DNA of 64,000 nucleotides, taken from the NCBI RefSeq assembly GCF_001580615.1, contig NZ_LHZC01000055.1, positions 1 to 64,000 of the forward strand, given 5' to 3'. Below are positions 1-64,000 of this stretch, piece after piece. How positions within the stretch are numbered: position 1 is the first letter of the stretch; each line of letters starts with the position of its first letter. The stretch comes from Acetobacter malorum (lineage in GTDB: Bacteria > Pseudomonadota > Alphaproteobacteria > Acetobacterales > Acetobacteraceae). The notes under the pieces were generated by a model, which was given only the letters and a program-made list of their open reading frames with translations, searched no databases and had not been told where the DNA came from. The translations under genes and the position numbers were made by a program.

Positions 1-375
1 GGTCATGCTCTAAAGCTAGGCCTGATCGGGCAAGAATAACCCGTGACCAGTTTGGGTATACATCAGTCGGGACGGACCCGAAGGTGTAAATCTGTAAGAG
101 CTATGCCCTTAGAAAAATAACCTTACTGTTATAGTGGCTCAGCCAGGCAATGATTCAAATGCTGTAAAATCCGTCAGCAAGTCTAAGCACATATCACCCT
201 TAAAGCTATGTCCCCTCAACGGCAGGCTGTACTAGCTGGGGCACCCACAGCCAATAGAGATCGGCATTGTATCGGCGTGCCAGACTTGCCGGCAGAAGTA
301 TCGCAAAAAAAGAGCGAGAGAACTATTGAGTTCACTCGCCCATTGGCATCATGAGTCGATCTTGCCCTAGTCTGC
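1..375. other. Left-edge region without a recognised gene
   Basis: This stretch lies downstream of the first TonB-dependent receptor. All frames are broken by stops at short intervals. A minus-strand frame (about 216-350) stays open long enough to encode a Ser/Ala/Gly-rich peptide, but it runs antisense-frame into the receptor 3' end and has no ribosome binding site. I recognise no tRNA, IS end or repeat. It may be decayed mobile DNA or plain intergenic sequence cut by the window edge. Confidence 0.4.
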
Positions 376-3270
376 TTAAAAATCCATACCTGCCTGAAGA
401 AAGGCATACCGGCCGATAACATTCTGGGAATACATTGCCAGATCAGTGTTAATCACACCATCAGGGACAAATGGCGGCTTCTTATCCAAAAGGTTATTAA
501 CGCCAACTGTAAAGTTCCAGTTTTTCAGTCTGTAGCCCAGCGTCACATCATGCGTGAAGATTCCCGGCACATTCCATGACCCGGCAGTGGAATGCGTCAG
601 ATCAACAGACCCGTTGTTCAGCCGCATCCCACTTGTGTAGTTCATCATGTAAGACAGGCTGAATGCTTTGTGGGTCCAGGTGGCTGTTGCATAATCGGTA
701 ATGCGCGGGTGGCCAACTCCTGCTCCGGCATATGCACCACCGCCGGTGTAGTAGAGGCGCCCCGTGCCATTTCTAAACGAAGAACCCGCATAGGGCTGAA
801 TATTGTAGCCGACCAATCCCTGCAAATTGTTGCTGAGGGTCAGCACATCCGTCGGGGTCAGGCGCACACGATAATCAAGGTCAAAATCGATGCCATTGGT
901 GGTCATCTGGCCGAGATTCTGCGTCGTAGCATTCACCATGGTGATCTGCCCGTTGCTGTCACGCGGGGAGATGTTGGCGCAATAGCCGGTGGATGACCCA
1001 GTGTAACACTGGTCCACAATATACTGGGTGCCCACGGAGCCAATGGTATTCTTGAGAGTCGTATGCCAGTACTCGACGGACAGCGAGAGGCCGGGTGTCC
1101 AGCGCGGTGTAATGACAGTGCCAAACGTGTAGGTGCGGCCAATTTCCGGACCCAGTTTGGGGTTTCCGCCTTGCAGGCTGGGAAGCTGATTGGAATAGGC
1201 TTGCGTAACCTTGCCGGGCACCGCACCGGCTTTCATGCAGTTGGCAACAACAGTGGCTGCCGCTGCGCCATAATAGTCAGGCCGCGTACACGGATCGATG
1301 GCGGCAGGAAAACCAACAGCTTGACCACCATAAAGAGAATAGACGCTGGGCTGTCGGAAAGATGTGCCTAAAGTTGCACGAAAGCGAATATCCTGGATCG
1401 GTGCCCAGTTGATGCTGACTTTCCAGTTCTCCGTATCACCAAACGTATTGTAGCGAGACCAGCGGCCCTGCCCATCAATTGTCAGGTCTTTGGCGAAGGC
1501 GACGTTATGCAGCAGGGGAACCTTGCCTTCCAGATACACTTCGGTTGCGTTAAAGCCGCCGCCAGTGCTGGATGTATAAGAACCGGCAACATTGCCTGCC
1601 TGCACCTCTGGGTCTGCATGGTAGGAAAGTTGTTCACTATGGTGCTCCATCCCCAGAGCAATCCCAATTGCACCGCCGCCTTTATAGGGAAGTTTAACAA
1701 CATCATTATTGTTGATGCGGAGGTTGAAGTCTCGCAACTGATAGGTGGAATGGTCAATTTCAGTATGTTTGGCGTAATCTACCGCGGCTTTTGGCCAGGT
1801 CTGGAACGGATCAAACAACGTGCAGCCTGCCTGTGATGTGCAGATAGAGGGATCATACGCAATTGAAGATCCATTTTGAGAAACACCAAGTTCCTGCAGG
1901 ATATTAGCGTAATTAATAAGCCCCTGTGTGCGCAGAGTATTCTGCGTCATACCGTAGGACATGGAGGCATCATACTGCCAGTTTCCAATAATGGTGCCGT
2001 TGCCTCCGGCAATGACCTGATAGGAATCATTAGCGGAATCATAAGAGCGGGGACCGAATTCCACCGTCCGCTTATAAAGCCCTACGTCTTTCCCCCAGAC
2101 GTTGTAGGGATTGTCTGCGGGCAGTTCGAAAGCAGCAGGCAATGAATTGACCCCAACGCTTCCGGTCAGCGGCTGCGCGGAAAGCTGCGACTGTGATGAT
2201 TTGTGCGTGTACCGCACATTGGCGTACAGATTGAGGTGCTTATTAATCTCGTAATGCGCGTCACCTGTCAGAGTGCTGCTCTGCATATACTGATACAGCG
2301 TGCCTTCTGGCCCGTAATTGTAGCGTTGGGAAGCAGTGAGGGGCGCAAAGCCGCCTTTTCCATCAGGTTGAAGCTGCTGGCCGCCAACAAGGGCTGAGGT
2401 GGTTGGCGTAATGCCAGATCCATAAACAACGGAACCACCGGGAGCAGGGTTGTTGATCTGCGGATTATACGCCCAGTCCCGGTCCCGCTGCATAACCGGC
2501 CCCTGGCTTAGATATTGGCCGCCAATGGTGATGTTGCCGCGGTCATGATCAAAATTGAAGCCCTTGATGCCTGAGATCATGCCTGTCCGGTTATCACCAT
2601 ACTGCGTAATACCGCCTTTGACGGTAATATTGCCGGTCGTCAGGTTATGTTTGAGCTTAATGTTGATGACGCCCGAAACAGCATCTGCACCATAGAGTTC
2701 TGAGCCACCATCTTTCAGAATTTCTACACTCTGAACCATGGAAACCGGGATCATGTTCAGATCCACGCAGGAGGAGCCAGATCCACCGTTCTGCACCTGC
2801 CTTTTGCCATCGACCAGCACCAGAACACGGGAAGCCCCAAGGTTGCGGATATCCGGACAGGCAATGCCGCCGCCACCATTGGTAGTACTGTTGTAGCTCC
2901 CGCCACTGCCCATAGAAGGCAGGCGCTGGAGATAGTCGGACAGGGTTGTGGCCGACGTGCGCTGAATATCCTTGGCAGTAATAATTTGCACAGGGTTGGC
3001 GTTGGAGTTGTTGGAAGACCGCAACATGGACCCCGTTACAACCACGTTTTCTGGTGATGTACTGCGGGTTTCCTGCTTATCTGCAACATGAAGCAGCGTT
3101 TTTTTCTCAGCTTTTTTGGAGGAGGCCGTGCTGTATTTTGTAGATATCTCGTTTGGACTCTGTGCATCGTCTGCGTATGCCACGCCACTTTGCAATGGCG
3201 CGGCAATAACAAACAGACTGAGGCTGGAGGCTGAGTGGAGCAGAATATGCCTCAGGGTTTTGGAGCGCAT
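376..3270 (-). CDS. TonB-dependent outer-membrane receptor (receptor 1)
   Basis: An outer-membrane beta-barrel of about 964 residues that imports a ligand using TonB energy. A Sec signal peptide (MRSKTLRHILLHSASSL onward, ending AYA) is followed by a linker, a TonB-box-like VVVTG, and a plug domain with the typical segments LVLVDGKR, VEILKDG and LYGADAVSGVINI. Two cysteines in the plug, before IRNLG and in SCVDLN, are shared with receptor 2 at 4895. The barrel ends in Phe, as expected for BAM-assembled proteins. I chose the start at 3270 because AGGAGA lies about 11 bases upstream and the signal peptide begins there; the frame is open 35 codons further up but without a signal. The gene diverges from a LysR gene and has a LysR-type box upstream. 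The ligand is unknown; the neighbouring peptidases suggest a peptide or muropeptide. Confidence 0.9.
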   Translation of the reverse strand: MRSKTLRHILLHSASSLSLFVIAAPLQSGVAYADDAQSPNEISTKYSTASSKKAEKKTLLHVADKQETRSTSPENVVVTGSMLRSSNNSNANPVQIITAKDIQRTSATTLSDYLQRLPSMGSGGSYNSTTNGGGGIACPDIRNLGASRVLVLVDGKRQVQNGGSGSSCVDLNMIPVSMVQSVEILKDGGSELYGADAVSGVINIKLKHNLTTGNITVKGGITQYGDNRTGMISGIKGFNFDHDRGNITIGGQYLSQGPVMQRDRDWAYNPQINNPAPGGSVVYGSGITPTTSALVGGQQLQPDGKGGFAPLTASQRYNYGPEGTLYQYMQSSTLTGDAHYEINKHLNLYANVRYTHKSSQSQLSAQPLTGSVGVNSLPAAFELPADNPYNVWGKDVGLYKRTVEFGPRSYDSANDSYQVIAGGNGTIIGNWQYDASMSYGMTQNTLRTQGLINYANILQELGVSQNGSSIAYDPSICTSQAGCTLFDPFQTWPKAAVDYAKHTEIDHSTYQLRDFNLRINNNDVVKLPYKGGGAIGIALGMEHHSEQLSYHADPEVQAGNVAGSYTSSTGGGFNATEVYLEGKVPLLHNVAFAKDLTIDGQGRWSRYNTFGDTENWKVSINWAPIQDIRFRATLGTSFRQPSVYSLYGGQAVGFPAAIDPCTRPDYYGAAAATVVANCMKAGAVPGKVTQAYSNQLPSLQGGNPKLGPEIGRTYTFGTVITPRWTPGLSLSVEYWHTTLKNTIGSVGTQYIVDQCYTGSSTGYCANISPRDSNGQITMVNATTQNLGQMTTNGIDFDLDYRVRLTPTDVLTLSNNLQGLVGYNIQPYAGSSFRNGTGRLYYTGGGAYAGAGVGHPRITDYATATWTHKAFSLSYMMNYTSGMRLNNGSVDLTHSTAGSWNVPGIFTHDVTLGYRLKNWNFTVGVNNLLDKKPPFVPDGVINTDLAMYSQNVIGRYAFLQAGMDF

Positions 3271-3385
3271 GGTCGGAACATCTCCTGGGCAAGGGAGGTG
3301 AGGAAAGCGAATAAGGGCATTATTCGTTGTATCTTTCATATCATGATCGCAACGAATGGAATTGAGCAATTCCATATTGTTTTTC

Positions 3386-3391
3386 AGTATA
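3386..3391 (-). promoter_or_regulatory. Candidate -10 element for receptor 1
   Basis: On the minus strand this reads TATACT, a good -10 hexamer about 115 bases before the chosen start. The -35 region is weak (TCTTAC at 17 bases), which fits a promoter needing an activator. It touches the inverted repeat at 3390-3406. Confidence 0.35.
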
Positions 3392-3406
3392 TAACTTTAG
3401 GTTATA
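3390..3406. promoter_or_regulatory. LysR-type box upstream of receptor 1
   Basis: The sequence TATAACTTTAGGTTATA is a perfect inverted repeat (TATAAC, 5-base centre, GTTATA). It contains T-N11-A in dyad form, the classic LysR-family recognition pattern. Its centre is 128 bases from the receptor 1 start codon. A second site with the same TAAC-N5-GTTA core lies at 10854-10868, also centred 128 bases before its gene. A LysR gene is encoded next door. Binding is inferred. Confidence 0.5.
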
Positions 3407-3752
3407 GTGTAAGACTAATATAGTATTTCTCTGTGTTTATAAATAATTTATAAATTAAAGTGGGTTTTAAGCCTCTATTTTTATAGAATAGAAAGATCAT
3501 TAAAGATTTTAAATCTTGATTGAGCTAAGAAATTGAAGAAATGAAAGCATGGGATCTACAGTGTCTTAGCCTTATCTGTAAAGATGCCGGTGCAGAACAT
3601 TTTCCAACGTCTACTACAAATTTTACAGAATTTATAACAGGGTTTTGAAGTCTGGTTGTGGAATGACAGTCTGGGAAAAGAAAAATTCTCCACGCCAGGC
3701 CGTAAGCAAAGAGCGGATAAGAGGTCTTTTCAATTTGTTGGGGTGTGTTAAC

Positions 3753-3770
3753 ATTCTGTTGCAACAGAAT
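3753..3770. promoter_or_regulatory. Perfect 18-bp palindrome upstream of the LysR gene
   Basis: ATTCTGTTGCAACAGAAT is an exact palindrome centred about 116 bases before the LysR start codon at 3877. The rest of 3407-3876 is AT-rich and holds no gene I can support. A palindrome here is a natural autoregulatory operator, although its core differs from the TAAC-N5-GTTA sites. Confidence 0.45.
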
Positions 3771-3876
3771 TGCGCTTCTGGCCAGAGACGGCTTTATTAA
3801 GCGTATTCCGTGCTTACTCTGCTCACGCCCTATGCGTTTCATGAGCAAACCAGACCAGGAAGGTAAAACGCTCGTT

Positions 3877-4770
3877 ATGCGTTTACGTCAGATCGAAGTT
3901 TTCTATGCGATCATGTCCACGGGCTCTTTGCGCCGTGCTGCCGAGGTGCTGCATGTCTCCCAGCCTGCCGCCAGCAAGGTGCTGCGCTATGCGGAGCAGT
4001 CTTTAGGGTTTGCGCTGTTCGAGCGCACCGGGGGCAGGCTGGTGCCCACGCGGGAAGCACGGATCATGCTGCCGCATGTGAATACGATCTTTGAAAAAAT
4101 TTCTGATCTCAAAAGATTAACGGAAAACCTGCGTTATGCGCGGGATGGGCACGCCATCAGCATCGGCTGTGTGCCCAGTCTGGGGCTAAGCGTGGTGCCA
4201 CGGGTTATCCAGCGCTATCACGCGGCCCATCCGGGAAACGAGCTGACAATCGATACACTGCACGGCCCGGAAATTGTCTCGCGTATTCTCAATCATGACC
4301 TCGATCTGGGGATTGTGTTCGGAACGTATGAAAAGCAGGGGCTTACGGCCAGTCATATTGCCGATGTCCCTTTGGTGCTGATTGATCAGGAGACCGCTAC
4401 AGGCCCGGTCGCGCTGGAAGACATTAATCCGGCCCGCTATATTGGCCTGAGCGAGAATGATCCGACCGCTCGCCTTCTGGATATGGTGTGGGAAGAGGCA
4501 GACCTCTCGACTGTGCCGGTTGTGCGGGTGCGCACACATTATATGGCGGCGGAACTGGTCCGGCTTGGCGGCGGCTGCGCTATTGTAGATGGGCTGACGG
4601 CTTTGCATCATCCGGGGTTGCCTCCGCCGCTTCCGCTCAAGCCTCCTCTCGGCATCGCCTGCACGGTTCTCTTCCGTGCTGATTACGCACTTTCACATAT
4701 TTCCCGTGATATTCTGGAACTCCTTAAAGAAGAAATTCAAAAAGACCTTGCGGGTCTGCCAGCTCTGTAA
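3877..4770 (+). CDS. LysR-family transcriptional regulator
   Basis: A DNA-binding regulator of about 297 residues. The N-terminal winged helix-turn-helix is visible as MRLRQIEVFYAIMSTGSLRR followed by AAEVLHVSQPAASK at residues 20-35. The effector-binding domain follows from about residue 90, with the usual IGCVPSLGLSVVP start and a DLDLGIVFG strand. I chose ATG 3877 because the LysR fold begins immediately there and AGGAAGG precedes it by 13 bases; ATG 3841 in the same frame has no ribosome binding site. It lies between two paralogous TonB receptors, one divergent and one downstream, so it probably controls one or both, and perhaps the hydrolase genes beyond. The LysR subfamily that binds D-octopine or amino acids looks similar, but I cannot name the effector. 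Confidence 0.9.
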   Translation: MRLRQIEVFYAIMSTGSLRRAAEVLHVSQPAASKVLRYAEQSLGFALFERTGGRLVPTREARIMLPHVNTIFEKISDLKRLTENLRYARDGHAISIGCVPSLGLSVVPRVIQRYHAAHPGNELTIDTLHGPEIVSRILNHDLDLGIVFGTYEKQGLTASHIADVPLVLIDQETATGPVALEDINPARYIGLSENDPTARLLDMVWEEADLSTVPVVRVRTHYMAAELVRLGGGCAIVDGLTALHHPGLPPPLPLKPPLGIACTVLFRADYALSHISRDILELLKEEIQKDLAGLPAL

Positions 4771-4787
4771 CAGCGCAGGTGCCCCTT

Positions 4788-4821
4788 AACCATTGGCTAA
4801 TGGTTCATGACATTTTTGACA
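4788..4821 (+). promoter_or_regulatory. Inverted repeat next to a -35 element ahead of receptor 2
   Basis: AACCATT and AATGGTT form a perfect 7-bp inverted repeat around GGCT (4788-4805). A consensus -35 hexamer TTGACA follows at 4816-4821, and no good -10 is seen 17 bases further on. A dyad just upstream of -35 plus a poor -10 is the layout of an activated promoter. The repeat could also be a weak terminator hairpin for the LysR gene. Confidence 0.4.
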
Positions 4822-4894
4822 TAGACAGAGCGCGCTTTTCTTCTGATCATTCCGACATCGTATTAACGTGGTGATCCGGCGGGAAGGAAAGCAG

Positions 4895-7756
4895 ATGATG
4901 CGTCGATCAGGGATTTATAGAAAAAGACTGCTTTTTTTAGGGATTTCCGCTTTCTGCTATGGCTGGACGACTGAGGCCAACGCCCAGATCATTTCCCTGC
5001 CGGGCACAACCACCGGGAAAGCGATTACCAACAAGACATCCAAAAAATCCGATGTGACATCCAAATCCAACGGAAAGGATGAAGCAATCACGGTGGTCGG
5101 CACGCATCTGGGTGCGGTCGAAACAGCTGAAATTCAGCCGGTTACCGTCATCACGAGCGAGCAGATCCAGCAGTCTTCTTCCATGACGACGGGCGATGTG
5201 TTTGCTCACATTCCGTCCATGGGGTTTTCAGGCAACACGTATTCCAATGCTGGAGGCTCCTGTCTGAACATCCGTAGTCTTGGTACAGCCCGTACTCTGG
5301 TGCTGGTTGATGGTCATCGCATGGTCAATGGTAATGGCGCGGTCGATTGCCCGGATGTGAACAGTATTGTTCCCGCCATGATTGACCGTATTGAAATCCT
5401 GAAAGATGGCTCTTCAACCACCTATGGATCGGACGCGATTGCGGGCGTCGTCAATATTATTCTGAAGAAGAATTTCACCGGAACAACCCTGACCGCAAAC
5501 GGCGGTATTAGTGAATATGGGGACGATCAGACGGCCGCGCTCACCGCAGCGCATGGCTTCAACTTCATGCATGACCGGGGCAATTTTACGATTGCCGGGT
5601 CCTATAACTATCAGGCTCCCATGGCCGCAGACCAGCGCAAGTGGGCCATGCAGGAAGCAAAGGTGAATAACCCGCCAGGGCAGGAGCAGTATTATGGGTC
5701 ACAATATGGTGCCCAGCCTGTGTATGCAGCCCTCAACGGCGGTGCGCCGCTAACGCCGTCCAGTGACGGTGTTGCGCAGTCTGTTATTTCCGACGGGCAT
5801 GGTGGTTACAGACCCTATAAATGGAGTGATAATTATGATTACTCCAAAGATAACCAGATTATAGCAGAGCAGCAGGTTGGGTCTCTGGCATCGACAGGCC
5901 ATTTTGACGTCAACAGCAATCTGCAACTCTATATGACGGCGAACTACAGCCACACACATACGGTAAGTGCTGGCACGCCTATGTATATCGCGACACCGGC
6001 CACCACACTGACTGGTAACTCTGGTGCAATGGTTGTGCCCGCCGGTGAACCGGGCAATCCCTTTGGCTCAGACGTCGCACTGAACCAGCGTATGTTCGGG
6101 ATTGGCCGTGAATATGACTATGAAAATATTGACTACTACCAGCTGACAGGCGGTGCACGAGGCACGTTGCCGCACACCGGGGGCTGGACGTATGACTTCT
6201 TCTTCTCTTACGGAAAAACCACGACGTCTGATAAAGGGACGGGGCGCGTCAACTGGCGCAATATGGAAAATGCGCTTGGTTTTCAGCAAACAGGGGGCGC
6301 GGGTTCAACCGAGGGATATTACGACCCCAATCTGTGTGCAAATACGTCTGGTTGCGCGCCGTATAACCCGTTTACAGGCAGCATGTCTCGTGCCGCGGCA
6401 AACTATATAGGGTTTGACGACATTTATCCGTCCGCTCAGGAAATGCGGGATGTTCAGTTTACCGTTGCCAATAAGCATCTGGCCCGTCTGCCGTATGGCC
6501 CTCTGGGGATTGCTCTGGGTGTGGAACATCGGAGTCTGGATGGCTATTGGCATTCTTCCTGGCAGGATAAAGCAGGTTTGAACTCCAACCAGGTTCGGGG
6601 TGATACCGGCGGCGGCTATAACGTGACGGAAGTTTTTGGGGAATTGAGTATTCCGCTGTTGCGGAACCTGCCTGCAGCTAAAGCCCTGAATGCTGAAGTT
6701 TCCGGACGATTTTCGAATTACAACACATTCGGGCAGGCCTATAACTGGCATGCAGGCCTGATTTATGCGCCAACGGACGATATTAAATTCCGGGTCAATA
6801 TCGCAACCGGCTTCCGGGCTCCAACCATTCAGGACCTGTACAAATCAAAAATCATCAGCCTGACAGGCACGCGTGACCCGTGCGCCTATATCTCGACTTA
6901 TCCGGGGGCTGTTCAGGGTGTAATTTCAGACAACTGCCGGGCGCAGGGGATAAACCCGAACACTTTCAAGCAGACAAACGGTTCTCTGAAATATGAAACA
7001 GGCGGAAATGCTAGTTTGAAGCCTGAAATTTCCAGAACCTATACAATTGGTTCCATCCTTACGCCGCGTTTCATTCCGGGCCTCACGGCAACCGTTGACT
7101 ACTTCCATACCCATATCACGGAGACAATCGGCTATCCCTCACTCTCCACAGAGCTGAACGGATGTTATGAAAGCACCGGCCTTTCAAGCAGCTACTGTTC
7201 CATTCTGAATGGCCGTGACGTGAATGGTCAACTCTATCCGGTTGCGCGTTTGCATGAAAATACCGGCGCATTTATCGAAGACGGTCTTGATATCAATGCG
7301 TCCTATCAGGTGCCAATTGACTACAATAACGGCCTCTCTTTCGGTGCCGATATTCAGGATATCATGTCCTATAAATCGCAAAGTCAGGATGGGGAGGCTC
7401 TTATTTCCTATCTGGGTACGGATGCGGGTGTGCCCAAGTGGGTTGCTAATGGGACTGCCACCTTTACGCACGGGCCGTGGAGCTTCACCTACATGGTCCG
7501 GTTTATTGATGGGTTTACCTATTATCCCAGCTCATCTTATGGCCCGACTGTCTCCGAGTGGTGGAAAACTAATCAGGCCTGGTACCATGATGTGATGCTG
7601 ACCTATCACGGAGATATGTATAGTGTGACAGCCGGTGTGAAAAACCTTGCTGGCCGGGACCCGAATTTCTATGCGAACGGGGATTATAATACATCACCGG
7701 GCATGTATGATTATGCAGGCCGCTATATTTATCTGAAAGCACAGGTCCATTTCTAG
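4895..7756 (+). CDS. TonB-dependent outer-membrane receptor (receptor 2)
   Basis: An outer-membrane importer of about 953 residues and a paralog of receptor 1. The signal peptide runs from MMRRSG to about NAQ. A TonB-box-like AITVVG follows, then a plug with LNIRSLG, LVLVDGHR, IEILKDGSS and YGSDAIAGVVNI, with the same two plug cysteines as receptor 1. The barrel ends in YLKAQVHF with terminal Phe. The start was chosen at the ATG pair 4895/4898, preceded by GGGAAGGAAAG; an upstream GTG at 4868 lacks a signal-like N-terminus. It is co-oriented with the LysR gene and followed closely by the hydrolase cluster. The ligand is unknown. Confidence 0.9.
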   Translation: MMRRSGIYRKRLLFLGISAFCYGWTTEANAQIISLPGTTTGKAITNKTSKKSDVTSKSNGKDEAITVVGTHLGAVETAEIQPVTVITSEQIQQSSSMTTGDVFAHIPSMGFSGNTYSNAGGSCLNIRSLGTARTLVLVDGHRMVNGNGAVDCPDVNSIVPAMIDRIEILKDGSSTTYGSDAIAGVVNIILKKNFTGTTLTANGGISEYGDDQTAALTAAHGFNFMHDRGNFTIAGSYNYQAPMAADQRKWAMQEAKVNNPPGQEQYYGSQYGAQPVYAALNGGAPLTPSSDGVAQSVISDGHGGYRPYKWSDNYDYSKDNQIIAEQQVGSLASTGHFDVNSNLQLYMTANYSHTHTVSAGTPMYIATPATTLTGNSGAMVVPAGEPGNPFGSDVALNQRMFGIGREYDYENIDYYQLTGGARGTLPHTGGWTYDFFFSYGKTTTSDKGTGRVNWRNMENALGFQQTGGAGSTEGYYDPNLCANTSGCAPYNPFTGSMSRAAANYIGFDDIYPSAQEMRDVQFTVANKHLARLPYGPLGIALGVEHRSLDGYWHSSWQDKAGLNSNQVRGDTGGGYNVTEVFGELSIPLLRNLPAAKALNAEVSGRFSNYNTFGQAYNWHAGLIYAPTDDIKFRVNIATGFRAPTIQDLYKSKIISLTGTRDPCAYISTYPGAVQGVISDNCRAQGINPNTFKQTNGSLKYETGGNASLKPEISRTYTIGSILTPRFIPGLTATVDYFHTHITETIGYPSLSTELNGCYESTGLSSSYCSILNGRDVNGQLYPVARLHENTGAFIEDGLDINASYQVPIDYNNGLSFGADIQDIMSYKSQSQDGEALISYLGTDAGVPKWVANGTATFTHGPWSFTYMVRFIDGFTYYPSSSYGPTVSEWWKTNQAWYHDVMLTYHGDMYSVTAGVKNLAGRDPNFYANGDYNTSPGMYDYAGRYIYLKAQVHF

Positions 7757-7769
7757 GCTAGATAAGAGG

Positions 7770-7997
7770 GTGGGGGCGGTGCAGACCCCGCCTTCTTCCC
7801 GCATTGTCTCTATTGATATCCTGCGCGGTATCACCGTAGCTTTTATGATTGTTGTCAATAATCCGGGGGATTGGAACAAGGTCTGGTCTCCTCTGGAACA
7901 TGTTGCGTGGAATGTCTGCACGCCTGCGGATCTTGTTTTCCCTTTCTTCCTGTTGCTTTATGGCTTGTACCGTAAAAAAATCTTTCTAAGGCTTTAG
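7770..7997 (+). pseudogene. Truncated NagX-like (DUF5009) membrane protein remnant
   Basis: Only about 75 residues are readable. They match the N-terminus of the heparan-alpha-glucosaminide N-acetyltransferase-like/NagX family: SIDILRG, then MIVVNNPGDW, then TPADLVFPFFL with the first transmembrane helices. Full members have about 350-400 residues and many helices. Here the frame stops after GLYRKKIFLRL and nothing of the remainder is visible before the next gene starts at about 8004. The likely start is GTG 7770 or GTG 7779. NagX-type proteins are linked to amino-sugar uptake across the inner membrane, so the locus may once have handled an amino-sugar-containing ligand. Deletion is the simplest explanation. 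Confidence 0.6.
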
Positions 7998-8003
7998 TTT
8001 TCC

Positions 8004-9650
8004 ATGTTTCATTCACAGGCATTTCCCTCTATGCGACAGCACCACACAAGAATGAAACTGCGTGCAGGCATTACCATGCAGTGCGGCACGCTGGCTGCGC
8101 TGTTGATGGCTTTTAGTGGCACATCAGTTCAGGCAGAAACGCCGTCTCTGCCTGATGGTCTGACAGAGCAGAAGATTGATGATGTTGTTACCAAAGCGCA
8201 GAAGGCTTTTGATGTGCCGGGTATCGCCGTTGGTGTGATCCATGATGGAAAAATCGTTTTTTCTAAAGGCTATGGGCGCCGGGAGGATAATGAAAAAAGC
8301 GGGAAGGTCGATCCCAATACCCTTTTCGCTATTGGCTCCAACAGTAAGGAATTTACGGCCACCGCTCTGGCAACCCTTGTGGATGAGGGGAAGCTGAAAT
8401 GGACCGACCGCGTCATTGATGTCATGCCCGAGTTCAGGGTTTCTGACCCGTGGATTACGCGTGAGTTCCGTGTGAGTGACCTGCTGACCCATCATAGCGG
8501 CATGGGGCTGGGAGCGGGCGATATGATGCTGTTCTCCCATAGCACCTTCACCCGTAAGGATGTTCTGGCGGCACTTCCTTATATGCCGTTTACGGGCCGG
8601 TTCCGGGCGGACTATGCCTATAACAACCTGCTCTATGTGGTGGCCGGAGCACTTGTCGAAAAAATCTCTGGCCAGACATGGGAACATTACGTCCAGACAC
8701 ATCTGATTGATGCGGCAGGCCTGCCGGCTTGCCAGAGCACATTCCCGGTTAAGGGGCAGACGGATGTTGCCGCAGGGCAGGGGAGTGATGGCGTTCTGCC
8801 GGATCGTGCCACGCTGGAACCGGTCGCCGTGGCGCCGGCGGGTGGTGTGTGGTGCAGCGTAAACGGCATGAACCGCTGGGTGCAGACGCTTCTGAACGGT
8901 GGCAAGACCGTGGAGGGGCGGAAAATTATCAGCCTCGCCCAGCGTGATGCCCTTTGGGCACCTTCAGCACTCATTCCGGTGCCTGACAGCGGCAGCAAAA
9001 CGCAAAGTCACTTCCGTGCTTACGGCTATGGCTGGTTTATGGAAGATTTTTACGGTCTGAAACGCGTGTGGCACACAGGGACTATCAGCGGCATGGTCAG
9101 CTATGTCTCCATGCTCCCAGAGAAGAATACCGGGCTGGTCGTCCTCACCAATCATTATGCTAACTCCGCAACCGCTGCCATTGCCGTGACCATGAGTTCC
9201 CTCATAGCTACCGGCAAAAGTGCAGACTGGGTCGCATACTGGCAGGATGAGACTAAAAAGGCGCACGACAAGGCGGAAAAAGAAGCGTCCACCACCGGGC
9301 CGGGGTCACCTGCGCGGCCCTTTATCGCTCTCCCGGTGTCTGATCTGAAAGACTATGTCGGCCTTTATCACGACTCATGGCGCGGCGATATCCGACTCTC
9401 ACTGAAAGGCAAGGATCTGGTCATGACATTTGCGAAGGCCGATGGTCTGGCCGGCACCCTGTCCGCCCTGCCGCATGATCTGTTTGTCGCGAAGTGGCAG
9501 AACCGGGCTGAGGATGCGGAGGACGACAGCTACGTGCAGTTTGAGCGCAATACATCCGGTAAGGTTACGGGTTTCCATATGCAGGTGGTCGGGTCTGATT
9601 TCAGCTTTGATGCGCAAGATCTGCATCCGTTCAAGGTTTCCGATCAATGA
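8004..9650 (+). CDS. Secreted serine hydrolase, beta-lactamase/PBP fold with DUF3471 tail
   Basis: A periplasmic SxxK-family hydrolase (PF00144-type). From the 8004 start, residues to about 44 form a signal peptide ending VQA. The catalytic motifs are SNSK (Ser112, Lys115), YNN (206-208) and HTG (357-359). Residues about 445-548 match the DUF3471 C-terminal domain (LKDYVGLYHDSWRG onward). This family includes D,D-peptidases, D-aminopeptidases and esterases, so the substrate is not decided by motif. The start is uncertain: 8004 has TAAGG upstream, while 8031 and 8052 also give a signal peptide. The stop overlaps the next start (ATGA), so it is translationally coupled to the next serine hydrolase. 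Confidence 0.85.
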   Translation: MFHSQAFPSMRQHHTRMKLRAGITMQCGTLAALLMAFSGTSVQAETPSLPDGLTEQKIDDVVTKAQKAFDVPGIAVGVIHDGKIVFSKGYGRREDNEKSGKVDPNTLFAIGSNSKEFTATALATLVDEGKLKWTDRVIDVMPEFRVSDPWITREFRVSDLLTHHSGMGLGAGDMMLFSHSTFTRKDVLAALPYMPFTGRFRADYAYNNLLYVVAGALVEKISGQTWEHYVQTHLIDAAGLPACQSTFPVKGQTDVAAGQGSDGVLPDRATLEPVAVAPAGGVWCSVNGMNRWVQTLLNGGKTVEGRKIISLAQRDALWAPSALIPVPDSGSKTQSHFRAYGYGWFMEDFYGLKRVWHTGTISGMVSYVSMLPEKNTGLVVLTNHYANSATAAIAVTMSSLIATGKSADWVAYWQDETKKAHDKAEKEASTTGPGSPARPFIALPVSDLKDYVGLYHDSWRGDIRLSLKGKDLVMTFAKADGLAGTLSALPHDLFVAKWQNRAEDAEDDSYVQFERNTSGKVTGFHMQVVGSDFSFDAQDLHPFKVSDQ

Positions 9651-10831
9651 CAGTTCGGTTCCCGGCTTTCTCCCGAAGGGGTTTTTTGCAGGGATCTTCT
9701 CTTTTTCTTGCACAGGCAGGCCTGTCAGCCTGCCAGATGCCGTCGCGTGAGGCTGACAGGTTTGCAAAAGCGGATGCGCTGATACAGCAGGCGATCAGCA
9801 AGGGCGAGTGCCCCGGCGCGGTCTGGGGTGTGGGCCAGCACGGGCGGCTGATCCACCGTGGCGTCTTTGGTGCGCGCAGCCTTGTGTCAACGCAAGAAAC
9901 CATGACGTGGGACACCGTGTTTGATATGGCCTCCCTCACCAAACCAATGATCACCGCGTTGGCTGTCATGCAGCTTGTGGAAAAAGGTCTGGTGGATGTG
10001 GAGGCTCCCGTAGCCCGTTACCTTCCGCAATTTGCTGCGGCTGGGAAAGCGCAGATTACAGTGCGGCTGCTGCTCACGCATTTTTCCGGCCTGCAGCCCG
10101 ATCTGCCTCGCACGCCGGACTGGTGGGGGAAAGCCGCCGCCACGGACCGTATCATGCAGGCTGTTCCCAAAATCCCGCCGGGCAGAGGCTTTATTTACAG
10201 TGATCTCAATTTTATCACTCTCGGGCTTCTGGTTGAAAAACTGACAGGGCAGACACTGGATGTGTATGCGCAGAACGCTATCCTTACCCCGCTGGGCATG
10301 ACGCAATCAGGCTTTCTGCCGCCCCCAGCCCAACAGGCGCGTATTGCCCCCACGCAGTATGATGAACACGGCACGATGTTGCGCGGTGTGGTGCATGACC
10401 CCACGGCGCGCCGCATGAACGGCGTTGCGGGGAATGCGGGTCTGTTTTCTACGGCGGAAGATATGGCCCGTTACGCGCAGGCCTTGCTGGACAAACGGGC
10501 CGGGCGATCCAGCGTATTTCCTCTCAGTCGCGCGACGCTGTTGACCATGACAACACCCCAGCAGCCGGCAGGCCAGAAGAGCCTGCGTGGTTTTGGGTGG
10601 GATATTGCGTCTCCCTATGCCTCCCCCAGAGGAGAGCGGCTATCCCATCATTCCTTCGGTCATACCGGGTTTACAGGCACGTCGCTGTGGATTGATCCTG
10701 ATAATGATTGCTATGTTTTTATTCTGACCAACCGTGTCCATCCCAATGGAGGGCACAGTGTGGTGCATCTACGGCATGACGTGGCAACGGCAGTCGGGGA
10801 GGCTCTGGGGCTGCCGTTAGCTGTGCCGTAA
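9647..10831 (+). CDS. Tat-exported lipoprotein serine hydrolase (beta-lactamase/PBP fold)
   Basis: A second SxxK hydrolase, 394 residues. The N-terminus has a Tat motif SRRGFLQ (residues 9-15) followed by a lipobox LSAC with Cys29, so it is probably exported folded and lipid-anchored. Catalytic motifs are SLTK (Ser96, Lys99), YSD (184-186, replacing the usual YxN; Asn188 is close by) and HTG (339-341). It overlaps the preceding gene by four bases. The family covers esterases (EstB-like), D-aminopeptidases and D,D-carboxypeptidases. In this context I favour an amide or peptide substrate, but an esterase remains possible. Confidence 0.85.
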   Translation: MTVRFPAFSRRGFLQGSSLFLAQAGLSACQMPSREADRFAKADALIQQAISKGECPGAVWGVGQHGRLIHRGVFGARSLVSTQETMTWDTVFDMASLTKPMITALAVMQLVEKGLVDVEAPVARYLPQFAAAGKAQITVRLLLTHFSGLQPDLPRTPDWWGKAAATDRIMQAVPKIPPGRGFIYSDLNFITLGLLVEKLTGQTLDVYAQNAILTPLGMTQSGFLPPPAQQARIAPTQYDEHGTMLRGVVHDPTARRMNGVAGNAGLFSTAEDMARYAQALLDKRAGRSSVFPLSRATLLTMTTPQQPAGQKSLRGFGWDIASPYASPRGERLSHHSFGHTGFTGTSLWIDPDNDCYVFILTNRVHPNGGHSVVHLRHDVATAVGEALGLPLAVP

Positions 10832-10853
10832 GCAAAAGTGCTCTTTCGCAGGG

Positions 10854-10868
10854 TTAACCTCAGGTTAA
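10854..10868. promoter_or_regulatory. LysR-type box upstream of the DadA-like gene
   Basis: TTAACCTCAGGTTAA is a perfect inverted repeat with the core TAAC-N5-GTTA, matching the site ahead of receptor 1. The centre is 128 bases from the chosen DadA-like start at 10989. Further down, GGGATCT (10901-10907) and AGATCCC (10930-10936) could form a 5' leader hairpin. Regulation by the LysR protein encoded at 3877 is inferred. Confidence 0.45.
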
Positions 10869-10988
10869 GGGTGGCGGGCATTTTTTAAATGGCATGCAGG
10901 GGGATCTGTTTTTAGATTTTCTACTGAGAAGATCCCGGAACATGGCATGCGCATGTTTGAGCGGGCTCGTCATGATCATAAGGGGTCG

Positions 10989-12206
10989 ATGGTTCTTATG
11001 CCTGCAAAGCGGACAATCACGGTAGTGGGTGGAGGCGTTATTGGCCTGACAACCGCATATGCGCTCATCCAGGCCGGACACAGTGTGACGCTGGTGGAGC
11101 GCGAGGATCAGGTTGGTGAACAGGCCAGTTTTGGCAATGGCGGCCAGCTGAGCTACCGCTATGTGCGGCCGTTGGCGGATGCCGGGATTCCGCTGGAAGC
11201 GCTCTCATGGATGCTTCAGGCCGACTCTCCCATTTCCCTCCGGCTCCGGCTGGACTGGCAGCAGTGGCGGTGGCTGGCAGATTTTCTGCTGGCCTGTAAT
11301 GCCAGAACCAACAAGGCCAACGCAGCCCGGCTGTTAAAGCTCGCTTTGCTGGGGCAACAGGCTCTCAATCAGTGGCGGCAGGACGGGCTGGAAAATTTTT
11401 TGTGGCGCAAACCCGGTAAGCTGGTTGTGTATCGGAACGCGCAGAAATTTTCCAAAGCCGCCAAAGCTGTCAGTAACCCACAACAGGAACAGGTTCTGAC
11501 CCCGGCGGAATGTGCGCAGGTAGAACCTGCTTTTGCAGGTCTTGCACCCACACTGGCAGGCGGTATTTTCTCTCCTGATGATGAAGTGGCAGATTGCTAT
11601 CTGTTCTGTCAGGCTCTTCTTAAATCCCTCAAACAGAGCAAAGATTTTCAGATTGTAAAAGGCGATGTCGTTCTGGAGGAAGATCTGGATGCGCGGTGCC
11701 GGGTGCGGATCAACGGGGCAGAGTGGCAGACGGACATTGTGGTTCTGGCAGCCGGACTCGCCTCCCGCGCGTTGATGCAGCCACTGGGCCAAAGACTGCC
11801 TCTCTACGGGCTGAAGGGATACAGCCTGACGGTGGAGGCAGATCCGGCCGTGCTGCCTGATGTGAGCGTCACGGATTATGACAACCGCGTTGTGTACGCC
11901 CGTCTGGGCGATCGGCTCCGTATTGCCGCCATGGTTGATATTGGTGCGCTGAATGCCTCGCCTGATCCGCGCCGCATCGCCTCGCTGAAACATCTGGCGG
12001 AGGAAACACTTCCGGCCGCCGGGCCTTACGCGTCCGCCACCACCTGGGCGGGGATGCGGCCCGCCACGCCCACCGGGGTACCTTTGGTGCAGCGGACGCA
12101 ATGGCGTAACCTGCTGCTCAATGTTGGCCATGGGGCTTTGGGGTTCACGCTTTCCTGCGGCTCCGCCCTGACCATTCGGGACCTTGTTGAAGAGATGCAG
12201 CCGTAA
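10989..12206 (+). CDS. FAD-dependent D-amino-acid dehydrogenase (DadA-like)
   Basis: A flavoprotein of about 405 residues in the DAO/DadA family. It would oxidise D-amino acids such as D-alanine to 2-oxo acids and ammonia, passing electrons to the respiratory chain. The N-terminal Rossmann motif VVGGGVIGLTTAYAL is followed by an acidic strand end (VERE). The segment ASFGNGGQLSYRY aligns with the DadA flavin-contact region, and GHGALGFTLSCGSA near the end is the typical C-terminal FAD-binding stretch. The start at ATG 10989 follows AAGGGG; ATG 10998 is also possible and an upstream in-frame ATG at 10947 adds a non-family tail. The next gene starts one base after its stop. A D-amino-acid oxidising step beside four SxxK hydrolases points to D-amino-acid-containing substrates. 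Confidence 0.85.
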   Translation: MVLMPAKRTITVVGGGVIGLTTAYALIQAGHSVTLVEREDQVGEQASFGNGGQLSYRYVRPLADAGIPLEALSWMLQADSPISLRLRLDWQQWRWLADFLLACNARTNKANAARLLKLALLGQQALNQWRQDGLENFLWRKPGKLVVYRNAQKFSKAAKAVSNPQQEQVLTPAECAQVEPAFAGLAPTLAGGIFSPDDEVADCYLFCQALLKSLKQSKDFQIVKGDVVLEEDLDARCRVRINGAEWQTDIVVLAAGLASRALMQPLGQRLPLYGLKGYSLTVEADPAVLPDVSVTDYDNRVVYARLGDRLRIAAMVDIGALNASPDPRRIASLKHLAEETLPAAGPYASATTWAGMRPATPTGVPLVQRTQWRNLLLNVGHGALGFTLSCGSALTIRDLVEEMQP

Positions 12207-12207
12207 A

Positions 12208-14652
12208 ATGAGACACTCCTCCTTTCTCACCCGTCGTCACGTTCTGCTGGGGGGTGTTGCTGCCGGTTTGGCTGGACTGACCACTTACCGCGCTCTGGCC
12301 CGGCAGGGGGGCGCTTCCAGCCTGATGGGGCTGGAGGGGCTGAATGCACCGGTCGAGGTGCTGGAGGATCAGTGGGGCGTGCCGCATGTGCGGGCCGCTT
12401 CCGTGCCGGATGCGTTTTTTGCAAACGGCTACCTGATTGCTCGGGACAGGCTGTGGCAGCTCGATTTTGAGTATCGTCGGGCCCTGGGCAGATTGGCGGA
12501 AGTTTATGGGCCTGATTGCGTGCCGTCTGACACGGCAAGCAGGCTTTTCTTGTTCCGGGGTGATGCACAGGCAGAGTTTGCAGCGCTGCCGCCCGCAGTG
12601 CAGGCCTGCGCCCGCGCCTATGTGGCGGGTATTAACGCCTATCTTGCCCGCATCAACACGGGTGAAGAAAAACTCCCTGCAGAATTCAATATTTTTTCAT
12701 ATCATCCGCTTGAATGGGATGTTCTGGATCTGGTGCGCATCCGGGCAGAAGCAACAGGGAACACCAAAGCCGAAATCCGCCACGCACAATTGGCGGCGCA
12801 GGACGCGCTGGCCTATGACGCGCTGATCCAGCCTCTGCGCCCCGCCCATACACTCAGGGTGCCGGATGGGCTGGATGTGCATGCTGTCACAGAGCAGGAT
12901 CTGGGCCTTTTTGGTGTTTTGCAGGATGGCCCCTCTCTTGCCGGCCTGCATGCAGTGCCTTCCCCCAATGAGGGCGACCACCGACGCGCCAATGAGGGTA
13001 GTAACGCATGGGTCATTGCACCCACGCGCACGGCCACCGGTCGCCCCATTCTGGCCAATGACCCGCATCTCAGTTTTGGCTCACCCGGCCCGCGTCATGT
13101 CATCCATCTGACAGCGCCGGGGCTGGATGTAATTGGCGGTGGGGCACCGGGTACGCCGGGCATCATGCAGGGCCATAACGCGCATTTTGCTTTTGGGCGC
13201 ACCAATTTTCATATCGATCAGGAAGACCTGTTTATCCTGCGCACGCATCCCGACCATCCTGACCGCTATTTTCACAATGGGCGCTGGGTGGAGATGGAGC
13301 ATGAGGAAATCTCCATTGCTGTGCGTGGAGGCCCCGCGCAAAGTGTTACCCTGCGCTATGCGGCACAGGGGCCGGTTGTCTCTGCCGATCCTGCACGGAA
13401 CAGGGCTGTGGCAGTTTCCGCCACATGGCTCTATCCGGGCGCGAATGGCATGCTGGCTAATATCGGCATCAATCTTGCCAGTGACTGGGATAGTTTCCGT
13501 CAAGCCCTGAAACTCCATACCAGTCCAACAAATTTCACATACGCCGATACAGCGGGGAATATTGGCTGGCAGGCTGCGGGCGGTCTGCCGGAACGCCGCA
13601 ACGGCTATGATGGCCTGCTGCCCGCGCCGGGTGATGGGCGGTATGACTGGAAGGGCCTCCAGTCGCTGGATGCGCTTCCCAACAGCTTCAATCCCGCCCG
13701 TGGCTGGTTTGGTACCTCCAACGAGCTCAATCTGCCAGCGGACTACCCGTATGAGGAACGCTGCGTCAGCTACGAATGGAAAGACCCTTACCGTTACCAG
13801 CGTGTTGCAGAAGTCCTTCAGGTCTCTCCTCATGCCACAGTAGCGGATAGCGTGGCCTTGCAGCATGATACGCTCTCTCATCTGGCCTTGTCCGTGGTGC
13901 AACTGCTGCCGGAAGTGCCTGCGCCCATGCAGGCAGAAGCCGCGTTGCTGCGCCAATGGAATGGGCGCGTAGAAGCGACAAGTGTTGCCGCGGCGTTGTA
14001 TGAGGTGTGGTGGACTCGCCTGAATACCCTGTTCTATCAGGCCTTGGTGCCGGAAAACCTGCGTTCTCTTCTGCCACAACCGCTTAACGCGTCTGTTCTT
14101 CTGGCATTCCTGCAAAAGCCCGATAGCCGATTGGGCGCCACGCCGGAGACACAGCGTGATGCTCTCCTTGTCAAAGCGTTTCAGCAGGCGGTGGAAGAGT
14201 TGCGCGACCGTCTGGGACCGGTGGCTGCTGCATGGCAGTGGGGCACCCTGCATACCGTTCAGCTTCGTCATCCGCTCCATGGTGTGAAAGCTGTAGCAGA
14301 AGCGTTTCAGCCCATAGGGGGTGAAACGGCCCGGAGTGGGGGAGACCCGTACACAGTCATGGCGCGCTGGTATAATCCGGATTTGTCAGAAAAAGCGCTT
14401 GCGCAGGGCCGTAACCCATATGCTGTAACAGGCGGGGCAAGTTATCTGATGGTGTGTGACGTCGGGGCGTGGGACAACTCGCTGTTCCTTAACTTCCCCG
14501 GTCAGTCTGCCTTGCCGGACAGCGGGCATTATGCGGATGTCCTGCAACTCTGGCTCAAGGGCGCTATGCAGCCCCTTCCGTTTTCTGCAAAAGCCGTTCA
14601 GGCCGCAGCCAGACACCACGCTGTCCTGTATCCAAAAGGAAAAACGCTATGA
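12208..14652 (+). CDS. Penicillin-acylase-family Ntn hydrolase, Tat-exported
   Basis: A periplasmic amidase of the penicillin G acylase/AHL acylase superfamily, 814 residues. It would be made as a precursor that cleaves itself into alpha and beta chains. The N-terminus carries a Tat-type signal (LTRRHVLLGG). The alpha chain has the QWGVPHVRA and ANGYLIARDRLWQLDFEYRR blocks. The self-cleavage point is Gly-Ser in ANEGSNAWVIAP, with the nucleophilic Ser265 (codon at 13000), followed by the NDPHLSF block. Natural substrates in this family include N-acyl homoserine lactones, penicillins and acylated amino acids. The start was taken at 12208, one base after the dadA-like stop. It overlaps the next gene by four bases (ATGA). 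Confidence 0.9.
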   Translation: MRHSSFLTRRHVLLGGVAAGLAGLTTYRALARQGGASSLMGLEGLNAPVEVLEDQWGVPHVRAASVPDAFFANGYLIARDRLWQLDFEYRRALGRLAEVYGPDCVPSDTASRLFLFRGDAQAEFAALPPAVQACARAYVAGINAYLARINTGEEKLPAEFNIFSYHPLEWDVLDLVRIRAEATGNTKAEIRHAQLAAQDALAYDALIQPLRPAHTLRVPDGLDVHAVTEQDLGLFGVLQDGPSLAGLHAVPSPNEGDHRRANEGSNAWVIAPTRTATGRPILANDPHLSFGSPGPRHVIHLTAPGLDVIGGGAPGTPGIMQGHNAHFAFGRTNFHIDQEDLFILRTHPDHPDRYFHNGRWVEMEHEEISIAVRGGPAQSVTLRYAAQGPVVSADPARNRAVAVSATWLYPGANGMLANIGINLASDWDSFRQALKLHTSPTNFTYADTAGNIGWQAAGGLPERRNGYDGLLPAPGDGRYDWKGLQSLDALPNSFNPARGWFGTSNELNLPADYPYEERCVSYEWKDPYRYQRVAEVLQVSPHATVADSVALQHDTLSHLALSVVQLLPEVPAPMQAEAALLRQWNGRVEATSVAAALYEVWWTRLNTLFYQALVPENLRSLLPQPLNASVLLAFLQKPDSRLGATPETQRDALLVKAFQQAVEELRDRLGPVAAAWQWGTLHTVQLRHPLHGVKAVAEAFQPIGGETARSGGDPYTVMARWYNPDLSEKALAQGRNPYAVTGGASYLMVCDVGAWDNSLFLNFPGQSALPDSGHYADVLQLWLKGAMQPLPFSAKAVQAAARHHAVLYPKGKTL

Positions 14653-15908
14653 AATTTAAAGTCTGTTCCGCTCTGGCTCTGGCGTTTTTCAGCACAACCG
14701 CTTTGGCGCAAACCGCGACCGATAAAAAGATGGATGCCGTGTTAACGCACGGTGAAAGCCAGCCTCTGGCGGCACTCGCTGCCGTCAAGCTGGAACATGG
14801 CCAGCCTGTTTACCAGTATTATGGTGGGTTTGCGCGGCGTGATGGCGCTCAAACTGTTCCGGTTAAGCAAGAAACCCTCTTCCGTATTGCGTCCATTTCC
14901 AAGGTAGTGACTACTATCGGGCTGATGGAACTGGTCGAGCAGGGCAAGATTAATCTCGATCATGATGTCTCGGAGTATCTCGGTTTTCCGCTGCGCAATC
15001 CGGATTTTCCCACTACCCCCATCACCGTGCGGATGCTTTTAAACCATACCTCCACCATTCGGGATGGCGATGTGTATGTTCTGCCGCCCGGTAAGTCAGT
15101 GCGTGATTTCTTTGATGAAAGTCATAAACCCGGAAGCCAGGACTATCATTTCTCTTTTCATGATGGCCACGCGCCGGGAACATATTTTACCTATTGCAAC
15201 CTGTGCTACGGGCTGGTTGGCACCATCATCGAGCGGGTCAGCGGGGAGCGGTTTGACCGTTATCAGAGACAGCATGTTCTGGAACCGCTGAAAATAGACG
15301 GGGGCTATAACGTTGCGGAGCTGGAGCATCCGGAGCGTCTTGCCACACTTTATCAGCATGTACCCTCTGGGTATGAAGCCGCAGTTGATAGCCAGCCTCT
15401 TAAAGGCTGGAGCAAAGAGGATTTAGAATCCTACAAAATTGGCAGCAATGGCAGCGTGTTTTCTCCACAGGGTGGCCTGCGTATTTCTCTGCAGGGGCTC
15501 ACTCGTCTGGCGCAATTTATGATCCAGCGCGGCACGCTTGATGGTGTCAGGCTTCTGGCTCCGCAAAGCATTGAGGCGATGGAAACACCTACATGGACAT
15601 TTAATGGCAAGAATGGCGAGTGTCCGTACCCACTAAGCGCCTATGGCCTGAGCCTGTTTACGCTGACAGGCACAAAAGACACCAACGGAAAACCTGCCAT
15701 CCCCTATGTCGGGTATCAGGGCGGCCTGCGTGGTCATCTGGGTGATGCGTACGGACTGCATTCTGGCTTCTGGTATAATCCGCAAAACGGAGAGGCCTAT
15801 CTGTTTGCGGCGGATGGGTATCCTGATTATGAGCAGGAGAAGCCCGGACAGTATTCTTCTTTCTCCAGAGTAGAAGAAGAAATTTTCACAACTCTGGCGG
15901 GGAAATAA
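14649..15908 (+). CDS. Secreted serine hydrolase (beta-lactamase/PBP fold)
   Basis: A third SxxK hydrolase, 419 residues, with a clean Sec signal peptide (MKFKVCSALALAFFSTTALA, cut before Gln21). Catalytic motifs are SISK (Ser82, Lys85), YCN (182-184) and HSG (371-373) in place of HTG. A ribosome binding site AAAAGGA lies inside the end of the acylase gene, which it overlaps by four bases. Its own stop overlaps the following S9 peptidase start by one base. This tight packing shows the acylase, this hydrolase and the peptidase are one transcriptional unit. The substrate is unknown; D-peptide, amide or ester are all possible. Confidence 0.85.
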   Translation: MKFKVCSALALAFFSTTALAQTATDKKMDAVLTHGESQPLAALAAVKLEHGQPVYQYYGGFARRDGAQTVPVKQETLFRIASISKVVTTIGLMELVEQGKINLDHDVSEYLGFPLRNPDFPTTPITVRMLLNHTSTIRDGDVYVLPPGKSVRDFFDESHKPGSQDYHFSFHDGHAPGTYFTYCNLCYGLVGTIIERVSGERFDRYQRQHVLEPLKIDGGYNVAELEHPERLATLYQHVPSGYEAAVDSQPLKGWSKEDLESYKIGSNGSVFSPQGGLRISLQGLTRLAQFMIQRGTLDGVRLLAPQSIEAMETPTWTFNGKNGECPYPLSAYGLSLFTLTGTKDTNGKPAIPYVGYQGGLRGHLGDAYGLHSGFWYNPQNGEAYLFAADGYPDYEQEKPGQYSSFSRVEEEIFTTLAGK

Positions 15909-17986
15909 TGATGATGATCCGTTCTGCCTTCGCAGCAGCTCTCCTTGCTGGTGGTTTATACTCCGTCTCTCCGGCAAATGCTGCGCCGCTTGATGAGGTG
16001 GGAGCCCGGCATCAGATCACGGCACTTCTGTCCATGCCGTTCGCCACAAATCTGGTTGGGGCCAGCAACGCGAACCGGTTTGCATGGGTGGAAAAGCGCA
16101 GTGGCGTGCGGAATATTCTGGCAGCGGACGTGTCAGGAACACCGAAAGCTCTGACGCATTTCACGCAGGATGACGGCACCAATTTATGGGGTGTGACTCT
16201 CTCCCCCAACGGTAAGACGCTGGCTTATGTGGAAGGAGGAGACCCGGAATTTCCGGACGCCTCTTCTCCTAACCCGAACCTTTCAGAAACAGGAACGCAT
16301 CAGAGCGTGAATGTGGTTCTGGAAAGCGGCAAACAGATGCGCATGGGGGAAGGCTGGAACTCCACATTCTCTCCAGATGGCGCGACGCTGGCGTTCTCGC
16401 ACAAAGGCTCCCTGTTTCTGGCTCCCGTTGGTAAAGTGGCGAAAGAGGTCATGAGCGTGCCGGGGAGCCTTACGTCCTTGCAATGGGCACCGGATGGCTC
16501 GGCGCTGGCCTTTACGCTGGACCGTGGCAGTCATGCGCTCATTGGATTATGGCACGTCAAAACGGCGACCATGACATTTCTTGCTCCCGCACTGGGGCAG
16601 GATAGTCTGCCAACATTTTCTCCGGATGGCCGTTTTGTCGCGTTTGTGCGGGAGCATAGGCCGCTTACTGATAAGAAGACCGAAAAAGGCTCTTTCTGGT
16701 CGCTGCATGTTTATGATCTGGCCAGTAATACAGACCATGTTGTGTGGACACCGCCTGCCGGGACGGGTGCACGGTTTGCTGTGCCGGAGGGGAGCAGCCT
16801 TCTGTGGTCTGATAACGCCCATCTGCTCTTCCCGTGGGAAGGAAGCGGATGGATGCGGGTTTGTGCTGTGGCGGCATCGGGCACAGGAATCCCGTCCTGT
16901 CTGACGCCAGATAAGGCGGAAGTCTCATCCTATCGGTTGTCACAGGACAGAAAGACGCTTTTTTACACAAGCAATGTCGGGAATGTGGATGCCTGGCACG
17001 CATGGCGGCTGGCTCTGGACGGCTCTTCTCCCCAGCGTTTGACCCACAGTGAAGATATGGAAACAGACCTTGCTGTGGCCGGAGCAAAGGTGGGCGTCAT
17101 CGCCGCCAGTGTCACACAGACAGCGCATCCGGCGGTGGTCGGGCCGGATGGTGCAAGCGCGCCGCTTGTTTCTCCGCAAGCACCGTCAGATGTGCATTTC
17201 GTGACCCCGCAAGTGGTTGTGTTCCACAGCGCTGATGGCGTTGAAGTGCATGGACAGCTTTTTGTGCCGGAGGGAGAGGCTAAAACACCGCGCGCTGCCT
17301 TGGTGTTTGTGCATGGTGGGCCGCATCGCCAGACGCTCCCTGCCTTTAATGGCATGGACTATTATTCCAATGCCTATGCCATGAACCAGACCTTGGCGGC
17401 GCAGGGCTATGTTGTGTTGTCCGTCAATTATCGGAGCGGGACAGGCTATGGCGAGGCGTTTCGGAATGCGCCTGAAACGGGCGGACACGGAGCCAGTGAA
17501 TATCGGGATGTCTTTGCTGCTGCCACCTATCTCAGGGCCCGAGCGGATATTGATCCCGCGCGGATCGGCATCTGGGGCGGAAGCTGGGGCGGCTATCTGA
17601 CGGCACTCGCTCTGGCCCGTAATAGTGATGTCTTTGCGGCAGGCGCGGATTTTCATGGCGTGCATGATATGATCGACCCCGACACATATGGCCTTTCCCC
17701 TGAGGAGAACAGGAAAGCGCATGAAGTGGAATGGCAGTCCTCCCCTGCGGCAGATATTGCTCACTGGCATGCTCCGGTTCTTCTAGTGCATGGTGATGAT
17801 GATTATAACGTCGAATTTGAGCAATCGACCCTTCTGGCAAAACTGTTGTCAGAGCAGGGCGTGCTGTATGAGGAACATTCTTTTCCCAATGAACGGCATA
17901 CTTTTTTGCGCATGCAGGATTGGCTGACGGCCTATATGTGGATGGATACGTTCTTTGCCCATACACTGACGTCTCATAAGCCCTGA
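15908..17986 (+). CDS. Secreted S9 (prolyl oligopeptidase) family peptidase
   Basis: A serine peptidase of 692 residues with an N-terminal signal peptide ending about ANA. Residues 40-400 look like the beta-propeller with WD40-like PD40 repeats (SPNGKTLAYVEG, SPDGATLAFSH, APDGSALAFTLD, SPDGRFVAFVRE). The C-terminal alpha/beta hydrolase domain has GGSWGGY with the nucleophile Ser559, HGDDDYNV with the likely catalytic Asp, and NERHTF with His664. The family includes dipeptidyl peptidases and acylaminoacyl peptidases that trim small peptides. The start overlaps the previous stop (TAATG); the alternative second and third Met lie within six bases. It is the last tightly linked gene of the 10989-17986 unit. 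Confidence 0.9.
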   Translation: MMMIRSAFAAALLAGGLYSVSPANAAPLDEVGARHQITALLSMPFATNLVGASNANRFAWVEKRSGVRNILAADVSGTPKALTHFTQDDGTNLWGVTLSPNGKTLAYVEGGDPEFPDASSPNPNLSETGTHQSVNVVLESGKQMRMGEGWNSTFSPDGATLAFSHKGSLFLAPVGKVAKEVMSVPGSLTSLQWAPDGSALAFTLDRGSHALIGLWHVKTATMTFLAPALGQDSLPTFSPDGRFVAFVREHRPLTDKKTEKGSFWSLHVYDLASNTDHVVWTPPAGTGARFAVPEGSSLLWSDNAHLLFPWEGSGWMRVCAVAASGTGIPSCLTPDKAEVSSYRLSQDRKTLFYTSNVGNVDAWHAWRLALDGSSPQRLTHSEDMETDLAVAGAKVGVIAASVTQTAHPAVVGPDGASAPLVSPQAPSDVHFVTPQVVVFHSADGVEVHGQLFVPEGEAKTPRAALVFVHGGPHRQTLPAFNGMDYYSNAYAMNQTLAAQGYVVLSVNYRSGTGYGEAFRNAPETGGHGASEYRDVFAAATYLRARADIDPARIGIWGGSWGGYLTALALARNSDVFAAGADFHGVHDMIDPDTYGLSPEENRKAHEVEWQSSPAADIAHWHAPVLLVHGDDDYNVEFEQSTLLAKLLSEQGVLYEEHSFPNERHTFLRMQDWLTAYMWMDTFFAHTLTSHKP

Positions 17987-18062
17987 CCAGCAAGGGCATC
18001 GTCTTAAAAACGCTTATAGGGCGTACGCTGTGGTGTATGATAGATCAAGGAGGGAAAAGCTG

Positions 18063-18977
18063 ATGAAGATGCTGAAAATTTCCACTGTTCTGGCAAAAAC
18101 CTTTTTAGCCGGAGCACTCCTGATGCCTCATCTGGCCAGCGCGGCGCCTTCCGCCGGGTCAAACCCCCTGGCGCAGATCATGGCAAAAACGGTCAGCAAG
18201 CAGCCGGGGCATTTTGCTGTTTATGCGGCACGTAGTGGTCAGGCGCCGGATGTGTGCCTGAACTGCGATGATCTGATTAATGCAGCCAGCACCATGAAGC
18301 TGTTCGTGCTGGATACAGCCTATGAGGCCTTTACAAAAGGCACCTTGCATCCAGAAGATACCATTGTTGTTCACAACCATTTTCATTCTTTGGTGGGAAA
18401 GGGGAGCTTTGCGCTTGAGCAGAAAGAGGATTCTTATGACCCTCTCTACGCGCAGGCAGGCAAGCCGGTGCCTGTTTCAGAACTTCTGCGCGTGATGATC
18501 CAGTATAGCAGCAATCTGGCGACCAACCTGATGATTGAAAAGCTTGGGGTGCTCCCAATACGCTCCGTCGTGAAAGCGCAGGGCCTCATTGGCATCGTCT
18601 TCGGGCGGATGATTGAGGACTTTGATGCGAATGATCAGGGAATTCGTAATCAGGTTTCAGCACGTGGGTTAGGGGATTTTTTGCAAAAGCTGGATAGCGG
18701 GAAGATTGTGGGTAAGGCGCAAAGCCAGAGCATGATCCAGATTATGCTGGGGCAGAAATTTAATGACATTATTCCCCCCGGCCTGCCCGCCAGCACACCC
18801 GTGGCCCATAAGACCGGCTGGGTCGATGGCGTGCGGAATGATGCCGCCATTGTCACCCTGCCTGATGGCAAACGCTATATTCTGGTGGTGCTGACATCCG
18901 GTTTGCCGGACGAACAGGCCGGGATCAGGGTGCTGAATACGCTTTCTCATCAGGCGTATGAATATTTTTTAAAATAG
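18063..18977 (+). CDS. Secreted class-A-beta-lactamase-fold serine hydrolase
   Basis: A fourth SxxK hydrolase, 304 residues, from a different branch (Beta-lactamase2/class A fold). The signal peptide ends LASAA. Motifs are STMK (Ser76, Lys79), SSN (149-151) at the SDN position and HKTG (249-252). The omega-loop ExxLN motif with the general-base Glu of true class A beta-lactamases is not visible; the matching stretch reads GRMIEDFDANDQGIRN. It is therefore more likely a D,D-peptidase-like or other amidohydrolase than a resistance enzyme. The start has a very strong ribosome binding site (AAGGAGGG, 9 bases). It is 76 bases after the S9 peptidase and may share its transcript. Confidence 0.85.
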   Translation: MKMLKISTVLAKTFLAGALLMPHLASAAPSAGSNPLAQIMAKTVSKQPGHFAVYAARSGQAPDVCLNCDDLINAASTMKLFVLDTAYEAFTKGTLHPEDTIVVHNHFHSLVGKGSFALEQKEDSYDPLYAQAGKPVPVSELLRVMIQYSSNLATNLMIEKLGVLPIRSVVKAQGLIGIVFGRMIEDFDANDQGIRNQVSARGLGDFLQKLDSGKIVGKAQSQSMIQIMLGQKFNDIIPPGLPASTPVAHKTGWVDGVRNDAAIVTLPDGKRYILVVLTSGLPDEQAGIRVLNTLSHQAYEYFLK

Positions 18978-18993
18978 CTTTAAATTTGTAAAA

Positions 18994-19110
18994 CTTGTTT
19001 TGGTAAAAACTTTCCGGAGACTGTGGAGTGTAAGGTTTTACTGGTTAAGCAGGGTGACATCAAATTGTCATTGTAACGTCATCAAACTACAACACACACA
19101 CCAAAACAAG
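18994..19110. repeat. Long-spaced inverted repeat in the receptor 3 promoter region
   Basis: CTTGTTTTGGT (18994-19004) and ACCAAAACAAG (19100-19110) are exact 11-base inverted copies 95 bases apart, in the gap between the hydrolase and receptor 3. Between them, TGACA-N6-TGTCA forms a small dyad and CATCAAA occurs twice. The layout could serve a looping regulator, or fold into a long RNA stem. Confidence 0.45.
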
Positions 19111-19174
19111 ACGATAGTCTGCGCAGCGTTATCTAACCCCCCATTGGGAGCCTCGGGATGAGGGATCGCGCTGC

Positions 19175-21565
19175 ATGAAACAGAATAAACTGCTGCTTCT
19201 TACAACATGTATGAGTTCTTTACTGTTTCATCATGCTCACGCTGAGACGGTCTCAGCCAGCACCCAGACTAAAAAGGCTGAACAGGTACACACCAAACCG
19301 GCAGCCAAAAGCAAAACGGCTCAGGCTTCTCAAAAGGCAAAAGTGGCACCCCCACAGGATGATAAGGCAGAGTCTATTGTGGTCATGGGGGCAGGTGCGG
19401 CCCGTGAGACGCAAAAGCTCTCTCACATGGCGTTGCAACAGGTGGTTCCCGGCACCAGCCCTCTGAAAACCCTGTCTAAACTGCCGGGCGTTATGTTTAC
19501 CTCATCCGATGCGCTGGGGTCTTATGAATGGTCGCAGCAGATCATCATCCGTGGGTTTGACCAAAGTCGCCTCGGCTTTACCATGGATGGTATTCCGCTG
19601 GGCAATCTGGCCTACGGGAACGATAATGGCCTGTCTATTGGCCGTGCTCTGCAAACAGAAAATAACGGTACGGCCACACTGGCGCAGGGGGCGGGTTCGG
19701 TCGGGGTTGCGGCTTCTAATGACCTCGGTGGCGCGCTTGAATTTACGTCTATCGACCCAACCGAAAAGTTTGGCGCGGACGTTGCGGCCACAGGTGGCTC
19801 GTATGGCACATGGCGCACGTTTGCGCGCGTTAATAGCGGCACGCTTCCCGGGGGTGGCCGCCTGTATGTGTCCTATGATTATCAGGATGCCAACAAGTGG
19901 AAAGGGAAGGGAATTCAGCAGCAGCAGCAGGCAAACGCCAAGTTCGTGCAGCCGCTGGGTGATAAGGTCAAGCTGACGCTGTTTGGAGATTACAGCCAGC
20001 GCGCGGAAAATGATTATCAGGATATTTCAAAAGAGCAGATCCGTACAATCGGTTATAAGCTCGATAATATTACCAATAATTATGGTCTGGCTAAAGATAT
20101 CGCCAGAGCTTACCAGAATGGCACCGCCTTTCCGGCTGGGATTAAGGATCAGGACCAGTCCTACTACAACTCAGCCGGTCTGCGTGAGGACGTGCTGGGG
20201 TATGGCAAGCTTGATTTCAAGCTGACTGACCGCCTGAAAGGTTCTGCCACTGTCTACGGCCATACCAATACGGGGCAAGGGATCTACGCCACCCCGTATA
20301 CGCCAACGCCTGAGGCGCTGGGTGGCTCCCCGCTTTCTGTCCGTACGACGGAATATGATATCCATCGTGAAGGCTTTATTGGCAGCCTGTCCTATGAAAT
20401 CGGTCATCATACTATTGAAGGTGGCTTCTGGTTTGAAAATAACGATTTTGAACAGGCACGGCGCTTCTATCCGCTGAGCGAAGATGGCTACACCGGCAGT
20501 TCCGTTCACTGGTTCCGGGGTAACTCCTTCGCAACACAGTGGCAGAGTGCGTTTAATACTAAAACCTATCAGTTCCACCTGCAGGATACCTGGCAGATTA
20601 CCCCTGCGCTGAAGCTGAATTACGGCTTCAAATCGCTGGTGGTGGATAATCGTGGTCGGCAGATGGAAGGGAGCGAGATGGGCGTGCCGGTGCCAACTAA
20701 TACCTATGCCGGTGGCTCCATTACCTCTGCTAATGGTTTCCTGCCGCAGATTGGTGCCAACTATCGTATTAATCATCATAATGAAATTTTTGCGGATTTC
20801 GCAAGAAATATGGCGGCTTTCGATAACTCTTCCACCGGTGCAACCAGCCCGTTCGCTATGACGAGTGCGGCTTATGCAGCATCAAAAAATTCGCTGCGTC
20901 CAGAAATGTCTTATAGTGAGGAAATCGGGTATCGCTTCCACAACCGCCGTATTCAGGCGTCTCTCACCGGCTATTACATTCAGTTTGAAAACCGGCTTCT
21001 GTCCATCACCCCAAACGCGACCAACAACGTGCAGGGGATTCCCAGTATTCTGGTCAATGGTGGCGGTGTAACAGCGCGTGGTATTGATGCCGCGTTTAAC
21101 TACCACTTTACCGATAACTGGTCCCTGTATGTTTCCTACGCCTACAACCAGTCGACTTATAATGATGATCTGACAACGGGTGGCGTGACCTACAACACGC
21201 GCGGCAAGAGCGTGGTGGCCATGCCGCGGAATCTGGCAAACGTTCAGATCAGTTATGATGACGGGTCAATCTGGGGTAATTTTGGCATGCAGTATCAGGG
21301 CCGCCGGACGTATACCTATACCAACGACCAGTGGATCAAACCGAACGACATTTTCAACCTGAATGTCGGCTACCGCTTCCATAGCCAGAACTGGGCGCTG
21401 CGGGGGCTGGATATGCAGATTAACGTGACGAACCTGTTCAATAAACGCTATGTGGCGACTGTAGGGAGTGCCGGCTTCCGCCCGACCGACCCAACTGGCA
21501 GCCTGCAGACGCTTCAGGCGGGGTCTCCGCGGATGGTGTTCTTTACGGTGCGTAAGCATTTCTAA
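19175..21565 (+). CDS. TonB-dependent outer-membrane receptor (receptor 3)
   Basis: An outer-membrane importer of 796 residues, of a different subfamily from receptors 1 and 2. The signal peptide ends HAHAE. A Lys/Gln-rich linker is followed by a TonB-box-like ESIVVMG and a plug with LSKLPGVMFTSSDALG, IIIRGFDQSR and FTMDGIPLG. The barrel ends in FFTVRKHF with terminal Phe. AGGGA precedes the start by about 10 bases. The next gene, a phospholipase C, begins 24 bases after its stop on the same strand, so the two are probably co-transcribed. That would suit uptake of a phosphorylated or lipid-derived product, but the ligand is not known. Confidence 0.9.
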   Translation: MKQNKLLLLTTCMSSLLFHHAHAETVSASTQTKKAEQVHTKPAAKSKTAQASQKAKVAPPQDDKAESIVVMGAGAARETQKLSHMALQQVVPGTSPLKTLSKLPGVMFTSSDALGSYEWSQQIIIRGFDQSRLGFTMDGIPLGNLAYGNDNGLSIGRALQTENNGTATLAQGAGSVGVAASNDLGGALEFTSIDPTEKFGADVAATGGSYGTWRTFARVNSGTLPGGGRLYVSYDYQDANKWKGKGIQQQQQANAKFVQPLGDKVKLTLFGDYSQRAENDYQDISKEQIRTIGYKLDNITNNYGLAKDIARAYQNGTAFPAGIKDQDQSYYNSAGLREDVLGYGKLDFKLTDRLKGSATVYGHTNTGQGIYATPYTPTPEALGGSPLSVRTTEYDIHREGFIGSLSYEIGHHTIEGGFWFENNDFEQARRFYPLSEDGYTGSSVHWFRGNSFATQWQSAFNTKTYQFHLQDTWQITPALKLNYGFKSLVVDNRGRQMEGSEMGVPVPTNTYAGGSITSANGFLPQIGANYRINHHNEIFADFARNMAAFDNSSTGATSPFAMTSAAYAASKNSLRPEMSYSEEIGYRFHNRRIQASLTGYYIQFENRLLSITPNATNNVQGIPSILVNGGGVTARGIDAAFNYHFTDNWSLYVSYAYNQSTYNDDLTTGGVTYNTRGKSVVAMPRNLANVQISYDDGSIWGNFGMQYQGRRTYTYTNDQWIKPNDIFNLNVGYRFHSQNWALRGLDMQINVTNLFNKRYVATVGSAGFRPTDPTGSLQTLQAGSPRMVFFTVRKHF

Positions 21566-21589
21566 AATCATTTCTTCGCGTTCTGCTTT

Positions 21590-23638
21590 ATGTCTTCTGT
21601 GACGGATAATGCCATGCTTCGTGCCCCTAATCGTCGCCAGTTTCTGAAGTTCAGCGCGGCTGCAACAGCAGGCGCGGCCCTACCGGAAAACCTGAGGCGG
21701 GCTCTGGCAGTGGCGCCGAATACGGCAACTGGCACCATTCGGGATGTGGAGCATGTGGTTATCCTGATGCAGGAGAACCGCTCTTTCGACCATTACTTCG
21801 GCTGTCTGCAAGGGGTGCGCGGGTATGGAGATCCACGGGCTGAAAAACAGTCTGATGGAAAAAGCATTTTCGCGCAGCCTGACGGTAAGGGCGGGCACGT
21901 TCTGCCCTTCCTGTTTAATACAGCGCACACTTCCAGCGCCTGTCTGGCCAGTCTGGACCATAGCTGGAAAAATACGCAGGCCGAATGGAACAACTGGGAT
22001 ACATGGATACCGCATAAAACCCCCATGACCATGGGGCATTTTACCCGTAAAGAAATTCCGTATTACTATGCTTTGGCAGACGCTTTTACGATCTGCGATG
22101 CCTATCACGCATCGATTTTCGGCCCGACAAACCCGAACCGCCTCTATTTCTTCACCGGCACCAACGGGCTGGCCGTGGGTAATGCTGGCAAGCAGGCTGT
22201 AGAGAATGTTGATGATGGCAACTGGTCTGCCGACATGGCGCATGACCGCGCCGACTTTAAACCGTTTGACTGGACTACCTATCCTGAAAAACTTCAGGAG
22301 GCAGGTGTGTCCTGGAAAGTGTATCAGGAATACGACAATTTTGGTGATAACCCTCTGGCGTCTTTCGCGGCGTTTCGCTCTGTCGGGAAGGACACGTGGG
22401 CATATCGTGGTGCACGTAGCATCGTTGACGGCTCAGGCCCTGCCGATATGCATGATACAGAAGGGCGCTATTTGATTGCCGCGTTTGAGCGTGATGTGGC
22501 GCAAGGTAAATTGCCTCAGGTTTCATGGATTGTGCCGCCCACAGCTCTGAGCGAACACCCTAATGCGCCACCGGGTTACGGTGAATATCTGATTTCCCAA
22601 CTGATGGATGTGTTTGTTCGGCATCCGGATGTCTGGGCTAAAACAGTCTTTATTCTCAATTATGATGAAAATGACGGCTTTTTTGATCATGTTCCGCCAC
22701 CTATTCCTGCACTGAATGCGCAACAGGGGGCCTGCACGGTTTCGACTGATGGGGAAAGCTATTACGGTCAGCCAGTGGGACTTGGCCCACGCGTGCCCGC
22801 TATGGTCATCTCGCCGTGGACCAAAGGCGGGTGGGTTAATTCACAGGTTTTCGACCACACATCCGCTTTGCGTTTTCTGGAAGCACGCTTTGGGGTGCAA
22901 TGCCCCAATATTACGCCATGGCGGCGCAGTGTGTGCGGGGATATGACATCCCTCTTCAACTTCGCGCAGACCAACTGCCAGTGGGAAGCATCTCTGCCCC
23001 GCACGGACACCTATCTGGCAGACACACGCAAATCCTGCGCCTTGCCCAAACCGGTGGTGCCTACCCGGCAAACTATGCCAAAGCAGGAGGCCGGACAGCG
23101 TCCCGCCCGCGCTCTGCCCTATGTGCTGCATGCTAACAGGCGCGCCAATGGGGTGTTGGAGCTTGCTAATGAGGGCACGCAGGGCGCAGTTCTGCGCGTC
23201 AGGGACGGCCAGATAGCCCGCCATTATACGCTTGCAGCAGGCCAGAGCCTGTCGGTGCATCTGGAGGCCAAAGCGGACCAGCCCATAACGGTGCATGGGC
23301 CAAACGGGTTTTTTCGGGCGTTTTATGGTCAGGACCTACCGGAGTGTGGCCTGCGTTATGACCCTGCCCAAAGCAGCGTAATCCTGTCCCTGCAGCATCC
23401 GGGCCAGACAGCCCGCATGTTGCGGATTGAGGACGGTTATAATCACGCGCGGCATACCGTCACGGTGCCGCCGGGGGCGGTCACTGCAACATCATGGCTG
23501 CTTGCGGCATCGGACAACTGGTATGATCTGGCTGTGTATGATGCGCATGATGGTAGTCTGCTCATGCAACTGGCCGGGCATATGGAAAATGGAAAACCCA
23601 GCCGCACGGACCCGCATATGGGCCAGCTTAAAGCGTAA
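21590..23638 (+). CDS. plcN: Phosphocholine-specific phospholipase C, Tat-exported
   Basis: A non-haemolytic-type phospholipase C (alkaline phosphatase superfamily, 682 residues) that cleaves phosphatidylcholine to diacylglycerol and phosphocholine outside the cytoplasm. The N-terminus has a Tat signal (NRRQFLKFSAAATAG). The family signature VVILMQENRSFDHYFG is at about residues 56-71, with Glu62 and Asn63 as metal or active-site residues. NYDENDGFFDHVPPP lies in the middle. The last 180 residues match the two tandem DUF756-type domains. The start is uncertain: 21590 has no ribosome binding site, and ATG 21614 (MLRAPNRRQF) fits the Tat signal as well. The symbol is by family resemblance only. 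Confidence 0.88.
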   Translation: MSSVTDNAMLRAPNRRQFLKFSAAATAGAALPENLRRALAVAPNTATGTIRDVEHVVILMQENRSFDHYFGCLQGVRGYGDPRAEKQSDGKSIFAQPDGKGGHVLPFLFNTAHTSSACLASLDHSWKNTQAEWNNWDTWIPHKTPMTMGHFTRKEIPYYYALADAFTICDAYHASIFGPTNPNRLYFFTGTNGLAVGNAGKQAVENVDDGNWSADMAHDRADFKPFDWTTYPEKLQEAGVSWKVYQEYDNFGDNPLASFAAFRSVGKDTWAYRGARSIVDGSGPADMHDTEGRYLIAAFERDVAQGKLPQVSWIVPPTALSEHPNAPPGYGEYLISQLMDVFVRHPDVWAKTVFILNYDENDGFFDHVPPPIPALNAQQGACTVSTDGESYYGQPVGLGPRVPAMVISPWTKGGWVNSQVFDHTSALRFLEARFGVQCPNITPWRRSVCGDMTSLFNFAQTNCQWEASLPRTDTYLADTRKSCALPKPVVPTRQTMPKQEAGQRPARALPYVLHANRRANGVLELANEGTQGAVLRVRDGQIARHYTLAAGQSLSVHLEAKADQPITVHGPNGFFRAFYGQDLPECGLRYDPAQSSVILSLQHPGQTARMLRIEDGYNHARHTVTVPPGAVTATSWLLAASDNWYDLAVYDAHDGSLLMQLAGHMENGKPSRTDPHMGQLKA

Positions 23639-23666
23639 GCCGGGGGCGGCGCGTTGCACTCCGCCT

Positions 23667-23709
23667 GTTGCGCGTAGCCCCACTGTTGCAAGCGGGGCTA
23701 CAGCGCAAC
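23667..23709. terminator. Convergent terminator hairpin between phospholipase C and encapsulin
   Basis: GTTGCGCGTAGCCCC (23667-23681) pairs with GGGGCTACAGCGCAAC (23694-23709) with one bulged base, leaving a 12-base loop. TTTT follows on the plus strand. It separates the two convergent genes and could stop both. Confidence 0.7.
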
Positions 23710-23714
23710 GGGTT

Positions 23715-24509
23715 TTAGTCGATAACGACTGTGGCTTCATCCGTCAGAACGCGGAACAGGAAGCTTTCCTGCAGGTAGAGCTCTACGGTGGTGGCTGTGT
23801 GGCTCAGATAGCCGATGGAGAAATCCTGCCCGATATCCAGCGCCAAATCACCCCCGCGCATGGAGACAAGGAATGCGCCCTCAATAGCCGGAGCCCAGAT
23901 GATCTTGCCGTCAATCATGCTCTCAATGTGCTTGATGATCGGATAGCCATCATCTCCGCCGCCCGTCACAGCCTGATAGGCCTGCGCGCCCAGAACCAGT
24001 GAATACGGGCCGTTCACACCCGCAAGGCGCAGGCTGCTCAGCGCATCTGCCACGACACCCGGATAGTTCTTGGCCGATGTGGGCAGTTTGAGATGAGCGT
24101 TGGAGCTGCGCCCCCGGATGCCCGCCATGCCAGCAGCGTCATAGCCGTTGAAAATGGCGCGATCTTCAAAGAACGCGATTTTTTGCGCGGCATCTTTCAC
24201 CGGTTGCCAGTCGGCATCTAGCGCGCCACGTTCCACGGCGTCAATTTCCTCGCGGGAGAGGGTAAAGGGCACGCGCACTTCCACCGGCGGCAGAACTTCG
24301 CGCTTGACCGCACGAATGCCGTCTTCCGGCGTGGCAAGGGCAGTGGCCCGACCCGTGCCCACGCCAGAAAAGGCGGTGCCTTTGGGCTCGGACGTATCCA
24401 CCACGCGGCGGCCTGCCAGATTGCGGCGGATGGTGCGGGCGGCTTCTTCCTCAATTTCCGCCCAGGCGGCGCTGGAGACAGGAGCCAGATGTTTATGCAG
24501 ATTGTTCAT
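23715..24509 (-). CDS. Family 1 encapsulin nanocompartment shell protein
   Basis: A 264-residue HK97-fold shell protein (linocin M18/encapsulin family) that self-assembles into a hollow icosahedral compartment. Family features are the N-terminal MNNLHKHLAPVSSAAWAEIEEEA helix, the GRRVVD strand, the FTLSREEIDAVERGA segment, the AFFEDRAIFNGY block and the C-terminal DIGQDFSIGYLSH and LYLQESFLFRVLT strands. The length is the family norm. It begins 11 bases after the stop of a DyP peroxidase that carries the cargo-loading tail, so the peroxidase is the packaged enzyme. ACGTACG precedes the start; the ribosome binding site lies in the DyP 3' end. The pair is likely linked to oxidative stress. Confidence 0.95.
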   Translation of the reverse strand: MNNLHKHLAPVSSAAWAEIEEEAARTIRRNLAGRRVVDTSEPKGTAFSGVGTGRATALATPEDGIRAVKREVLPPVEVRVPFTLSREEIDAVERGALDADWQPVKDAAQKIAFFEDRAIFNGYDAAGMAGIRGRSSNAHLKLPTSAKNYPGVVADALSSLRLAGVNGPYSLVLGAQAYQAVTGGGDDGYPIIKHIESMIDGKIIWAPAIEGAFLVSMRGGDLALDIGQDFSIGYLSHTATTVELYLQESFLFRVLTDEATVVID

Positions 24510-24520
24510 CGTACGTGTCC

Positions 24521-25546
24521 TTACTTCAGGGAGCCAATGCCAAGAGAGCCATCCTGCGGGACGGCCTCAGGCGTTTTTGTATCAGCTGGTGCGGAGGGGG
24601 CGGGTTCCGCGGCGTCGGTCGCCATATCGGCGGCGTTATCGAGGAAGTCTGACGTTGGGATAAAAAACAGCGTCCCGGTGACAGCGGTGCTGACATCAAG
24701 CAACCTGTCGTAATTCCCGGCAGGTTTCCCCACAAACATGTTTTGCAGCATTTGTTCCGTGCGGGCCGGGGAGCAGGAATAGCCGATAAAGTAGGTGCCA
24801 AACTCGCCTTTGCCCACTTCACCAAACGGCATGTTATCCCGCACGATCTGAAGCTGCTGGCCGTTTTCTTCAATATTGGTCAGCACATTATGCGCGTAGC
24901 TCGGCTTGGCGGCGTCCTGTAGCTCAATATCAGAAACCTTCTTGCGGCCAATGATATGTTCCTGAACTTCTGTGGGGATAGCGTCCCACTTTTTCAGGTT
25001 ATGCAGGTATTTCTGCACGATCACATAACTGCCGCCTGCAAAATCCGGGTCTTCATCACCAATCAGGGTTGCAACTTTGGCGGCCTGACCTTCCGGGTTT
25101 TCCGTGCCGTCCACAAAGCCCAGCAGGTCACGGGAGTCGAAATATTTGAACCCATGCACCTCATCAATTACCAGGGCGGCCCCTTCCAGTCGGGAGACAA
25201 TGGCTGCGGCCAGCTCAAAGCACAGATCCATGCGGGTGGCGCGGATATGGAAAAGGAAATCGCCCGGTGTGGAGGGTGCGTGATGCACGCCGTTGATTTC
25301 CTGAAACGGATGCAGCTCCTTGGGGCGCGGCTGGCCAAACAGGCGGTCCCATGCGTGGGAGCCAACGCCGGTAATGCAACTGAGCCGACCATCGGGGATG
25401 CGGAAGCCCACTCCGCGCACGAGGGAGGAGAGGTCTGCAAGCAGGTCCACCACCTGCGGATTAACGGACTCATCCTCGTTCAGCGTCAGGACGAGGAAAA
25501 CTGCGGCCTGAGTCAGTGTTGTATCAACGGGCTGCGGCGTGACCAA
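24521..25546 (-). CDS. DyP-type haem peroxidase, encapsulin cargo
   Basis: A dye-decolourising peroxidase of 341 residues that uses H2O2 to oxidise broad substrates. The GxxDG signature is GFVDGTENP with catalytic Asp146. PSYAHN supplies the likely proximal haem ligand His219, and IVRDNMPFG the distal Arg236. After the catalytic domain, a Pro/Ala-rich linker (about residues 308-331) leads to the C-terminal DGSLGIGSLK, which matches the known encapsulin loading-peptide pattern. The start appears to be TTG 25546: no ATG or GTG lies in the short open stretch upstream, and AGGGAG is 10 bases ahead. A CCTGC/GCAGG hairpin sits just upstream in the leader. It is first in the two-gene operon with the shell protein. 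Confidence 0.95.
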   Translation of the reverse strand: MVTPQPVDTTLTQAAVFLVLTLNEDESVNPQVVDLLADLSSLVRGVGFRIPDGRLSCITGVGSHAWDRLFGQPRPKELHPFQEINGVHHAPSTPGDFLFHIRATRMDLCFELAAAIVSRLEGAALVIDEVHGFKYFDSRDLLGFVDGTENPEGQAAKVATLIGDEDPDFAGGSYVIVQKYLHNLKKWDAIPTEVQEHIIGRKKVSDIELQDAAKPSYAHNVLTNIEENGQQLQIVRDNMPFGEVGKGEFGTYFIGYSCSPARTEQMLQNMFVGKPAGNYDRLLDVSTAVTGTLFFIPTSDFLDNAADMATDAAEPAPSAPADTKTPEAVPQDGSLGIGSLK

Positions 25547-25670
25547 TGGCTTGAAACTCCCTGCTTATGGCGCCTGCCTGAAAAAAGCAGGTGTATCAGA
25601 CCATAGGCAGATCGCTTCGTCTGGCAAGGGAGAGCAGGGCTGAAAAAGTCGAATGGGCGGCCAAAACTGA

Positions 25671-25717
25671 CCCCTGATAACTCAGGCTGATAATACCATA
25701 AATCCGGGTGTCAGGGG
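25671..25717 (-). terminator. Possible terminator after the PiuC-type gene
   Basis: CCCCTGA (25671-25677) and TCAGGGG (25711-25717) are inverted copies; on the minus strand the stem is followed by TCAGTTTT. The loop is large (33 bases), so this is weak. It would separate the iron operon from the DyP operon. Confidence 0.3.
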
Positions 25718-25728
25718 CCGGAGGTGCG

Positions 25729-26412
25729 TCAGAGCTGTGCCCACTGCCTCAACAGGTTGTGATAGGTGGAGGTCAGTCCCAGCACGGCGGGACTGTCATC
25801 GGGCAGAAGTTTACGGGTTTCTATAATGGCCAGGTCAAACTGGTAGAGCAGGGTGCGCTGGGTATCATCCGGCACCATGGACTGGGACCAGAAGAACGAG
25901 GCCCAGCGTGAACCACGCGTGACCGGGCTGACACTATGCAGACTGCTGGAGGGGTAGAGCACCATATCCCCAGCCGGAAAGCGGACGCTCTGCACGCCAA
26001 ATGTATCCTGAATCATTAGCTCGCCGCCGTCATACTCCTCCATCTCGCTCAGGAACAGCGTGGAGGACACATCCGTCCGCATCCGAAAGCCGGTGCCGGG
26101 CACCGGGCGGATGGCGTTGTCCACATGAGTGTGGAAGCGCATGCCTTCATCATATCGGTTGAAAAGCGGGGGGAAGACGCGCAGTGGCAGGGCGGCGCTG
26201 TTAAAGGTGGGGTTGCGGCCAAGGGCGCGCAGAATGATCTCCCCCAGTTCCCGCCCTTCCGCGCTGTCCTGCGGGATCTGAAGGTTGAATTTTGCTTTGG
26301 CGGACTGGTCCCCCGCCGTCACCTTGCCATCCACCCATTCGGATTTCTCCAGTGTGGCGCGGCAATAGGACACTTCTTCTGGGGTCAGAACATTCGGGAT
26401 GTGAACAAGCAT
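25729..26412 (-). CDS. PKHD-type Fe(II)/2-oxoglutarate dioxygenase (PiuC-like)
   Basis: A 227-residue member of the PiuC/YbiX family, a 2-oxoglutarate- and iron-dependent hydroxylase commonly encoded beside iron-regulated TonB receptors. The facial triad is visible as H96-V-D98 in FHTHVDN and His159 in [13 protein letters not shown], followed by the Arg that binds 2-oxoglutarate. Length and the N-terminal [13 protein letters not shown] block are typical. It follows the Sel1-repeat gene and the siderophore receptor on the same strand, forming the usual receptor-linked arrangement. The substrate in vivo is not established for the family as far as I can state; a siderophore-related role is inferred from context. 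Confidence 0.9.
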
Positions 26413-26466
26413 GAGAGCGGAGTCCGTTTAGTAGGTTTGCTGTCGCCGTGGCGAGGGTCACCACCA

Positions 26467-27177
26467 CTATGCTGCGGTGGTAGCAGGCTGATGAGAAGGG
26501 CGGAAGACTGCTGCCTGCCACAGCCGGGCTGCGTGATACGCAATGGCGCGCAGGCGGGGGTCTGGCTGATGCTGCACAAGGGCTTCCAGAGCCTTGAAAA
26601 TATCGCTGAATCCTTCTTCCAAAGCGCGGGAAAACCATTTTATGGCGGGCTCAATCCGGCCCGATGATAAATCATAACGACCAAGGTTGAGATACCCCCA
26701 GCAATCCCCGGACTGTGCGGCGGCCAGAAAAAAGTCATACGCCTTGTCCGGGCCACACTCCGGGAGAACCCCGCTTTCCGCAATCAGCCCCAGCATGTTG
26801 AAGGATTTTGATATACCCTTCCGGGACGAAGAAACATACAGATGATAGGCCTTTCTGATGTTGCGCGGCACACCCTCACCAGCCAGATAAAGATCGGCGA
26901 GGTTGAACATGGCCCATCCATCCCCCTCGGTGGCAGCCTGTCTGAAATAGGTGCTTGCTGCCGCCGGGTTGCGCGGCACGCCCCAGCCGCGGTCATAGGC
27001 GCGGCCCAGCATGTTCAGAGCACGAGGGTCCCCGGAGCGAGACGCGACTTCAAATATGCTGAAGGCTTGAGTATGTTTCCCCTTATCCAGAAAGATCTGG
27101 CCTAAAAGCAACTGCATGGTGACAGGTGAGAGAGGGGCACTTTTCTCCGTCGTGCTTTCAGGCAGAACTACTGTCAT
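26467..27177 (-). CDS. Sel1-like tetratricopeptide repeat protein
   Basis: A 236-residue protein built of Sel1/TPR-like repeats, for example ALNMLGRAYDRGWGVPRNPAAASTYF, AMFNLADLYLAGEGVPRN and SFNMLGLIAESGVLPECG, each with the alternating small-residue pattern. No signal peptide is visible, so it is probably cytoplasmic. It starts four bases after the receptor stop and lies 54 bases before the PiuC-type gene, so it belongs to the iron operon. Proteins of this kind act as scaffolds or adaptors; a specific role cannot be given. Such a repeat protein between the receptor and PiuC occurs in related bacteria, which supports a shared function. Confidence 0.8.
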   Translation of the reverse strand: MTVVLPESTTEKSAPLSPVTMQLLLGQIFLDKGKHTQAFSIFEVASRSGDPRALNMLGRAYDRGWGVPRNPAAASTYFRQAATEGDGWAMFNLADLYLAGEGVPRNIRKAYHLYVSSSRKGISKSFNMLGLIAESGVLPECGPDKAYDFFLAAAQSGDCWGYLNLGRYDLSSGRIEPAIKWFSRALEEGFSDIFKALEALVQHQPDPRLRAIAYHAARLWQAAVFRPSHQPATTAA

Positions 27178-27181
27178 AAGG

Positions 27182-29491
27182 TTAGAACGTCACGCCAACG
27201 TTGCCGATAAAATACCGCCCGGGAGCCGGAACCACGCGGGAGCCGGAGAAGGAGGACCCATAGTTCAGGCGATTAGTAATATTATTGGCATTGAAGGACA
27301 CACGATAATGTTTGAGATCCCAGGACACCATGCCGTTCAGAACAAAGTTGTGTGGAATGCGCCCCGTGTTGGTCGTGCTGGGGCCACCCCAGTAAGCGGA
27401 GGAATATTGTGCGCCGCCACCGATTTTCAGAGTGCCCCATTCGGGGTTCAGAATAAGGTGGGAGAGGTCATAGGAACTCCAGACAGACATGGAGTTATGG
27501 GGCACCTGCGGTGCGGTCTTGCCATTATCGCCAGTTGCGCTGTGGGTCACAATCCCGTCCATGTAGGAGTAGGATGCAAAAACCTGCCAGTTTTGAGTGA
27601 TTTTTCCAGTTGCACTCAGTTCCACACCCCGAATGCGGCGACCGCTGCCTGAATCGATAAAGCCAGTTTGCATGTCGCCATTAACATCATAATAGCGGGA
27701 ATTGTTTTCACTAATCTGGAAGAACGCCACAGTTGTGCCAAGGCGTTTGTGGAAGAAGTCAGACTTGTTGCCCACTTCAAACAGGTCACTCCGCTGTGGG
27801 GAAAGGTTCACGCCTTTCTGTGCAACGTCACCAGCCTGTGGCCTGACAGTAACCAGAGAGGAAACGTCCGTTCCAACCGGCTTATAGGACCGGGCAAACG
27901 TAAAGTAGAAGGAACTGTTTTTAAAAGGCGCATACATAATGCTAGCGGAGGGGCTCCAGCGGTCAGATTTTTGCTCTGCCCGGCCCTGTTCTTCCGTGGT
28001 CCGTTTGTAATAGGTGCTGCTGAAGGAATCCCAGCGCCCCGTTCCAAACAGGGAAAGCTGTTTAGTTATCTGGATACGGTCGGAAAAGAATAGCCCCAGA
28101 TCACGCGCGTTGGCATTCCCATATCCGGAGTCCGGGAAGCTGACGGACGTGCTCGGAGAATTATAGCTTGGGTTGATGATAGTCTGATTGTTGCTGCGGT
28201 TGGTAAAGCTGCCCGGCCAGCGGGAATCACTGGCATAGTTGATGTCGACACCGGCCTTGATGTCATGATGCAGGAACCCCGTCCTGAACTGTGACCGTCC
28301 CATCAGAACATTTTGTACGCCCCAGCCTTCCTGACGATACGCGGTGCCCCCGCCTGCGCCGTAGGGCAGGGCATAGTTCTGGCCGGAAAGGATAGCGCTG
28401 GCACACGCATCGGAGCAGGAGGAAGGTGTTGTGGCGGTGTAATCACGATTATACAGACTGAGCCGTGTATCGTTAGTGATGGTCAGCCAGCGGGAGATTT
28501 CCGACTTCAGCGCAGACGTCAGGGTGTGGATGTTGGAGCGGTCAAAATCAAAGTTACGGGTATAGCTGGTGTTGCGGGGGACACCATATTCCGTGATCGG
28601 GCGATAAATGCCGTTCACCTGAATCATGCTGACGCCGTAATCCGGTTTACTATCACTGTTCAGCCATTGCCACGTCAGATGCCAGGAGGTTTTGCTGCGC
28701 AGACCTACCCCGAAATCAACAGCCGCGCCGTAGCGGTTGGACGTAACATTGTTTCGATCCACCACATCCTGCTTGTTGAACATGCCGTTTACGCGAATGG
28801 CCATGTCATCATTGATCTGGTAGTTGATATCCCCAACGCCACGGAACAGCGGTCCACTGCCAAAAGACTGATCGTAATTATACGAATTTCCCAGATGCGC
28901 ATGTTTCTGGCTTTGGTTGATCACGCCGCCGACGTTCCCCGCGCCAAAATACTCGCCTGATGGCCCCTTAATGACTTCCACGCTTTCCGTATTGAAAACA
29001 TCGCGCGTGTAGGTGCCAAAATCGCGCAGCCCATCCGTATAGATATCCTGCCGTGCCTGAAGGCCGCGGATGCGGAACTGGTCCCCATTCAGGCCGCCGG
29101 CACCTTCCCCCGTGGAGAGTGTAATGCCGGGCACATTGCTCAGCACCTGATCCAGCGTAAAGGCCCGCTGCTGCTTTATCAGCTCCTGCGGTATAACCGT
29201 AATGGTCTGCGGCGTATCACGCACGGAGCCGGGCATGCGGGAAATATTGAGTGTCTGGCTGTTGGTATTGCCAGCGCTGTAAGACGCTGCGTCAGAATCA
29301 TCATGATGTCCGCCCACACGCACCGCTGGCAGTTTGATGGTGGTGTCGGTCGTCGCGGGCTGGAGGGGATGAGTTGTATCGTCTGCGTGGGCTTGTTCTG
29401 TAACGCCCAGCCCGACTGACACACCTAAAGCTACAGCAAGCTGAAGGCCAATGCCTTGTGAGGGTGGAAGGGGCAACTCTGTCCGACTCAT
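27182..29491 (-). CDS. TonB-dependent siderophore receptor (Fiu/PiuA-like)
   Basis: A catecholate-type siderophore receptor of about 769 residues. The signal peptide runs from MSRTELPLPPSQ to about QAHAD. The plug includes SVRDTPQTITVIPQELI, TLDQVLSNVPGITL, FRIRGLQARQDIYTDGLRDFG and VEVIKGPSGEYFGAGNVGGVINQ, the typical TonB-siderophore plug order. The barrel ends in FIGNVGVTF. The start at 29491 is set by AGGAG nine bases upstream and by the signal peptide; the longer frame from 29653 begins with a stretch unlike the family. A Fur box lies 87 bases upstream. The downstream PiuC-type gene matches Fiu/PiuA-type receptors. Confidence 0.92.
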   Translation of the reverse strand: MSRTELPLPPSQGIGLQLAVALGVSVGLGVTEQAHADDTTHPLQPATTDTTIKLPAVRVGGHHDDSDAASYSAGNTNSQTLNISRMPGSVRDTPQTITVIPQELIKQQRAFTLDQVLSNVPGITLSTGEGAGGLNGDQFRIRGLQARQDIYTDGLRDFGTYTRDVFNTESVEVIKGPSGEYFGAGNVGGVINQSQKHAHLGNSYNYDQSFGSGPLFRGVGDINYQINDDMAIRVNGMFNKQDVVDRNNVTSNRYGAAVDFGVGLRSKTSWHLTWQWLNSDSKPDYGVSMIQVNGIYRPITEYGVPRNTSYTRNFDFDRSNIHTLTSALKSEISRWLTITNDTRLSLYNRDYTATTPSSCSDACASAILSGQNYALPYGAGGGTAYRQEGWGVQNVLMGRSQFRTGFLHHDIKAGVDINYASDSRWPGSFTNRSNNQTIINPSYNSPSTSVSFPDSGYGNANARDLGLFFSDRIQITKQLSLFGTGRWDSFSSTYYKRTTEEQGRAEQKSDRWSPSASIMYAPFKNSSFYFTFARSYKPVGTDVSSLVTVRPQAGDVAQKGVNLSPQRSDLFEVGNKSDFFHKRLGTTVAFFQISENNSRYYDVNGDMQTGFIDSGSGRRIRGVELSATGKITQNWQVFASYSYMDGIVTHSATGDNGKTAPQVPHNSMSVWSSYDLSHLILNPEWGTLKIGGGAQYSSAYWGGPSTTNTGRIPHNFVLNGMVSWDLKHYRVSFNANNITNRLNYGSSFSGSRVVPAPGRYFIGNVGVTF

Positions 29492-29577
29492 GCGTCGTGC
29501 TCCTGATGAACCATGCTGCCGGTTCGTATGGTGAAGATGAGAAATGCAGGCTTTTGATATGAGCGCAGACGCAAAGA

Positions 29578-29596
29578 TGCAAATGATTATCAATAG
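29578..29596 (-). promoter_or_regulatory. Fur box of the siderophore receptor operon
   Basis: On the minus strand CTATTGATAATCATTTGCA contains GATAATCATT, matching the 19-bp Fur consensus (GATAATGATAATCATTATC) over most of its central and right part. It lies in the receptor's upstream region, as expected for iron repression. Confidence 0.65.
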
Positions 29597-29792
29597 CGAA
29601 AATAGGCGTTTTCTGAGTGTGTGGCGGAGGTGCCACAGGGAGGGTAAGGGCACAAAAAAGTGAGTTTTTTGAAAGGGAAATAAAAATATTTGTTATTTCA
29701 ATAAGTTATATAGAAATTTTCAGTGGCAGGGGTGTTCCTGCGACGTTGGCAGGCTTTGGCCCATGGCAACAGGGCGCATATTTTTCTCTATA

Positions 29793-29812
29793 TGATAGTG
29801 ATTCTCACTTGC
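29793..29812 (+). promoter_or_regulatory. Fur box of the exbB-exbD-tonB operon
   Basis: TGATAGTGATTCTCACTTGC has the 9-1-9 dyad character of a Fur site, with GTGATTCTCAC as a perfect central dyad. It is 117 bases before the exbB start. Confidence 0.65.
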
Positions 29813-29862
29813 ATAAGTGGGAAGGCCTTGTTATCGCTGGCCTGATTATCCCTGCTGGAAAA

Positions 29863-29881
29863 GCCGTTGTTCGGCCTTTTT
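29863..29881 (+). terminator. Terminator-like hairpin in the exbB leader
   Basis: GCCG-TTGTT-CGGC, extended by AAAA/TTTT around a bulged C, is followed by a run of five T. It lies between the Fur box and the exbB start. Upstream AAGGCC (29822-29827) can pair either with GGCCT (29839-29843) or with GGCCTT inside this hairpin (29873-29878), so alternative folds are possible. This could be an attenuator, or a chance structure. Confidence 0.4.
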
Positions 29882-29928
29882 CTGCACGGTTCCCCGCCTG
29901 ACATCGTTGTAAACGCGCAGGATTCTTT

Positions 29929-30684
29929 ATGCCCTCATCATCCGCTTCCCTCGTGACTGCTGTCTCTCTTTCTCCATGGGAGATGTTTTTGAACGCAGGC
30001 CCGGTTGTGCGCTGCGTGATGCTGCTTCTGGCCTTTGCCAGTCTGGTGACATGGACCATCCTGATTGCAAAAACTGTGGAAATTGTCCGTTTGCGTCGGG
30101 AGCTTTCTCAGGCGGAAGACAATCTGGAGCAGGCGGAAACGCTGGAACGGGGTGAGAGGCTTACGCAGGACTGCCGCATTGCCCGCACGCTTGTTGTGGC
30201 AGCGGAAACGGAGCGGATGCGCTCTGTCGATATTCCGGATGATGAGGAGGGGCTGAAAGAGCGTATCGTCCTACATCTGGAGCGGCTGGAAGCAGCAGAA
30301 GGTCGCCGCCTGCTGCGTGGCACCGGGCTGCTGGCCACCATTGGCGCGACGTCTCCATTTATTGGCCTGTTTGGTACGGTGTGGGGCATCATGTCCTCCT
30401 TCACCGGGATTGCGGCGGCCAAAGCAACCAGTCTGGCGGTTGTAGCGCCTGGTATTGCCGAGGCTCTTCTGGCCACTGCTCTGGGTCTGGTAGCGGCCAT
30501 TCCTGCTGTTATTATCTACAACCATCTTGCCCGCCAGTCTGCCGGGTGCCGTGCGCAGGTAGCGGATATCACGTCGCTCATTATGCGTCTGGTCTCGCGG
30601 GATCTGGGTCGTCTGCGCTCCCAGCGCACACGGGGCACTGTGGTGCGCTTCAGTCAGCGTGACCAGCAGGCCGTGGCGGAATAG
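29929..30684 (+). CDS. exbB: ExbB proton channel subunit
   Basis: An inner-membrane MotA/TolQ/ExbB-family protein of 251 residues that, with ExbD, uses the proton gradient to energise TonB. Three hydrophobic helices are visible at about residues 24-47, 128-155 and 165-192. The family blocks GLLATIGATSPFIGLFGTVWGIM and APGIAEALLATALGLVAAIPAVIIYN are clear. It heads an operon with exbD (nine bases downstream) and tonB, opposite the siderophore receptor and preceded by its own Fur box. An N-terminal extension ahead of the first helix is short. It probably serves all four TonB receptors in this window and others in the genome. Confidence 0.95.
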   Translation: MPSSSASLVTAVSLSPWEMFLNAGPVVRCVMLLLAFASLVTWTILIAKTVEIVRLRRELSQAEDNLEQAETLERGERLTQDCRIARTLVVAAETERMRSVDIPDDEEGLKERIVLHLERLEAAEGRRLLRGTGLLATIGATSPFIGLFGTVWGIMSSFTGIAAAKATSLAVVAPGIAEALLATALGLVAAIPAVIIYNHLARQSAGCRAQVADITSLIMRLVSRDLGRLRSQRTRGTVVRFSQRDQQAVAE

Positions 30685-30693
30685 GGGGCAGCT

Positions 30694-31140
30694 ATGGCCA
30701 TTCGTATGCGCCATGCGGACGAGACGCTGAAGGAAGCGCATGAGATCAACGTGACGCCATTTATTGATGTCATGTTGGTGCTACTGGTCATTTTCATGGT
30801 CACAGCTCCGTTGACCACGGTGAATGTGCCGGTCGATCTGCCTTCCTCAACCGAAAAGCCAGCCCCTAGGCCGGATGATCCGGTATTCCTGACCGTTAAA
30901 GCCGATCATGGCCTAGCTGTGGGGGAAGAGGACGTTTCTCCGGAGGCCCTGCCCACTGCGCTGGCAAATGTAACAAAAGGCAATAAGGACCAGCGTATTT
31001 TCCTGCGGGCGGACAAGAGTGTGGATTACGGCACGCTGATGGGCGTGATGGATAAACTCCGCTCTGCCGGTTATCTCAAGGTCGCTCTGGTCAATCTGCA
31101 AGGGCAGGAGGAAGGGGCCGAAGCCGGGGCTGCCCCATGA
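30694..31140 (+). CDS. exbD: ExbD biopolymer transport protein
   Basis: A 148-residue ExbD/TolR-family protein with one N-terminal transmembrane helix (EINVTPFIDVMLVLLVIFMVTAPL) containing the conserved proton-carrying Asp in TPFIDVML. A periplasmic domain follows (SVDYGTLMGVMDKLRSAGYLKVALV). It lies nine bases after exbB, and its stop overlaps the tonB start by four bases (ATGA). Confidence 0.95.
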   Translation: MAIRMRHADETLKEAHEINVTPFIDVMLVLLVIFMVTAPLTTVNVPVDLPSSTEKPAPRPDDPVFLTVKADHGLAVGEEDVSPEALPTALANVTKGNKDQRIFLRADKSVDYGTLMGVMDKLRSAGYLKVALVNLQGQEEGAEAGAAP

Positions 31141-32000
31141 GTGCAACCCTGACTGATGGGAGCGGTCCTGTCAGCGCACGCTCTGGCGCATTTGCCGTCT
31201 GGCGCGCTGAACAGATGCGCCACGCACGGAAGGAAGAGCAACGCCGCTGGGGTGCGTCCCTGCTGGTGGTGTTGATTGTGACGTGCGGGGTCGTGGGGGC
31301 CGTGCTGCGTCTTCCTGCTGCTAAGGTGCCGGTTTCCGAACGGCCTCCCGCCGCGATAGCGATTGATCTGGCACCGGAGCCTGTCTCCACGCCAGCACCG
31401 GTTTCCGATGTGCCACCCGGTCCGCAGCAAACTCTGTCTACGCCGGACCCGGCACCGGAAGACCCGCCGAAGGTTTCCGCGCCGCCATCTCCCGCACCCA
31501 ATCCTCCCGTTCCGGTGCCTAAGCCGGAAAAGCTGCATAAGGTTGTGAAGAAATCCAAACCCGCCCCGGTTTTGAAAAAGCCGGTTCCGGATAAAACACC
31601 GCCTGCGGACCAAACTACGGCTCCACCTGTGGCGGAAGCGCCTCCGGCCTTAAATCAGGCGGCCCCTGCGTCGGGGGCGTCGTCCTCGCATGCGTCCCAA
31701 AGTCCGGCAACATGGCAGGGGGCGCTTCTGGCTCGTCTGGAACGGTATAAACGCTACCCGGCGGAAGCTATGGCGGACCATCAGGAAGGCGTGCCCATGC
31801 TGCATTTCGCCATGGACCGCCATGGACATGTGCTTTCGGCCCGTATCCAGCGTGGCTCGGGCCATACGTTGTTGGATAAGGAAGCACTGGCGCTGGTGCG
31901 GCGTGCGGAGCCGTTGCCCAGCCCGCCGGACAGCGTGGCGGGGGATCCGATTGTGCTGACGGTGCCCATTGAATTCTATATGGAGCAGGAGGGGCATTGA
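31137..32000 (+). CDS. tonB: TonB energy-transducing protein
   Basis: A 287-residue TonB. The N-terminal cytoplasmic stretch (about 40 residues) precedes one transmembrane helix (WGASLLVVLIVTCGVVGAVL). A long Pro/Ala/Lys-rich periplasmic spacer (about residues 70-190, including KPEKLHKVVKKSKP) follows, then a C-terminal TonB domain with ERYKRYPAEAMADHQEG and GSGHTLLDKEALALVRRAEPLP. The last strand ends before a short acidic tail. It completes the Fur-linked exbB-exbD-tonB operon. Start overlap with exbD suggests translational coupling. Confidence 0.95.
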   Translation: MSATLTDGSGPVSARSGAFAVWRAEQMRHARKEEQRRWGASLLVVLIVTCGVVGAVLRLPAAKVPVSERPPAAIAIDLAPEPVSTPAPVSDVPPGPQQTLSTPDPAPEDPPKVSAPPSPAPNPPVPVPKPEKLHKVVKKSKPAPVLKKPVPDKTPPADQTTAPPVAEAPPALNQAAPASGASSSHASQSPATWQGALLARLERYKRYPAEAMADHQEGVPMLHFAMDRHGHVLSARIQRGSGHTLLDKEALALVRRAEPLPSPPDSVAGDPIVLTVPIEFYMEQEGH

Positions 32001-32130
32001 GGGTACAGGCGGCCTGATCACGCTCTCAATTCGGCGTCATGGGTGGGAAGGGGATTCCTTCCGGGTAGAAGTGTCTGTAAAAGCACCTTTTAACCCGGGC
32101 ACCCTGCCGCAACTGAGTGATCTGTTCCGT

Positions 32131-32763
32131 ATGCCAGCATCTCCTTCCCCGGTACGCCGTCGCACACAGGCTGACCGCAGTGCGACCACACGGACAAAAA
32201 TCATTCAGGCGACCGTCACTCTGCTGCAAACGCAGGGTTATGCCGCTACTACCATCCAGCGTATTGCCAAGGCAGCCGGAGTGAGCCTTGGGGCTTTGCA
32301 GCACCATTATCCGGCCAAGGCGCAGATTATGGCTATGGTGCTGCGGCATTATGCCCTTAAGCGTACACGGCTGTATCGCCCGGCTATGCAGCATAAAAGC
32401 GAGCCGGAACAGCGGGTGGACGCCATGCTGGAGGCCATGTGGACTCTGGTGACCGAAGGCCCGGACTTTATCGCCACAGTAGAAATTGAGCTCGCCCGTC
32501 GGAGTGACCCGGAACTGGCGGCGGCCACTGCGCCTGTGCTGGCTCGCATTGATCAGTTCATGACTCGCTGGCTTTTTGGCAGGGAGCGCGGCCAGCCAGA
32601 TCCGCAATTTGTCACGCTGCGTCTGCTGAATTCCACGTTCTTACGTGGGGTCGCTATTGAGATTGCGCGTGGCACGCCTTTGAGTGATCTGAAAGAGGCG
32701 TATCAGATCTGGTGCGGGTTCTCTCGGGCGGAACTTCTGAAGATTGTTCAGGAAACACCCTGA
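32131..32763 (+). CDS. TetR-family transcriptional regulator
   Basis: A 210-residue regulator. The N-terminal TetR domain begins ATTRTKIIQATVTLLQTQGY, with the recognition helix-turn-helix in TTIQRIAKAAGVSLGALQHHY. The C-terminal ligand-binding part is alpha-helical and of usual length. The start at ATG 32131 is where the family begins; the frame is open further up, overlapping tonB, but that segment has no family match. It is followed 123 bases later by an M24-family gene, and an inverted repeat suited to a TetR dimer lies in the gap. It most likely represses that downstream gene. The inducer is unknown. Confidence 0.85.
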   Translation: MPASPSPVRRRTQADRSATTRTKIIQATVTLLQTQGYAATTIQRIAKAAGVSLGALQHHYPAKAQIMAMVLRHYALKRTRLYRPAMQHKSEPEQRVDAMLEAMWTLVTEGPDFIATVEIELARRSDPELAAATAPVLARIDQFMTRWLFGRERGQPDPQFVTLRLLNSTFLRGVAIEIARGTPLSDLKEAYQIWCGFSRAELLKIVQETP

Positions 32764-32795
32764 CGGCAGAAAGCCAATAAATGTCTTGACGGCTC

Positions 32796-32821
32796 ACAAA
32801 CAAGTAGGATGTATTGTTTGT
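32796..32821. promoter_or_regulatory. Candidate TetR operator
   Basis: ACAAACAA (32796-32803) and TTGTTTGT (32814-32821) are perfect inverted copies separated by 10 bases. They sit just after TTGACG (32786-32791), a possible -35, and 65-90 bases before the M24 start. The position would let a bound TetR dimer block the downstream promoter. The TetR gene ends 32 bases upstream. Confidence 0.5.
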
Positions 32822-32885
32822 TATACAAGCTTCCGGGGCGGCCTTCCTGCGGGAAGGGCGGTCTGAACGCCAGAAAGGGTATAAC

Positions 32886-34043
32886 GTGACGATGCCATCT
32901 TTAACCGCTCATCAGGTTTCCAGTCAGGAAATTGCCGAACGGATCAAAAAAGTTCGGGAGAAGATGGAAAAAGCAGGCCTCTCTGCTTACATCTCGTTCG
33001 ACCCCGACAACATTTATTATCTGACAAACTTTGCAAATTTTGTGCATGAGCGGCCGTTTGTGCTGGTCATCACTCCGTCAGACCTCACCTTTGTTATCCC
33101 CCGGCTGGAAAGAGCGCATGTTGAGCGCCACCAAGTGGGGGATGGACTGAAGCTGGTGGACTATGCGGAATTCCCCGCGCTGCCGGGTACACGCTGGTCT
33201 GACCGGCTGCAGGATGTGGTGCCAGCACAGGGCACGATCGGGATTGAGGGCGCATGCCCGGCTTACCTGAGTGCCATGGTCAGTAATCCGACGCAGGTTC
33301 TGAATGTGATAGATGCCGTGAGGGAAATTAAGTCTCCGCATGAAATTTCCCGCATCGCATGGACCTGTGATGTCATGACAAAGGCGTTCGGCATGATGCT
33401 GGGTTCGGTCAAAAACGGCACCATGGTGGCACAGGCCATTGGAGGCGTCACACCGTATTTCTATCAGCGCTGCCTGACAGAAGCATCGAACTATAACGTC
33501 ATGTCCACCCACGCAGCCGGCCTGATCCAGCCGCCAGCCTATACGGATGACCCGCACAATTTTTCCTGCCTGACCGCTCCGTGTGAGCCGGGCGGCCCGT
33601 TCCTCGGGCTGATTGCCGGGAAAATTAACGGGTATGGCGCAGAGATTGAGCGCACGTTCTTTTTAGAACACGTGCCAGAAGAGGCGCGTAAGCCTTTTGA
33701 TACCATGATGGAAATGCGGCATAAGGCGTATTCCATGCTGAAGCCGGGCGCGATTGGTTCGGAAATTGACGCGGCTTGTCAGGCTATTGCGAAAAAGGCC
33801 GGGTATGACAACCCCTTGCACCGTACAGGGCATAGCTTTGGTGTGACCAATCATGAAGCACCTTTCCTGGCGATTGGTGAAGATAACGTTATTCAGCCGG
33901 GAATGTTGTTCAGTATTGAACCGGGCATTTACATTCAGGGTAAAGGTGGTTTCCGCCATTCCGACACCGTGCTTGTAACGGAAACAGGTTACGAAATTCT
34001 GACAAAATATCCTCATGACAAAGAGGAACTGACCTTATCCTGA
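32886..34043 (+). CDS. M24-family pita-bread protein, creatinase-like
   Basis: About 385 residues with an N-terminal creatinase-type domain (IAERIKKVREKMEKAGLSAY onward) and a C-terminal M24 pita-bread domain. Compared with aminopeptidase P, His ligands and catalytic His are kept in HRTGHSFGVTNHEAP, and Glu in FSIEPGIYI. The first Asp ligand is absent, the second is Glu (GYGAEIERTFF), and the last Glu is replaced (GGFRHSDTVLV). This pattern resembles metal-free creatinase more than a metallopeptidase. It may therefore cleave a C-N bond in a small compound, but peptidase or ectoine-hydrolase-type activity cannot be excluded. GTG 32886 was chosen because AAAGGG is six bases upstream; ATG 32892 is the alternative. 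A TetR regulator lies upstream. Confidence 0.8.
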   Translation: MTMPSLTAHQVSSQEIAERIKKVREKMEKAGLSAYISFDPDNIYYLTNFANFVHERPFVLVITPSDLTFVIPRLERAHVERHQVGDGLKLVDYAEFPALPGTRWSDRLQDVVPAQGTIGIEGACPAYLSAMVSNPTQVLNVIDAVREIKSPHEISRIAWTCDVMTKAFGMMLGSVKNGTMVAQAIGGVTPYFYQRCLTEASNYNVMSTHAAGLIQPPAYTDDPHNFSCLTAPCEPGGPFLGLIAGKINGYGAEIERTFFLEHVPEEARKPFDTMMEMRHKAYSMLKPGAIGSEIDAACQAIAKKAGYDNPLHRTGHSFGVTNHEAPFLAIGEDNVIQPGMLFSIEPGIYIQGKGGFRHSDTVLVTETGYEILTKYPHDKEELTLS

Positions 34044-34156
34044 AAAGGAATAAAGGCAGGCCTGTAACGTGTCCGTGAAACACCCGCTCCTCTGTTCTGA
34101 GTGCAAGCGCTCCCTATATTTAAAAAGGATCACACAGAACAGAAGGAGCCAGAGGC

Positions 34157-34822
34157 ATGAAAATCGGTATTATTGGAGCAGGCCATATTGGCGGCACACT
34201 GGCTCGCAGGCTGGTGGCAGTTGGGCATGATGTCAAAATTGCCAATTCACGCGGGCCACAAACATTGGTGGATCTGGCACGCGAAAGCGGTGCAAAAGCC
34301 GTTACTGTTGCGAATGCCGTCAAGGATGTGGGGCTGATTATTGTCACCATTCCGGAAAAGAATATTCCGGTATTAGGACAATCCGTCTTTGAGCATGTTC
34401 CTGCGGATGTTGTGATTGTAGATACCGGCAATTATTACCCGCGTGAGCGTGATGGCCGGATTGCTGCGATTGAAGAAGGTGTGCCGGAAAGCGTGTGGAT
34501 GTCCGGGCAGATTGGCCGCCCTGTTATCAAGGTCTTCAACAACATTTACGCGCAGCATCTTCTGGAAAACGGAAAGCCGCATGGAGCCGCTGGACGTATT
34601 GCATTGCCGGTCTCCGGGGATGATGCTGCTGCGAAAAAACAGGTGATGGCGCTTGTGGACCAGCTGGGGTTTGATTCGGTGGATGCCGGGAGCCTTGCAG
34701 ACTCCTGGCGTCAGCAACCGGGAACGCCAGTCTATTGCGGGGATTTTGATGCCGCAGGCGTGCGGAAGGCTCTGGCAGAAGCGAGCCCGGTGCGCACTGA
34801 GGCCTTTAAGGCGCAAGCCTGA
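34157..34822 (+). CDS. NADPH-dependent F420-reductase-like oxidoreductase
   Basis: A 221-residue Rossmann-fold protein of the NPD/F420H2:NADP oxidoreductase-like family (PF03807 type). The dinucleotide motif is KIGIIGAGHIGGTLARRL, followed by VKIANSRGP, where the Asn-Ser-Arg fits NADPH preference. The block VIKVFNNIYAQHL and a C-terminal GSLADSWRQQPGTPVYCGDF are typical of the short bacterial members. These usually do not act on F420 in organisms that lack it; the true substrate is unknown. GAAGGAG precedes the start by about nine bases. It is monocistronic, ending at a strong hairpin. Confidence 0.85.
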   Translation: MKIGIIGAGHIGGTLARRLVAVGHDVKIANSRGPQTLVDLARESGAKAVTVANAVKDVGLIIVTIPEKNIPVLGQSVFEHVPADVVIVDTGNYYPRERDGRIAAIEEGVPESVWMSGQIGRPVIKVFNNIYAQHLLENGKPHGAAGRIALPVSGDDAAAKKQVMALVDQLGFDSVDAGSLADSWRQQPGTPVYCGDFDAAGVRKALAEASPVRTEAFKAQA

Positions 34823-34834
34823 CACTCAGAACTG

Positions 34835-34860
34835 GTGGCAGGGAGGCGTATCCCTGCCAC
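34835..34860. terminator. Convergent terminator hairpin
   Basis: GTGGCAGGGA and TCCCTGCCAC form a perfect 10-bp stem around GGCGTA, between two convergent genes. No T-run follows on either strand, so the efficiency is uncertain. Confidence 0.65.
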
Positions 34861-34877
34861 GCAGTATTGATGAGGCT

Positions 34878-36065
34878 TTATTCAGGTGTTGGTGTGCATT
34901 GCGGGGTTACAGGCTGGTCGGACATGACAGCTTTTGTGAAAATCTCTGAGTCTGGAAGGGATGCATTGACTGTCTGATCGTGGTTCAGCCCTTTGTAAAT
35001 ATGCGCCTGCACAACCGTTCCGGCCTCGCACGCGGCTTTGACCAGACCAAGCTGAAGCGGCGGCGGAACGTCCTGATCAACCTCGCCTGTGCCGACAAAT
35101 AACGGCTGTTTTAACTTCATGGTCGGATAAGCCATGGCGGCGAAGGCCGGGCCCAGAGCGTGCTGATAACCGGGTTTGAGCGCATTGCTGAAATTCAGCT
35201 CCTCGGCCCGTGCCTTGTTTGTCAGCGGATACACGCATAAATCAGCCGCAGCCTGATAGGCAGGCATGGCTTTTTCGGTAAAGACAGTTTCCGGCTTAAA
35301 GCTGCTATCGTAACCGCTCAGCCCCTGTGCCAGATAAAGCGCATAAACAATAACGGGGTTAAAGCCTGTTTCATGCGCACCGGATGTGGCCATCTGCTCA
35401 AGCAGTTCCTGCGACACATAAGGCGCGCCGGTTGCTACAGTGCCGCGAATGTTCAGGTCTGGCGCATAGTCCGGTGCGTAGGACGCAGAGGCAAAAGCCG
35501 CGCCGCCACCCTGAGACTGACCAACAATCATGATCTTGTTCTGCAGGCCGGGGACGGAGGTCAGGGCTGCCCGCACACCATCCAGCACGCTGTAGGCTTC
35601 CACGCGCGTGTTCAGATACGCATGGATGCCCGGTGTGCCTAATCCCTGATAATCAGTGCCGACAACAGCAAAGCCGCGCTTCATCCACGCAGACATATAC
35701 TTGCGATTCCGCTCAGACCACGGGTTGCAGGAGGGGGCGCAATGGTCCGCCACTCCACTCGTCCCATGCGCCCAGGCCACAATCGGCCAGCCGCCCGGAG
35801 GGGCTTTGCCTGCAGGCAGGATGACTTCCTCTGTCACCGGAACCAGACCCTTGCCTGTAATCCCGTTGGTGGACAGATAGGTGATGCGCAGAGAGCGCCC
35901 GGCATCCGGCAGACTTAAGGCCGCGGGTAAGGCGGCTTTGGCCGTCATGGTGCCCGGTTTTCCGGCTTTTTGCGGAGGGGCCGCGTGGCTGGAAGATACG
36001 AGGGGGTTAAGGCTCAGGCCTGCCAGAAGACAGGTGCCAGCCAGAAGGAGGCGGTTTAAACGCAT
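34878..36065 (-). CDS. Secreted alpha/beta-hydrolase lipase (secretory lipase family)
   Basis: A 395-residue exported hydrolase with a signal peptide ending SSHA. The alpha/beta hydrolase core includes the oxyanion strand PIVAWAHGTSG, the nucleophile elbow GQSQGGG with catalytic Ser, and near the end GTGEVDQDVPP with the likely Asp and GLNHDQT with the likely His. Cys pairs in DHCAPSCNP suggest a disulfide, fitting extracellular location. It matches the secretory lipase (LIP, PF03583) family, which acts on acylglycerols or other esters. AAAGGACT lies just ahead of the start. It is a single gene. Confidence 0.88.
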   Translation of the reverse strand: MRLNRLLLAGTCLLAGLSLNPLVSSSHAAPPQKAGKPGTMTAKAALPAALSLPDAGRSLRITYLSTNGITGKGLVPVTEEVILPAGKAPPGGWPIVAWAHGTSGVADHCAPSCNPWSERNRKYMSAWMKRGFAVVGTDYQGLGTPGIHAYLNTRVEAYSVLDGVRAALTSVPGLQNKIMIVGQSQGGGAAFASASYAPDYAPDLNIRGTVATGAPYVSQELLEQMATSGAHETGFNPVIVYALYLAQGLSGYDSSFKPETVFTEKAMPAYQAAADLCVYPLTNKARAEELNFSNALKPGYQHALGPAFAAMAYPTMKLKQPLFVGTGEVDQDVPPPLQLGLVKAACEAGTVVQAHIYKGLNHDQTVNASLPDSEIFTKAVMSDQPVTPQCTPTPE

Positions 36066-36685
36066 AAATAGTCCTTTCAGAATGAAAATTTATTTTCTTA
36101 TCATCAAAATATTCAAAGAGACGCTGTTCAGATGATCGTCACAAAGACGGTTTGTCAAGCAATGTCCGTGTATAGAAAATGCCTATGGGAAGGCGGCGTA
36201 ATTTTTCATAAAATTTTAACGGACTATAAAGAGAGAAACAGTTTTTTAAGATCTGTTATAACATATTTTGCGGTATGCTTTTCATGCCAGATATGGGCTG
36301 ACGGAAAGACGCTAAAATTTCTTTTATGCGGCTGTGTTGGAGTGCTGTTTTTGGAAGGGGATAAAGGCTTTCAACTAGAATCAGATTTTTCTAATTGGAT
36401 AGAGTCTCTTGCAAAGAAATTTAGGGAAACAATAGAAGAGAAATTCTATTTATATTTATAAAGTATTTTATAAAAAATCATATTTTCAAAAATACCAAAG
36501 TAGGGAAAATCTTCTACAGGTCTCGCGTTATAACGAGACAGGTAAAGCTTTACGCGTGCCTTGGGGGTAATGCAGAAGGTGTCAGGTCCGACGGTTTGGG
36601 TGTGTTATAGCAGGGCGCAAGCGGACGAAGGTGGTCTTATAAGCCCTGTGTTCAGGTTGGCAGCAGGCAGGAAATTCGTTAGATC
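36066..36685. other. AT-rich gap with one doubtful small frame and a dyad
   Basis: A 620-base stretch clearly richer in A/T than its surroundings. A plus-strand frame 36132-36461 could encode 109 residues (start MIVTKTVCQAM, end KFYLYL) with one hydrophobic segment, but it has no convincing ribosome binding site and no recognisable family, so I do not call it a gene. GTCTCG (36520-36525) and CGAGAC (36534-36539) form a dyad with the palindrome GTTATAAC inside, 147 bases ahead of the lipoprotein gene; it may be an operator. The composition could mark past insertion of foreign DNA. Confidence 0.5.
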
Positions 36686-37453
36686 GTGCATTCTGTAGTC
36701 GAAATGGAGATGACGTTGTTCGTGACTAACGCTGCTGTTATGCGCCGTGCTGCCAGGTCTTTTATGCATGTTTCTGTGGGTACCATGCTGCTTGGCCTGA
36801 GCGGATGCGGATACTACGCGTCCCGCACAGCGCATAAGGCTCAGGTCATCATGATTGGCATGACGGAGCAGGATGTTCAGGCATGCGCGGGGATTCCAAC
36901 CAAGACGCAGACCGTTGATGATCACGTCAAGATTTTTGAATACCAGCGTGGTCGCAATATTGGTACAGCGACAACCTCTACATTGATCCCAGTACAGTCT
37001 GTTGTAAATATTGTCAGAGATGTTGGTGGCGGGGATGGCAATAGCTGCATTGCCGATTTCCGTATCGTCGATGGTAAAGTGCAGGATGTGTATTATAGCG
37101 GCGATGATGACATGCTGGTCGGCACAGACGGCGTTTGCTCAAGCGTTGTGCGCGGATGTGTCCGTCGGGCTGTGCCGAGTGGCTCACCACCTAATTTCTG
37201 GAAGACATCGGCCTTCATGCAGCCCCAGCCTGCCAGACAGCCTGCTGCTTCTCCCGCAGCGGCTCCTGCGATGACAGAGACCATTTCTGGCGCGGCTCCT
37301 ATAACGCCTACGGTTGCGCCGGGTACAGCTCTTCCCGTAAAAATTCTGGCCGTAACCCCAGCAACAGTGCCTTCTGCAACGCCCGTGCAAGCGCCTCAGA
37401 CAGCGCCCGTTGCTGTTCCGGCAACAAACGCGACAGACACACCGCAGAAATAA
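36686..37453 (+). CDS. Predicted lipoprotein with Pro/Ala-rich tail
   Basis: A lipoprotein with lipobox LSGC (GTMLLGLSGCGYY). The mature part to about residue 160 has a small domain, IGMTEQDVQACAGIPTKTQT, reminiscent of SmpA/BamE-like lipoproteins that also carry a GMT-V--C/LG-P pattern. It then has a Gly-rich segment and several Cys residues. The last 80 residues are low-complexity Ala/Pro/Thr/Val and probably unstructured. The start is uncertain: GTG 36686 has AGGAAA 11 bases upstream, while ATG 36710 and 36740 also keep the lipobox. The function is unknown. Its stop touches the broken siderophore-interacting-protein remnant. Confidence 0.7.
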   Translation: MHSVVEMEMTLFVTNAAVMRRAARSFMHVSVGTMLLGLSGCGYYASRTAHKAQVIMIGMTEQDVQACAGIPTKTQTVDDHVKIFEYQRGRNIGTATTSTLIPVQSVVNIVRDVGGGDGNSCIADFRIVDGKVQDVYYSGDDDMLVGTDGVCSSVVRGCVRRAVPSGSPPNFWKTSAFMQPQPARQPAASPAAAPAMTETISGAAPITPTVAPGTALPVKILAVTPATVPSATPVQAPQTAPVAVPATNATDTPQK

Positions 37454-37454
37454 T

Positions 37455-37815
37455 CTGTCAGCCATTGGTCGGCGCGTGGAGGAACTGCGAGCGGCAAGCC
37501 AGCGTGACAACGGTGATTGCCGTGCCGGGTGTTGAAGATGAGCAGAGTTTTTCCACCTCAGCCCGGCATGGCGCCCATTGGGTGCATCGCCCGATGGATG
37601 CGGCAGATCAGGCGCAGGAAATCCTGAAAACGCTTGCTTCTATAAACATAGAAGATGGAACCTTTGTCTGGGTTGGTGCGGAAGCCCGTGTCGCAAAAGC
37701 TGTGCGCCAGTATCTTCTGGAAAGCCGCAAGGTGCCGCTGCAATGGATCAAGGCGTCAGGATACTGGGTGAAGGGGCAGGCTGATGCGGCAGTGAAGGAT
37801 GTCGGGGCGATCTGA
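37455..37815 (+). pseudogene. Siderophore-interacting protein (SIP/ViuB) remnant
   Basis: The downstream frame (37465-37815) encodes the C-terminal part of a SIP ferric-siderophore reductase: TVIAVPGVEDEQSF, DGTFVWVGAEARVAKAVRQ and KASGYWVKGQAD. The preceding family segment LSAIGRRVEELRAA is present but in a different frame, starting at 37455, so a frameshift lies near 37500. The N-terminal FAD domain, about 150 residues, is missing; the lipoprotein gene ends two bases upstream. The gene therefore has a 5' deletion plus a frameshift and should be inactive. Intact SIP would reduce ferric siderophores in the cytoplasm using NAD(P)H. Confidence 0.75.
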
Positions 37816-37840
37816 CCACTGCCTGTCCTGCTTCCTACCT

Positions 37841-39187
37841 TCAGGATGTGGGAAGCGTGCCAAGTGGGAGTGAGATATGGGCGCGCAGTCCATGCGGCTC
37901 AATATTGCTGAGTGAAAGCTGGCCGTTGTGGCGGGTGATAATGGCATCGGCAATGGAGAGCCCCAGCCCCAACCCGCCATCCGAGGCCCGCGCCGGGTCC
38001 AGCCGGTAAAAAGGCAGACGAGCTGAGGCCAGCAGGTTCGCCGGAATTCCGGGGCCGTTATCGCTGATATCAATCAGCGCACGGCGTCCTTCTGTGCGCA
38101 GGGTAACGCTGACTTCTGTCCCATATTTCAGGCCATTTTCAATCAGATTACTAATGGCTCGCTCTAAGGCCGTGGTCTGGCAGATGCACGTCAACTGCGT
38201 GGGGCCGGTATAGTGAATGGTGTGGCCCACTACAGTGAACTCATGGCACAGGCTTTCCAGCAAAGATGCGAGATCAATCGCTTCCGCCTTTTCGGCATCT
38301 GTCTGTTCCCGCAGGAAATGCAGTGCCCCGTTCAGCATTTTTTTCATCAGAGTGAGGTCATGCTTCATGGCGGCGGGGGAGGCTTCTTCTCCACCGAGTT
38401 CCAGCCGCATGAACAGGCGGGTGAGAGGCGTGCGCAGATCATGCCCAATGGCAATGAGCATCCGTGTGCGTTCCTCCGCAGAGGCCGCAATGCGGGCCTG
38501 CATGCGGTTAAAGGCATGTGTCAGCCGGCGCACTTCTGTCGGGCCGTGCTCGGGCAGAGGGTCCGGCGCAATGTCATACCCAAACGCATCGGCCTGTGCC
38601 GCAATGTTTCGCAAAGGGCGGCTGATATGCCAGATGCTCCAGAATGTGAGAGAGAGCGTGATGGTGAGCAGAGACACCAGAGACACAGTAAGTGGCATGG
38701 TCCAGCGCAGCATGTGCCCAAGATGATGGTTGGGGTTGTTGGAGACCAGAATGCTGATGTTATCGCGCGGCAGGTAAAGATACGAGATTGGCATCCCGGC
38801 ATCGTGCGGCGCACAGCTTTTGGCGCGCAGGGCGTGGCGGGTCACGTTGCCCCGGTACACCAGCATGCTTTGCAGAAACTCTGTGATATGGTCAGTGCGA
38901 ACCTGCACGCAGGGAGGGGGCGGACCCACAACAAACGTAATTTCATTGCCGGATATTTTCTGGGCAATGGCTTCCCGGATTTGGAGCGGAGCAGCTTGCA
39001 GCGCTTCAATCCCGGTTTCAATGGCCAGAATACTTGTTCCGGGTCCTGCGGGGATTGGCGGCATCAGCGGCCGGAACGCATATAGTAGAAAAGACGTAAT
39101 GCTCAGCGTGAGAAACATGCACACGGAAACCAGCATGACCATCTGGCCATAGATGGTGCGGGGGTAGAGCCGCGGAAATCTCTTCAT
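37841..39187 (-). CDS. Sensor histidine kinase (EnvZ-type)
   Basis: A membrane sensor kinase of 448 residues. Transmembrane helices lie at about 14-38 and 162-186, with a roughly 120-residue periplasmic sensor between them that contains two Cys (PPPPCVQV and AKSCAPHD). HAMP is at 187-240. The phospho-acceptor is His249 in IGHDLRTPLTRL. The ATPase domain has N-box NLIENGLKYG, DNGPGIP and GLGLGLSI. Domain order and length match EnvZ-like kinases. Its start overlaps the response regulator stop by four bases (ATGA). The signal is unknown; the neighbouring His-rich secreted protein could suggest metal sensing, which is only inference. Confidence 0.92.
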   Translation of the reverse strand: MKRFPRLYPRTIYGQMVMLVSVCMFLTLSITSFLLYAFRPLMPPIPAGPGTSILAIETGIEALQAAPLQIREAIAQKISGNEITFVVGPPPPCVQVRTDHITEFLQSMLVYRGNVTRHALRAKSCAPHDAGMPISYLYLPRDNISILVSNNPNHHLGHMLRWTMPLTVSLVSLLTITLSLTFWSIWHISRPLRNIAAQADAFGYDIAPDPLPEHGPTEVRRLTHAFNRMQARIAASAEERTRMLIAIGHDLRTPLTRLFMRLELGGEEASPAAMKHDLTLMKKMLNGALHFLREQTDAEKAEAIDLASLLESLCHEFTVVGHTIHYTGPTQLTCICQTTALERAISNLIENGLKYGTEVSVTLRTEGRRALIDISDNGPGIPANLLASARLPFYRLDPARASDGGLGLGLSIADAIITRHNGQLSLSNIEPHGLRAHISLPLGTLPTS

Positions 39188-39912
39188 GTGTTGCCGTCGT
39201 CCGGGTCGAAAATATAGCCGCCCCCGCGAATGGTGCGGATCAGTTCCAGTTGCCGCCCTTCATGTGACAATTTGCGGCGCAGGCGGCTGATCAGCAGGTC
39301 AATGGCACGGGGGTCCACATTTTTCTCATCACCATGGATACGGGCCAGAAGCTCTGTCCGGTTAAACACATGGTGAGCATTCTGGCAGAAGACTAACAGC
39401 AGATCCGTCTCTGACCCTGTCAGTGCTACGCGGATGCCTGTTTTGCCGTATAGGGCACGTTTGGCCGGTTCAAACAGCCAGTTATCAAAGCGGTAGTGCT
39501 GAACACCCTGGGGTTCGGGTTGAGCGGCTTCAGGCTGAGCGCGTCTCAGCACAGCCCGGATGCGTGCGGCCAGTTCTTCCAGGTCAAACGGCTTGGGGAC
39601 ATAGTCATCCGCGCCCAGATCCAGTCCGGAAATGCGGTCATGAATGTCATTCAGCGCGCTGACCATGATGATGCGCGTGGCGGAGGTCTGGCGAAGATAC
39701 TGGCACAAGGTGCGCCCATCTTCCTCCGGCAGCATGAGGTCGAGGAGTGTGAGATCAACAGGGCGACGCTTTTCTGCAGCATCAATGCCCGCGCGGTTGA
39801 GGGCTGTAGAGACTTCATACCCCAGTCGCTGAAGGTAGCGCTGCAACAACCCGCAAATTTCCGGATCGTCTTCCACAATCAGAATATGGATCGTCTGTGG
39901 AGCGTCTGTCAT
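39184..39912 (-). CDS. OmpR-family response regulator
   Basis: A DNA-binding response regulator of about 242 residues. The receiver has the acidic pair in VEDDPE, the phospho-acceptor Asp58 in LLDLMLPEEDG, and the conserved Lys in YVPKPFDLEEL. The C-terminal winged helix ends LIRTIRGGGYIF. The start was set at ATG 39912, where the receiver begins, although no good ribosome binding site is seen; a TTG at 39966 would add 18 Ser/Thr/Pro-rich residues. It is translationally coupled to the kinase gene. Targets are not evident; the divergently placed genes are not tightly linked. Confidence 0.9.
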   Translation of the reverse strand: MTDAPQTIHILIVEDDPEICGLLQRYLQRLGYEVSTALNRAGIDAAEKRRPVDLTLLDLMLPEEDGRTLCQYLRQTSATRIIMVSALNDIHDRISGLDLGADDYVPKPFDLEELAARIRAVLRRAQPEAAQPEPQGVQHYRFDNWLFEPAKRALYGKTGIRVALTGSETDLLLVFCQNAHHVFNRTELLARIHGDEKNVDPRAIDLLISRLRRKLSHEGRQLELIRTIRGGGYIFDPDDGNT

Positions 39913-40058
39913 AGCGGCATGCGTTTCGGATGGTGTCGGCGAGGAGGAGGTGGGATGTGAAGACAAATGTGCTGTTCTCGTATCAGTCAGGCCTCATGAT
40001 CCGTCTATTAAAACGCTGTTTTTGTAAAAGAACGCAAGGGAAAAACCAGAGAGCATTC

Positions 40059-40088
40059 AGAAAGGCCCTTCCGGGGAAGAGCCTTTCT
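40059..40088 (-). terminator. Hairpin after the His/Asn-rich protein gene
   Basis: AGAAAGGC (40059-40066) pairs with GCCTTTCT (40081-40088), extended inside by CTT/AAG. It lies 22 bases beyond the stop of the minus-strand gene at 40111 and ahead of the two-component genes, so these are probably separate transcripts. The T-run is weak. Confidence 0.5.
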
Positions 40089-40110
40089 GTTTCATGCGCT
40101 GAGAGCCAGA

Positions 40111-40452
40111 TTAGTTCTGGTTGTCGCCTTCGTTCTGGCCGCCATCACGGTTGCCATCGCGGCCTTCACCACCGTGGTTGCGGCCATGGCGATGCTCACC
40201 ACCGTTCTGGTTGTCACCCTGATTGTTCTGAGTGTCAGAGCTGGAAGACGAGCCGCCGCGATGACCGCGATGCTCACCACCATGACGACGGTTGCCGTTT
40301 TCTTCACCATCGTTGTTATTCTGGTTGTCAGAAGTGTTGCTGTCGTCGTCGCTGTTCTGGGTGTGGTGGTGCCTGTGTTCTTCAGCATGAGACACAACCG
40401 GTGCCACAACACCCAGAGCAGCGGCGAGAAGAATAGCTTTTTTCATCATCAT
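40111..40452 (-). CDS. Secreted His/Asn/Gly/Asp-rich low-complexity protein
   Basis: A 113-residue precursor with a clear signal peptide (MMMKKAILLAAALGVVAPVVSHA). The mature 90 residues are almost entirely His, Asn, Asp, Glu, Gly, Arg, Ser and Gln, with no hydrophobic core. Clusters include EEHRHHH, GGEHRHGRNHGGEG and repeated NQN/GDN units. Such composition suits metal binding or a disordered periplasmic chaperone-like role; no family is recognised. AAAGGG lies ahead of the ATG triplet. The plus strand over it is also open, which I treat as a by-product of the biased codons. It sits next to an OmpR/EnvZ-type system, which may control it. Confidence 0.75.
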   Translation of the reverse strand: MMMKKAILLAAALGVVAPVVSHAEEHRHHHTQNSDDDSNTSDNQNNNDGEENGNRRHGGEHRGHRGGSSSSSDTQNNQGDNQNGGEHRHGRNHGGEGRDGNRDGGQNEGDNQN

Positions 40453-40697
40453 AAAACCCTTTATGCAGAGCAGGAGAAAAAAAGTCTCTCGCCTGTCTGG
40501 GAGAAAACATAGGAGGATTTTTTTTTACTAAAAGGGGGGAGAGTGCAAATAAATATAATATGTCAAATATGAAAAATAATAAAAATATACGATAAATATT
40601 ATAGAATAAATAAGATGGAACAAATCGACTACATCTGTGCGAGGCTGCCTGAAAACGTCATGGCAGTCATAAATTCACCGTGGTTTGCAGGGGGCGG

Positions 40698-41525
40698 TCA
40701 GAGGCTGCTGGTCAGGGCAGGAGAGAAAGCAGGCGCTGTGCTGCGCTTTACGTTGATTTTCTGTGGACTTCGGGATTTTTCAGAAAGAGTGCCAATCTGT
40801 GCGATGGACTTTCTGATTTTATAATCCTCCTTATAGAGATCCATAATTTTCTCTTTCTGGAGGGGGCGCAGATCTGTGGTGAAGCGTTGGGTTGTGTTGA
40901 TTTTTTTAATCTTGCCCGCATGCAGGCCGGGCACAAAAGGATAAATTCGGTCAATATCCTTAAGATCAAACAGCATTTTGACGGCCACATTACCGTGGCG
41001 GTCGGTCAGATACCAGTGTTGCGGGCGCAGGACATGGTCCAGCTGATAGATGGAGGTTGCGCCTTCTACATACTCAATCATGCGGTCCAGAGTGGTGAGG
41101 TCTGCATAGCGTTCCGCAAAGCCGGGATGCAGACTAACATGGCTGCCACCGCCATTCCGGATGAAGTCATAGGAGGAGAGGAAGCGTTCAACCGGGTCCC
41201 GCCACAAGGCAAAGCTGGGCATGGTGCGCACAACATCTGGCGCATGCTTTTGATAGTAGCGGATGCTTTCATGCCGCATGCTACAGCCGTAAAGTTCCTG
41301 AGAGATGGCTGTTCCGGCATTTTTGGGAACATGGATAAACAGAACACCCGCGTTGCGGATAATTTCAAGGCGCTGCTGCCGTTTTTTGCTCAGCGGGAGA
41401 GGCAGTCTCCAGTCCACATACCGTTCCTGCAGGTCTCCATGCAGAGTGACGCCGCATAATTGTTCCATGGTCTTCTTGCGGGTTTCCTGAATCTGTTCGC
41501 GCAGAGTAGAAAATGCAGAAGACAT
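40698..41525 (-). CDS. Sulfotransferase family 2 protein
   Basis: A 275-residue cytosolic sulfotransferase-fold protein. The 5'-phosphosulfate loop is GVLFIHVPKNAGTAI (about residues 60-74), and the 3'-phosphate motif is ALWRDPVERFLSSYDF. These define the Sulfotransfer_2 family, which moves sulfate from PAPS to carbohydrates in animals and to polysaccharides or lipids in bacteria. The C-terminus after about residue 250 is basic and probably disordered. It is a lone gene with AT-rich DNA on both sides (40500-40620 and 41580-41720) and no polysaccharide genes nearby. A horizontal origin is possible. The acceptor is unknown. Confidence 0.8.
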   Translation of the reverse strand: MSSAFSTLREQIQETRKKTMEQLCGVTLHGDLQERYVDWRLPLPLSKKRQQRLEIIRNAGVLFIHVPKNAGTAISQELYGCSMRHESIRYYQKHAPDVVRTMPSFALWRDPVERFLSSYDFIRNGGGSHVSLHPGFAERYADLTTLDRMIEYVEGATSIYQLDHVLRPQHWYLTDRHGNVAVKMLFDLKDIDRIYPFVPGLHAGKIKKINTTQRFTTDLRPLQKEKIMDLYKEDYKIRKSIAQIGTLSEKSRSPQKINVKRSTAPAFSPALTSSL

Positions 41526-41604
41526 GGCAGGTATCCAGAAACCAAACGTAGAACACTACGCATCACATCATTTCATGAGATCAGAAATGACATGATAGAA
41601 AAGT

Positions 41605-41627
41605 AAACGACTATTTAAGAATCGTTT
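41605..41627 (-). terminator. Possible terminator of the nitrate operon
   Basis: AAACGA (41605-41610) and TCGTTT (41622-41627) are inverted copies with an 11-base AT-rich loop; on the minus strand the stem is followed by ACTTTTC. It lies about 110 bases beyond the nasS stop. It is weak, and another dyad (TCATTTC-N9-GAAATGA, 41568-41590) is nearby. Confidence 0.3.
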
Positions 41628-41734
41628 TTAAGCACAGATTTCTGGCTCTGGGATGCACAAAAATGAGAATTATCTTTTTATTTCACTTCTGACAAAAAGA
41701 TGACCAAAATAAGATCGATCATCGCAGGCATTGT

Positions 41735-42706
41735 TTAACACGGGTACCAGCCAAGTGTGCGCAGAGTTTCCAGCATGGCGGAAGGGAGCCAGCCCTCGTT
41801 TTGCATATCCTTAATCATCCATCCGCAGGAGGCACCTGTCTGCCCGTTCTGGCCGCCAAACATCATGACATCTGCTATGGCGCGGGAGCCGGGCATCACG
41901 GCTTTGACGGCTTCTTCGGGCAGGCCTAGTCCGTTGGCGTTGAGCGGCCTGCTGAGCAGTTGCGTAATCTCTGCCGCATGTGATGGGTCATTGCACAGGG
42001 CAATGGCCTCAGTCAGTGCTGCGTGCAGGCGGGCGGAGCCATCCGGGTGCTCGTTTTTCCAAAGCTCTTTCAAAACAAGCATTTTTTCCAGATGCCCGGG
42101 TGCAATCGACGCAGAGCCTGCCACAATAAATGCGAGGTCCTTTAGCTGGGCATCCGCACCCCATGGTGGCCCCGCGCAAAACCCGTCAATCTCACCGGCG
42201 GCAAGGGCCTGAATCATGCGCGCAGGCGGCATAATGACAATTTCAGTTTCGGTATCGCGGCAGACAGAGAGATTTTTAAGAAAGTGTGACAGAATAAGGT
42301 AGTGTGTGGAGTAGAGGTGGACAACACCAAGGCGGGGTTTGCGGCCTAAAGCACTTTTCCAGTTGTCAAAAGCCCGGCGTTTGTCTGCTTGCGCATCCCA
42401 CTGTGTGTGGTCCACCTTTTGCCCACGCAGCACAATCGTATTGCCACCACGGCTGACCGGAAAGCCCGGACGCAACCCAATAGCCCGCCCGCGCTGGCCA
42501 AGGGCCGTCATAATGGCCAGCGGTGGGAACATCAGCGCGCCATCCAGCCCGTTCCACACCAGCCCGTCGGCGATATTGGCCCAGGACGGCACCACTACGG
42601 CCTCAACATCCAGTCCATGCCGGGTGAAAATGCCCATACTGCGGGCTACAAGCACAGGGGCACTATCCGCCAGTTGCAGCAGGCCAATGCGGCAGGAGAT
42701 GCTCAT
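41735..42706 (-). CDS. nasS: NasS-type cytoplasmic nitrate sensor
   Basis: A 323-residue protein related to the NrtA/CmpA nitrate-binding proteins of ABC transporters: IGLLQLADSAPVLVARSMGIF, VVVPSWANIADGL and GEIDGFCAGPPWG. It has no signal peptide or lipobox and no transporter genes beside it. In known NasS-NasT systems the cytoplasmic NasS holds NasT and releases it when nitrate or nitrite binds. Its start overlaps the nasT stop by four bases, which fits a stoichiometric pair. It is the last gene of the operon, so sensor and enzymes are made together. Confidence 0.9.
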   Translation of the reverse strand: MSISCRIGLLQLADSAPVLVARSMGIFTRHGLDVEAVVVPSWANIADGLVWNGLDGALMFPPLAIMTALGQRGRAIGLRPGFPVSRGGNTIVLRGQKVDHTQWDAQADKRRAFDNWKSALGRKPRLGVVHLYSTHYLILSHFLKNLSVCRDTETEIVIMPPARMIQALAAGEIDGFCAGPPWGADAQLKDLAFIVAGSASIAPGHLEKMLVLKELWKNEHPDGSARLHAALTEAIALCNDPSHAAEITQLLSRPLNANGLGLPEEAVKAVMPGSRAIADVMMFGGQNGQTGASCGWMIKDMQNEGWLPSAMLETLRTLGWYPC

Positions 42707-43284
42707 TTTTTTTGGCTCCTGTTCTGGTGATCAAGATAGTCTGTGGCGACATCAATTATTTTTCGCGCCTGCTGCATGGCCTGTTTGCGGAACCAGCGGT
42801 ACGCGTCATCTTCCTTACACCGTTCCTGCTTCATAAACAGGAGTTTGGCACGGTCTATGGTCTCACGGTCTGAAAGTGTCTTTCTGGCAGCCACAAGTTC
42901 CGCATTGGTATCCCGAAAGCGTCTATACAGCGCAATGGCGGCACGCAGCAGCGGTTTGACGTTTGTGACCGGCGCATCCAGCACGTTGTAGGAACAGACA
43001 CCTGCGGCAAAAGCGTCTTCCATCAGGCTTTCGTCATCTTCGTCCACAAACAGGGCGACGGGCCGTTCCAGCCCGGAGGCGGAGAGGGCACGCACACTGT
43101 CCAGCGCATCGCGGTCGGCACGGCTGATATCCACCAGGACAATATCCGGCGCATGGCGGCGCACGGCATCAATCAGGCTGGCGTCCTCTTCCACCAGAAT
43201 GACGTCCAGCGTTGCCTCGGCTTCCAGCAGGCGGGCCAGTGCGCCAGCACGGTGAGAATTTTCATCAGCCAGAAGGACTTTCAT
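42703..43284 (-). CDS. nasT: NasT-type ANTAR antiterminator
   Basis: A 193-residue response-regulator-like protein. The receiver-like domain begins MKVLLADENSHRAG and has Asp52 in DIVLVDIS. The C-terminal ANTAR RNA-binding helices are in SDRETIDRAKLLFMKQERCKEDDAYRWFRKQAMQQARKI (about residues 135-175). NasT proteins bind a two-hairpin leader RNA and prevent termination ahead of nitrate assimilation genes. ATG 43284 has AAAGGAGG upstream, and the longer frame from TTG 43308 overlaps the previous gene. Paired with nasS by overlap. Confidence 0.92.
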   Translation of the reverse strand: MKVLLADENSHRAGALARLLEAEATLDVILVEEDASLIDAVRRHAPDIVLVDISRADRDALDSVRALSASGLERPVALFVDEDDESLMEDAFAAGVCSYNVLDAPVTNVKPLLRAAIALYRRFRDTNAELVAARKTLSDRETIDRAKLLFMKQERCKEDDAYRWFRKQAMQQARKIIDVATDYLDHQNRSQKK

Positions 43285-43304
43285 GCAGTCCGTCCTCCTT
43301 TCGT

Positions 43305-46300
43305 TCAATACACATCCCGTAGATAACGGCCGCTGCGGGTCAGGCCCGCTATAAAAGCGTCGGCCTGTTCGCTTGTCATTGATCCATGTCGTGCGACAAT
43401 CCTTTTCAGGGCGCCGTCAACATCCCGCGCCATGCGGGCAGCGTCTCCACAAATGTAGACATACGCGCCCCGGTTCAGCCAGTCCCACAACAGAGCACCA
43501 TGTTCTTCCATGCGGTCCTGCACGTAAATGCGTTCCGGCTGATCGCGCGAGAACGCAGTGTCCAGCCGCGTCAGGCAGCCATCCGCCATGAAGGCTTCCA
43601 GCTCCTCGCGGTAATAAAAGCCGGTGCGTTCATGCCGCTCTCCAAAGAACAGCCAGTTTGGGCCGGAAGCCTTCCGGGCAGAGCGTTCCTGCAAAAAGGC
43701 GCGGAAGGGCGCAATGCCAGTGCCGGGCCCAACCATGATGACGGGCACAGTCTCATCCGCGGGTAGATGGAAATGCGTGGTCGGCTGCACAAAAACCGGC
43801 ACGGCGTCCCCCGCGTTCAGCCCCGCCAGCCATGTGGACGAGACGCCGGGATAAGGGGAGGTGTTGACGCCCACTGTCAGATGCACGCTGTCCGGGCAGA
43901 CGGTGGGGGAGGAAGAAATGGAATAGAGGCGCGGCTGCATCTGCCGGAAGAGCGTCGGCAGGTCTTCCGCTGCGACAGGGGCTGGCAGGGTTGCGATCAG
44001 GTCAGGCAGATAGCCGCTTTCCGTGCGGCCCAGACGTTCCAGCAGCTTTGCAGACGGGCGGGAGAGGTCAAACCAGCGACGCAAAGCTTCGCCCAACGGG
44101 GTGGGGCCGTGGTGGCGGAGCGTCAGCATGGTGTCTTCAGGCACCTGCAGGGCGGCCAGAACCGGCTGCACAATGCTTTCATTATTGCGGGGCCAGACAC
44201 CCAGTGCATCGCCTGCGTTATAGGTTACGCCAGTGCCGGAAAGATCTAGCGTAATATGGCATGTTTCCTTATCCGGGTCGTCACCGGTCAGGCGCGTGAC
44301 GTTGGCAAGGCGCGCCAGTGCGGGTGTGGTGCGGGTAATGCCGGGGGCCAGCGCCGGAGCAAGCAGAGCAGGGCTTGTGTCAGAGGGAGCCGGGCTGCCC
44401 AGAGTGGCCAGCAGATGGGGGCGCCAGTCTTCTACCGCATCCTCATAATCCGGTTCACAGTCCACGCGGGGCAGGAGCGGTGTGCCACCGAGGGCGCTCA
44501 GCCGTTCATCCAGAGCGCGACCAAACCCACAGAAGCTGGCGTAGGAGGAATCCCCCAGTGCCAGCACTGCATAGCGGAGATTAGGCAGGGCAAGGTCCTG
44601 TTCTTTGAGTGCATCCCAGAACGGAGCGGCACCATCCGGTGGGTCGCCATCGCCAAAGGTAGAGACAAGGAACAGCGCCGTGCCAGAGAGGTTGGCCGGG
44701 TCACACGCACTTAGTTCAGCCAGACGCACCTCATGTCCGTTTTCCCGCAGCCAGAGCGCGGTTTGCGCGGCCAGTGCTTCCGTGCGGCCTGTCTGGGAGG
44801 CCCACCAGAGGGTGAGAGTTGGCGCAGCGGCATCCGTGGACGGAAGGGCAGCGGCTGCAACGGGTGTGCGGGAATACAGCCCGGCCAGCAGCCCATTGAG
44901 GTGCGCCCTCTGTGCGTCAGAAAGCGGGGCGGAGCCCGGCACCACTGGCACGCTGTTTTCTGGTGGGGCCATGCGCAGACCATCCAGAAAACCGCTGACC
45001 CAACCAAGATTATCCCCGGTAAAATCAGGTGCTTTCTGTGCGGTGAGACCCAGATGGCGGGCAAGCTGCTCTGTGGGCATGGTCTCTGTGCTTTCCTGTG
45101 CGGGAGGGGAGGCAGTCTGAACACGGGTCAGAGAGACAGCGCAGTGTTTGATGCCGGGCTGGAGCGAGACAGGGTCTATCGCATCGGGCGTGACGGCGTT
45201 GATGCAGAGTGCCTCGCCAAACCGGTCGTTCCAGTGGAACGGCGCAAAGCAGGTGCCGGGGGCGATGCGGCGGGAAATACGAGCCGGGAGGGTGGCGCTG
45301 CCGCGGCGGGAGCGGATTTCAACCGTATCGTTCTCGGCAATGCCAAGACGTTTGGCATCATCCGGGGCGAGTTCAAAAAAAGGACCGGGGTTGAGTTTGT
45401 TCAGCTGCTCCACCCGGCCTGTTTTTGTAAGCGTGTGCCATTGATGTTGCAGGCGGCCGGTATTGAGGAGGAAGGGATAGTCCTCATCCGGTTCATCGTC
45501 CCGTGGCATCCATGGGCGCGCAAAAAATACGGCTTTACCGGAGGGTGTTGCGAAGACAGGCGGCGCGTCCGGGTTGGGGCGATAGCGGATAGGGTGGCGC
45601 GGCGCTGTATCGCTAGCCGGAGCGGGCCATTGCACCGGGCCATCTTTCAGGCGCGCGTGGCTGACGCCGGAAATATCATAACCAGTCACAGGGTTTGCAA
45701 AACGACTGGCCTCAGAAAAAACTTCGGCGGCGGAGGTGAAAGAGAACCCTTCCTCAAACCCCATAGCGCAGGCGACGCGGGCAATAATCTGCCAGTCTGG
45801 CATGGCCTCGCCGGGAGGGGGCACGGCCTGCCGGGCAAGGGTCATGGTGCGGTCGGAATTGACCTGCACGCCATCGCCTTCCGCCCACAGCGCACCGGGG
45901 AGCAGGATATCGGCATAGGGGCCGGTTTCCGTGTCCGCATAGGCATCCTGCACAATGACAAGTTCGGCTTTTTCCAGGGCAGCCTGAACCTTGCCACGCC
46001 GGGGCACGGTGGCGACGGGGTTGGTGCAGATAATCCAGCAGGCTTTGATGTGCCCTTCCGCCATGTCCTGAAACAGGGCGATGGCACCGTCACTGTTTGC
46101 ATCGCGAATGGTGCCGGGGGGCAGTTGCCATTGCTCTTCACAAAATGCACGGTCCTGAGCCGAGAGTGCACTGCGCTGGCCGGGCAGGCCGGGGCCCATA
46201 TAGCCCATTTCCCGGCCGCCCATGGCATTGGGTTGGCCGGTGAGGGAGAACGGCCCGGCCCCCGGTTTGCAAATAGCGCCAGTGGCCAGATGCAAATTGC

Positions 46301-47234
46301 ACAACGCATTGGTATGCCACGCGCCGGAGGTGCTCTGGTTGAGGCCCATGGTCCACAAAGAAAGCCATTCGCCCGCTTCAGCAATCCAGCGGGCGGCGGT
46401 GCGGATATCCTCTTCCGCAAGGCCCGTCAGGCTGGCGACGCGTTCTGGCGTGTAATCAGCCAGAAAGGCGGGCATGTCCTCCCAGCCGGTGGTGCAGCTG
46501 GCGATAAAGTCCGTATCGAGCGCGTCATGTTCCACCAGAAGGTGCAGCAAGCCATTGAGCAGCGCGAGGTCCGTGCCGGGGCGGATTTGCAGAAAGAGAT
46601 CGGCTTTGTCTGCTGTGGCAGTGCGGCGTGGGTCCACCACAATCAGTTTTGCCCCGGCCCGTTTACGGTCCATCAGGCGCAGGAACAGGATGGGGTGACA
46701 ATCTGCCATATTCGCCCCGATGACGAAAAACAGATTGGTGCAATCAAAGTCTTCGTAAGAGCCGGGCGGTGCGTCAGCCCCGAGGGAGAGTTTATACCCC
46801 GTGCCAGCCGCCGCCATGCACAGGCGGGAATTGGACTCGATATGCCGTGTGCGGAGGTAGCCTTTGACCAGCTTATTGGCGAGGTATTGAGCCTCCACGG
46901 ACATCTGGCCGGAGACGTAAAGCGCAATGGCGTCCGGTCCATCTGTCTCCAGAATATACCGCAGCTGTCGGGCTGTTTCCGTAATGGCGGTGTGCATGGA
47001 AATGGGAGCCGGTGGCGTTGCGCGGTCTGGCCGAAGAAGGGCGCAGTCCAGTCGGGCGGGGGACGTGACCGGCTTGTCGCACGAGCTGCCTTTGGTGCAG
47101 AGCCGCCCCCCATTGGCCGGGTGTGCGGCATCCCCCCGCACCCGGACAATTTTCTGGTCTTCCACCTCCATCACAATGCCGCACCCGACACCGCAATACG
47201 GGCAGACAGACCGGATTTCTTCCGCGCAGGCCAT
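43305..47234 (-). CDS. Assimilatory nitrate reductase fused to a CysJ-type flavoprotein reductase
   Basis: A 1309-residue fusion. Residues 1-700 are a Mo-bisMGD assimilatory nitrate reductase (NasA/NarB-like): a [4Fe-4S] site from Cys11, Cys14, Cys18 and Cys46, the likely Mo ligand Cys139 in NSRLCMAAAG, and a C-terminal molybdopterin-binding domain ending at about 690. Residues about 803-945 are a flavodoxin-like FMN domain (WWASQTGRTEALA, STFGDGDPPDGAAP). About 985-1190 is the FAD domain with RLYSISSSP, and the last 120 residues bind NADPH (GPGTGIAPFRAFLQE, YICGDAARMARDV). The flavoprotein half matches sulfite reductase alpha subunits and presumably feeds NADPH electrons to the Mo site in one chain, replacing a separate NasB/C. 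Cytoplasmic, nitrate to nitrite. It starts five bases after nirBD. Confidence 0.93.
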   Translation of the reverse strand: MACAEEIRSVCPYCGVGCGIVMEVEDQKIVRVRGDAAHPANGGRLCTKGSSCDKPVTSPARLDCALLRPDRATPPAPISMHTAITETARQLRYILETDGPDAIALYVSGQMSVEAQYLANKLVKGYLRTRHIESNSRLCMAAAGTGYKLSLGADAPPGSYEDFDCTNLFFVIGANMADCHPILFLRLMDRKRAGAKLIVVDPRRTATADKADLFLQIRPGTDLALLNGLLHLLVEHDALDTDFIASCTTGWEDMPAFLADYTPERVASLTGLAEEDIRTAARWIAEAGEWLSLWTMGLNQSTSGAWHTNALCNLHLATGAICKPGAGPFSLTGQPNAMGGREMGYMGPGLPGQRSALSAQDRAFCEEQWQLPPGTIRDANSDGAIALFQDMAEGHIKACWIICTNPVATVPRRGKVQAALEKAELVIVQDAYADTETGPYADILLPGALWAEGDGVQVNSDRTMTLARQAVPPPGEAMPDWQIIARVACAMGFEEGFSFTSAAEVFSEASRFANPVTGYDISGVSHARLKDGPVQWPAPASDTAPRHPIRYRPNPDAPPVFATPSGKAVFFARPWMPRDDEPDEDYPFLLNTGRLQHQWHTLTKTGRVEQLNKLNPGPFFELAPDDAKRLGIAENDTVEIRSRRGSATLPARISRRIAPGTCFAPFHWNDRFGEALCINAVTPDAIDPVSLQPGIKHCAVSLTRVQTASPPAQESTETMPTEQLARHLGLTAQKAPDFTGDNLGWVSGFLDGLRMAPPENSVPVVPGSAPLSDAQRAHLNGLLAGLYSRTPVAAAALPSTDAAAPTLTLWWASQTGRTEALAAQTALWLRENGHEVRLAELSACDPANLSGTALFLVSTFGDGDPPDGAAPFWDALKEQDLALPNLRYAVLALGDSSYASFCGFGRALDERLSALGGTPLLPRVDCEPDYEDAVEDWRPHLLATLGSPAPSDTSPALLAPALAPGITRTTPALARLANVTRLTGDDPDKETCHITLDLSGTGVTYNAGDALGVWPRNNESIVQPVLAALQVPEDTMLTLRHHGPTPLGEALRRWFDLSRPSAKLLERLGRTESGYLPDLIATLPAPVAAEDLPTLFRQMQPRLYSISSSPTVCPDSVHLTVGVNTSPYPGVSSTWLAGLNAGDAVPVFVQPTTHFHLPADETVPVIMVGPGTGIAPFRAFLQERSARKASGPNWLFFGERHERTGFYYREELEAFMADGCLTRLDTAFSRDQPERIYVQDRMEEHGALLWDWLNRGAYVYICGDAARMARDVDGALKRIVARHGSMTSEQADAFIAGLTRSGRYLRDVY

Positions 47235-47239
47235 GCGGG

Positions 47240-50137
47240 TTACGCCATAGCGGCTTCCGCCGGGGCGGTTACTTTACGGGCGCGGATTTCCACACGGCCC
47301 TTATGTAGCCTGGCATCCCATGCGTGGATAGATTTGGATGCATCTTCCAGACAGGTGCCGTCCTCCAGATTGAAGTGCTGCTTATAAAGCGGGGAGGCCA
47401 CAACCGGCTGTCCGTGGATATCCCCCATCAAACCACGGCCCAGCACATTGGCGTGGGAGAACGGGTCATGATTATCCACAGCAAAAACCCGTCCTTCACC
47501 CTGGGCATCGGGCAGATAGAACAGAGCAATCTGCGCGTTATGATAGAGCGCGACCACGCCGGAGCGAGGCACAAGGTCAGTCTGCGCACACAGGTCGGTC
47601 CAGTCTGCCGGGCTTGCGGAAATCGGCAGTTCCGGCTGATTGTCTGCGGGTTTGACCTGATCACGTTCCGGCACGGTGCGAATGTTCGGGTCCGGGCGCG
47701 CATCGTTTACAAAGGTGCGGAAGCGTTTGAGCTTTTGCTCGTCTGTCAGAGCGTTTTTCCACTCGCACTGATAGGTATCCACCACCAGTTGCATCTGCTG
47801 TTCCAGTTCATCACAGAGGCCGAGGCTGTCGTGGATGATCACATCTTGCAGATACTCGAGCCCACCTTCCAGATTTTCACGCCAGACAGACGTTCTCTGG
47901 AGCTTGTCTGCTGTGCGGATATAAAACATCAGGAAGCGGTCGATATATTTGACTAGCGTTTCCGCATCGAGGTCCGTTGCAAACAATTCCGCATGGCGCG
48001 GGCGCATGCCGCCATTGCCGCAGACATACAGGTTCCAGCCATTTTCCGTGGCAATAACGCCCACGTCCTTGCTCTGCGCTTCCGCACATTCCCGCGTGCA
48101 GCCGGAGACGGCAAATTTCAGCTTGTGCGGAGACCGCAGGCCTTTATAGCGGTTTTCCAGATCCAGCGCCTTACCCACACTATCCTGCACGCCGTAACGG
48201 CACCATGTGCTGCCCACACAGGATTTTACTGTGCGAGTGGATTTGCCGTAGGCATGGCCCGTTTCAAAACCGGCATCCAGCAGCTCTCGCCAGATCTCAG
48301 GCAGCTGATGCAACTGCGCGCCAAACAGGTCCACGCGCTGGCCGCCGGTAATCTTGGTGTAAAGGTTATATTTTTTGGCAACCTGCCCCAGAACAATCAG
48401 CTTGTCTGGCGTAATCTCACCCCCGGCAATACGCGGCACAACGGAATAGGTGCCGTTTTTCTGCATGTTACCCATGAAAGTGTCGTTCGTATCCTGCAGC
48501 GGGATATAGAGCGGGTCCGTAATGGGTTTGTTCCAGGCAGAGGCCAGAATGGAGCCGACTGCCGGTTTACAGATATCGCAGCCCAGACCGCCATTGCCAT
48601 ACTGGGCCATCAGCTCTTCAAAACTGCGGATGTTATGCACGCGGACGAGGGAATAGAGTTCCTGCCGCGTGTAAGAGAAATGTTCGCACAGGCTGTGGTC
48701 AACCGTAATGCCGCGCGCGGTCAGTTCCGTTTCAAAAACGCTTTTTAGCAGCGCAGAACATCCGCCGCAGCCGGTACTGGCTTTTGTGTCTTTCTTGAGC
48801 GAGGCGAGGTCTGTGCAGCCCTGCTCAATCGCGGTGCTGATCGCCCCTTTGGTTACGTTATGGCAGGAGCAGATGGTGGCGGTGTCTGGTAGGGCGTCTG
48901 CGCCAAGCAGTTCTGCGCCTTCACCACGCGGCAGGATCAGCACTGCCGGGTCAGCCGGGGGTGCAATCTCGTTCTGCACATATTGGAAAATGGTGTCGTA
49001 GTAGGAATTATCGCCAACCAGAACAGCGCCGGTCACGCGGCTGCCATCGGCGGACAAGACAAGGCGGCGGTAGGAGCCGTCTGCCTCGCCAATAAAGCGA
49101 TAGCTGGTGCAGCCGGGTTCCTGACCGTGGGCATCGCCAATCGACCCGACATCCACGCCCTGCAGCTTCAGTTTTGTGGACATGTCTGCACCGGTAAAGG
49201 CGGCTTCTGCATCACCGGCCAGCAGTGCTGCCACGGTGCGGGCCATGGTGTAGCCGGGGGCGACGAGGCCAAAAATCTGGCCTTCCCATAAGGCGCATTC
49301 GCCAACGGCAAAAATATCCGGGTCGGACGTGCGGCACTGGTTATCGACCACAATGCCGCCGCGCGGGCCGATTTCCAGCCCGCAGGCGCGTCCCAGCAGA
49401 TCCTGCGGTTTGATCCCTGCAGAAAAGACAACCATGTCTGTTTCCAGCGAGGAACCATCAGCAAAAATCAGTTTATGGCGGTGCGTGGTGCCGGGCACGA
49501 TGTCCTGCGTCTGATGCAGGACGCGCACATCAATACCGAGCGCCTCAATCCGCTTTTTCAGGGCGCGTCCACCGTCTTCATCCAGCTGGGCGGACATAAG
49601 GTGGCTGCCGAGCTGGATCACACTTACATCCAGCCCCAGCACTTTGAGCGCATTGGCGGCTTCCAGCCCCAGCAGGCCGCCGCCAATTACTGTGCCATGC
49701 TGCGCGCCTTCGGCTGCGGCGCGGATCAGGTCCAGATCTTCCAGTGTGCGATAGACCAGCCCTGCCGTGCCGGTATTGCCCGGAACAGGCGGGACAAACG
49801 GCGTGGACCCGGTTGCGAGAATCAGCGTGGTGTAAGGCAGGATTTCGTTTTCTGTCGTGACAGTTTTTGCCGCGCGGTCAATGTCCGTAATCCGGCTGTT
49901 CAGGTGCAGCGTAATGCCGTGTGCGGTGTGGAAGTCTTCCTGGTGCAGCCGCAGGGCCAGTGCATCCTGCCCGGTCATGTAATCGGTCAGATGCACGCGG
50001 TCATAAGCGTGGTGGCGTTCTTCACCAAAGACATGAATCTGGTGGGTTTCGTGCAGGCCGTGCATGACGAGCTGTTCTGCACAGTAATGGCCAACCATGC
50101 CGTTGCCGACAATAATGATGTTGCCTTTGGTGGTCAT
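47240..50137 (-). CDS. nirB: NAD(P)H nitrite reductase, NirB-NirD fusion
   Basis: A 965-residue assimilatory nitrite reductase that makes ammonium. The N-terminal pyridine-nucleotide disulfide-oxidoreductase part has VGNGMVGHYCAEQL, LILATGSTP and VIGGGLLGLEAANAL. At about 423-460 is a BFD-like [2Fe-2S] domain (CSCHNVTKG, CGGC). Residues about 545-810 are the sirohaem/[4Fe-4S] region with the four-Cys set CVGSTWC and GCTREC. From about 855 to 945 a NirD domain is fused at the C-terminus (FAVDNHDPFSHANVLGRGL), with no Rieske Cys/His ligands, which is normal for NirD. In many bacteria NirD is a separate gene. GGGGAG precedes the start. It lies between the porin and the nitrate reductase in one operon. 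Confidence 0.95.
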   Translation of the reverse strand: MTTKGNIIIVGNGMVGHYCAEQLVMHGLHETHQIHVFGEERHHAYDRVHLTDYMTGQDALALRLHQEDFHTAHGITLHLNSRITDIDRAAKTVTTENEILPYTTLILATGSTPFVPPVPGNTGTAGLVYRTLEDLDLIRAAAEGAQHGTVIGGGLLGLEAANALKVLGLDVSVIQLGSHLMSAQLDEDGGRALKKRIEALGIDVRVLHQTQDIVPGTTHRHKLIFADGSSLETDMVVFSAGIKPQDLLGRACGLEIGPRGGIVVDNQCRTSDPDIFAVGECALWEGQIFGLVAPGYTMARTVAALLAGDAEAAFTGADMSTKLKLQGVDVGSIGDAHGQEPGCTSYRFIGEADGSYRRLVLSADGSRVTGAVLVGDNSYYDTIFQYVQNEIAPPADPAVLILPRGEGAELLGADALPDTATICSCHNVTKGAISTAIEQGCTDLASLKKDTKASTGCGGCSALLKSVFETELTARGITVDHSLCEHFSYTRQELYSLVRVHNIRSFEELMAQYGNGGLGCDICKPAVGSILASAWNKPITDPLYIPLQDTNDTFMGNMQKNGTYSVVPRIAGGEITPDKLIVLGQVAKKYNLYTKITGGQRVDLFGAQLHQLPEIWRELLDAGFETGHAYGKSTRTVKSCVGSTWCRYGVQDSVGKALDLENRYKGLRSPHKLKFAVSGCTRECAEAQSKDVGVIATENGWNLYVCGNGGMRPRHAELFATDLDAETLVKYIDRFLMFYIRTADKLQRTSVWRENLEGGLEYLQDVIIHDSLGLCDELEQQMQLVVDTYQCEWKNALTDEQKLKRFRTFVNDARPDPNIRTVPERDQVKPADNQPELPISASPADWTDLCAQTDLVPRSGVVALYHNAQIALFYLPDAQGEGRVFAVDNHDPFSHANVLGRGLMGDIHGQPVVASPLYKQHFNLEDGTCLEDASKSIHAWDARLHKGRVEIRARKVTAPAEAAMA

Positions 50138-50155
50138 GGGTTTTCTCCCCTGCCT

Positions 50156-51826
50156 TTAAAACTTGAATTCGAGCGTCTGCATATAAAGCGCGCCCTCTTT
50201 GGCCCCGACATCCCGCATCCCGCGGGAGAGCAGGATGCCTTCAATATCGTGCGTCCAGGCCCAGTGCGGCGCAAAGTTCCAGGAAAGCTGGGTGTAGGGC
50301 ATCACGCCCGTAAAGCCTCCATGCAGATTATTGCGCCAGTTATAGATTTTGCCGTTCCCGCCATAAATGGCGTCCTGCGTGCTGGCACGCCAGAAGACGG
50401 GCACGTGCAGCTTAAGGTGCAGGGTGGGGAGCATGGTAAAGTTGGCGATGGGGCCAACGCCAATCAGGTTTTGCGAGGTAAGAGAAAGTGAGAGGTCATT
50501 GTAATACGGCAGCGGCACAAACGGGGTGGAAAACGTCCCCACGGCACCGTCCTGACTGCGGTCAGACCCACCGGAGAACAGATCCCCCTGCACACCAAAG
50601 CCCGGCTTACCGGCCCAGTCTGAGCGTGTGTACGTAATACTGCCATTCACGGCATAAGCGCGCACAGAGCGGGTGCTCTGGCTTGTTTTGGCCGGGCGGA
50701 ATTCCCCACCCTGAAAAATACCGGTCAGACTGGTGCTGAAAGGCCCGACATTGCCCCACAGCCGCATGCCCACATTGTCCCGCCGGGATGAGCCTTTCTG
50801 CACGCTGCCGGGAGCCGCTGCCGGAATGGAGGCAGCCGCTCCGCCGTACAGATAGCCCAGAAAAAACACATCCGCGAACATCTGGCTTTTCTGCCCCATG
50901 AACTGGAAAGAGGGCAGGGCGGTGGATGTATAGGCACCATACAGGCGGGCATTGTAATTAGTGCCGTCTGCAAAAACCTTTTGCGGCAGCTTGTTGGTCT
51001 GCATGAAGTCGAACAGATCAATCCGGAACCGGTTCCAGACCGCATAGCCCCGGAAGCCGTCCCATGTTTGCTGCACGTTGGTCAGATCACGCGGGGACTG
51101 CATGGAAACCGGCGCATCCAGAAAGACCTGCCGCCCCCCAATCACCCCCATCTGAGCGCCCAGTAGCCGCCCTTTGACTTCCAGAATCCCTTGCTGGAGG
51201 TCCAGACTTTCACGCTGCGCACCGGTCTGATAGCCGTAGGTGTTGGAGCCGCCCGCCACGCCATACAGAAATTCCGCATAGGCGCGCACATGTTCACCCA
51301 GATGCAGGTCGGCCCCATACTGGTTGCGCAACAGCACGCGGCTGGCATTGGTTTTGCCAGCCTGCCCCTGCATGGGCTGGTTTTCAAAAATATAGCGCAG
51401 GCGTTCTTCGCCGCCAAAGCTCATCCAGATGCTGCCGCTGTCGTTCAGCCGCACATATTTCAGGCGGTTGAACCAGTCATTTTTCCGAATGTTTTCAGGT
51501 GTGCGGGCCAGATCACTCCAGTCTTCCGACCACCGGGTCTGCCCGTAGCCGCTCACCACGCCAAAGCCGGAGGCGACGTTGCTGCCGGCGTTAAAAATCT
51601 GCCAGTCCGGGTGGTAAAGAGAGCCTTTCAGCATTGCCTTTTTGTTCGGGCTGACCAGAACGGGCACCGGGACCACGGGGGTCAGCGGTGTAGCGGCTGC
51701 CGGCGGGGCGGCCTTTTGTGTTACCGGGTGCGCCTGCTCATCCGCCCAGGCCGTGCCGGTGAGGGCGACACTCAGAACAAGGCTGCCTGACCGCCAGTTT
51801 TGAAAGCAGCGAATAACACGTCTCAT
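50156..51826 (-). CDS. Alginate-export-family outer-membrane channel in the nitrate operon
   Basis: A roughly 556-residue outer-membrane beta-barrel of the AlgE-like Alginate_exp family. The signal peptide runs from MRRVIRCFQNW to TAWA. The next 60 residues are Pro/Ala-rich, followed by barrel strands rich in alternating aromatic and polar residues (DSGSIWMSFGGEERLRYIF, GEHVRAYAEFLYG, GFRGYAVWNRFRIDLFDFM). It ends in LYMQTLEFKF with terminal Phe. GGAGA lies eight bases before ATG 51826, whose first bases overlap the transporter stop. Its place between transporter and reductases indicates a nitrate or other anion channel rather than alginate export; no alginate genes are present. Confidence 0.85.
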   Translation of the reverse strand: MRRVIRCFQNWRSGSLVLSVALTGTAWADEQAHPVTQKAAPPAAATPLTPVVPVPVLVSPNKKAMLKGSLYHPDWQIFNAGSNVASGFGVVSGYGQTRWSEDWSDLARTPENIRKNDWFNRLKYVRLNDSGSIWMSFGGEERLRYIFENQPMQGQAGKTNASRVLLRNQYGADLHLGEHVRAYAEFLYGVAGGSNTYGYQTGAQRESLDLQQGILEVKGRLLGAQMGVIGGRQVFLDAPVSMQSPRDLTNVQQTWDGFRGYAVWNRFRIDLFDFMQTNKLPQKVFADGTNYNARLYGAYTSTALPSFQFMGQKSQMFADVFFLGYLYGGAAASIPAAAPGSVQKGSSRRDNVGMRLWGNVGPFSTSLTGIFQGGEFRPAKTSQSTRSVRAYAVNGSITYTRSDWAGKPGFGVQGDLFSGGSDRSQDGAVGTFSTPFVPLPYYNDLSLSLTSQNLIGVGPIANFTMLPTLHLKLHVPVFWRASTQDAIYGGNGKIYNWRNNLHGGFTGVMPYTQLSWNFAPHWAWTHDIEGILLSRGMRDVGAKEGALYMQTLEFKF

Positions 51827-53007
51827 TGAGCGTTCTCCGTCCAACGGCGATGACACACCGTGACGCACCCGCATGCAACGAGACAGACAAGTGCGAAAGT
51901 TAAAAAGCCGGGTCCGTAAGAGCCCGTCATCTGGCGGGCGGCCCCGAGGGACGAGGCTAGATAAAACCCGCCGACACCGCCAGCCATACCCACAAGTCCT
52001 GTCAGAATGCCAACCTGCTGTGGGAAGCGGATGGGCACCAGCTGGAACACGGCCCCGTTGCCAAGGCCCAGTGTGAGCATACCCAGAAAGAACGCGCCGA
52101 ACGCCAGATAGACAGACGGCAGGCCGGTTGCGATCAGCAGGAAGATGACCCCGGCGAGACCGTAAAGCAGCATCAGCGCCTTTGTGCCGCCCACGCGGTC
52201 TGCCATGGCGCCACCCACCGGACGGATGAAGGACCCCGCAAACACCACAAAAGCGGTGCAGGCCCCGGCAATGGCGGGGGGCAGGTGATACTGGTCATTA
52301 AAATAAATGGTCAGGAAGGCCGCCAGACCGACAAAGCCGCCAAAGGTGACGCTGTAGAAGAACATCAGCGCCCAGCAGCCGCCGGATTTCAGGATCGGCC
52401 CCCACGCGGCAAGGCTGGGCATGGTGGGGCGGGCGGCAGGCTCCCGCGCCAGAAACAGGAAGGCAATCAGCACGATAATGAGTGGAATGGTGGCCAGCCC
52501 CAGCACATTCAGCCAGCCCATCATGGCGGCCAGACCGGGGGCAAACAGGGAGGCAAGCGCTGTGCCGGAATTCCCCGCCCCGGCAATGCCCAGTGCGGTG
52601 CCCTGATAGCGCGGCGGATACCATACGGAGGCCAGCGGTAGCGCAATGGCGAAGGAGGCTCCGGCAATGCCCAGCACCAGTGCCACCCAGAACATGCTGG
52701 CGTAGGTGTGCGGGGCCAGAAACCATGTCAGCCACAGGCCGAGAATAACGCTGATCTGCGCGCCAATGGCGACGCGGCGGGGGCCGAAGAGATCCACCAG
52801 TGCTCCGGCCAGAACGCGTAAGCCAGCGCCTGCCAGAACCGGGGTGGCGACCAGCAGGCCCTTCTGGCCTGCATTCAGGTGCAGGTCATGCGCGATGGAA
52901 ATGCCCAGCGGCCCGAGCAGAACCCAGACCATGAAGGAGACATCAAAATACAGGAAAGCGGCGATGAGCGTCGGGGTATGGCCGGCTTTGAGGAACCCTT
53001 TATCCAC
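51823..53007 (-). CDS. MFS nitrate/nitrite transporter (NarK/NasA-like)
   Basis: A 12-helix MFS protein of about 394 residues. Nitrate-family signatures are visible in LGIAGAGNSGTALASLF and in GLVGMAGGVGGFYLASSLG, the Gly-rich helix 5 and helix 11 motifs of nitrate/nitrite porters. It would import nitrate for the downstream reductases. GTG 53007 is preferred: GGAAG is eight bases upstream and the first helix follows soon. The frame remains open to 53127, but that stretch is hydrophilic and lies in the leader. First gene of the operon; its stop overlaps the porin start by four bases. Confidence 0.9.
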   Translation of the reverse strand: MDKGFLKAGHTPTLIAAFLYFDVSFMVWVLLGPLGISIAHDLHLNAGQKGLLVATPVLAGAGLRVLAGALVDLFGPRRVAIGAQISVILGLWLTWFLAPHTYASMFWVALVLGIAGASFAIALPLASVWYPPRYQGTALGIAGAGNSGTALASLFAPGLAAMMGWLNVLGLATIPLIIVLIAFLFLAREPAARPTMPSLAAWGPILKSGGCWALMFFYSVTFGGFVGLAAFLTIYFNDQYHLPPAIAGACTAFVVFAGSFIRPVGGAMADRVGGTKALMLLYGLAGVIFLLIATGLPSVYLAFGAFFLGMLTLGLGNGAVFQLVPIRFPQQVGILTGLVGMAGGVGGFYLASSLGAARQMTGSYGPGFLTFALVCLVACGCVTVCHRRWTENAQ

Positions 53008-53160
53008 AGAACGTCTTCCAGATGGCCCGCCAGTTCCGCGCGGAAAACCATCGCTCCCATGAGCCAGCGAACCGCCGTTGATCCGCCCTGTGTGCCGTCT
53101 CTGCCTTTGGATAAGGCGCCGTGCCACCCCGCCGCCGTTGACGGAATGGTGAATATATTA
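53008..53160 (-). promoter_or_regulatory. Leader of the nitrate operon, candidate NasT target
   Basis: About 150 GC-rich bases separate the promoter from the transporter start. On the minus strand the leader contains a small hairpin (GCCTT/AAGGC, 53103-53117), the palindrome TTCCGCGCGGAA and several G-rich runs. ANTAR proteins such as NasT act on two-hairpin leaders at this position. I cannot confirm the hexaloop pair by eye, so the antitermination role is inferred from nasST in the operon. Confidence 0.4.
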
Positions 53161-53162
53161 AG

Positions 53163-53191
53163 ATAGTAGGATCGGAATAATCCGAAGTCAA
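53163..53191 (-). promoter_or_regulatory. Sigma-70-type promoter of the nitrate operon
   Basis: On the minus strand TTGACT (53186-53191) and TACTAT (53163-53168) are separated by exactly 17 bases. The spacer holds the dyad CGGA-TTAT-TCCG. This gives a transcript start near 53156 and the leader above. Confidence 0.6.
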
Positions 53192-53234
53192 AATGATTTC
53201 GAAAAGATAAACGGATTTTTAGGAGAATTATGGC

Positions 53235-55868
53235 ATGCGTCGGCTTCTGACTTTGACAACCCTGCTGGCGGGGCTGCCGCTGGCTGGCCCGGTCTGTGCG
53301 GAACAGGTGTTCTCCTTCCAGCGCGCCGGGGGGCAGTTGCCAAAAACTGTTGTGCCTGTCTCTTACGGTATCAATATCTCAACAGATATAGATAACCTGA
53401 AACTGGCCGGACAGGAAACTATTCAGGTTGACGTGCGCACCCCCACAACGGATGTCACCCTCAATCAGGCAGGTCTGCATCTGGCCGAAGCTGTTCTGGA
53501 TAATGGTGTGAAGGCGACCATCACGCAGGACGATGCAGCCGAGACCGCGACCCTGCATTTTCCGGCCAAGGTCAGCAAAGGCGCGCATACGCTTGTCATC
53601 ACTTATTCCGGGCCGATCCTGAAGACGCCAAACGGCATTTATGTGGATGACTACACAGCGCCGTCTGGCGAGACAAAGCGGATGCTGGTCACCCAGTTTG
53701 AAGTGGCCGATGCCCGCCGTATGTTCCCCGGCTGGGATGAGCCAGCCTTTAAGGCAACTTTCCAGCTGAATGTGACGCTACCTAAAGAGGCTGTTGCCGT
53801 CAGCAACATGCCGGTGACGCAGAGCACGCCGGAGGGCACGAGCCAGAAGCGCGTCTCCTTTGCTACAACGCCGCGTATGTCCACCTATCTGCTGGCGCTT
53901 GTTGCAGGGGATATGAAATCCGTGCAGGGGCAGGCGGATGGCACGCCGCTGGGCGTGTATGCGCCGTCCGGTCTGGAAGGGCAGGGAGAGTATGCCCTGC
54001 ATGCCTCAGAAAAAATTCTTCCTTATTATAACAGCTATTTTGGTGTGAAGTATCCTTTGCCCAAAATGGATATGGTGGCCATCCCCGGTAACTATCAGGC
54101 CGGTGCGATGGAAAACTGGGGCTTGCTGACCTATATCGACAACGTCCTGCTGTTTGACCCCAAAAACAGCACACCGCGCACGCGTGAGCTGATTTATGAA
54201 GTTGTCGCGCATGAAATGGCGCATCAGTGGTCGGGTGACCTCGTGACCATGGGCTGGTGGGACAATATCTGGCTGAATGAAGGCTTTGCGTCCTGGATGG
54301 AGATCAAGGCGACGGACAAGATGAACCCGGACTGGGACATCTGGCCGCGCCAGCATGAAACGCGTGAGGAAACCATGGGCACGGACGCCCTGCCGTCCAC
54401 GCACCCCATCCAGCAGACCATTCATAATGTGAGTGAAGCCAACTCGGCTTTTGACAGCATCAGCTACGGCAAGGGCGAACTGGTTATCCGCATGCTGGAA
54501 GGCTGGCTGGGTGAAGACCATTTCCGTGACGGGATGCGTCTTTACATGAAGTCCCACGCCTATAGCAGCACTACCAGTCAGGATTTGTGGCAGGCGCTGT
54601 CTAAAACATCCGGTCTGGATGTTGGACCAGTGGCTCGCAGCTTTACTGAACAGCCGGGGATTCCGCTGGTCAATGTGGCGTCTGCCTGTAAGGCTGGCAA
54701 AACGGTTTATACCCTGACACAAAGCCGCTTTACTATTCATGATCCGCATCCGGCGGCCCAGACATGGATGGTGCCTGTTGTGGCGGGTGGCCCCGGTCTG
54801 GCGACGCAAAAGCTGGTTCTGGGCAAAGCGCCGCAGACGCTTAGCGTTGCAGGGTGTGATGCACCGCTCAAGCTGAATCTGGGTGAAAGCGGCTATTACC
54901 GCGTGCAGTACAATGCACCGGCCTTTGCATCCCTGCTGAAAAACGCAACGCATTTCGCACCCGTGGACAGAGCCAACCTGCTGGGTGATCAGTTTGCCCT
55001 GTTCCGTTCCGGGCAGGCCCCGCTTTCTGCTTATATGGATCTGGCAGACAGCCTGCTCTCTGCGCAGGAAAGCGATATTGCTGTTCTTCAGGAAATTATT
55101 GGTCGGTTTGAAACGCTGGACCAGTATCTGAAAGGCAGCCCGGACCGCGCAGCCTTCCGCGCCTATGCCCGTAAGCAGCTCACACCTGTTCTGACGCGTC
55201 TGGGCTGGGACCAGAAAGCGGATGAAAACGTGCTGGACACCATGCTGCGTCCGTCCGTTATTTCTGTGCTCGGCAGGTTTGAAGATCCGGCAGTGGTGGC
55301 GGAAGCAGGCAAGCGCTTTGCCCGCTGGCAGGCTGATCCTGCGTCTTTAAAGCCTGATCTGGTGGGTGTTGTGGCGCGTATTGCCATGACGCACGCGGAT
55401 GAGAAAACCTATAAGGCCATGGCTGAAAAAGTTCGCACCACGCAGGCGACAGAGGTGAAGTTGCGTCTGTTCAATGCACTGGCAGCGGCAACAAATCCGG
55501 CTCTGATTGAGAAAAACGTCGCGCTGGCTTACAGCGGGGCTATTCCCAACGGACGTATTGCCATGGCGCTGGCCCGTGTGGCGGATGAGAGTGAAAACCC
55601 GGATCTGGTCTGGCAGTTGGTCAAGCAGCATGAGGCTGAAATCAGAACGCATCTTGCTCCGTGGTCTCAGGATGGGTTCCTTTCACAGATTGCCGCTTAT
55701 TCTGATAATCCGGACGTAGCGCAGGCGCTTGAAGCAGACCCGTCTTCCAGCAAAACGACGGGCGGTAAAATTGCCACGGCAAAAGCCCTGAGTGAAATCG
55801 GGGCGCGTAAAGAGGCCATGCAGGCTGCTCAGTCCCAGCTCAAGGCATGGCTGGGTGCGCAGCACTAA
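53235..55868 (+). CDS. Exported M1-family aminopeptidase
   Basis: An 877-residue zinc aminopeptidase with a signal peptide (MRRLLTLTTLLAGLPLAGPVCA). The exopeptidase motif GAMEN is in YQAGAMENWG, and the zinc site is HEMAHQW (His326, Glu327, His330) with Glu349 in NEGFASW. The N-terminal beta domain and the C-terminal ERAP1-like helical domain are both present, and the length is usual. It would release N-terminal amino acids from peptides in the periplasm. AGGAGAA lies nine bases before ATG 53235. It diverges from the nitrate operon and is probably a single gene. Confidence 0.95.
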   Translation: MRRLLTLTTLLAGLPLAGPVCAEQVFSFQRAGGQLPKTVVPVSYGINISTDIDNLKLAGQETIQVDVRTPTTDVTLNQAGLHLAEAVLDNGVKATITQDDAAETATLHFPAKVSKGAHTLVITYSGPILKTPNGIYVDDYTAPSGETKRMLVTQFEVADARRMFPGWDEPAFKATFQLNVTLPKEAVAVSNMPVTQSTPEGTSQKRVSFATTPRMSTYLLALVAGDMKSVQGQADGTPLGVYAPSGLEGQGEYALHASEKILPYYNSYFGVKYPLPKMDMVAIPGNYQAGAMENWGLLTYIDNVLLFDPKNSTPRTRELIYEVVAHEMAHQWSGDLVTMGWWDNIWLNEGFASWMEIKATDKMNPDWDIWPRQHETREETMGTDALPSTHPIQQTIHNVSEANSAFDSISYGKGELVIRMLEGWLGEDHFRDGMRLYMKSHAYSSTTSQDLWQALSKTSGLDVGPVARSFTEQPGIPLVNVASACKAGKTVYTLTQSRFTIHDPHPAAQTWMVPVVAGGPGLATQKLVLGKAPQTLSVAGCDAPLKLNLGESGYYRVQYNAPAFASLLKNATHFAPVDRANLLGDQFALFRSGQAPLSAYMDLADSLLSAQESDIAVLQEIIGRFETLDQYLKGSPDRAAFRAYARKQLTPVLTRLGWDQKADENVLDTMLRPSVISVLGRFEDPAVVAEAGKRFARWQADPASLKPDLVGVVARIAMTHADEKTYKAMAEKVRTTQATEVKLRLFNALAAATNPALIEKNVALAYSGAIPNGRIAMALARVADESENPDLVWQLVKQHEAEIRTHLAPWSQDGFLSQIAAYSDNPDVAQALEADPSSSKTTGGKIATAKALSEIGARKEAMQAAQSQLKAWLGAQH

Positions 55869-55923
55869 ACGCTGGTTGCCATAGGGCAGGGGCTAGCTCT
55901 CCTGCACTTTGATGTGGATAAAA

Positions 55924-55954
55924 GACGGTATTTCGGGCTCTCCGAAATACCGTC
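55924..55954. terminator. Strong perfect hairpin downstream of the aminopeptidase
   Basis: GACGGTATTTCGG (55924-55936) and CCGAAATACCGTC (55942-55954) form a perfect 13-bp stem with loop GCTCT, 55 bases after the aminopeptidase stop and 38 before the next start. No T-run follows on the plus strand. It probably ends the aminopeptidase transcript but could also be a leader element. Confidence 0.55.
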
Positions 55955-55991
55955 TCAGAGCAAAATATTTTCTAAAAAGTGTGCCTTGAGT

Positions 55992-57083
55992 ATGGATCAA
56001 ACAATGAAAGCTCTTGCCTTATGCTGCGGGCTGGCGGTCACAACTGCTGTTGCACCATGCTCTGCTGCAACAGCTGCGCCTCGTCTGGAACCAAAAGTGC
56101 TTGTGGTGGCCGGGTGGGAAAATGGTGCGGACACCGGGGACGCTCCGGGAGAATATCAGTTCTGGGTTGAGCGTTTGCATATGGACAAGCGTGTGCCAGT
56201 CGCTGGTATTCCGACCCAGATTTTGCGGAGCAACATAGATGGTGTGTATGGCCTTGTTTTAAAGGACGGTGTGACGGACCTTGCCGCTCTGGCGCTTGAT
56301 CCGCATTTTGACCTTCATCATACATACTGGATTTTTACTGGTATTTCCGGGGTCAATCCGAACGTGGCCTCAGCAGGGAGTGTCGCGTGGGCGCGCTGGG
56401 TTGTGGATGGTGATGCACTGCGTGAAATAGATGATCGCACAATTCCCAAAGGCTGGCCTTATGGCCTGTATGCGATTGGTGCCGATAAACCCAATACGCT
56501 CCCCAGTGACCCCAACCATTATGGGTCTGTGACGGATGTGGATGAGCTGACAAAAGCTTATCCGCTGAATCGTGGACTGGAGCACTGGGCTTATACCATT
56601 AGCCGCACGACGCCTCTGCGGGATGATCCTGCTCTGGCTGAGCGTCGGGCGCAGTGGGCGGGGTATCCGAATGCCCAGAAGCCGCCTGCTATTCTGGAGG
56701 GCGAAACATTAGGCGCTCTCCGTTACTGGCATGGGGCGCAGCGTAATACATGGGCGGAGGACTGGGTGCGTCTGTGGACCAGAAATCAGGGTAAGTTTGT
56801 TATGACCAATGAGGAAAGCCAGACCAACCAGGTGGAAATGCGCGTGCTGGCGCGCTTTGGCGTGATTGACCCGCAGAGGGTCATGGTTTTGCGTTCAGGA
56901 AGCAACTTCAGCATGCCGCCGCCCCATATCTCCATTACGCAATCCATGGGGGATGAAGGGCCGGGACAGGTGGTCGCTTTTGATAATAACGAACGCGCAG
57001 GCGCTCCGGTGATTGCTGAACTCGTCGCGCATTGGGACCGCTATCGCACGCATATTCCCTCGGTTGCCACAACTGCGCCGTGA
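55992..57083 (+). CDS. Purine nucleoside permease-family (NUP) protein, exported
   Basis: A roughly 363-residue protein of the purine nucleoside permease family (PF06516), named after a yeast transporter but without membrane helices; bacterial members are secreted and related to nucleoside phosphorylases. The signal peptide is in MKALALCCGLAVTTAVAPC. The core has KVLVVAGWENGADTGDAPGEYQFW, HTYWIFTGISGVNP, NRGLEHWAYTISRTTPL and FVMTNEESQT. ATG 55992 or 56004 are both possible; upstream codons run through the hairpin and have no family match. It fits the nearby nucleoside-salvage genes, perhaps binding or cleaving nucleosides in the periplasm. Confidence 0.85.
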   Translation: MDQTMKALALCCGLAVTTAVAPCSAATAAPRLEPKVLVVAGWENGADTGDAPGEYQFWVERLHMDKRVPVAGIPTQILRSNIDGVYGLVLKDGVTDLAALALDPHFDLHHTYWIFTGISGVNPNVASAGSVAWARWVVDGDALREIDDRTIPKGWPYGLYAIGADKPNTLPSDPNHYGSVTDVDELTKAYPLNRGLEHWAYTISRTTPLRDDPALAERRAQWAGYPNAQKPPAILEGETLGALRYWHGAQRNTWAEDWVRLWTRNQGKFVMTNEESQTNQVEMRVLARFGVIDPQRVMVLRSGSNFSMPPPHISITQSMGDEGPGQVVAFDNNERAGAPVIAELVAHWDRYRTHIPSVATTAP

Positions 57084-57131
57084 GGAATGTATTGCGTTTT
57101 TTGGTGATTTGAGCGGGTGTTTGATAAGGCA

Positions 57132-57158
57132 GGCCGGAGCGTGGTCTATGCTCCGGCC
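57132..57158. terminator. Convergent terminator hairpin
   Basis: GGCCGGAGC and GCTCCGGCC form a perfect 9-bp stem with a 9-base loop between the convergent permease-family and nucleoside hydrolase genes. Confidence 0.65.
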
Positions 57159-57167
57159 AGAGCTATG

Positions 57168-58097
57168 TTACAGGGCAGACAGGCGTTCGATAATCAGATC
57201 GTACACGCCGTCCACGTCAACTTCCCGCATGAACAAGGCGTTTTTCTTTTTATCGGTAATGCCCCACCAGTCCACCACGCTCATACCCAACGTCAGCGCG
57301 CTGTCGGTCTCAATTTCCACATTAACCTGACGGCCACGGTAGAGTTCGGGTTTGAGCAGCCAGAGCACGGTGTTGGGGTCATGCAGCGGGCCGCCGTCTG
57401 TGCCATATTTTGTGGCTTCAAAGCGTTTTTCAAACCGCAACCATGCAGCCACAATCGGGCCAATCCGGTTGGGGATTGCTTCAATACGCTCAAGACGTGC
57501 CTTGCTGGTATGGAGCTGATGCGTGACATCCAGCGGGAACACGACAATTTTCACACCGGACTCAAACACCATGCGTGCAGCATGCGGGTCCACATAGATA
57601 TTGAATTCTCCGGTGGGGGTAATATTCCCAACCTCGGAAAACGCACAGCTCATCATGACAATCTGCCCAATACGCTCACGCAGGGCAGGCTCTTTAGCGA
57701 GTGCCAGAGCAATATTAGTCAGAGGTCCGATTGTGCAAAGTGTGATGGCACCCGGCGGGTTTTCCATAACCGTGCGGATGATGAAATCAACGGCATGGCC
57801 CGGGGTTGCCTCGCGGCTCGGCGGGGGCAGATCAACCCCTTCAAACCCGGTTTTGCCGTGCACATGCGTTGCCGTCACACCGGGGCGAATAAGGGGGCGA
57901 TCCGCACCGGCATGCACGGGGATATCCGTGCGTCCGACCAGATCGAGAGTCTTAACGGCGTTTTCAGTTGTTTGTGCAACGGGCACATTCCCGGCAACCG
58001 TCGTTACACCCAGAAGTTCAATCTCCGGGCTGGCGAGGGCCAGCAGGATGGTGAGCGCATCATCCTGCCCGGGGTCTGTATCGATAATGATCTTCAT
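57168..58097 (-). CDS. Nucleoside hydrolase
   Basis: A 309-residue inosine/uridine-preferring nucleoside hydrolase (N-ribohydrolase), splitting ribonucleosides into ribose and base. The calcium-binding Asp cluster is DTDPGQDDA at the N-terminus (from Asp6), and GNIPTGEFNIYVDPHAA-type block appears as ITPTGEFNIYVDPHAARMV, with later DGGPLHDPNTVLWLL supplying the His and Asp. Length matches RihA/RihB. ATG 58097 has AGGAA eight bases upstream; the longer frame adds five residues. It ends an operon that also carries the deoxyribosyltransferase and cytidine deaminase genes. Confidence 0.93.
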   Translation of the reverse strand: MKIIIDTDPGQDDALTILLALASPEIELLGVTTVAGNVPVAQTTENAVKTLDLVGRTDIPVHAGADRPLIRPGVTATHVHGKTGFEGVDLPPPSREATPGHAVDFIIRTVMENPPGAITLCTIGPLTNIALALAKEPALRERIGQIVMMSCAFSEVGNITPTGEFNIYVDPHAARMVFESGVKIVVFPLDVTHQLHTSKARLERIEAIPNRIGPIVAAWLRFEKRFEATKYGTDGGPLHDPNTVLWLLKPELYRGRQVNVEIETDSALTLGMSVVDWWGITDKKKNALFMREVDVDGVYDLIIERLSAL

Positions 58098-58133
58098 GCG
58101 GAATTCCTGCAAAAGTCTATCTGGTACTGCGCG

Positions 58134-58568
58134 TCAGGCCGGGTTTTGGTCAGATCCGGTCTCAAGGTTTTCAGGGCCAAAAGAATGGGGGAGGAGGGCA
58201 TGAAGGTCGTCTTTAAACAACTCCGTGCCGTTTTCATCCACCACCAGAACGCAGGTTCTCTGCGTTGCAAATTCACGGATTTTCTGGCGGCACCCACCGC
58301 ACGGCAAACAGGGGGCAGGCCCTTTGCCGGCGACCATAATCGTCGCAATTTTGCGGGACCCGCCTGCGGCGATCATGGCAGAAATTGCCCCGGCTTCCGC
58401 ACACACGCCTTCCGGATAGGCCGCGTTCTCAACATTGCAGCCGGAAAAAACCTGACCGTCTTCTGTGATTAAGGCGGCGCCCACGAGGAAACGGGAATAG
58501 GGGGCGTAGGCATTGCTACGGGCCGCCAGCGCTTTCTGCGTCAGGGTTGCTACGGTTTTCTCATCCAT
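58134..58568 (-). CDS. cdd: Cytidine deaminase
   Basis: A 144-residue homotetrameric-type cytidine deaminase converting cytidine or deoxycytidine to uridine forms. The zinc and proton-shuttle residues are Cys56-Ala-Glu58 in VCAEAGAI and Cys90, Cys93 in PCGGCRQ. NVENAAYPEG is the substrate block. ATG 58568 is preceded by AAAGGA at nine bases and overlaps the previous gene by eight bases. It sits between the deoxyribosyltransferase and nucleoside hydrolase genes. Confidence 0.95.
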   Translation of the reverse strand: MDEKTVATLTQKALAARSNAYAPYSRFLVGAALITEDGQVFSGCNVENAAYPEGVCAEAGAISAMIAAGGSRKIATIMVAGKGPAPCLPCGGCRQKIREFATQRTCVLVVDENGTELFKDDLHALLPHSFGPENLETGSDQNPA

Positions 58569-59193
58569 GGGAGGTATCCTTTTTCTCAGCGGTGCCATAA
58601 ATCAGCCCCGCCAGATCAGAGGCGGCAGCACGAAACGCGCTCCTGATATTATCTGCAACCGCGATATCGCCGCCCGCCTGCCGGATGAAGCCTTCCACCA
58701 TGGCGTTTTGTAACAGGCCTTCCGAGTGCACGATCATGCTGTCCGCATCCAGCCAGCGCACTCTGGCTCCATCGTGCGGGCGCTCTTCCGTCAGCGGTGT
58801 GTGCCAGGCCTGCTCAAAATAGGTCTGCACTTTTTCATGGTAAAAGCGGCCATCTACTGTGTAGCCCGCCATCGGCTTGTTCTGGGCGGCCATGTAGCCA
58901 ATTTCCACTGCGGTGCCGGGGTCCATATCCGCCGCGCGGCGAAAGGGATCGATACAGAACAGGGCGGCGTCACACTCATCCATCAGGCCGCGATCCAGCC
59001 GGGCTATCAGCAGACTGGTTTCTTTGCCGGGTGGCAGGGCTTCGACCTCATCCTGTCCATCAAAAGGCGAGACACCGTGCAGGCGGACGGCCAGACACAT
59101 CTCTTTGAAGGCTTGAAAAAGCTCTTGTGCGTTTTTCCTGAAGACAAGGTCTCCACCAAGGTAAACCTTGGGGTAATCCGGGGTTGCAGTCAT
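58561..59193 (-). CDS. Nucleoside 2-deoxyribosyltransferase
   Basis: A 210-residue enzyme that exchanges the base of 2'-deoxyribonucleosides. The N-terminal KVYLGGDLVF, the PFDGQDE loop, the ALFCIDPFR strand and the catalytic DPGTAVEIGYMAAQNKP with Glu are typical. ATG 59193 follows AGGGAAG at eight bases; an upstream frame adds 16 residues without family match. It is first in the three-gene unit. Members use purine or purine/pyrimidine deoxynucleosides; which applies here is not visible. Confidence 0.9.
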   Translation of the reverse strand: MTATPDYPKVYLGGDLVFRKNAQELFQAFKEMCLAVRLHGVSPFDGQDEVEALPPGKETSLLIARLDRGLMDECDAALFCIDPFRRAADMDPGTAVEIGYMAAQNKPMAGYTVDGRFYHEKVQTYFEQAWHTPLTEERPHDGARVRWLDADSMIVHSEGLLQNAMVEGFIRQAGGDIAVADNIRSAFRAAASDLAGLIYGTAEKKDTSHG

Positions 59194-59386
59194 AAAGTCT
59201 TCCCTGTTCAGACGGCCGTTCTGCTGCTCTGGGTGGCGCAAAGTGTTCTATAATTTATGAGAAACAATACGTTTCCATTATAAAAATCATAGACACCGCA
59301 CACGATGTAAGCAACATTAATAGCTTTCCACATCAGCAGGATAGCGCTTTTTCCTTTCCCCTTTCTGCGTAAGGATCAAACAGATT

Positions 59387-60193
59387 ATGCGGGCAGTACA
59401 GTTTCTTTTTTCCGGCGTGATGGCTGCCTGTTTTCTGCTGTCCGGGTGCGCTCAGCATCCTTCCGCACCGCCTGCGGGTGGTGCGGGGGATCTTGCGCTC
59501 ACAGCACCGCGGCATGGAGATTTTGGGCATTATACGCTTGCCCTCACATGGCAACCGGGCTTTTGCACAGGGCCAGAAGGGAATAGCTGTCAGGCGGATC
59601 AACCCCAGACGCCGCTCATCGGGCTGCATGGGCTTTGGGCGTCCCGTCCGTCTGACCTCATACGAGCGCAGGTGCCCGTTACGACATGGTGGCGCAAAGG
59701 GTGCAGCCTGTATGATGGGGATACGGCGTCTGCATCGCCTTCGCTGTCCGAGGGCTTGTCACATCGTCTGTCAGAGGTGGTGGCTCACACGCACTCCAGT
59801 CTGGTGGCGCATGAATACACCAAGCATGTGCAGTGTTTCGGGATGGAGGGAGAGCAGTTTTTCTCCGTCGCCTCCCGGCTGCGGGATCGGTTTGCGGCAC
59901 TTCCCTCCGCGCAGCATCTGACGACTGAGGCAGGCACGCGCGTTACCAAAGCCGAACTGACCAGCCAGATTGAAGTGGATACCGGCCCTCTGCCGGAGCG
60001 GGGTGTGCAGTTCCAGTGTAACAAGACGCCACAAGGGGAGGCCGTTCTCTCCCAGATCTGGTTCACTCTCAAACCGTCTTCGCTGGACAAATTTCCAAAA
60101 ACGGATGCGTTCCTCAGTAGTCCTCAGATGCAGGATAACTGCCCCGCGCAGTTCCTTGTTCCGCAATGGCCTGCTGCGGGTGTGCGTCTGTAA
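59387..60193 (+). CDS. RNase T2-family ribonuclease, lipoprotein
   Basis: A 268-residue RNase I/T2 enzyme that cuts RNA to nucleotides through 2',3'-cyclic phosphates. The N-terminus is a lipoprotein signal with Cys21 in LLSGC, so it is probably anchored facing the periplasm. The two catalytic segments are IGLHGLW (His81) and VAHEYTKHVQC (His142, Glu143, Lys146, His147). Several Cys suggest disulfides. It lies opposite the deoxyribosyltransferase operon and 89 bases before the nucleoside transporter, consistent with RNA scavenging. Confidence 0.93.
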   Translation: MRAVQFLFSGVMAACFLLSGCAQHPSAPPAGGAGDLALTAPRHGDFGHYTLALTWQPGFCTGPEGNSCQADQPQTPLIGLHGLWASRPSDLIRAQVPVTTWWRKGCSLYDGDTASASPSLSEGLSHRLSEVVAHTHSSLVAHEYTKHVQCFGMEGEQFFSVASRLRDRFAALPSAQHLTTEAGTRVTKAELTSQIEVDTGPLPERGVQFQCNKTPQGEAVLSQIWFTLKPSSLDKFPKTDAFLSSPQMQDNCPAQFLVPQWPAAGVRL

Positions 60194-60282
60194 GAGCCTG
60201 CTGCACGTACGAGCAGGCGCATTTTTTGTCATCATGGGCTCAGGAGATGTGGAAATGCAGACCTTGAGAGAAGGATCATTCA

Positions 60283-61518
60283 GTGCATAGTCGTGGATGT
60301 CTCGGTATTCTCCTGCTTCTGGGTATTGCGGTCTTGTTTTCAAAAGACCGGAAAAATATCAGCCTTCGCACGGTTCTGAGCTGCCTGCTGGCTCAGGTCG
60401 CAATTGGTCTGCTTGTCCTGCGCGTGCCTGTGGGGCAGCAGATTTTGTGGTCTCTGTCCGAAGGTGTGACAAAAATCCTCTCCTGCGGGGATGAGGGGGC
60501 GCGTTTCCTTTTTGGCGCACTGGCCAGTGACAAAATGGCGACCGTCTTCCCGAATGATGGCTTTGTTTTTGCCTTCAGGGTGCTGCCCTCTCTGGTTTAT
60601 GTTAGCGCGCTGATTGCCATCCTGTTTCATGTCGGCGTCATGCAGATTTTTGCCCGCACAACAGGAAAGATCCTGCAGAAGATTCTGGGCACCTCGCCGG
60701 TTGAATCCTTTGGGGCGATCATCACCATTTTTATCGGCCAGAGTGAGCTGCCGGTGGCATTAGGCCCTTACCTGCGGACGATGGCCCCCACGGAACTGTT
60801 CAGCGTGCTGTGCAGTGGTGTGGCTTCCGTTTCCGGCGCAACGCTGGTTGGCTATGTTGGGTTAGGGGTGCCGGCTCATTATCTGGTGGCAGCATCTTTC
60901 ATGGCCATTCCGGGTGGGATGATGTTTGCAAAAATCCTTGCCCCCCGCCCAGCCGGCAGTCCGGTGGATACGCTGGCCGCCGGGCGTTCCTCCTACAATC
61001 AGGCTTTTTTTGAAACTATTACCGAAGGCGCTTTGAAAGGCACCAAAACAGCCGTCGCCGTGGCGGCGACACTGGTGGCTTTTATCGGGCTGATTGCGCT
61101 GATCAACAGTGGGTTTCAGGCGTTAGGGCAGGCCATTCATAAGCCTTTCCTCTCTTTGGAATATCTCTTCGGCCTGCTGTTTTCCCCCATTGCCTGGCTG
61201 TTGGGTGTGCCTGCCGGGGAATGCACGATTGTTGGCTCTGTGCTGGGGCTGAAGCTCGTTATTAACGAATTTGTCGCCTACCTGCATCTTGCCCCGTCTT
61301 TGCAGAATGGAGTGCTTTCTGCACGCAGTGGGGCGATCGCGACGTTTGCACTCTGCGGCTTTGCCAATTTAAGTTCCATTGGCATTCTTGTGGCAGCCTT
61401 TGGGAGCCAGTGCCCCGAGCGCCGTGCAGAACTGGCCCAGATCAGCGCCCGTGCGGTGCTGGCGGGCATGCTCTCCAATTTTATGAGTGCTGCGATTGCG
61501 GGGATTATTCTTGCGTAA
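60283..61518 (+). CDS. CNT-family concentrative nucleoside transporter (NupC-like)
   Basis: A 411-residue inner-membrane symporter. The three family domains are present: an N-terminal Nucleos_tra2 region, a gate domain with ALIAILFHVGVMQIFARTTGKIL, and a C-terminal region with VAAFGSQCPERRAELAQISARAVLAG. IFIGQSELPVAL and GVASVSGATLVGYVGLGVPAHYL are the conserved substrate-binding helices. GTG 60283 is the start, with AAGGA seven bases upstream. Its substrates would be the nucleosides released by RNase T2 and phosphatases. It probably shares a transcript with the RNase gene. Confidence 0.95.
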   Translation: MHSRGCLGILLLLGIAVLFSKDRKNISLRTVLSCLLAQVAIGLLVLRVPVGQQILWSLSEGVTKILSCGDEGARFLFGALASDKMATVFPNDGFVFAFRVLPSLVYVSALIAILFHVGVMQIFARTTGKILQKILGTSPVESFGAIITIFIGQSELPVALGPYLRTMAPTELFSVLCSGVASVSGATLVGYVGLGVPAHYLVAASFMAIPGGMMFAKILAPRPAGSPVDTLAAGRSSYNQAFFETITEGALKGTKTAVAVAATLVAFIGLIALINSGFQALGQAIHKPFLSLEYLFGLLFSPIAWLLGVPAGECTIVGSVLGLKLVINEFVAYLHLAPSLQNGVLSARSGAIATFALCGFANLSSIGILVAAFGSQCPERRAELAQISARAVLAGMLSNFMSAAIAGIILA

Positions 61519-61582
61519 GGCGGCACACGCCGTTTTGTGAAAAAAGCGAAGCGGCAAACGCTGAGAAACCCAGTGCCCTTAA

Positions 61583-61609
61583 GGCCTTTTACGCATCAGG
61601 CGAAAGGCC
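61583..61609 (+). terminator. Hairpin after the nucleoside transporter
   Basis: GGCCTTT (61583-61589) and AAAGGCC (61603-61609) form a 7-bp stem with a 13-base loop 65 bases after the transporter stop. A second dyad, GATCCAT-TTTC-ATGGATC, follows at 61634-61651. Either could end transcription; neither has a good T-run. Confidence 0.4.
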
Positions 61610-61697
61610 GGAGCAAAAAGCGTGCGGCTTTGTGATCCATTTTCATGGATCCAAAATCATCGCTTTAATTCTGGAATTTTTAGTAAACTAGCCAGTG

Positions 61698-61714
61698 TAT
61701 CTTCAGAGAAGATA
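61698..61714 (-). terminator. Small dyad at the tRNA-Glu 3' end
   Basis: TATCTTC and GAAGATA form a 7-bp stem with a 3-base loop directly beyond the encoded CCA. It may aid termination or 3' processing of the tRNA. Confidence 0.35.
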
Positions 61715-61790
61715 TGGCGTCCCGTACGGGATTCGAACCCGTGTTGCCGCCGTGAAAGGGCGGTGTCCTAGGCCTCTAGACGAACGGGAC
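61715..61790 (-). tRNA. tRNA-Glu (anticodon TTC)
   Basis: On the minus strand the acceptor arms GTCCCGT and ACGGGAC pair, with discriminator G and an encoded CCA. The D-arm includes TCGTCTAGAGGCCTAGGA, the anticodon loop is CTTTCAC with TTC, and the T-arm is ACGGGTTCGAATCCCGT. The length is 76 bases including CCA. Confidence 0.97.
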
Positions 61791-61810
61791 AAGAGGCTGC
61801 GTTGGGCCTT

Positions 61811-61839
61811 GATCTAGAGGGGTTTTCGGGGACCGTCAA
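61811..61839 (-). promoter_or_regulatory. Promoter of tRNA-Glu
   Basis: On the minus strand TTGACG (61834-61839) and TAGATC (61811-61816) are spaced 17 bases, ending about 20 bases before the tRNA. The rest of 61840-62096 shows T-rich runs (near 61855-61870) and GC-rich dyads but no gene. Confidence 0.5.
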
Positions 61840-62096
61840 GCAAGATTTTCAGATTTTTTGATTTTTTTTATGAGGCGCGGAAAGACGCCCCGCAAAAGCC
61901 GGGCAAGCAGGGCTTTCCGCTCCCTGCGGGCGGCTTCACCAAGGCATGTCAGACGGTTTGGGCGCGCGCGCAGGCCTGTTCGGCTGGCGCGGTAATGGCA
62001 TCCATGCCGGAGAGGGGGAATAGACCTGCATCGTTATGGTCAGCCCGCACAGGCTACGCTACGGAGGGCAAAGAAACCGGTCGGGAGGGAGACGCC

Positions 62097-62507
62097 ATGC
62101 AGCGCACAGGAAGGGAACGAAAACGCCAGCTCTGTCGGCTTCTGGTGTGCGTAGCGCTGTGTGGGGCCTGTGCCTGGGGGCAGGCCAGTCTGGCGGCCGA
62201 GAGGGAGGATGGGAACGGGGCCATGAAGACCCCCGGAGGCATCGCCCGGTGTGACCTGACAACCGGGCACCCGGCATTTTGTGGTGGGCCTTATAGCGGG
62301 CGGGCCATTCTGCCGCAGGATGGCGCTTATCATTTGTGTGATGTCACGCTCGGCACAGCGCGGTTCTGCTACGGGCTTTATACCGGGCGGGCTGTCGTCC
62401 GGCAGGAGCGTGGAAGCTATGCGCGGTGTGACCTGACGCTGGGCCGGATCACCTTCTGCGAAGGCCCGTACACAGGAACGGCGGTTATTCCGCAGAGTGC
62501 AGAGTAA
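62097..62507 (+). CDS. Small secreted protein with three Cys-pair repeats
   Basis: A 136-residue precursor. The basic N-terminus (MQRTGRERKRQ) and hydrophobic core form a signal peptide ending about SLAAE. The mature part is three tandem units of about 29-30 residues: each starts [RL]CDxTxG, then a second Cys ten residues after the first, then GxYxGxAxxxQ. The Cys positions are 52/62, 81/91 and 111/121. I recognise no family. The pattern suggests three small disulfide-closed or beta-hairpin units. GGGAGGGAG lies ahead of ATG 62097; the frame is open further up without a signal. Confidence 0.7.
   Translation: MQRTGRERKRQLCRLLVCVALCGACAWGQASLAAEREDGNGAMKTPGGIARCDLTTGHPAFCGGPYSGRAILPQDGAYHLCDVTLGTARFCYGLYTGRAVVRQERGSYARCDLTLGRITFCEGPYTGTAVIPQSAE
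62247..62495 (+). repeat. Three tandem protein-coding repeats
   Basis: Coding units of about 87-90 bases each, beginning near 62247, 62334 and 62424. Conserved DNA words include TGTGACCTGAC and GGGC-x-GCGG in each; the copies have diverged at third positions, so the expansion is not recent. Confidence 0.65.
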
Positions 62508-62524
62508 CCGCCGTTTGAAAACTA

Positions 62525-62553
62525 CTCAGGTGGGTGCCCAAAGACACCCTGAG
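62525..62553. terminator. Possible convergent terminator
   Basis: CTCA (62525-62528) with TGAG (62550-62553) and GGGTG (62532-62536) with CACCC (62545-62549) give a bulged 9-bp stem between the convergent repeat protein and M3 peptidase genes. Confidence 0.35.
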
Positions 62554-62562
62554 AGCATAGCC

Positions 62563-64000
62563 TTAGTTTTTGGAACCGTTCAGGCCACGGAACGTCAGCA
62601 TCGGGCCAATATCCGGGTCCTTGCCATAGAAGGCGCGGAACATCGGGCCATAATCCTGCGTATGGCCGCGGGAGAGGATCATGTCACGGAAGCGCTCGCC
62701 ATTCTTGCGGGTCAGGCCACCATTTTTCTCGAACCACGCAAACGTGTCGTCATCCAGCATTTCCGTCCACAGATAGGCGTAATACCCGGCTGAATAGCCA
62801 TTGGACCAGATGTGCAGGAAGTAGCTGGAGCGGTAGCGCGGCGGCACCAGATCTGTTTCCAGCCCCATTTTGCCCAGAGCGGATTTTTCAAACACATCCA
62901 CATCCTGCTTCGGCGCATCGGCACCAAGGCTGTGCCAGTCCATGTCCAGTTCCGCCGCACTGACGACTTCACCCAGACGATAGCCCTGATTAAAGGTTGC
63001 AGCCTTCTTCAGCAGCGCCACCAGATTTTCCGGCATTGCAGCACCGGTTTTGTAATGGCGGGCATAATGGGCCAACACGGTGGCGTTCAGCGCCCAATGC
63101 TCGTTGAACTGGGAGGGGAATTCCACAAAGTCCCGCGCCACGGAGGTGCCGGAGACAATCGGGTAGGTCTGTTTGGCAAACAGGCCGTGCAGCGCATGTC
63201 CGAATTCATGGAACATGGTGGTTACGTCATCAAAGCTGATCAGAGCGGGTTCGCCCTGAGCCGGTTTGGTGAAGTTGGCGACGTTATACACAACCGGCTT
63301 GGTGCCCAGCAGAGCAGACTGCCCCACAAAGTTGGACATCCATGCGCCGCCGTTTTTGTTGTCGCGCTGGAAGTAATCGAAATAGATCAGGCCGAGTTCC
63401 GACCCGTCTTTATCGAACACTTCAAACACCATGACATCCGGGTTATAGGTCGGAATGTCCGTGCGGCGCTTGAAGGTGACGCCATACAGGCTGTTGGCGG
63501 CAAAAAACACGCCATCCTGCAGAACGGTATTCAGCTCAAAGTAGGGTTTGACCTGATTTTCATCAAAGTTGAGGCGCGCTTTGCGAACCTGACCGGCATA
63601 GTAGGGCCAGTCCCACGGCTTGAGGTCGAAAGACGCACCGCTTTTGGTGATGGTGTTCTGAATGTCAGCGGCTTCACGCTTCTGTTCCGCGGCAAGGGCC
63701 GGGACAATCTGCGCAATAAAGCTGTGGACGGCTTCCGGCGTTTTAGCCATCTGGTCCGCCAGCACATAGGCAGCATAGTTCTTGTAGCCAAACAGAGCGG
63801 CTTTCTGGGCACGCAACTGGGCGATGGTGGCAATGGTCTCACGCGTATCGCCGTCACCACCTTTTTCCACGCGGGTCCAGGACTGCTCAAACAGCGCCTG
63901 ACGGGTTTCACGGTCCGTCAGGGTTTCCAGAGCCGGCTGCTGCGTGGTGTTCTGCAGCGGCAGGAGCCATTTGCCCGTCAGCTTGCGCTCGGTGGCGGCC
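62563..64000 (-). CDS. M3-family peptidyl-dipeptidase (Dcp-like), 5' end outside the window
   Basis: At least 478 C-terminal residues of a zinc metallopeptidase of the oligopeptidase A/Dcp family; the frame stays open to the right edge, with LLPLQNTTQQPALETLTDRE as part of the upstream sequence. The zinc motif is HEFGHALHGLF, preceded by FDDVTTMF. Near the C-terminus, RYRSSYFLHIWSNGYSAGYYAYLWTEML is the conserved substrate-binding block. Dcp removes C-terminal dipeptides from oligopeptides. A periplasmic or cytoplasmic site cannot be told without the N-terminus. The protein ends FRGLNGSKN. Confidence 0.93.
   Translation of the reverse strand, partial: AATERKLTGKWLLPLQNTTQQPALETLTDRETRQALFEQSWTRVEKGGDGDTRETIATIAQLRAQKAALFGYKNYAAYVLADQMAKTPEAVHSFIAQIVPALAAEQKREAADIQNTITKSGASFDLKPWDWPYYAGQVRKARLNFDENQVKPYFELNTVLQDGVFFAANSLYGVTFKRRTDIPTYNPDVMVFEVFDKDGSELGLIYFDYFQRDNKNGGAWMSNFVGQSALLGTKPVVYNVANFTKPAQGEPALISFDDVTTMFHEFGHALHGLFAKQTYPIVSGTSVARDFVEFPSQFNEHWALNATVLAHYARHYKTGAAMPENLVALLKKAATFNQGYRLGEVVSAAELDMDWHSLGADAPKQDVDVFEKSALGKMGLETDLVPPRYRSSYFLHIWSNGYSAGYYAYLWTEMLDDDTFAWFEKNGGLTRKNGERFRDMILSRGHTQDYGPMFRAFYGKDPDIGPMLTFRGLNGSKN

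Follow-up and report, generated by a model that had tools for sequence, protein, structure and literature searches.

A locus of Acetobacter malorum that probably encodes the peptide-degrading arm of a peptidoglycan scavenging system

The closest described systems are found in Escherichia coli and Bacillus subtilis. That of B. subtilis involves ybbC, that is, NamZ, and AmiE, which is of the Amidase_2 class. According to the excerpt of PMC5061867 used here, murQRP-amiE-nagZ-ybbC of B. subtilis encodes AmiE and NagZ, which degrade muropeptides extracellularly, together with MurQ, and pbp4B of E. coli is part of the murQ operon, murQ-murP-yfeW (PBP4B). In view of these cousins, the statement of an earlier note on the DNA studied here, that no described pathway has this exact set of genes, has to be tempered. 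Two individual enzymes also have described relatives: D-succinylase hydrolyses N-succinyl-amino acids with a D preference, the L-isomer being also accepted (PMC7431475, in excerpt), and PBP-A is a DD-carboxy/endopeptidase that prefers amidated muropeptides (PMC11189452, in excerpt). Gram-negative GlcNAc (nag) loci with a TonB receptor offer a further comparison. The known substrates of D-succinylase are N-succinyl-D-amino acids, not peptidoglycan, and we know of no link between Ntn hydrolases of the penicillin-acylase fold and the cell wall. Acetic acid bacteria live alongside lactic acid bacteria, with their D-amino-acid-rich walls, in fruit, ferments, and insect guts. Among the open-licence papers searched, we found no report of peptidoglycan scavenging by acetic acid bacteria.

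The window, which is the whole stretch of 64,000 nucleotides that was analysed, carries the following features.

376..3375, minus strand: TonB-dependent receptor P0001 (PF07715 and PF00593; 35% identity to P0003 over 978 aa)
3732..3755, plus strand: block upstream of the LysR gene, candidate LysR-type binding site
3877..4770, plus strand: LysR-type regulator P0002 (PF00126 and PF03466; the ORF as listed begins at 3745)
4868..7756, plus strand: TonB-dependent receptor P0003 (PF07715 and PF00593)
7845..7964, plus strand: remnant of a NagX/DUF5009-like membrane gene (tblastn, 40/369 residues at 85% identity)
8004..9650, plus strand: S12a (P0004), exported S12 hydrolase with DUF3471, SNSK (PF00144 and PF11954)
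9647..10831, plus strand: S12b (P0005), S12 hydrolase, SLTK (PF00144)
10947..12206, plus strand: DadA (P0006), D-amino-acid dehydrogenase (NF001933)
12208..14652, plus strand: P0007, Tat-type Ntn (S45, penicillin amidase) amidohydrolase (PF01804; nucleophile Ser273)
14649..15908, plus strand: S12c (P0008), exported S12 hydrolase, SISK (PF00144)
15908..17986, plus strand: P0009, exported S9 prolyl-oligopeptidase-family peptidase (PF00326, 130.3 bits)
18030..18977, plus strand: P0010, exported class-A-beta-lactamase-fold protein, STMK/SSN/KTG (PF13354, 146.9 bits)
19175-21565: downstream receptor P0011

Most of the gene content announced by the earlier note for 3877-18977 is borne out. The LysR gene has both expected domains, and its ATG is kept at the place equivalent to 3877 in 27 of 29 compared entries, which include two second views of one genome. 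The four SxxK hydrolases are three S12 beta-lactamase-fold proteins (P0004, P0005, P0008) and the class-A-like P0010. The DadA-like dehydrogenase passes NF001933, just above the cut-off (386.1 bits for 383), and no signal peptide was seen at its N-terminus. The Tat-exported amidase of the penicillin-acylase family matches PF01804 at 623.8 bits, above the cut-off, and has, by eye, a twin-arginine N-terminus; the motif GSN(A/S)W in 35/35 aligned sequences further places it in S45. By eye, the S9 peptidase has a signal-like N-terminus. The overlaps of 1-4 bases were measured as 4, 4, and 1 bases, and 1 base separates DadA from the first ATG of the acylase. As for the two paralogous receptors, the paralogy of P0001 and P0003 holds, but P0003 alone lies within these limits, P0001 being outside them on the opposite strand. 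P0001 probably belongs to the same system; P0011 gave no significant BLAST match to either. The AlphaFold model of P0003 is of low confidence (mean pLDDT 50.4). Annotation pipelines would probably label genes of this island beta-lactamase and penicillin acylase.

We consider it likely that the island supplies the peptide-degrading arm of a system scavenging peptidoglycan (muropeptides). The TonB-dependent receptor would bring muropeptides or cell-wall peptides, presumably from peptidoglycan outside the cell, into the periplasm; there, the four SxxK serine hydrolases would trim DD bonds and bonds involving D-residues, and other stem-peptide bonds would fall to the S9 peptidase, possibly in that order. 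The D-succinylase-like Ntn amidohydrolase may cut N-acyl- or peptidyl-D-amino acid bonds to yield D-Ala, possibly D-Glu, and the D-amino acids would reach the cytoplasm for oxidation by DadA, with electrons passing to respiration. Amino sugars would be handled by a separate NamZ/GH20/NagP-like/SSS/kinase/MurQ/NagA/NagB set at a different location of the same genome, and a wall fragment, for example diaminopimelate, might induce the island. More tentatively, this could be a complete extracellular peptidoglycan-utilisation system, in which the acylase-fold Ntn enzyme would be a dedicated stem-peptide amidase that supplies DadA with D-amino acids, or would free the stem from MurNAc instead of an AmiE-type amidase, and in which some relatives would have an exported, circularly permuted D-amino-acid oxidase (DAAO), some of these with a small cytochrome c in addition, oxidising D-amino acids in the periplasm.

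Of the cargoes considered in the earlier note (D-amino-acid peptides, N-acylated peptides, muropeptides), muropeptides are favoured because several lineages have the module physically interspersed with genes for MurQ, NamZ, Nag proteins, GH20, or PBP4 and because the acylase co-occurs with NamZ genome-wide. In A. cibinongensis (L038), genes for an SSS symporter, MurQ (353.7 bits to NF003915, cut-off 168), NagB, and GH20 are divergent from the module's LysR gene, and NagA, a NagP-like MFS transporter, and a BcrAD-type kinase-like gene follow just beyond S9. In five Gluconobacter loci the module is trailed by genes for a receptor, PBP4, and NamZ; the NamZ gene of A. farinalis diverges from the module's LysR gene, and the Brytella locus has matches to GH20, NagB, and NagP. 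Altogether, NamZ occurs in 6 of the 34 loci (the five of Gluconobacter and A. farinalis) and PBP4 in 7. Against the reading, no peptidoglycan marker gene was found in the locus DNA compared for 20 of the 34. A NamZ-MurQ locus of Gluconacetobacter (L129) combines homologues of DadA, S12c, and S12b with NagK-like, NamZ, SSS, MurQ, and NagB genes, and at its end lies a partial homologue of P0001 with 77% identity. Of 299 family genomes, 11 encode a NamZ with 51% identity or more, and every one of these is acylase-positive (11/16 against 0/283 other genomes; Fisher p 1.2e-16, kinship ignored); the remaining 5/16 lack it. In the window's own genus, it is present in 3/3 acylase-positive and 0/5 negative genomes. 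MurQ is found in 113/283 acylase-negative genomes and is thus not diagnostic by itself.

The glycan pathway for peptidoglycan sugars is encoded in the window's own genome, with NamZ and MurQ adjacent on contig 12 and NagA on contig C13. Its MurQ reaches 356.7 bits for NF003915 (cut-off 168); two NCBIfam models accept the MurQ-like proteins, and TIGR00274 does not (274.2 and, for the window genome, 275.6 bits, cut-off 302). The island itself has no MurQ, which unlike in the E. coli divergon is on a separate contig. The island resembles that divergon in that PBP4B is the best NCBIfam model of S12b and a 61% homologue of S12b, also scoring best to PBP4B, adjoins MurQ (L130). However, murQ-murP-yfeW is without receptor, DadA, Ntn amidase, or S9, and is regulated by MurR, not by a LysR protein. 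With the nag loci, the companion locus shares a receptor and NagP-like, NagB, GlcNAc-kinase-like, and Mlc/NagC-like genes, whereas the island would handle peptides and D-amino acids, not sugars.

The comparison of gene order across Acetobacteraceae, which the earlier note had proposed as a check, shows that the genes are kept together, so that the first of the two outcomes named there as refuting did not occur. The set is found again in loci of acetic acid bacteria from six named genera: of 34 loci, 32 have DadA ahead of the acylase gene, and S9 (27/34), LysR (26/34), S12a (24/34), and S12c (24/34) are frequent, while receptor types vary from species to species. The nearest locus among those compared, in A. 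cerevisiae LMG 1625, has 94-100% protein identity in the genes compared. DadA of at least 51% identity is present in 16/16 acylase-positive genomes and in 0/8 same-genus negatives; in G218, module-type DadA and acylase are on different contigs. The place of the NagX-like remnant has longer matches in L034, L036, L037, and L039, where the L039 protein scores 23.1 bits to DUF5009, just under the Pfam cut-off of 25. Distant acylase homologues (14 loci L018-L031; 8 Massilia/Telluria loci L064-L071; L073, L074, and L076-L078) have no module gene in the DNA compared, many of these loci being only ~5 kb, with the exceptions of a 24% DppA-type match (L024) and a 26% DadA match (L076).

Among solved structures, P0010 comes closest to TLL2115 (65.7 bits; 43.7 for the next distinct protein), which we take to be the PDB entry for PBP-A of Thermosynechococcus. 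P0010 has the SxxK, SxN, and KTG motifs and differs from PBP-A by RMIED in the omega-loop region, which is conserved in 16/16 sequences and leaves the residue at the catalytic Glu position ambiguous. This relative, together with its preference for amidated muropeptides (PMC11189452, in excerpt), fits an unlikely alternative, in which the enzymes trim the cell's own unusual wall and the receptors recapture shed fragments; the peptidoglycan of Acetobacteraceae is indeed 1-3 cross-linked, amidated, and growth-phase-dependent, as stated in excerpts of PMC10864386 and PMC10727944. However, the acylase orthologue is patchy (16/299 family genomes; 3/8 of those sampled in the window's own genus), which does not suit a housekeeping wall function; Amidase_3 is present as one copy in each of 24/24 genomes. 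Moreover, NamZ, GH20, the NagP-like transporters, and the receptors have a catabolic look.

Scavenging of peptidoglycan raises the question of the bond cut by P0007. Its closest enzyme is D-succinylase (510.4 bits; 197.9 for the next), and homology to the S45 enzyme of Cupriavidus (7ea4, 7eby) is near full length, the differences being the DadA/peptidase gene context and the Tat-like signal of P0007. The D-selectivity of D-succinylase suits MurNAc-L-Ala cleavage badly, so we prefer D-amino-acid release for P0007. Within the cluster, none of the known classes of MurNAc-L-Ala amidase is encoded (the only Amidase_3 of G000 maps to contig 10), and Amidase_2, the AmiE class of B. subtilis, was found in 100/150 family genomes and in 0/16 acylase-positive ones. 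However, it is also absent from acylase-negative acetic acid relatives such as G117, and this, with an Amidase_3 in each of the 24 genomes, makes the argument that P0007 replaces a missing amidase permissive only. Nothing marks P0007 as a PvdQ-type AHL acylase for quorum quenching (NF051460, 73.6 bits for a cut-off of 950). Plants form N-malonyl-D-amino acid conjugates, and metabolomics papers on food and plants mention malonyl-D-tryptophan. It is improbable, though, that the locus serves the use of such N-acyl-D-amino acids, with deacylation by the Ntn enzyme, oxidation by DadA, and an incidental linkage to peptidoglycan genes. The relatedness to D-succinylase, D-preferring in the excerpt of PMC7431475, and DadA upstream of the acylase agree with it, but the four SxxK hydrolases, S9, the receptor, PBP4, and the NamZ/MurQ linkage are left unexplained.

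The S12 and class-A-like proteins score below the cut-off of every NCBIfam model among the matches listed. Hence, identities as PBP4B (S12b, 141.6 bits to NF002968, cut-off 385) or AmpH (NF007943, cut-off 266; S12a 74.7 and S12c 64.8 bits) were rejected. S12b has, by eye, a Tat-like SRRGFLQ and a lipobox-like LSAC at its N-terminus. The top solved relatives of S12c are two esterases and alkaline D-peptidase, and those of the S12 enzymes also include D-amino acid amidase; since the solved proteins closest to S12b and S12c include carboxylesterases, these two may act on esters. The top solved relatives of P0009 are dipeptidyl (amino)peptidases IV, and its score is far too low for a lasso-peptide isopeptidase (NF033523, 82.7 bits, cut-off 400). 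Some S45 enzymes strip acyl chains, and the SbmA/BacA family, of which a like ABC transporter adjoins DadA in three loci, carries peptides. These facts, with the D-stereospecific peptidases of S12, would suit the import and dismantling of competitors' D-residue non-ribosomal (lipo)peptides for food or defence, which we regard as very unlikely, as cell-wall amino sugars were the linked catabolic theme wherever one could be made out among the scanned neighbours. Beta-lactam catabolism or resistance through the lactamase-fold and penicillin-amidase-family enzymes deserves hardly any weight: the fold families alone (Beta-lactamase, Beta-lactamase2, Penicil_amidase) speak for it, while the best lactamase scores among the matches listed are far from their cut-offs (class A, NF033103, 85.5 for 200 bits, so that P0010 was rejected as such an enzyme; class C, 86.8 for 415, S12a), P0010 is nearest to what is presumably a DD-peptidase, and no phenylacetate gene family occurs in the 20 neighbour proteins scanned.

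If the peptidoglycan reading is true, it accounts for the as yet unassigned lactamase-fold, acylase, and DadA genes of acetic acid bacteria, provides the D-succinylase branch of Ntn acylases with a role, and bears on the amount of wall fragment that reaches host peptidoglycan sensors.

Regarding regulation, the best of the 50 NCBIfam models matched by P0002 is NF008239, the model of E. coli LysR itself, which reaches 590.7 bits; with 129.9 bits for a cut-off of 288, P0002 falls short of an E. coli-type LysR. The candidate binding block at 3732..3755 has no match at the NamZ-MurQ operon of the window genome, and a LysR box common to island and operon was therefore discarded. The block is present in 6 of 7 aligned Acetobacter upstream regions (L058 lacks it) and has 1 match in the window against 0 in 100 shuffles; genome-wide, there are its own copy and one site with 3 mismatches, on contig 23.

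Lastly, some relatives carry a DAAO-like gene that the window lacks. The AlphaFold model of this predicted permuted DAAO is of low confidence (mean pLDDT 41.7). Its matches to solved DAAOs come in permuted order, and the C-terminal DAAO signature precedes the Rossmann motif in 11/11 ORFs.

The genes that the earlier note had read between 3877 and 18977 (LysR, SxxK hydrolases, DadA, acylase and S9 peptidase) were borne out by ORF calls, translations and Pfam/NCBIfam scans:

3877-4770 (+): LysR regulator (P0002)
4868-7756 (+): TonB-dependent receptor (P0003)
8004-9650 (+): hydrolase S12a (P0004)
9647-10831 (+): hydrolase S12b (P0005)
10947-12206 (+): DadA (P0006)
12208-14652 (+): Ntn acylase (P0007)
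14649-15908 (+): hydrolase S12c (P0008)
15908-17986 (+): S9 peptidase (P0009)
18030-18977 (+): class-A-like hydrolase (P0010)

As had been described, several of these genes overlap (by 4, 4 and 1 bases), and a single base separates DadA from the acylase. The claim of two paralogous receptors in the island stands only in part: the paralogue exists, but it is the divergent P0001 at 376-3375 (35% over 978 aa), so that the span itself holds one receptor. The downstream receptor P0011 has a significant match to neither. We also found a 40-residue remnant of a NagX/DUF5009-like gene at 7845-7964 (+); in four related Acetobacter loci the match is longer.

The island genes form a conserved and linked module. 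Of the 299 family genomes, 16 have an orthologue of the acylase (at least 59% identity); they belong to 7 genera and include 3 of the 8 genomes sampled from the window's own genus. A scan of named genomes for the acylase gave 47 loci, of which 34 came from acetic acid bacteria (genus labels: Acetobacter, Novacetimonas, Gluconobacter, Gluconacetobacter, Asaia and Brytella). The comparison of gene order that the earlier note had proposed shows that the set recurs in these 34 loci, in variable order. Counted with 10 kb flanks where available, DadA is present in 32, S9 in 27, LysR in 26, and S12a and S12c in 24 each; 16 loci have the class-A-like gene and 12 have S12b. Beside DadA, between it and the class-A-like gene, two Novacetimonas species and G. 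entanii (L040, L042, L072) encode a receptor of the siderophore type and an ABC transporter resembling SbmA/BacA.

Most likely, the island serves as the peptide-degrading arm of a system for scavenging peptidoglycan. It is a variant of known MurNAc-utilisation clusters, the variant itself being new; its substrate, the origin of the wall (foreign or the cell's own) and the bond cut by the Ntn enzyme are inferred. In A. cibinongensis (L038), an SSS symporter, MurQ (353.7 bits on NF003915, cut-off 168; 274.2 on TIGR00274, below the cut-off of 302), NagB (272.3 bits, cut-off 236.9) and GH20 are divergent from LysR, and NagA (241.7 bits, cut-off 225.65), a NagP-like MFS protein (239.5 bits, short of the 625 required) and a kinase-like protein of the BcrAD type lie 3' of S9. 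In five Gluconobacter loci S9 is followed by a receptor, PBP4 and NamZ; in L044, the one tested, PBP4 scored 204.5 bits (cut-off 107.8) and NamZ had both Pfam domains. Both Asaia loci have a receptor and PBP4, A. farinalis (L124) has NamZ divergent from LysR, and Brytella has GH20, NagB and NagP matches 5' of the module. Altogether, 8 of the 34 loci carry a NamZ or MurQ/Nag/GH20 gene, rising to 14 on adding PBP4, SSS and NagX-like genes, and none of these markers was found in the other 20 within 10 kb flanks where available. By a simple length ratio, the chance of a single-copy gene falling in such a stretch is about 0.7%. The linkage also holds in reverse: in Gluconacetobacter (L129, genome G174), homologues of DadA (57%), S12c (57%), S12b (58%) and P0001 (77%) adjoin NagK-like, NamZ, SSS, MurQ and NagB genes. 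In L130 (genome G142), an S12b homologue (61%; best model PBP4B, 137.5 bits, cut-off 385) adjoins MurQ, and the E. coli murQ operon likewise includes PBP4B (PMC5061867).

Genome-wide, NamZ of at least 51% identity occurs in 11 of the 299 genomes, every one acylase-positive (11/16 vs 0/283, with Fisher values that ignore phylogeny); at 41-42% it occurs in three further genomes, without the acylase orthologue. Within the window's own genus the figures are 3/3 positives against 0/5 negatives, and within genus g42 2/3 against 0/3, which alone is not significant. MurQ is present in all 16 acylase-positive genomes, yet also in 113 of the 283 others. Module-type DadA (at least 51%) occurs in 16/16 positives and 0/8 same-genus negatives, other DadA genes (30-37%) being general among genomes; in one genome (G218) this DadA and the acylase are on separate contigs. 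The window's own genome has GH20, NagB, NagP-like, receptor, SSS, NamZ and MurQ (356.7 bits on NF003915) genes on contig 12, together with a Mlc/NagC-like regulator, an N-acetylglucosamine-kinase-like ROK kinase and a CutC-like gene, these last three under model cut-offs, and NagA on contig 13. Hence, one genome holds both sides of a wall-degrading pathway, that for sugars and, in the island, that for peptides.

The nearest solved relative of P0010 is TLL2115, which we take to be PBP-A of T. elongatus. PBP-A is described as a T. elongatus DD-carboxy/endopeptidase (PMC11189452). S12b leans to the PBP4B model, S12c scores best on AmpH, and S12a scores best on class C with AmpH second; every one of these scores falls short of its cut-off. 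Carboxylesterases are among the solved relatives of S12b and S12c, which counts against a purely peptidolytic role. Among solved structures, the acylase is closest to D-succinylase (510.4 bits vs 197.9 for penicillin G acylase), which hydrolyses N-succinyl-amino acids with an imperfect preference for the D form (PMC7431475). Given the presence of DadA upstream of the acylase in 32/34 loci, the simplest reading is that the acylase's product is a free D-amino acid.

In E. coli, the inducer of LysR is diaminopimelate. The island's regulator scores best on the model to which E. coli LysR belongs, and there is a hint, only a hint because the score is below the cut-off, that diaminopimelate may be its cue. 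A block upstream of LysR (3732-3755) is conserved in 6 of 7 aligned Acetobacter regions; the window's genome contains one good copy of it, and none turned up at that genome's NamZ-MurQ operon. In A. cibinongensis the block separates LysR from the divergent SSS-MurQ genes, and in A. farinalis it separates LysR from NamZ.

Twelve of the 34 loci encode a D-amino-acid-oxidase (DAAO)-like protein with a Tat-type N-terminus, seven of them with a small c-type cytochrome nearby. Three of the 11 ORFs compared are:

L052, 4037-5386 (+): DAAO-like ORF
L053, 14023-15201 (-): DAAO-like ORF
L044, 4498-5904 (-): DAAO-like ORF

The signature HNYGHGGSGWSLSWG, C-terminal in DAAOs, precedes the Rossmann/FAD-binding motif in 11/11 ORFs. 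Query residues 99-150 align to chain 325-376 of one solved oxidase, residues 151-226 to chain 6-81 of another, and Pfam DAO profile positions 1-288 map to residues 153-432. This order of signature and matches points to an apparent natural circular permutation, and a literature search on circular permutation in DAAO found, by title, no paper on an enzyme of this kind. The gene occurs in 18 of 299 genomes, some without the acylase orthologue, and was not found in the window's own genome.

Only A. cerevisiae, A. malorum and A. persici have P0011, phospholipase C and encapsulin after the island, and these three genes were therefore left out of the module. Since P0011 and the Tat-type phospholipase C/phosphoesterase (19175-23638, +, 3' of the island) are so limited, they are probably a separate pair. 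The encapsulin (Linocin_M18; 23715-25546, -) has a Dyp-type peroxidase gene directly 5', and the two look like an encapsulated peroxidase pair. Finally, at 43305-50137 (-), a molybdopterin protein fused to flavodoxin/FAD/NAD domains adjoins a protein that carries a Rieske domain; from these Pfam matches, the fusion looks like an assimilatory nitrate reductase and its neighbour like a nitrite reductase.
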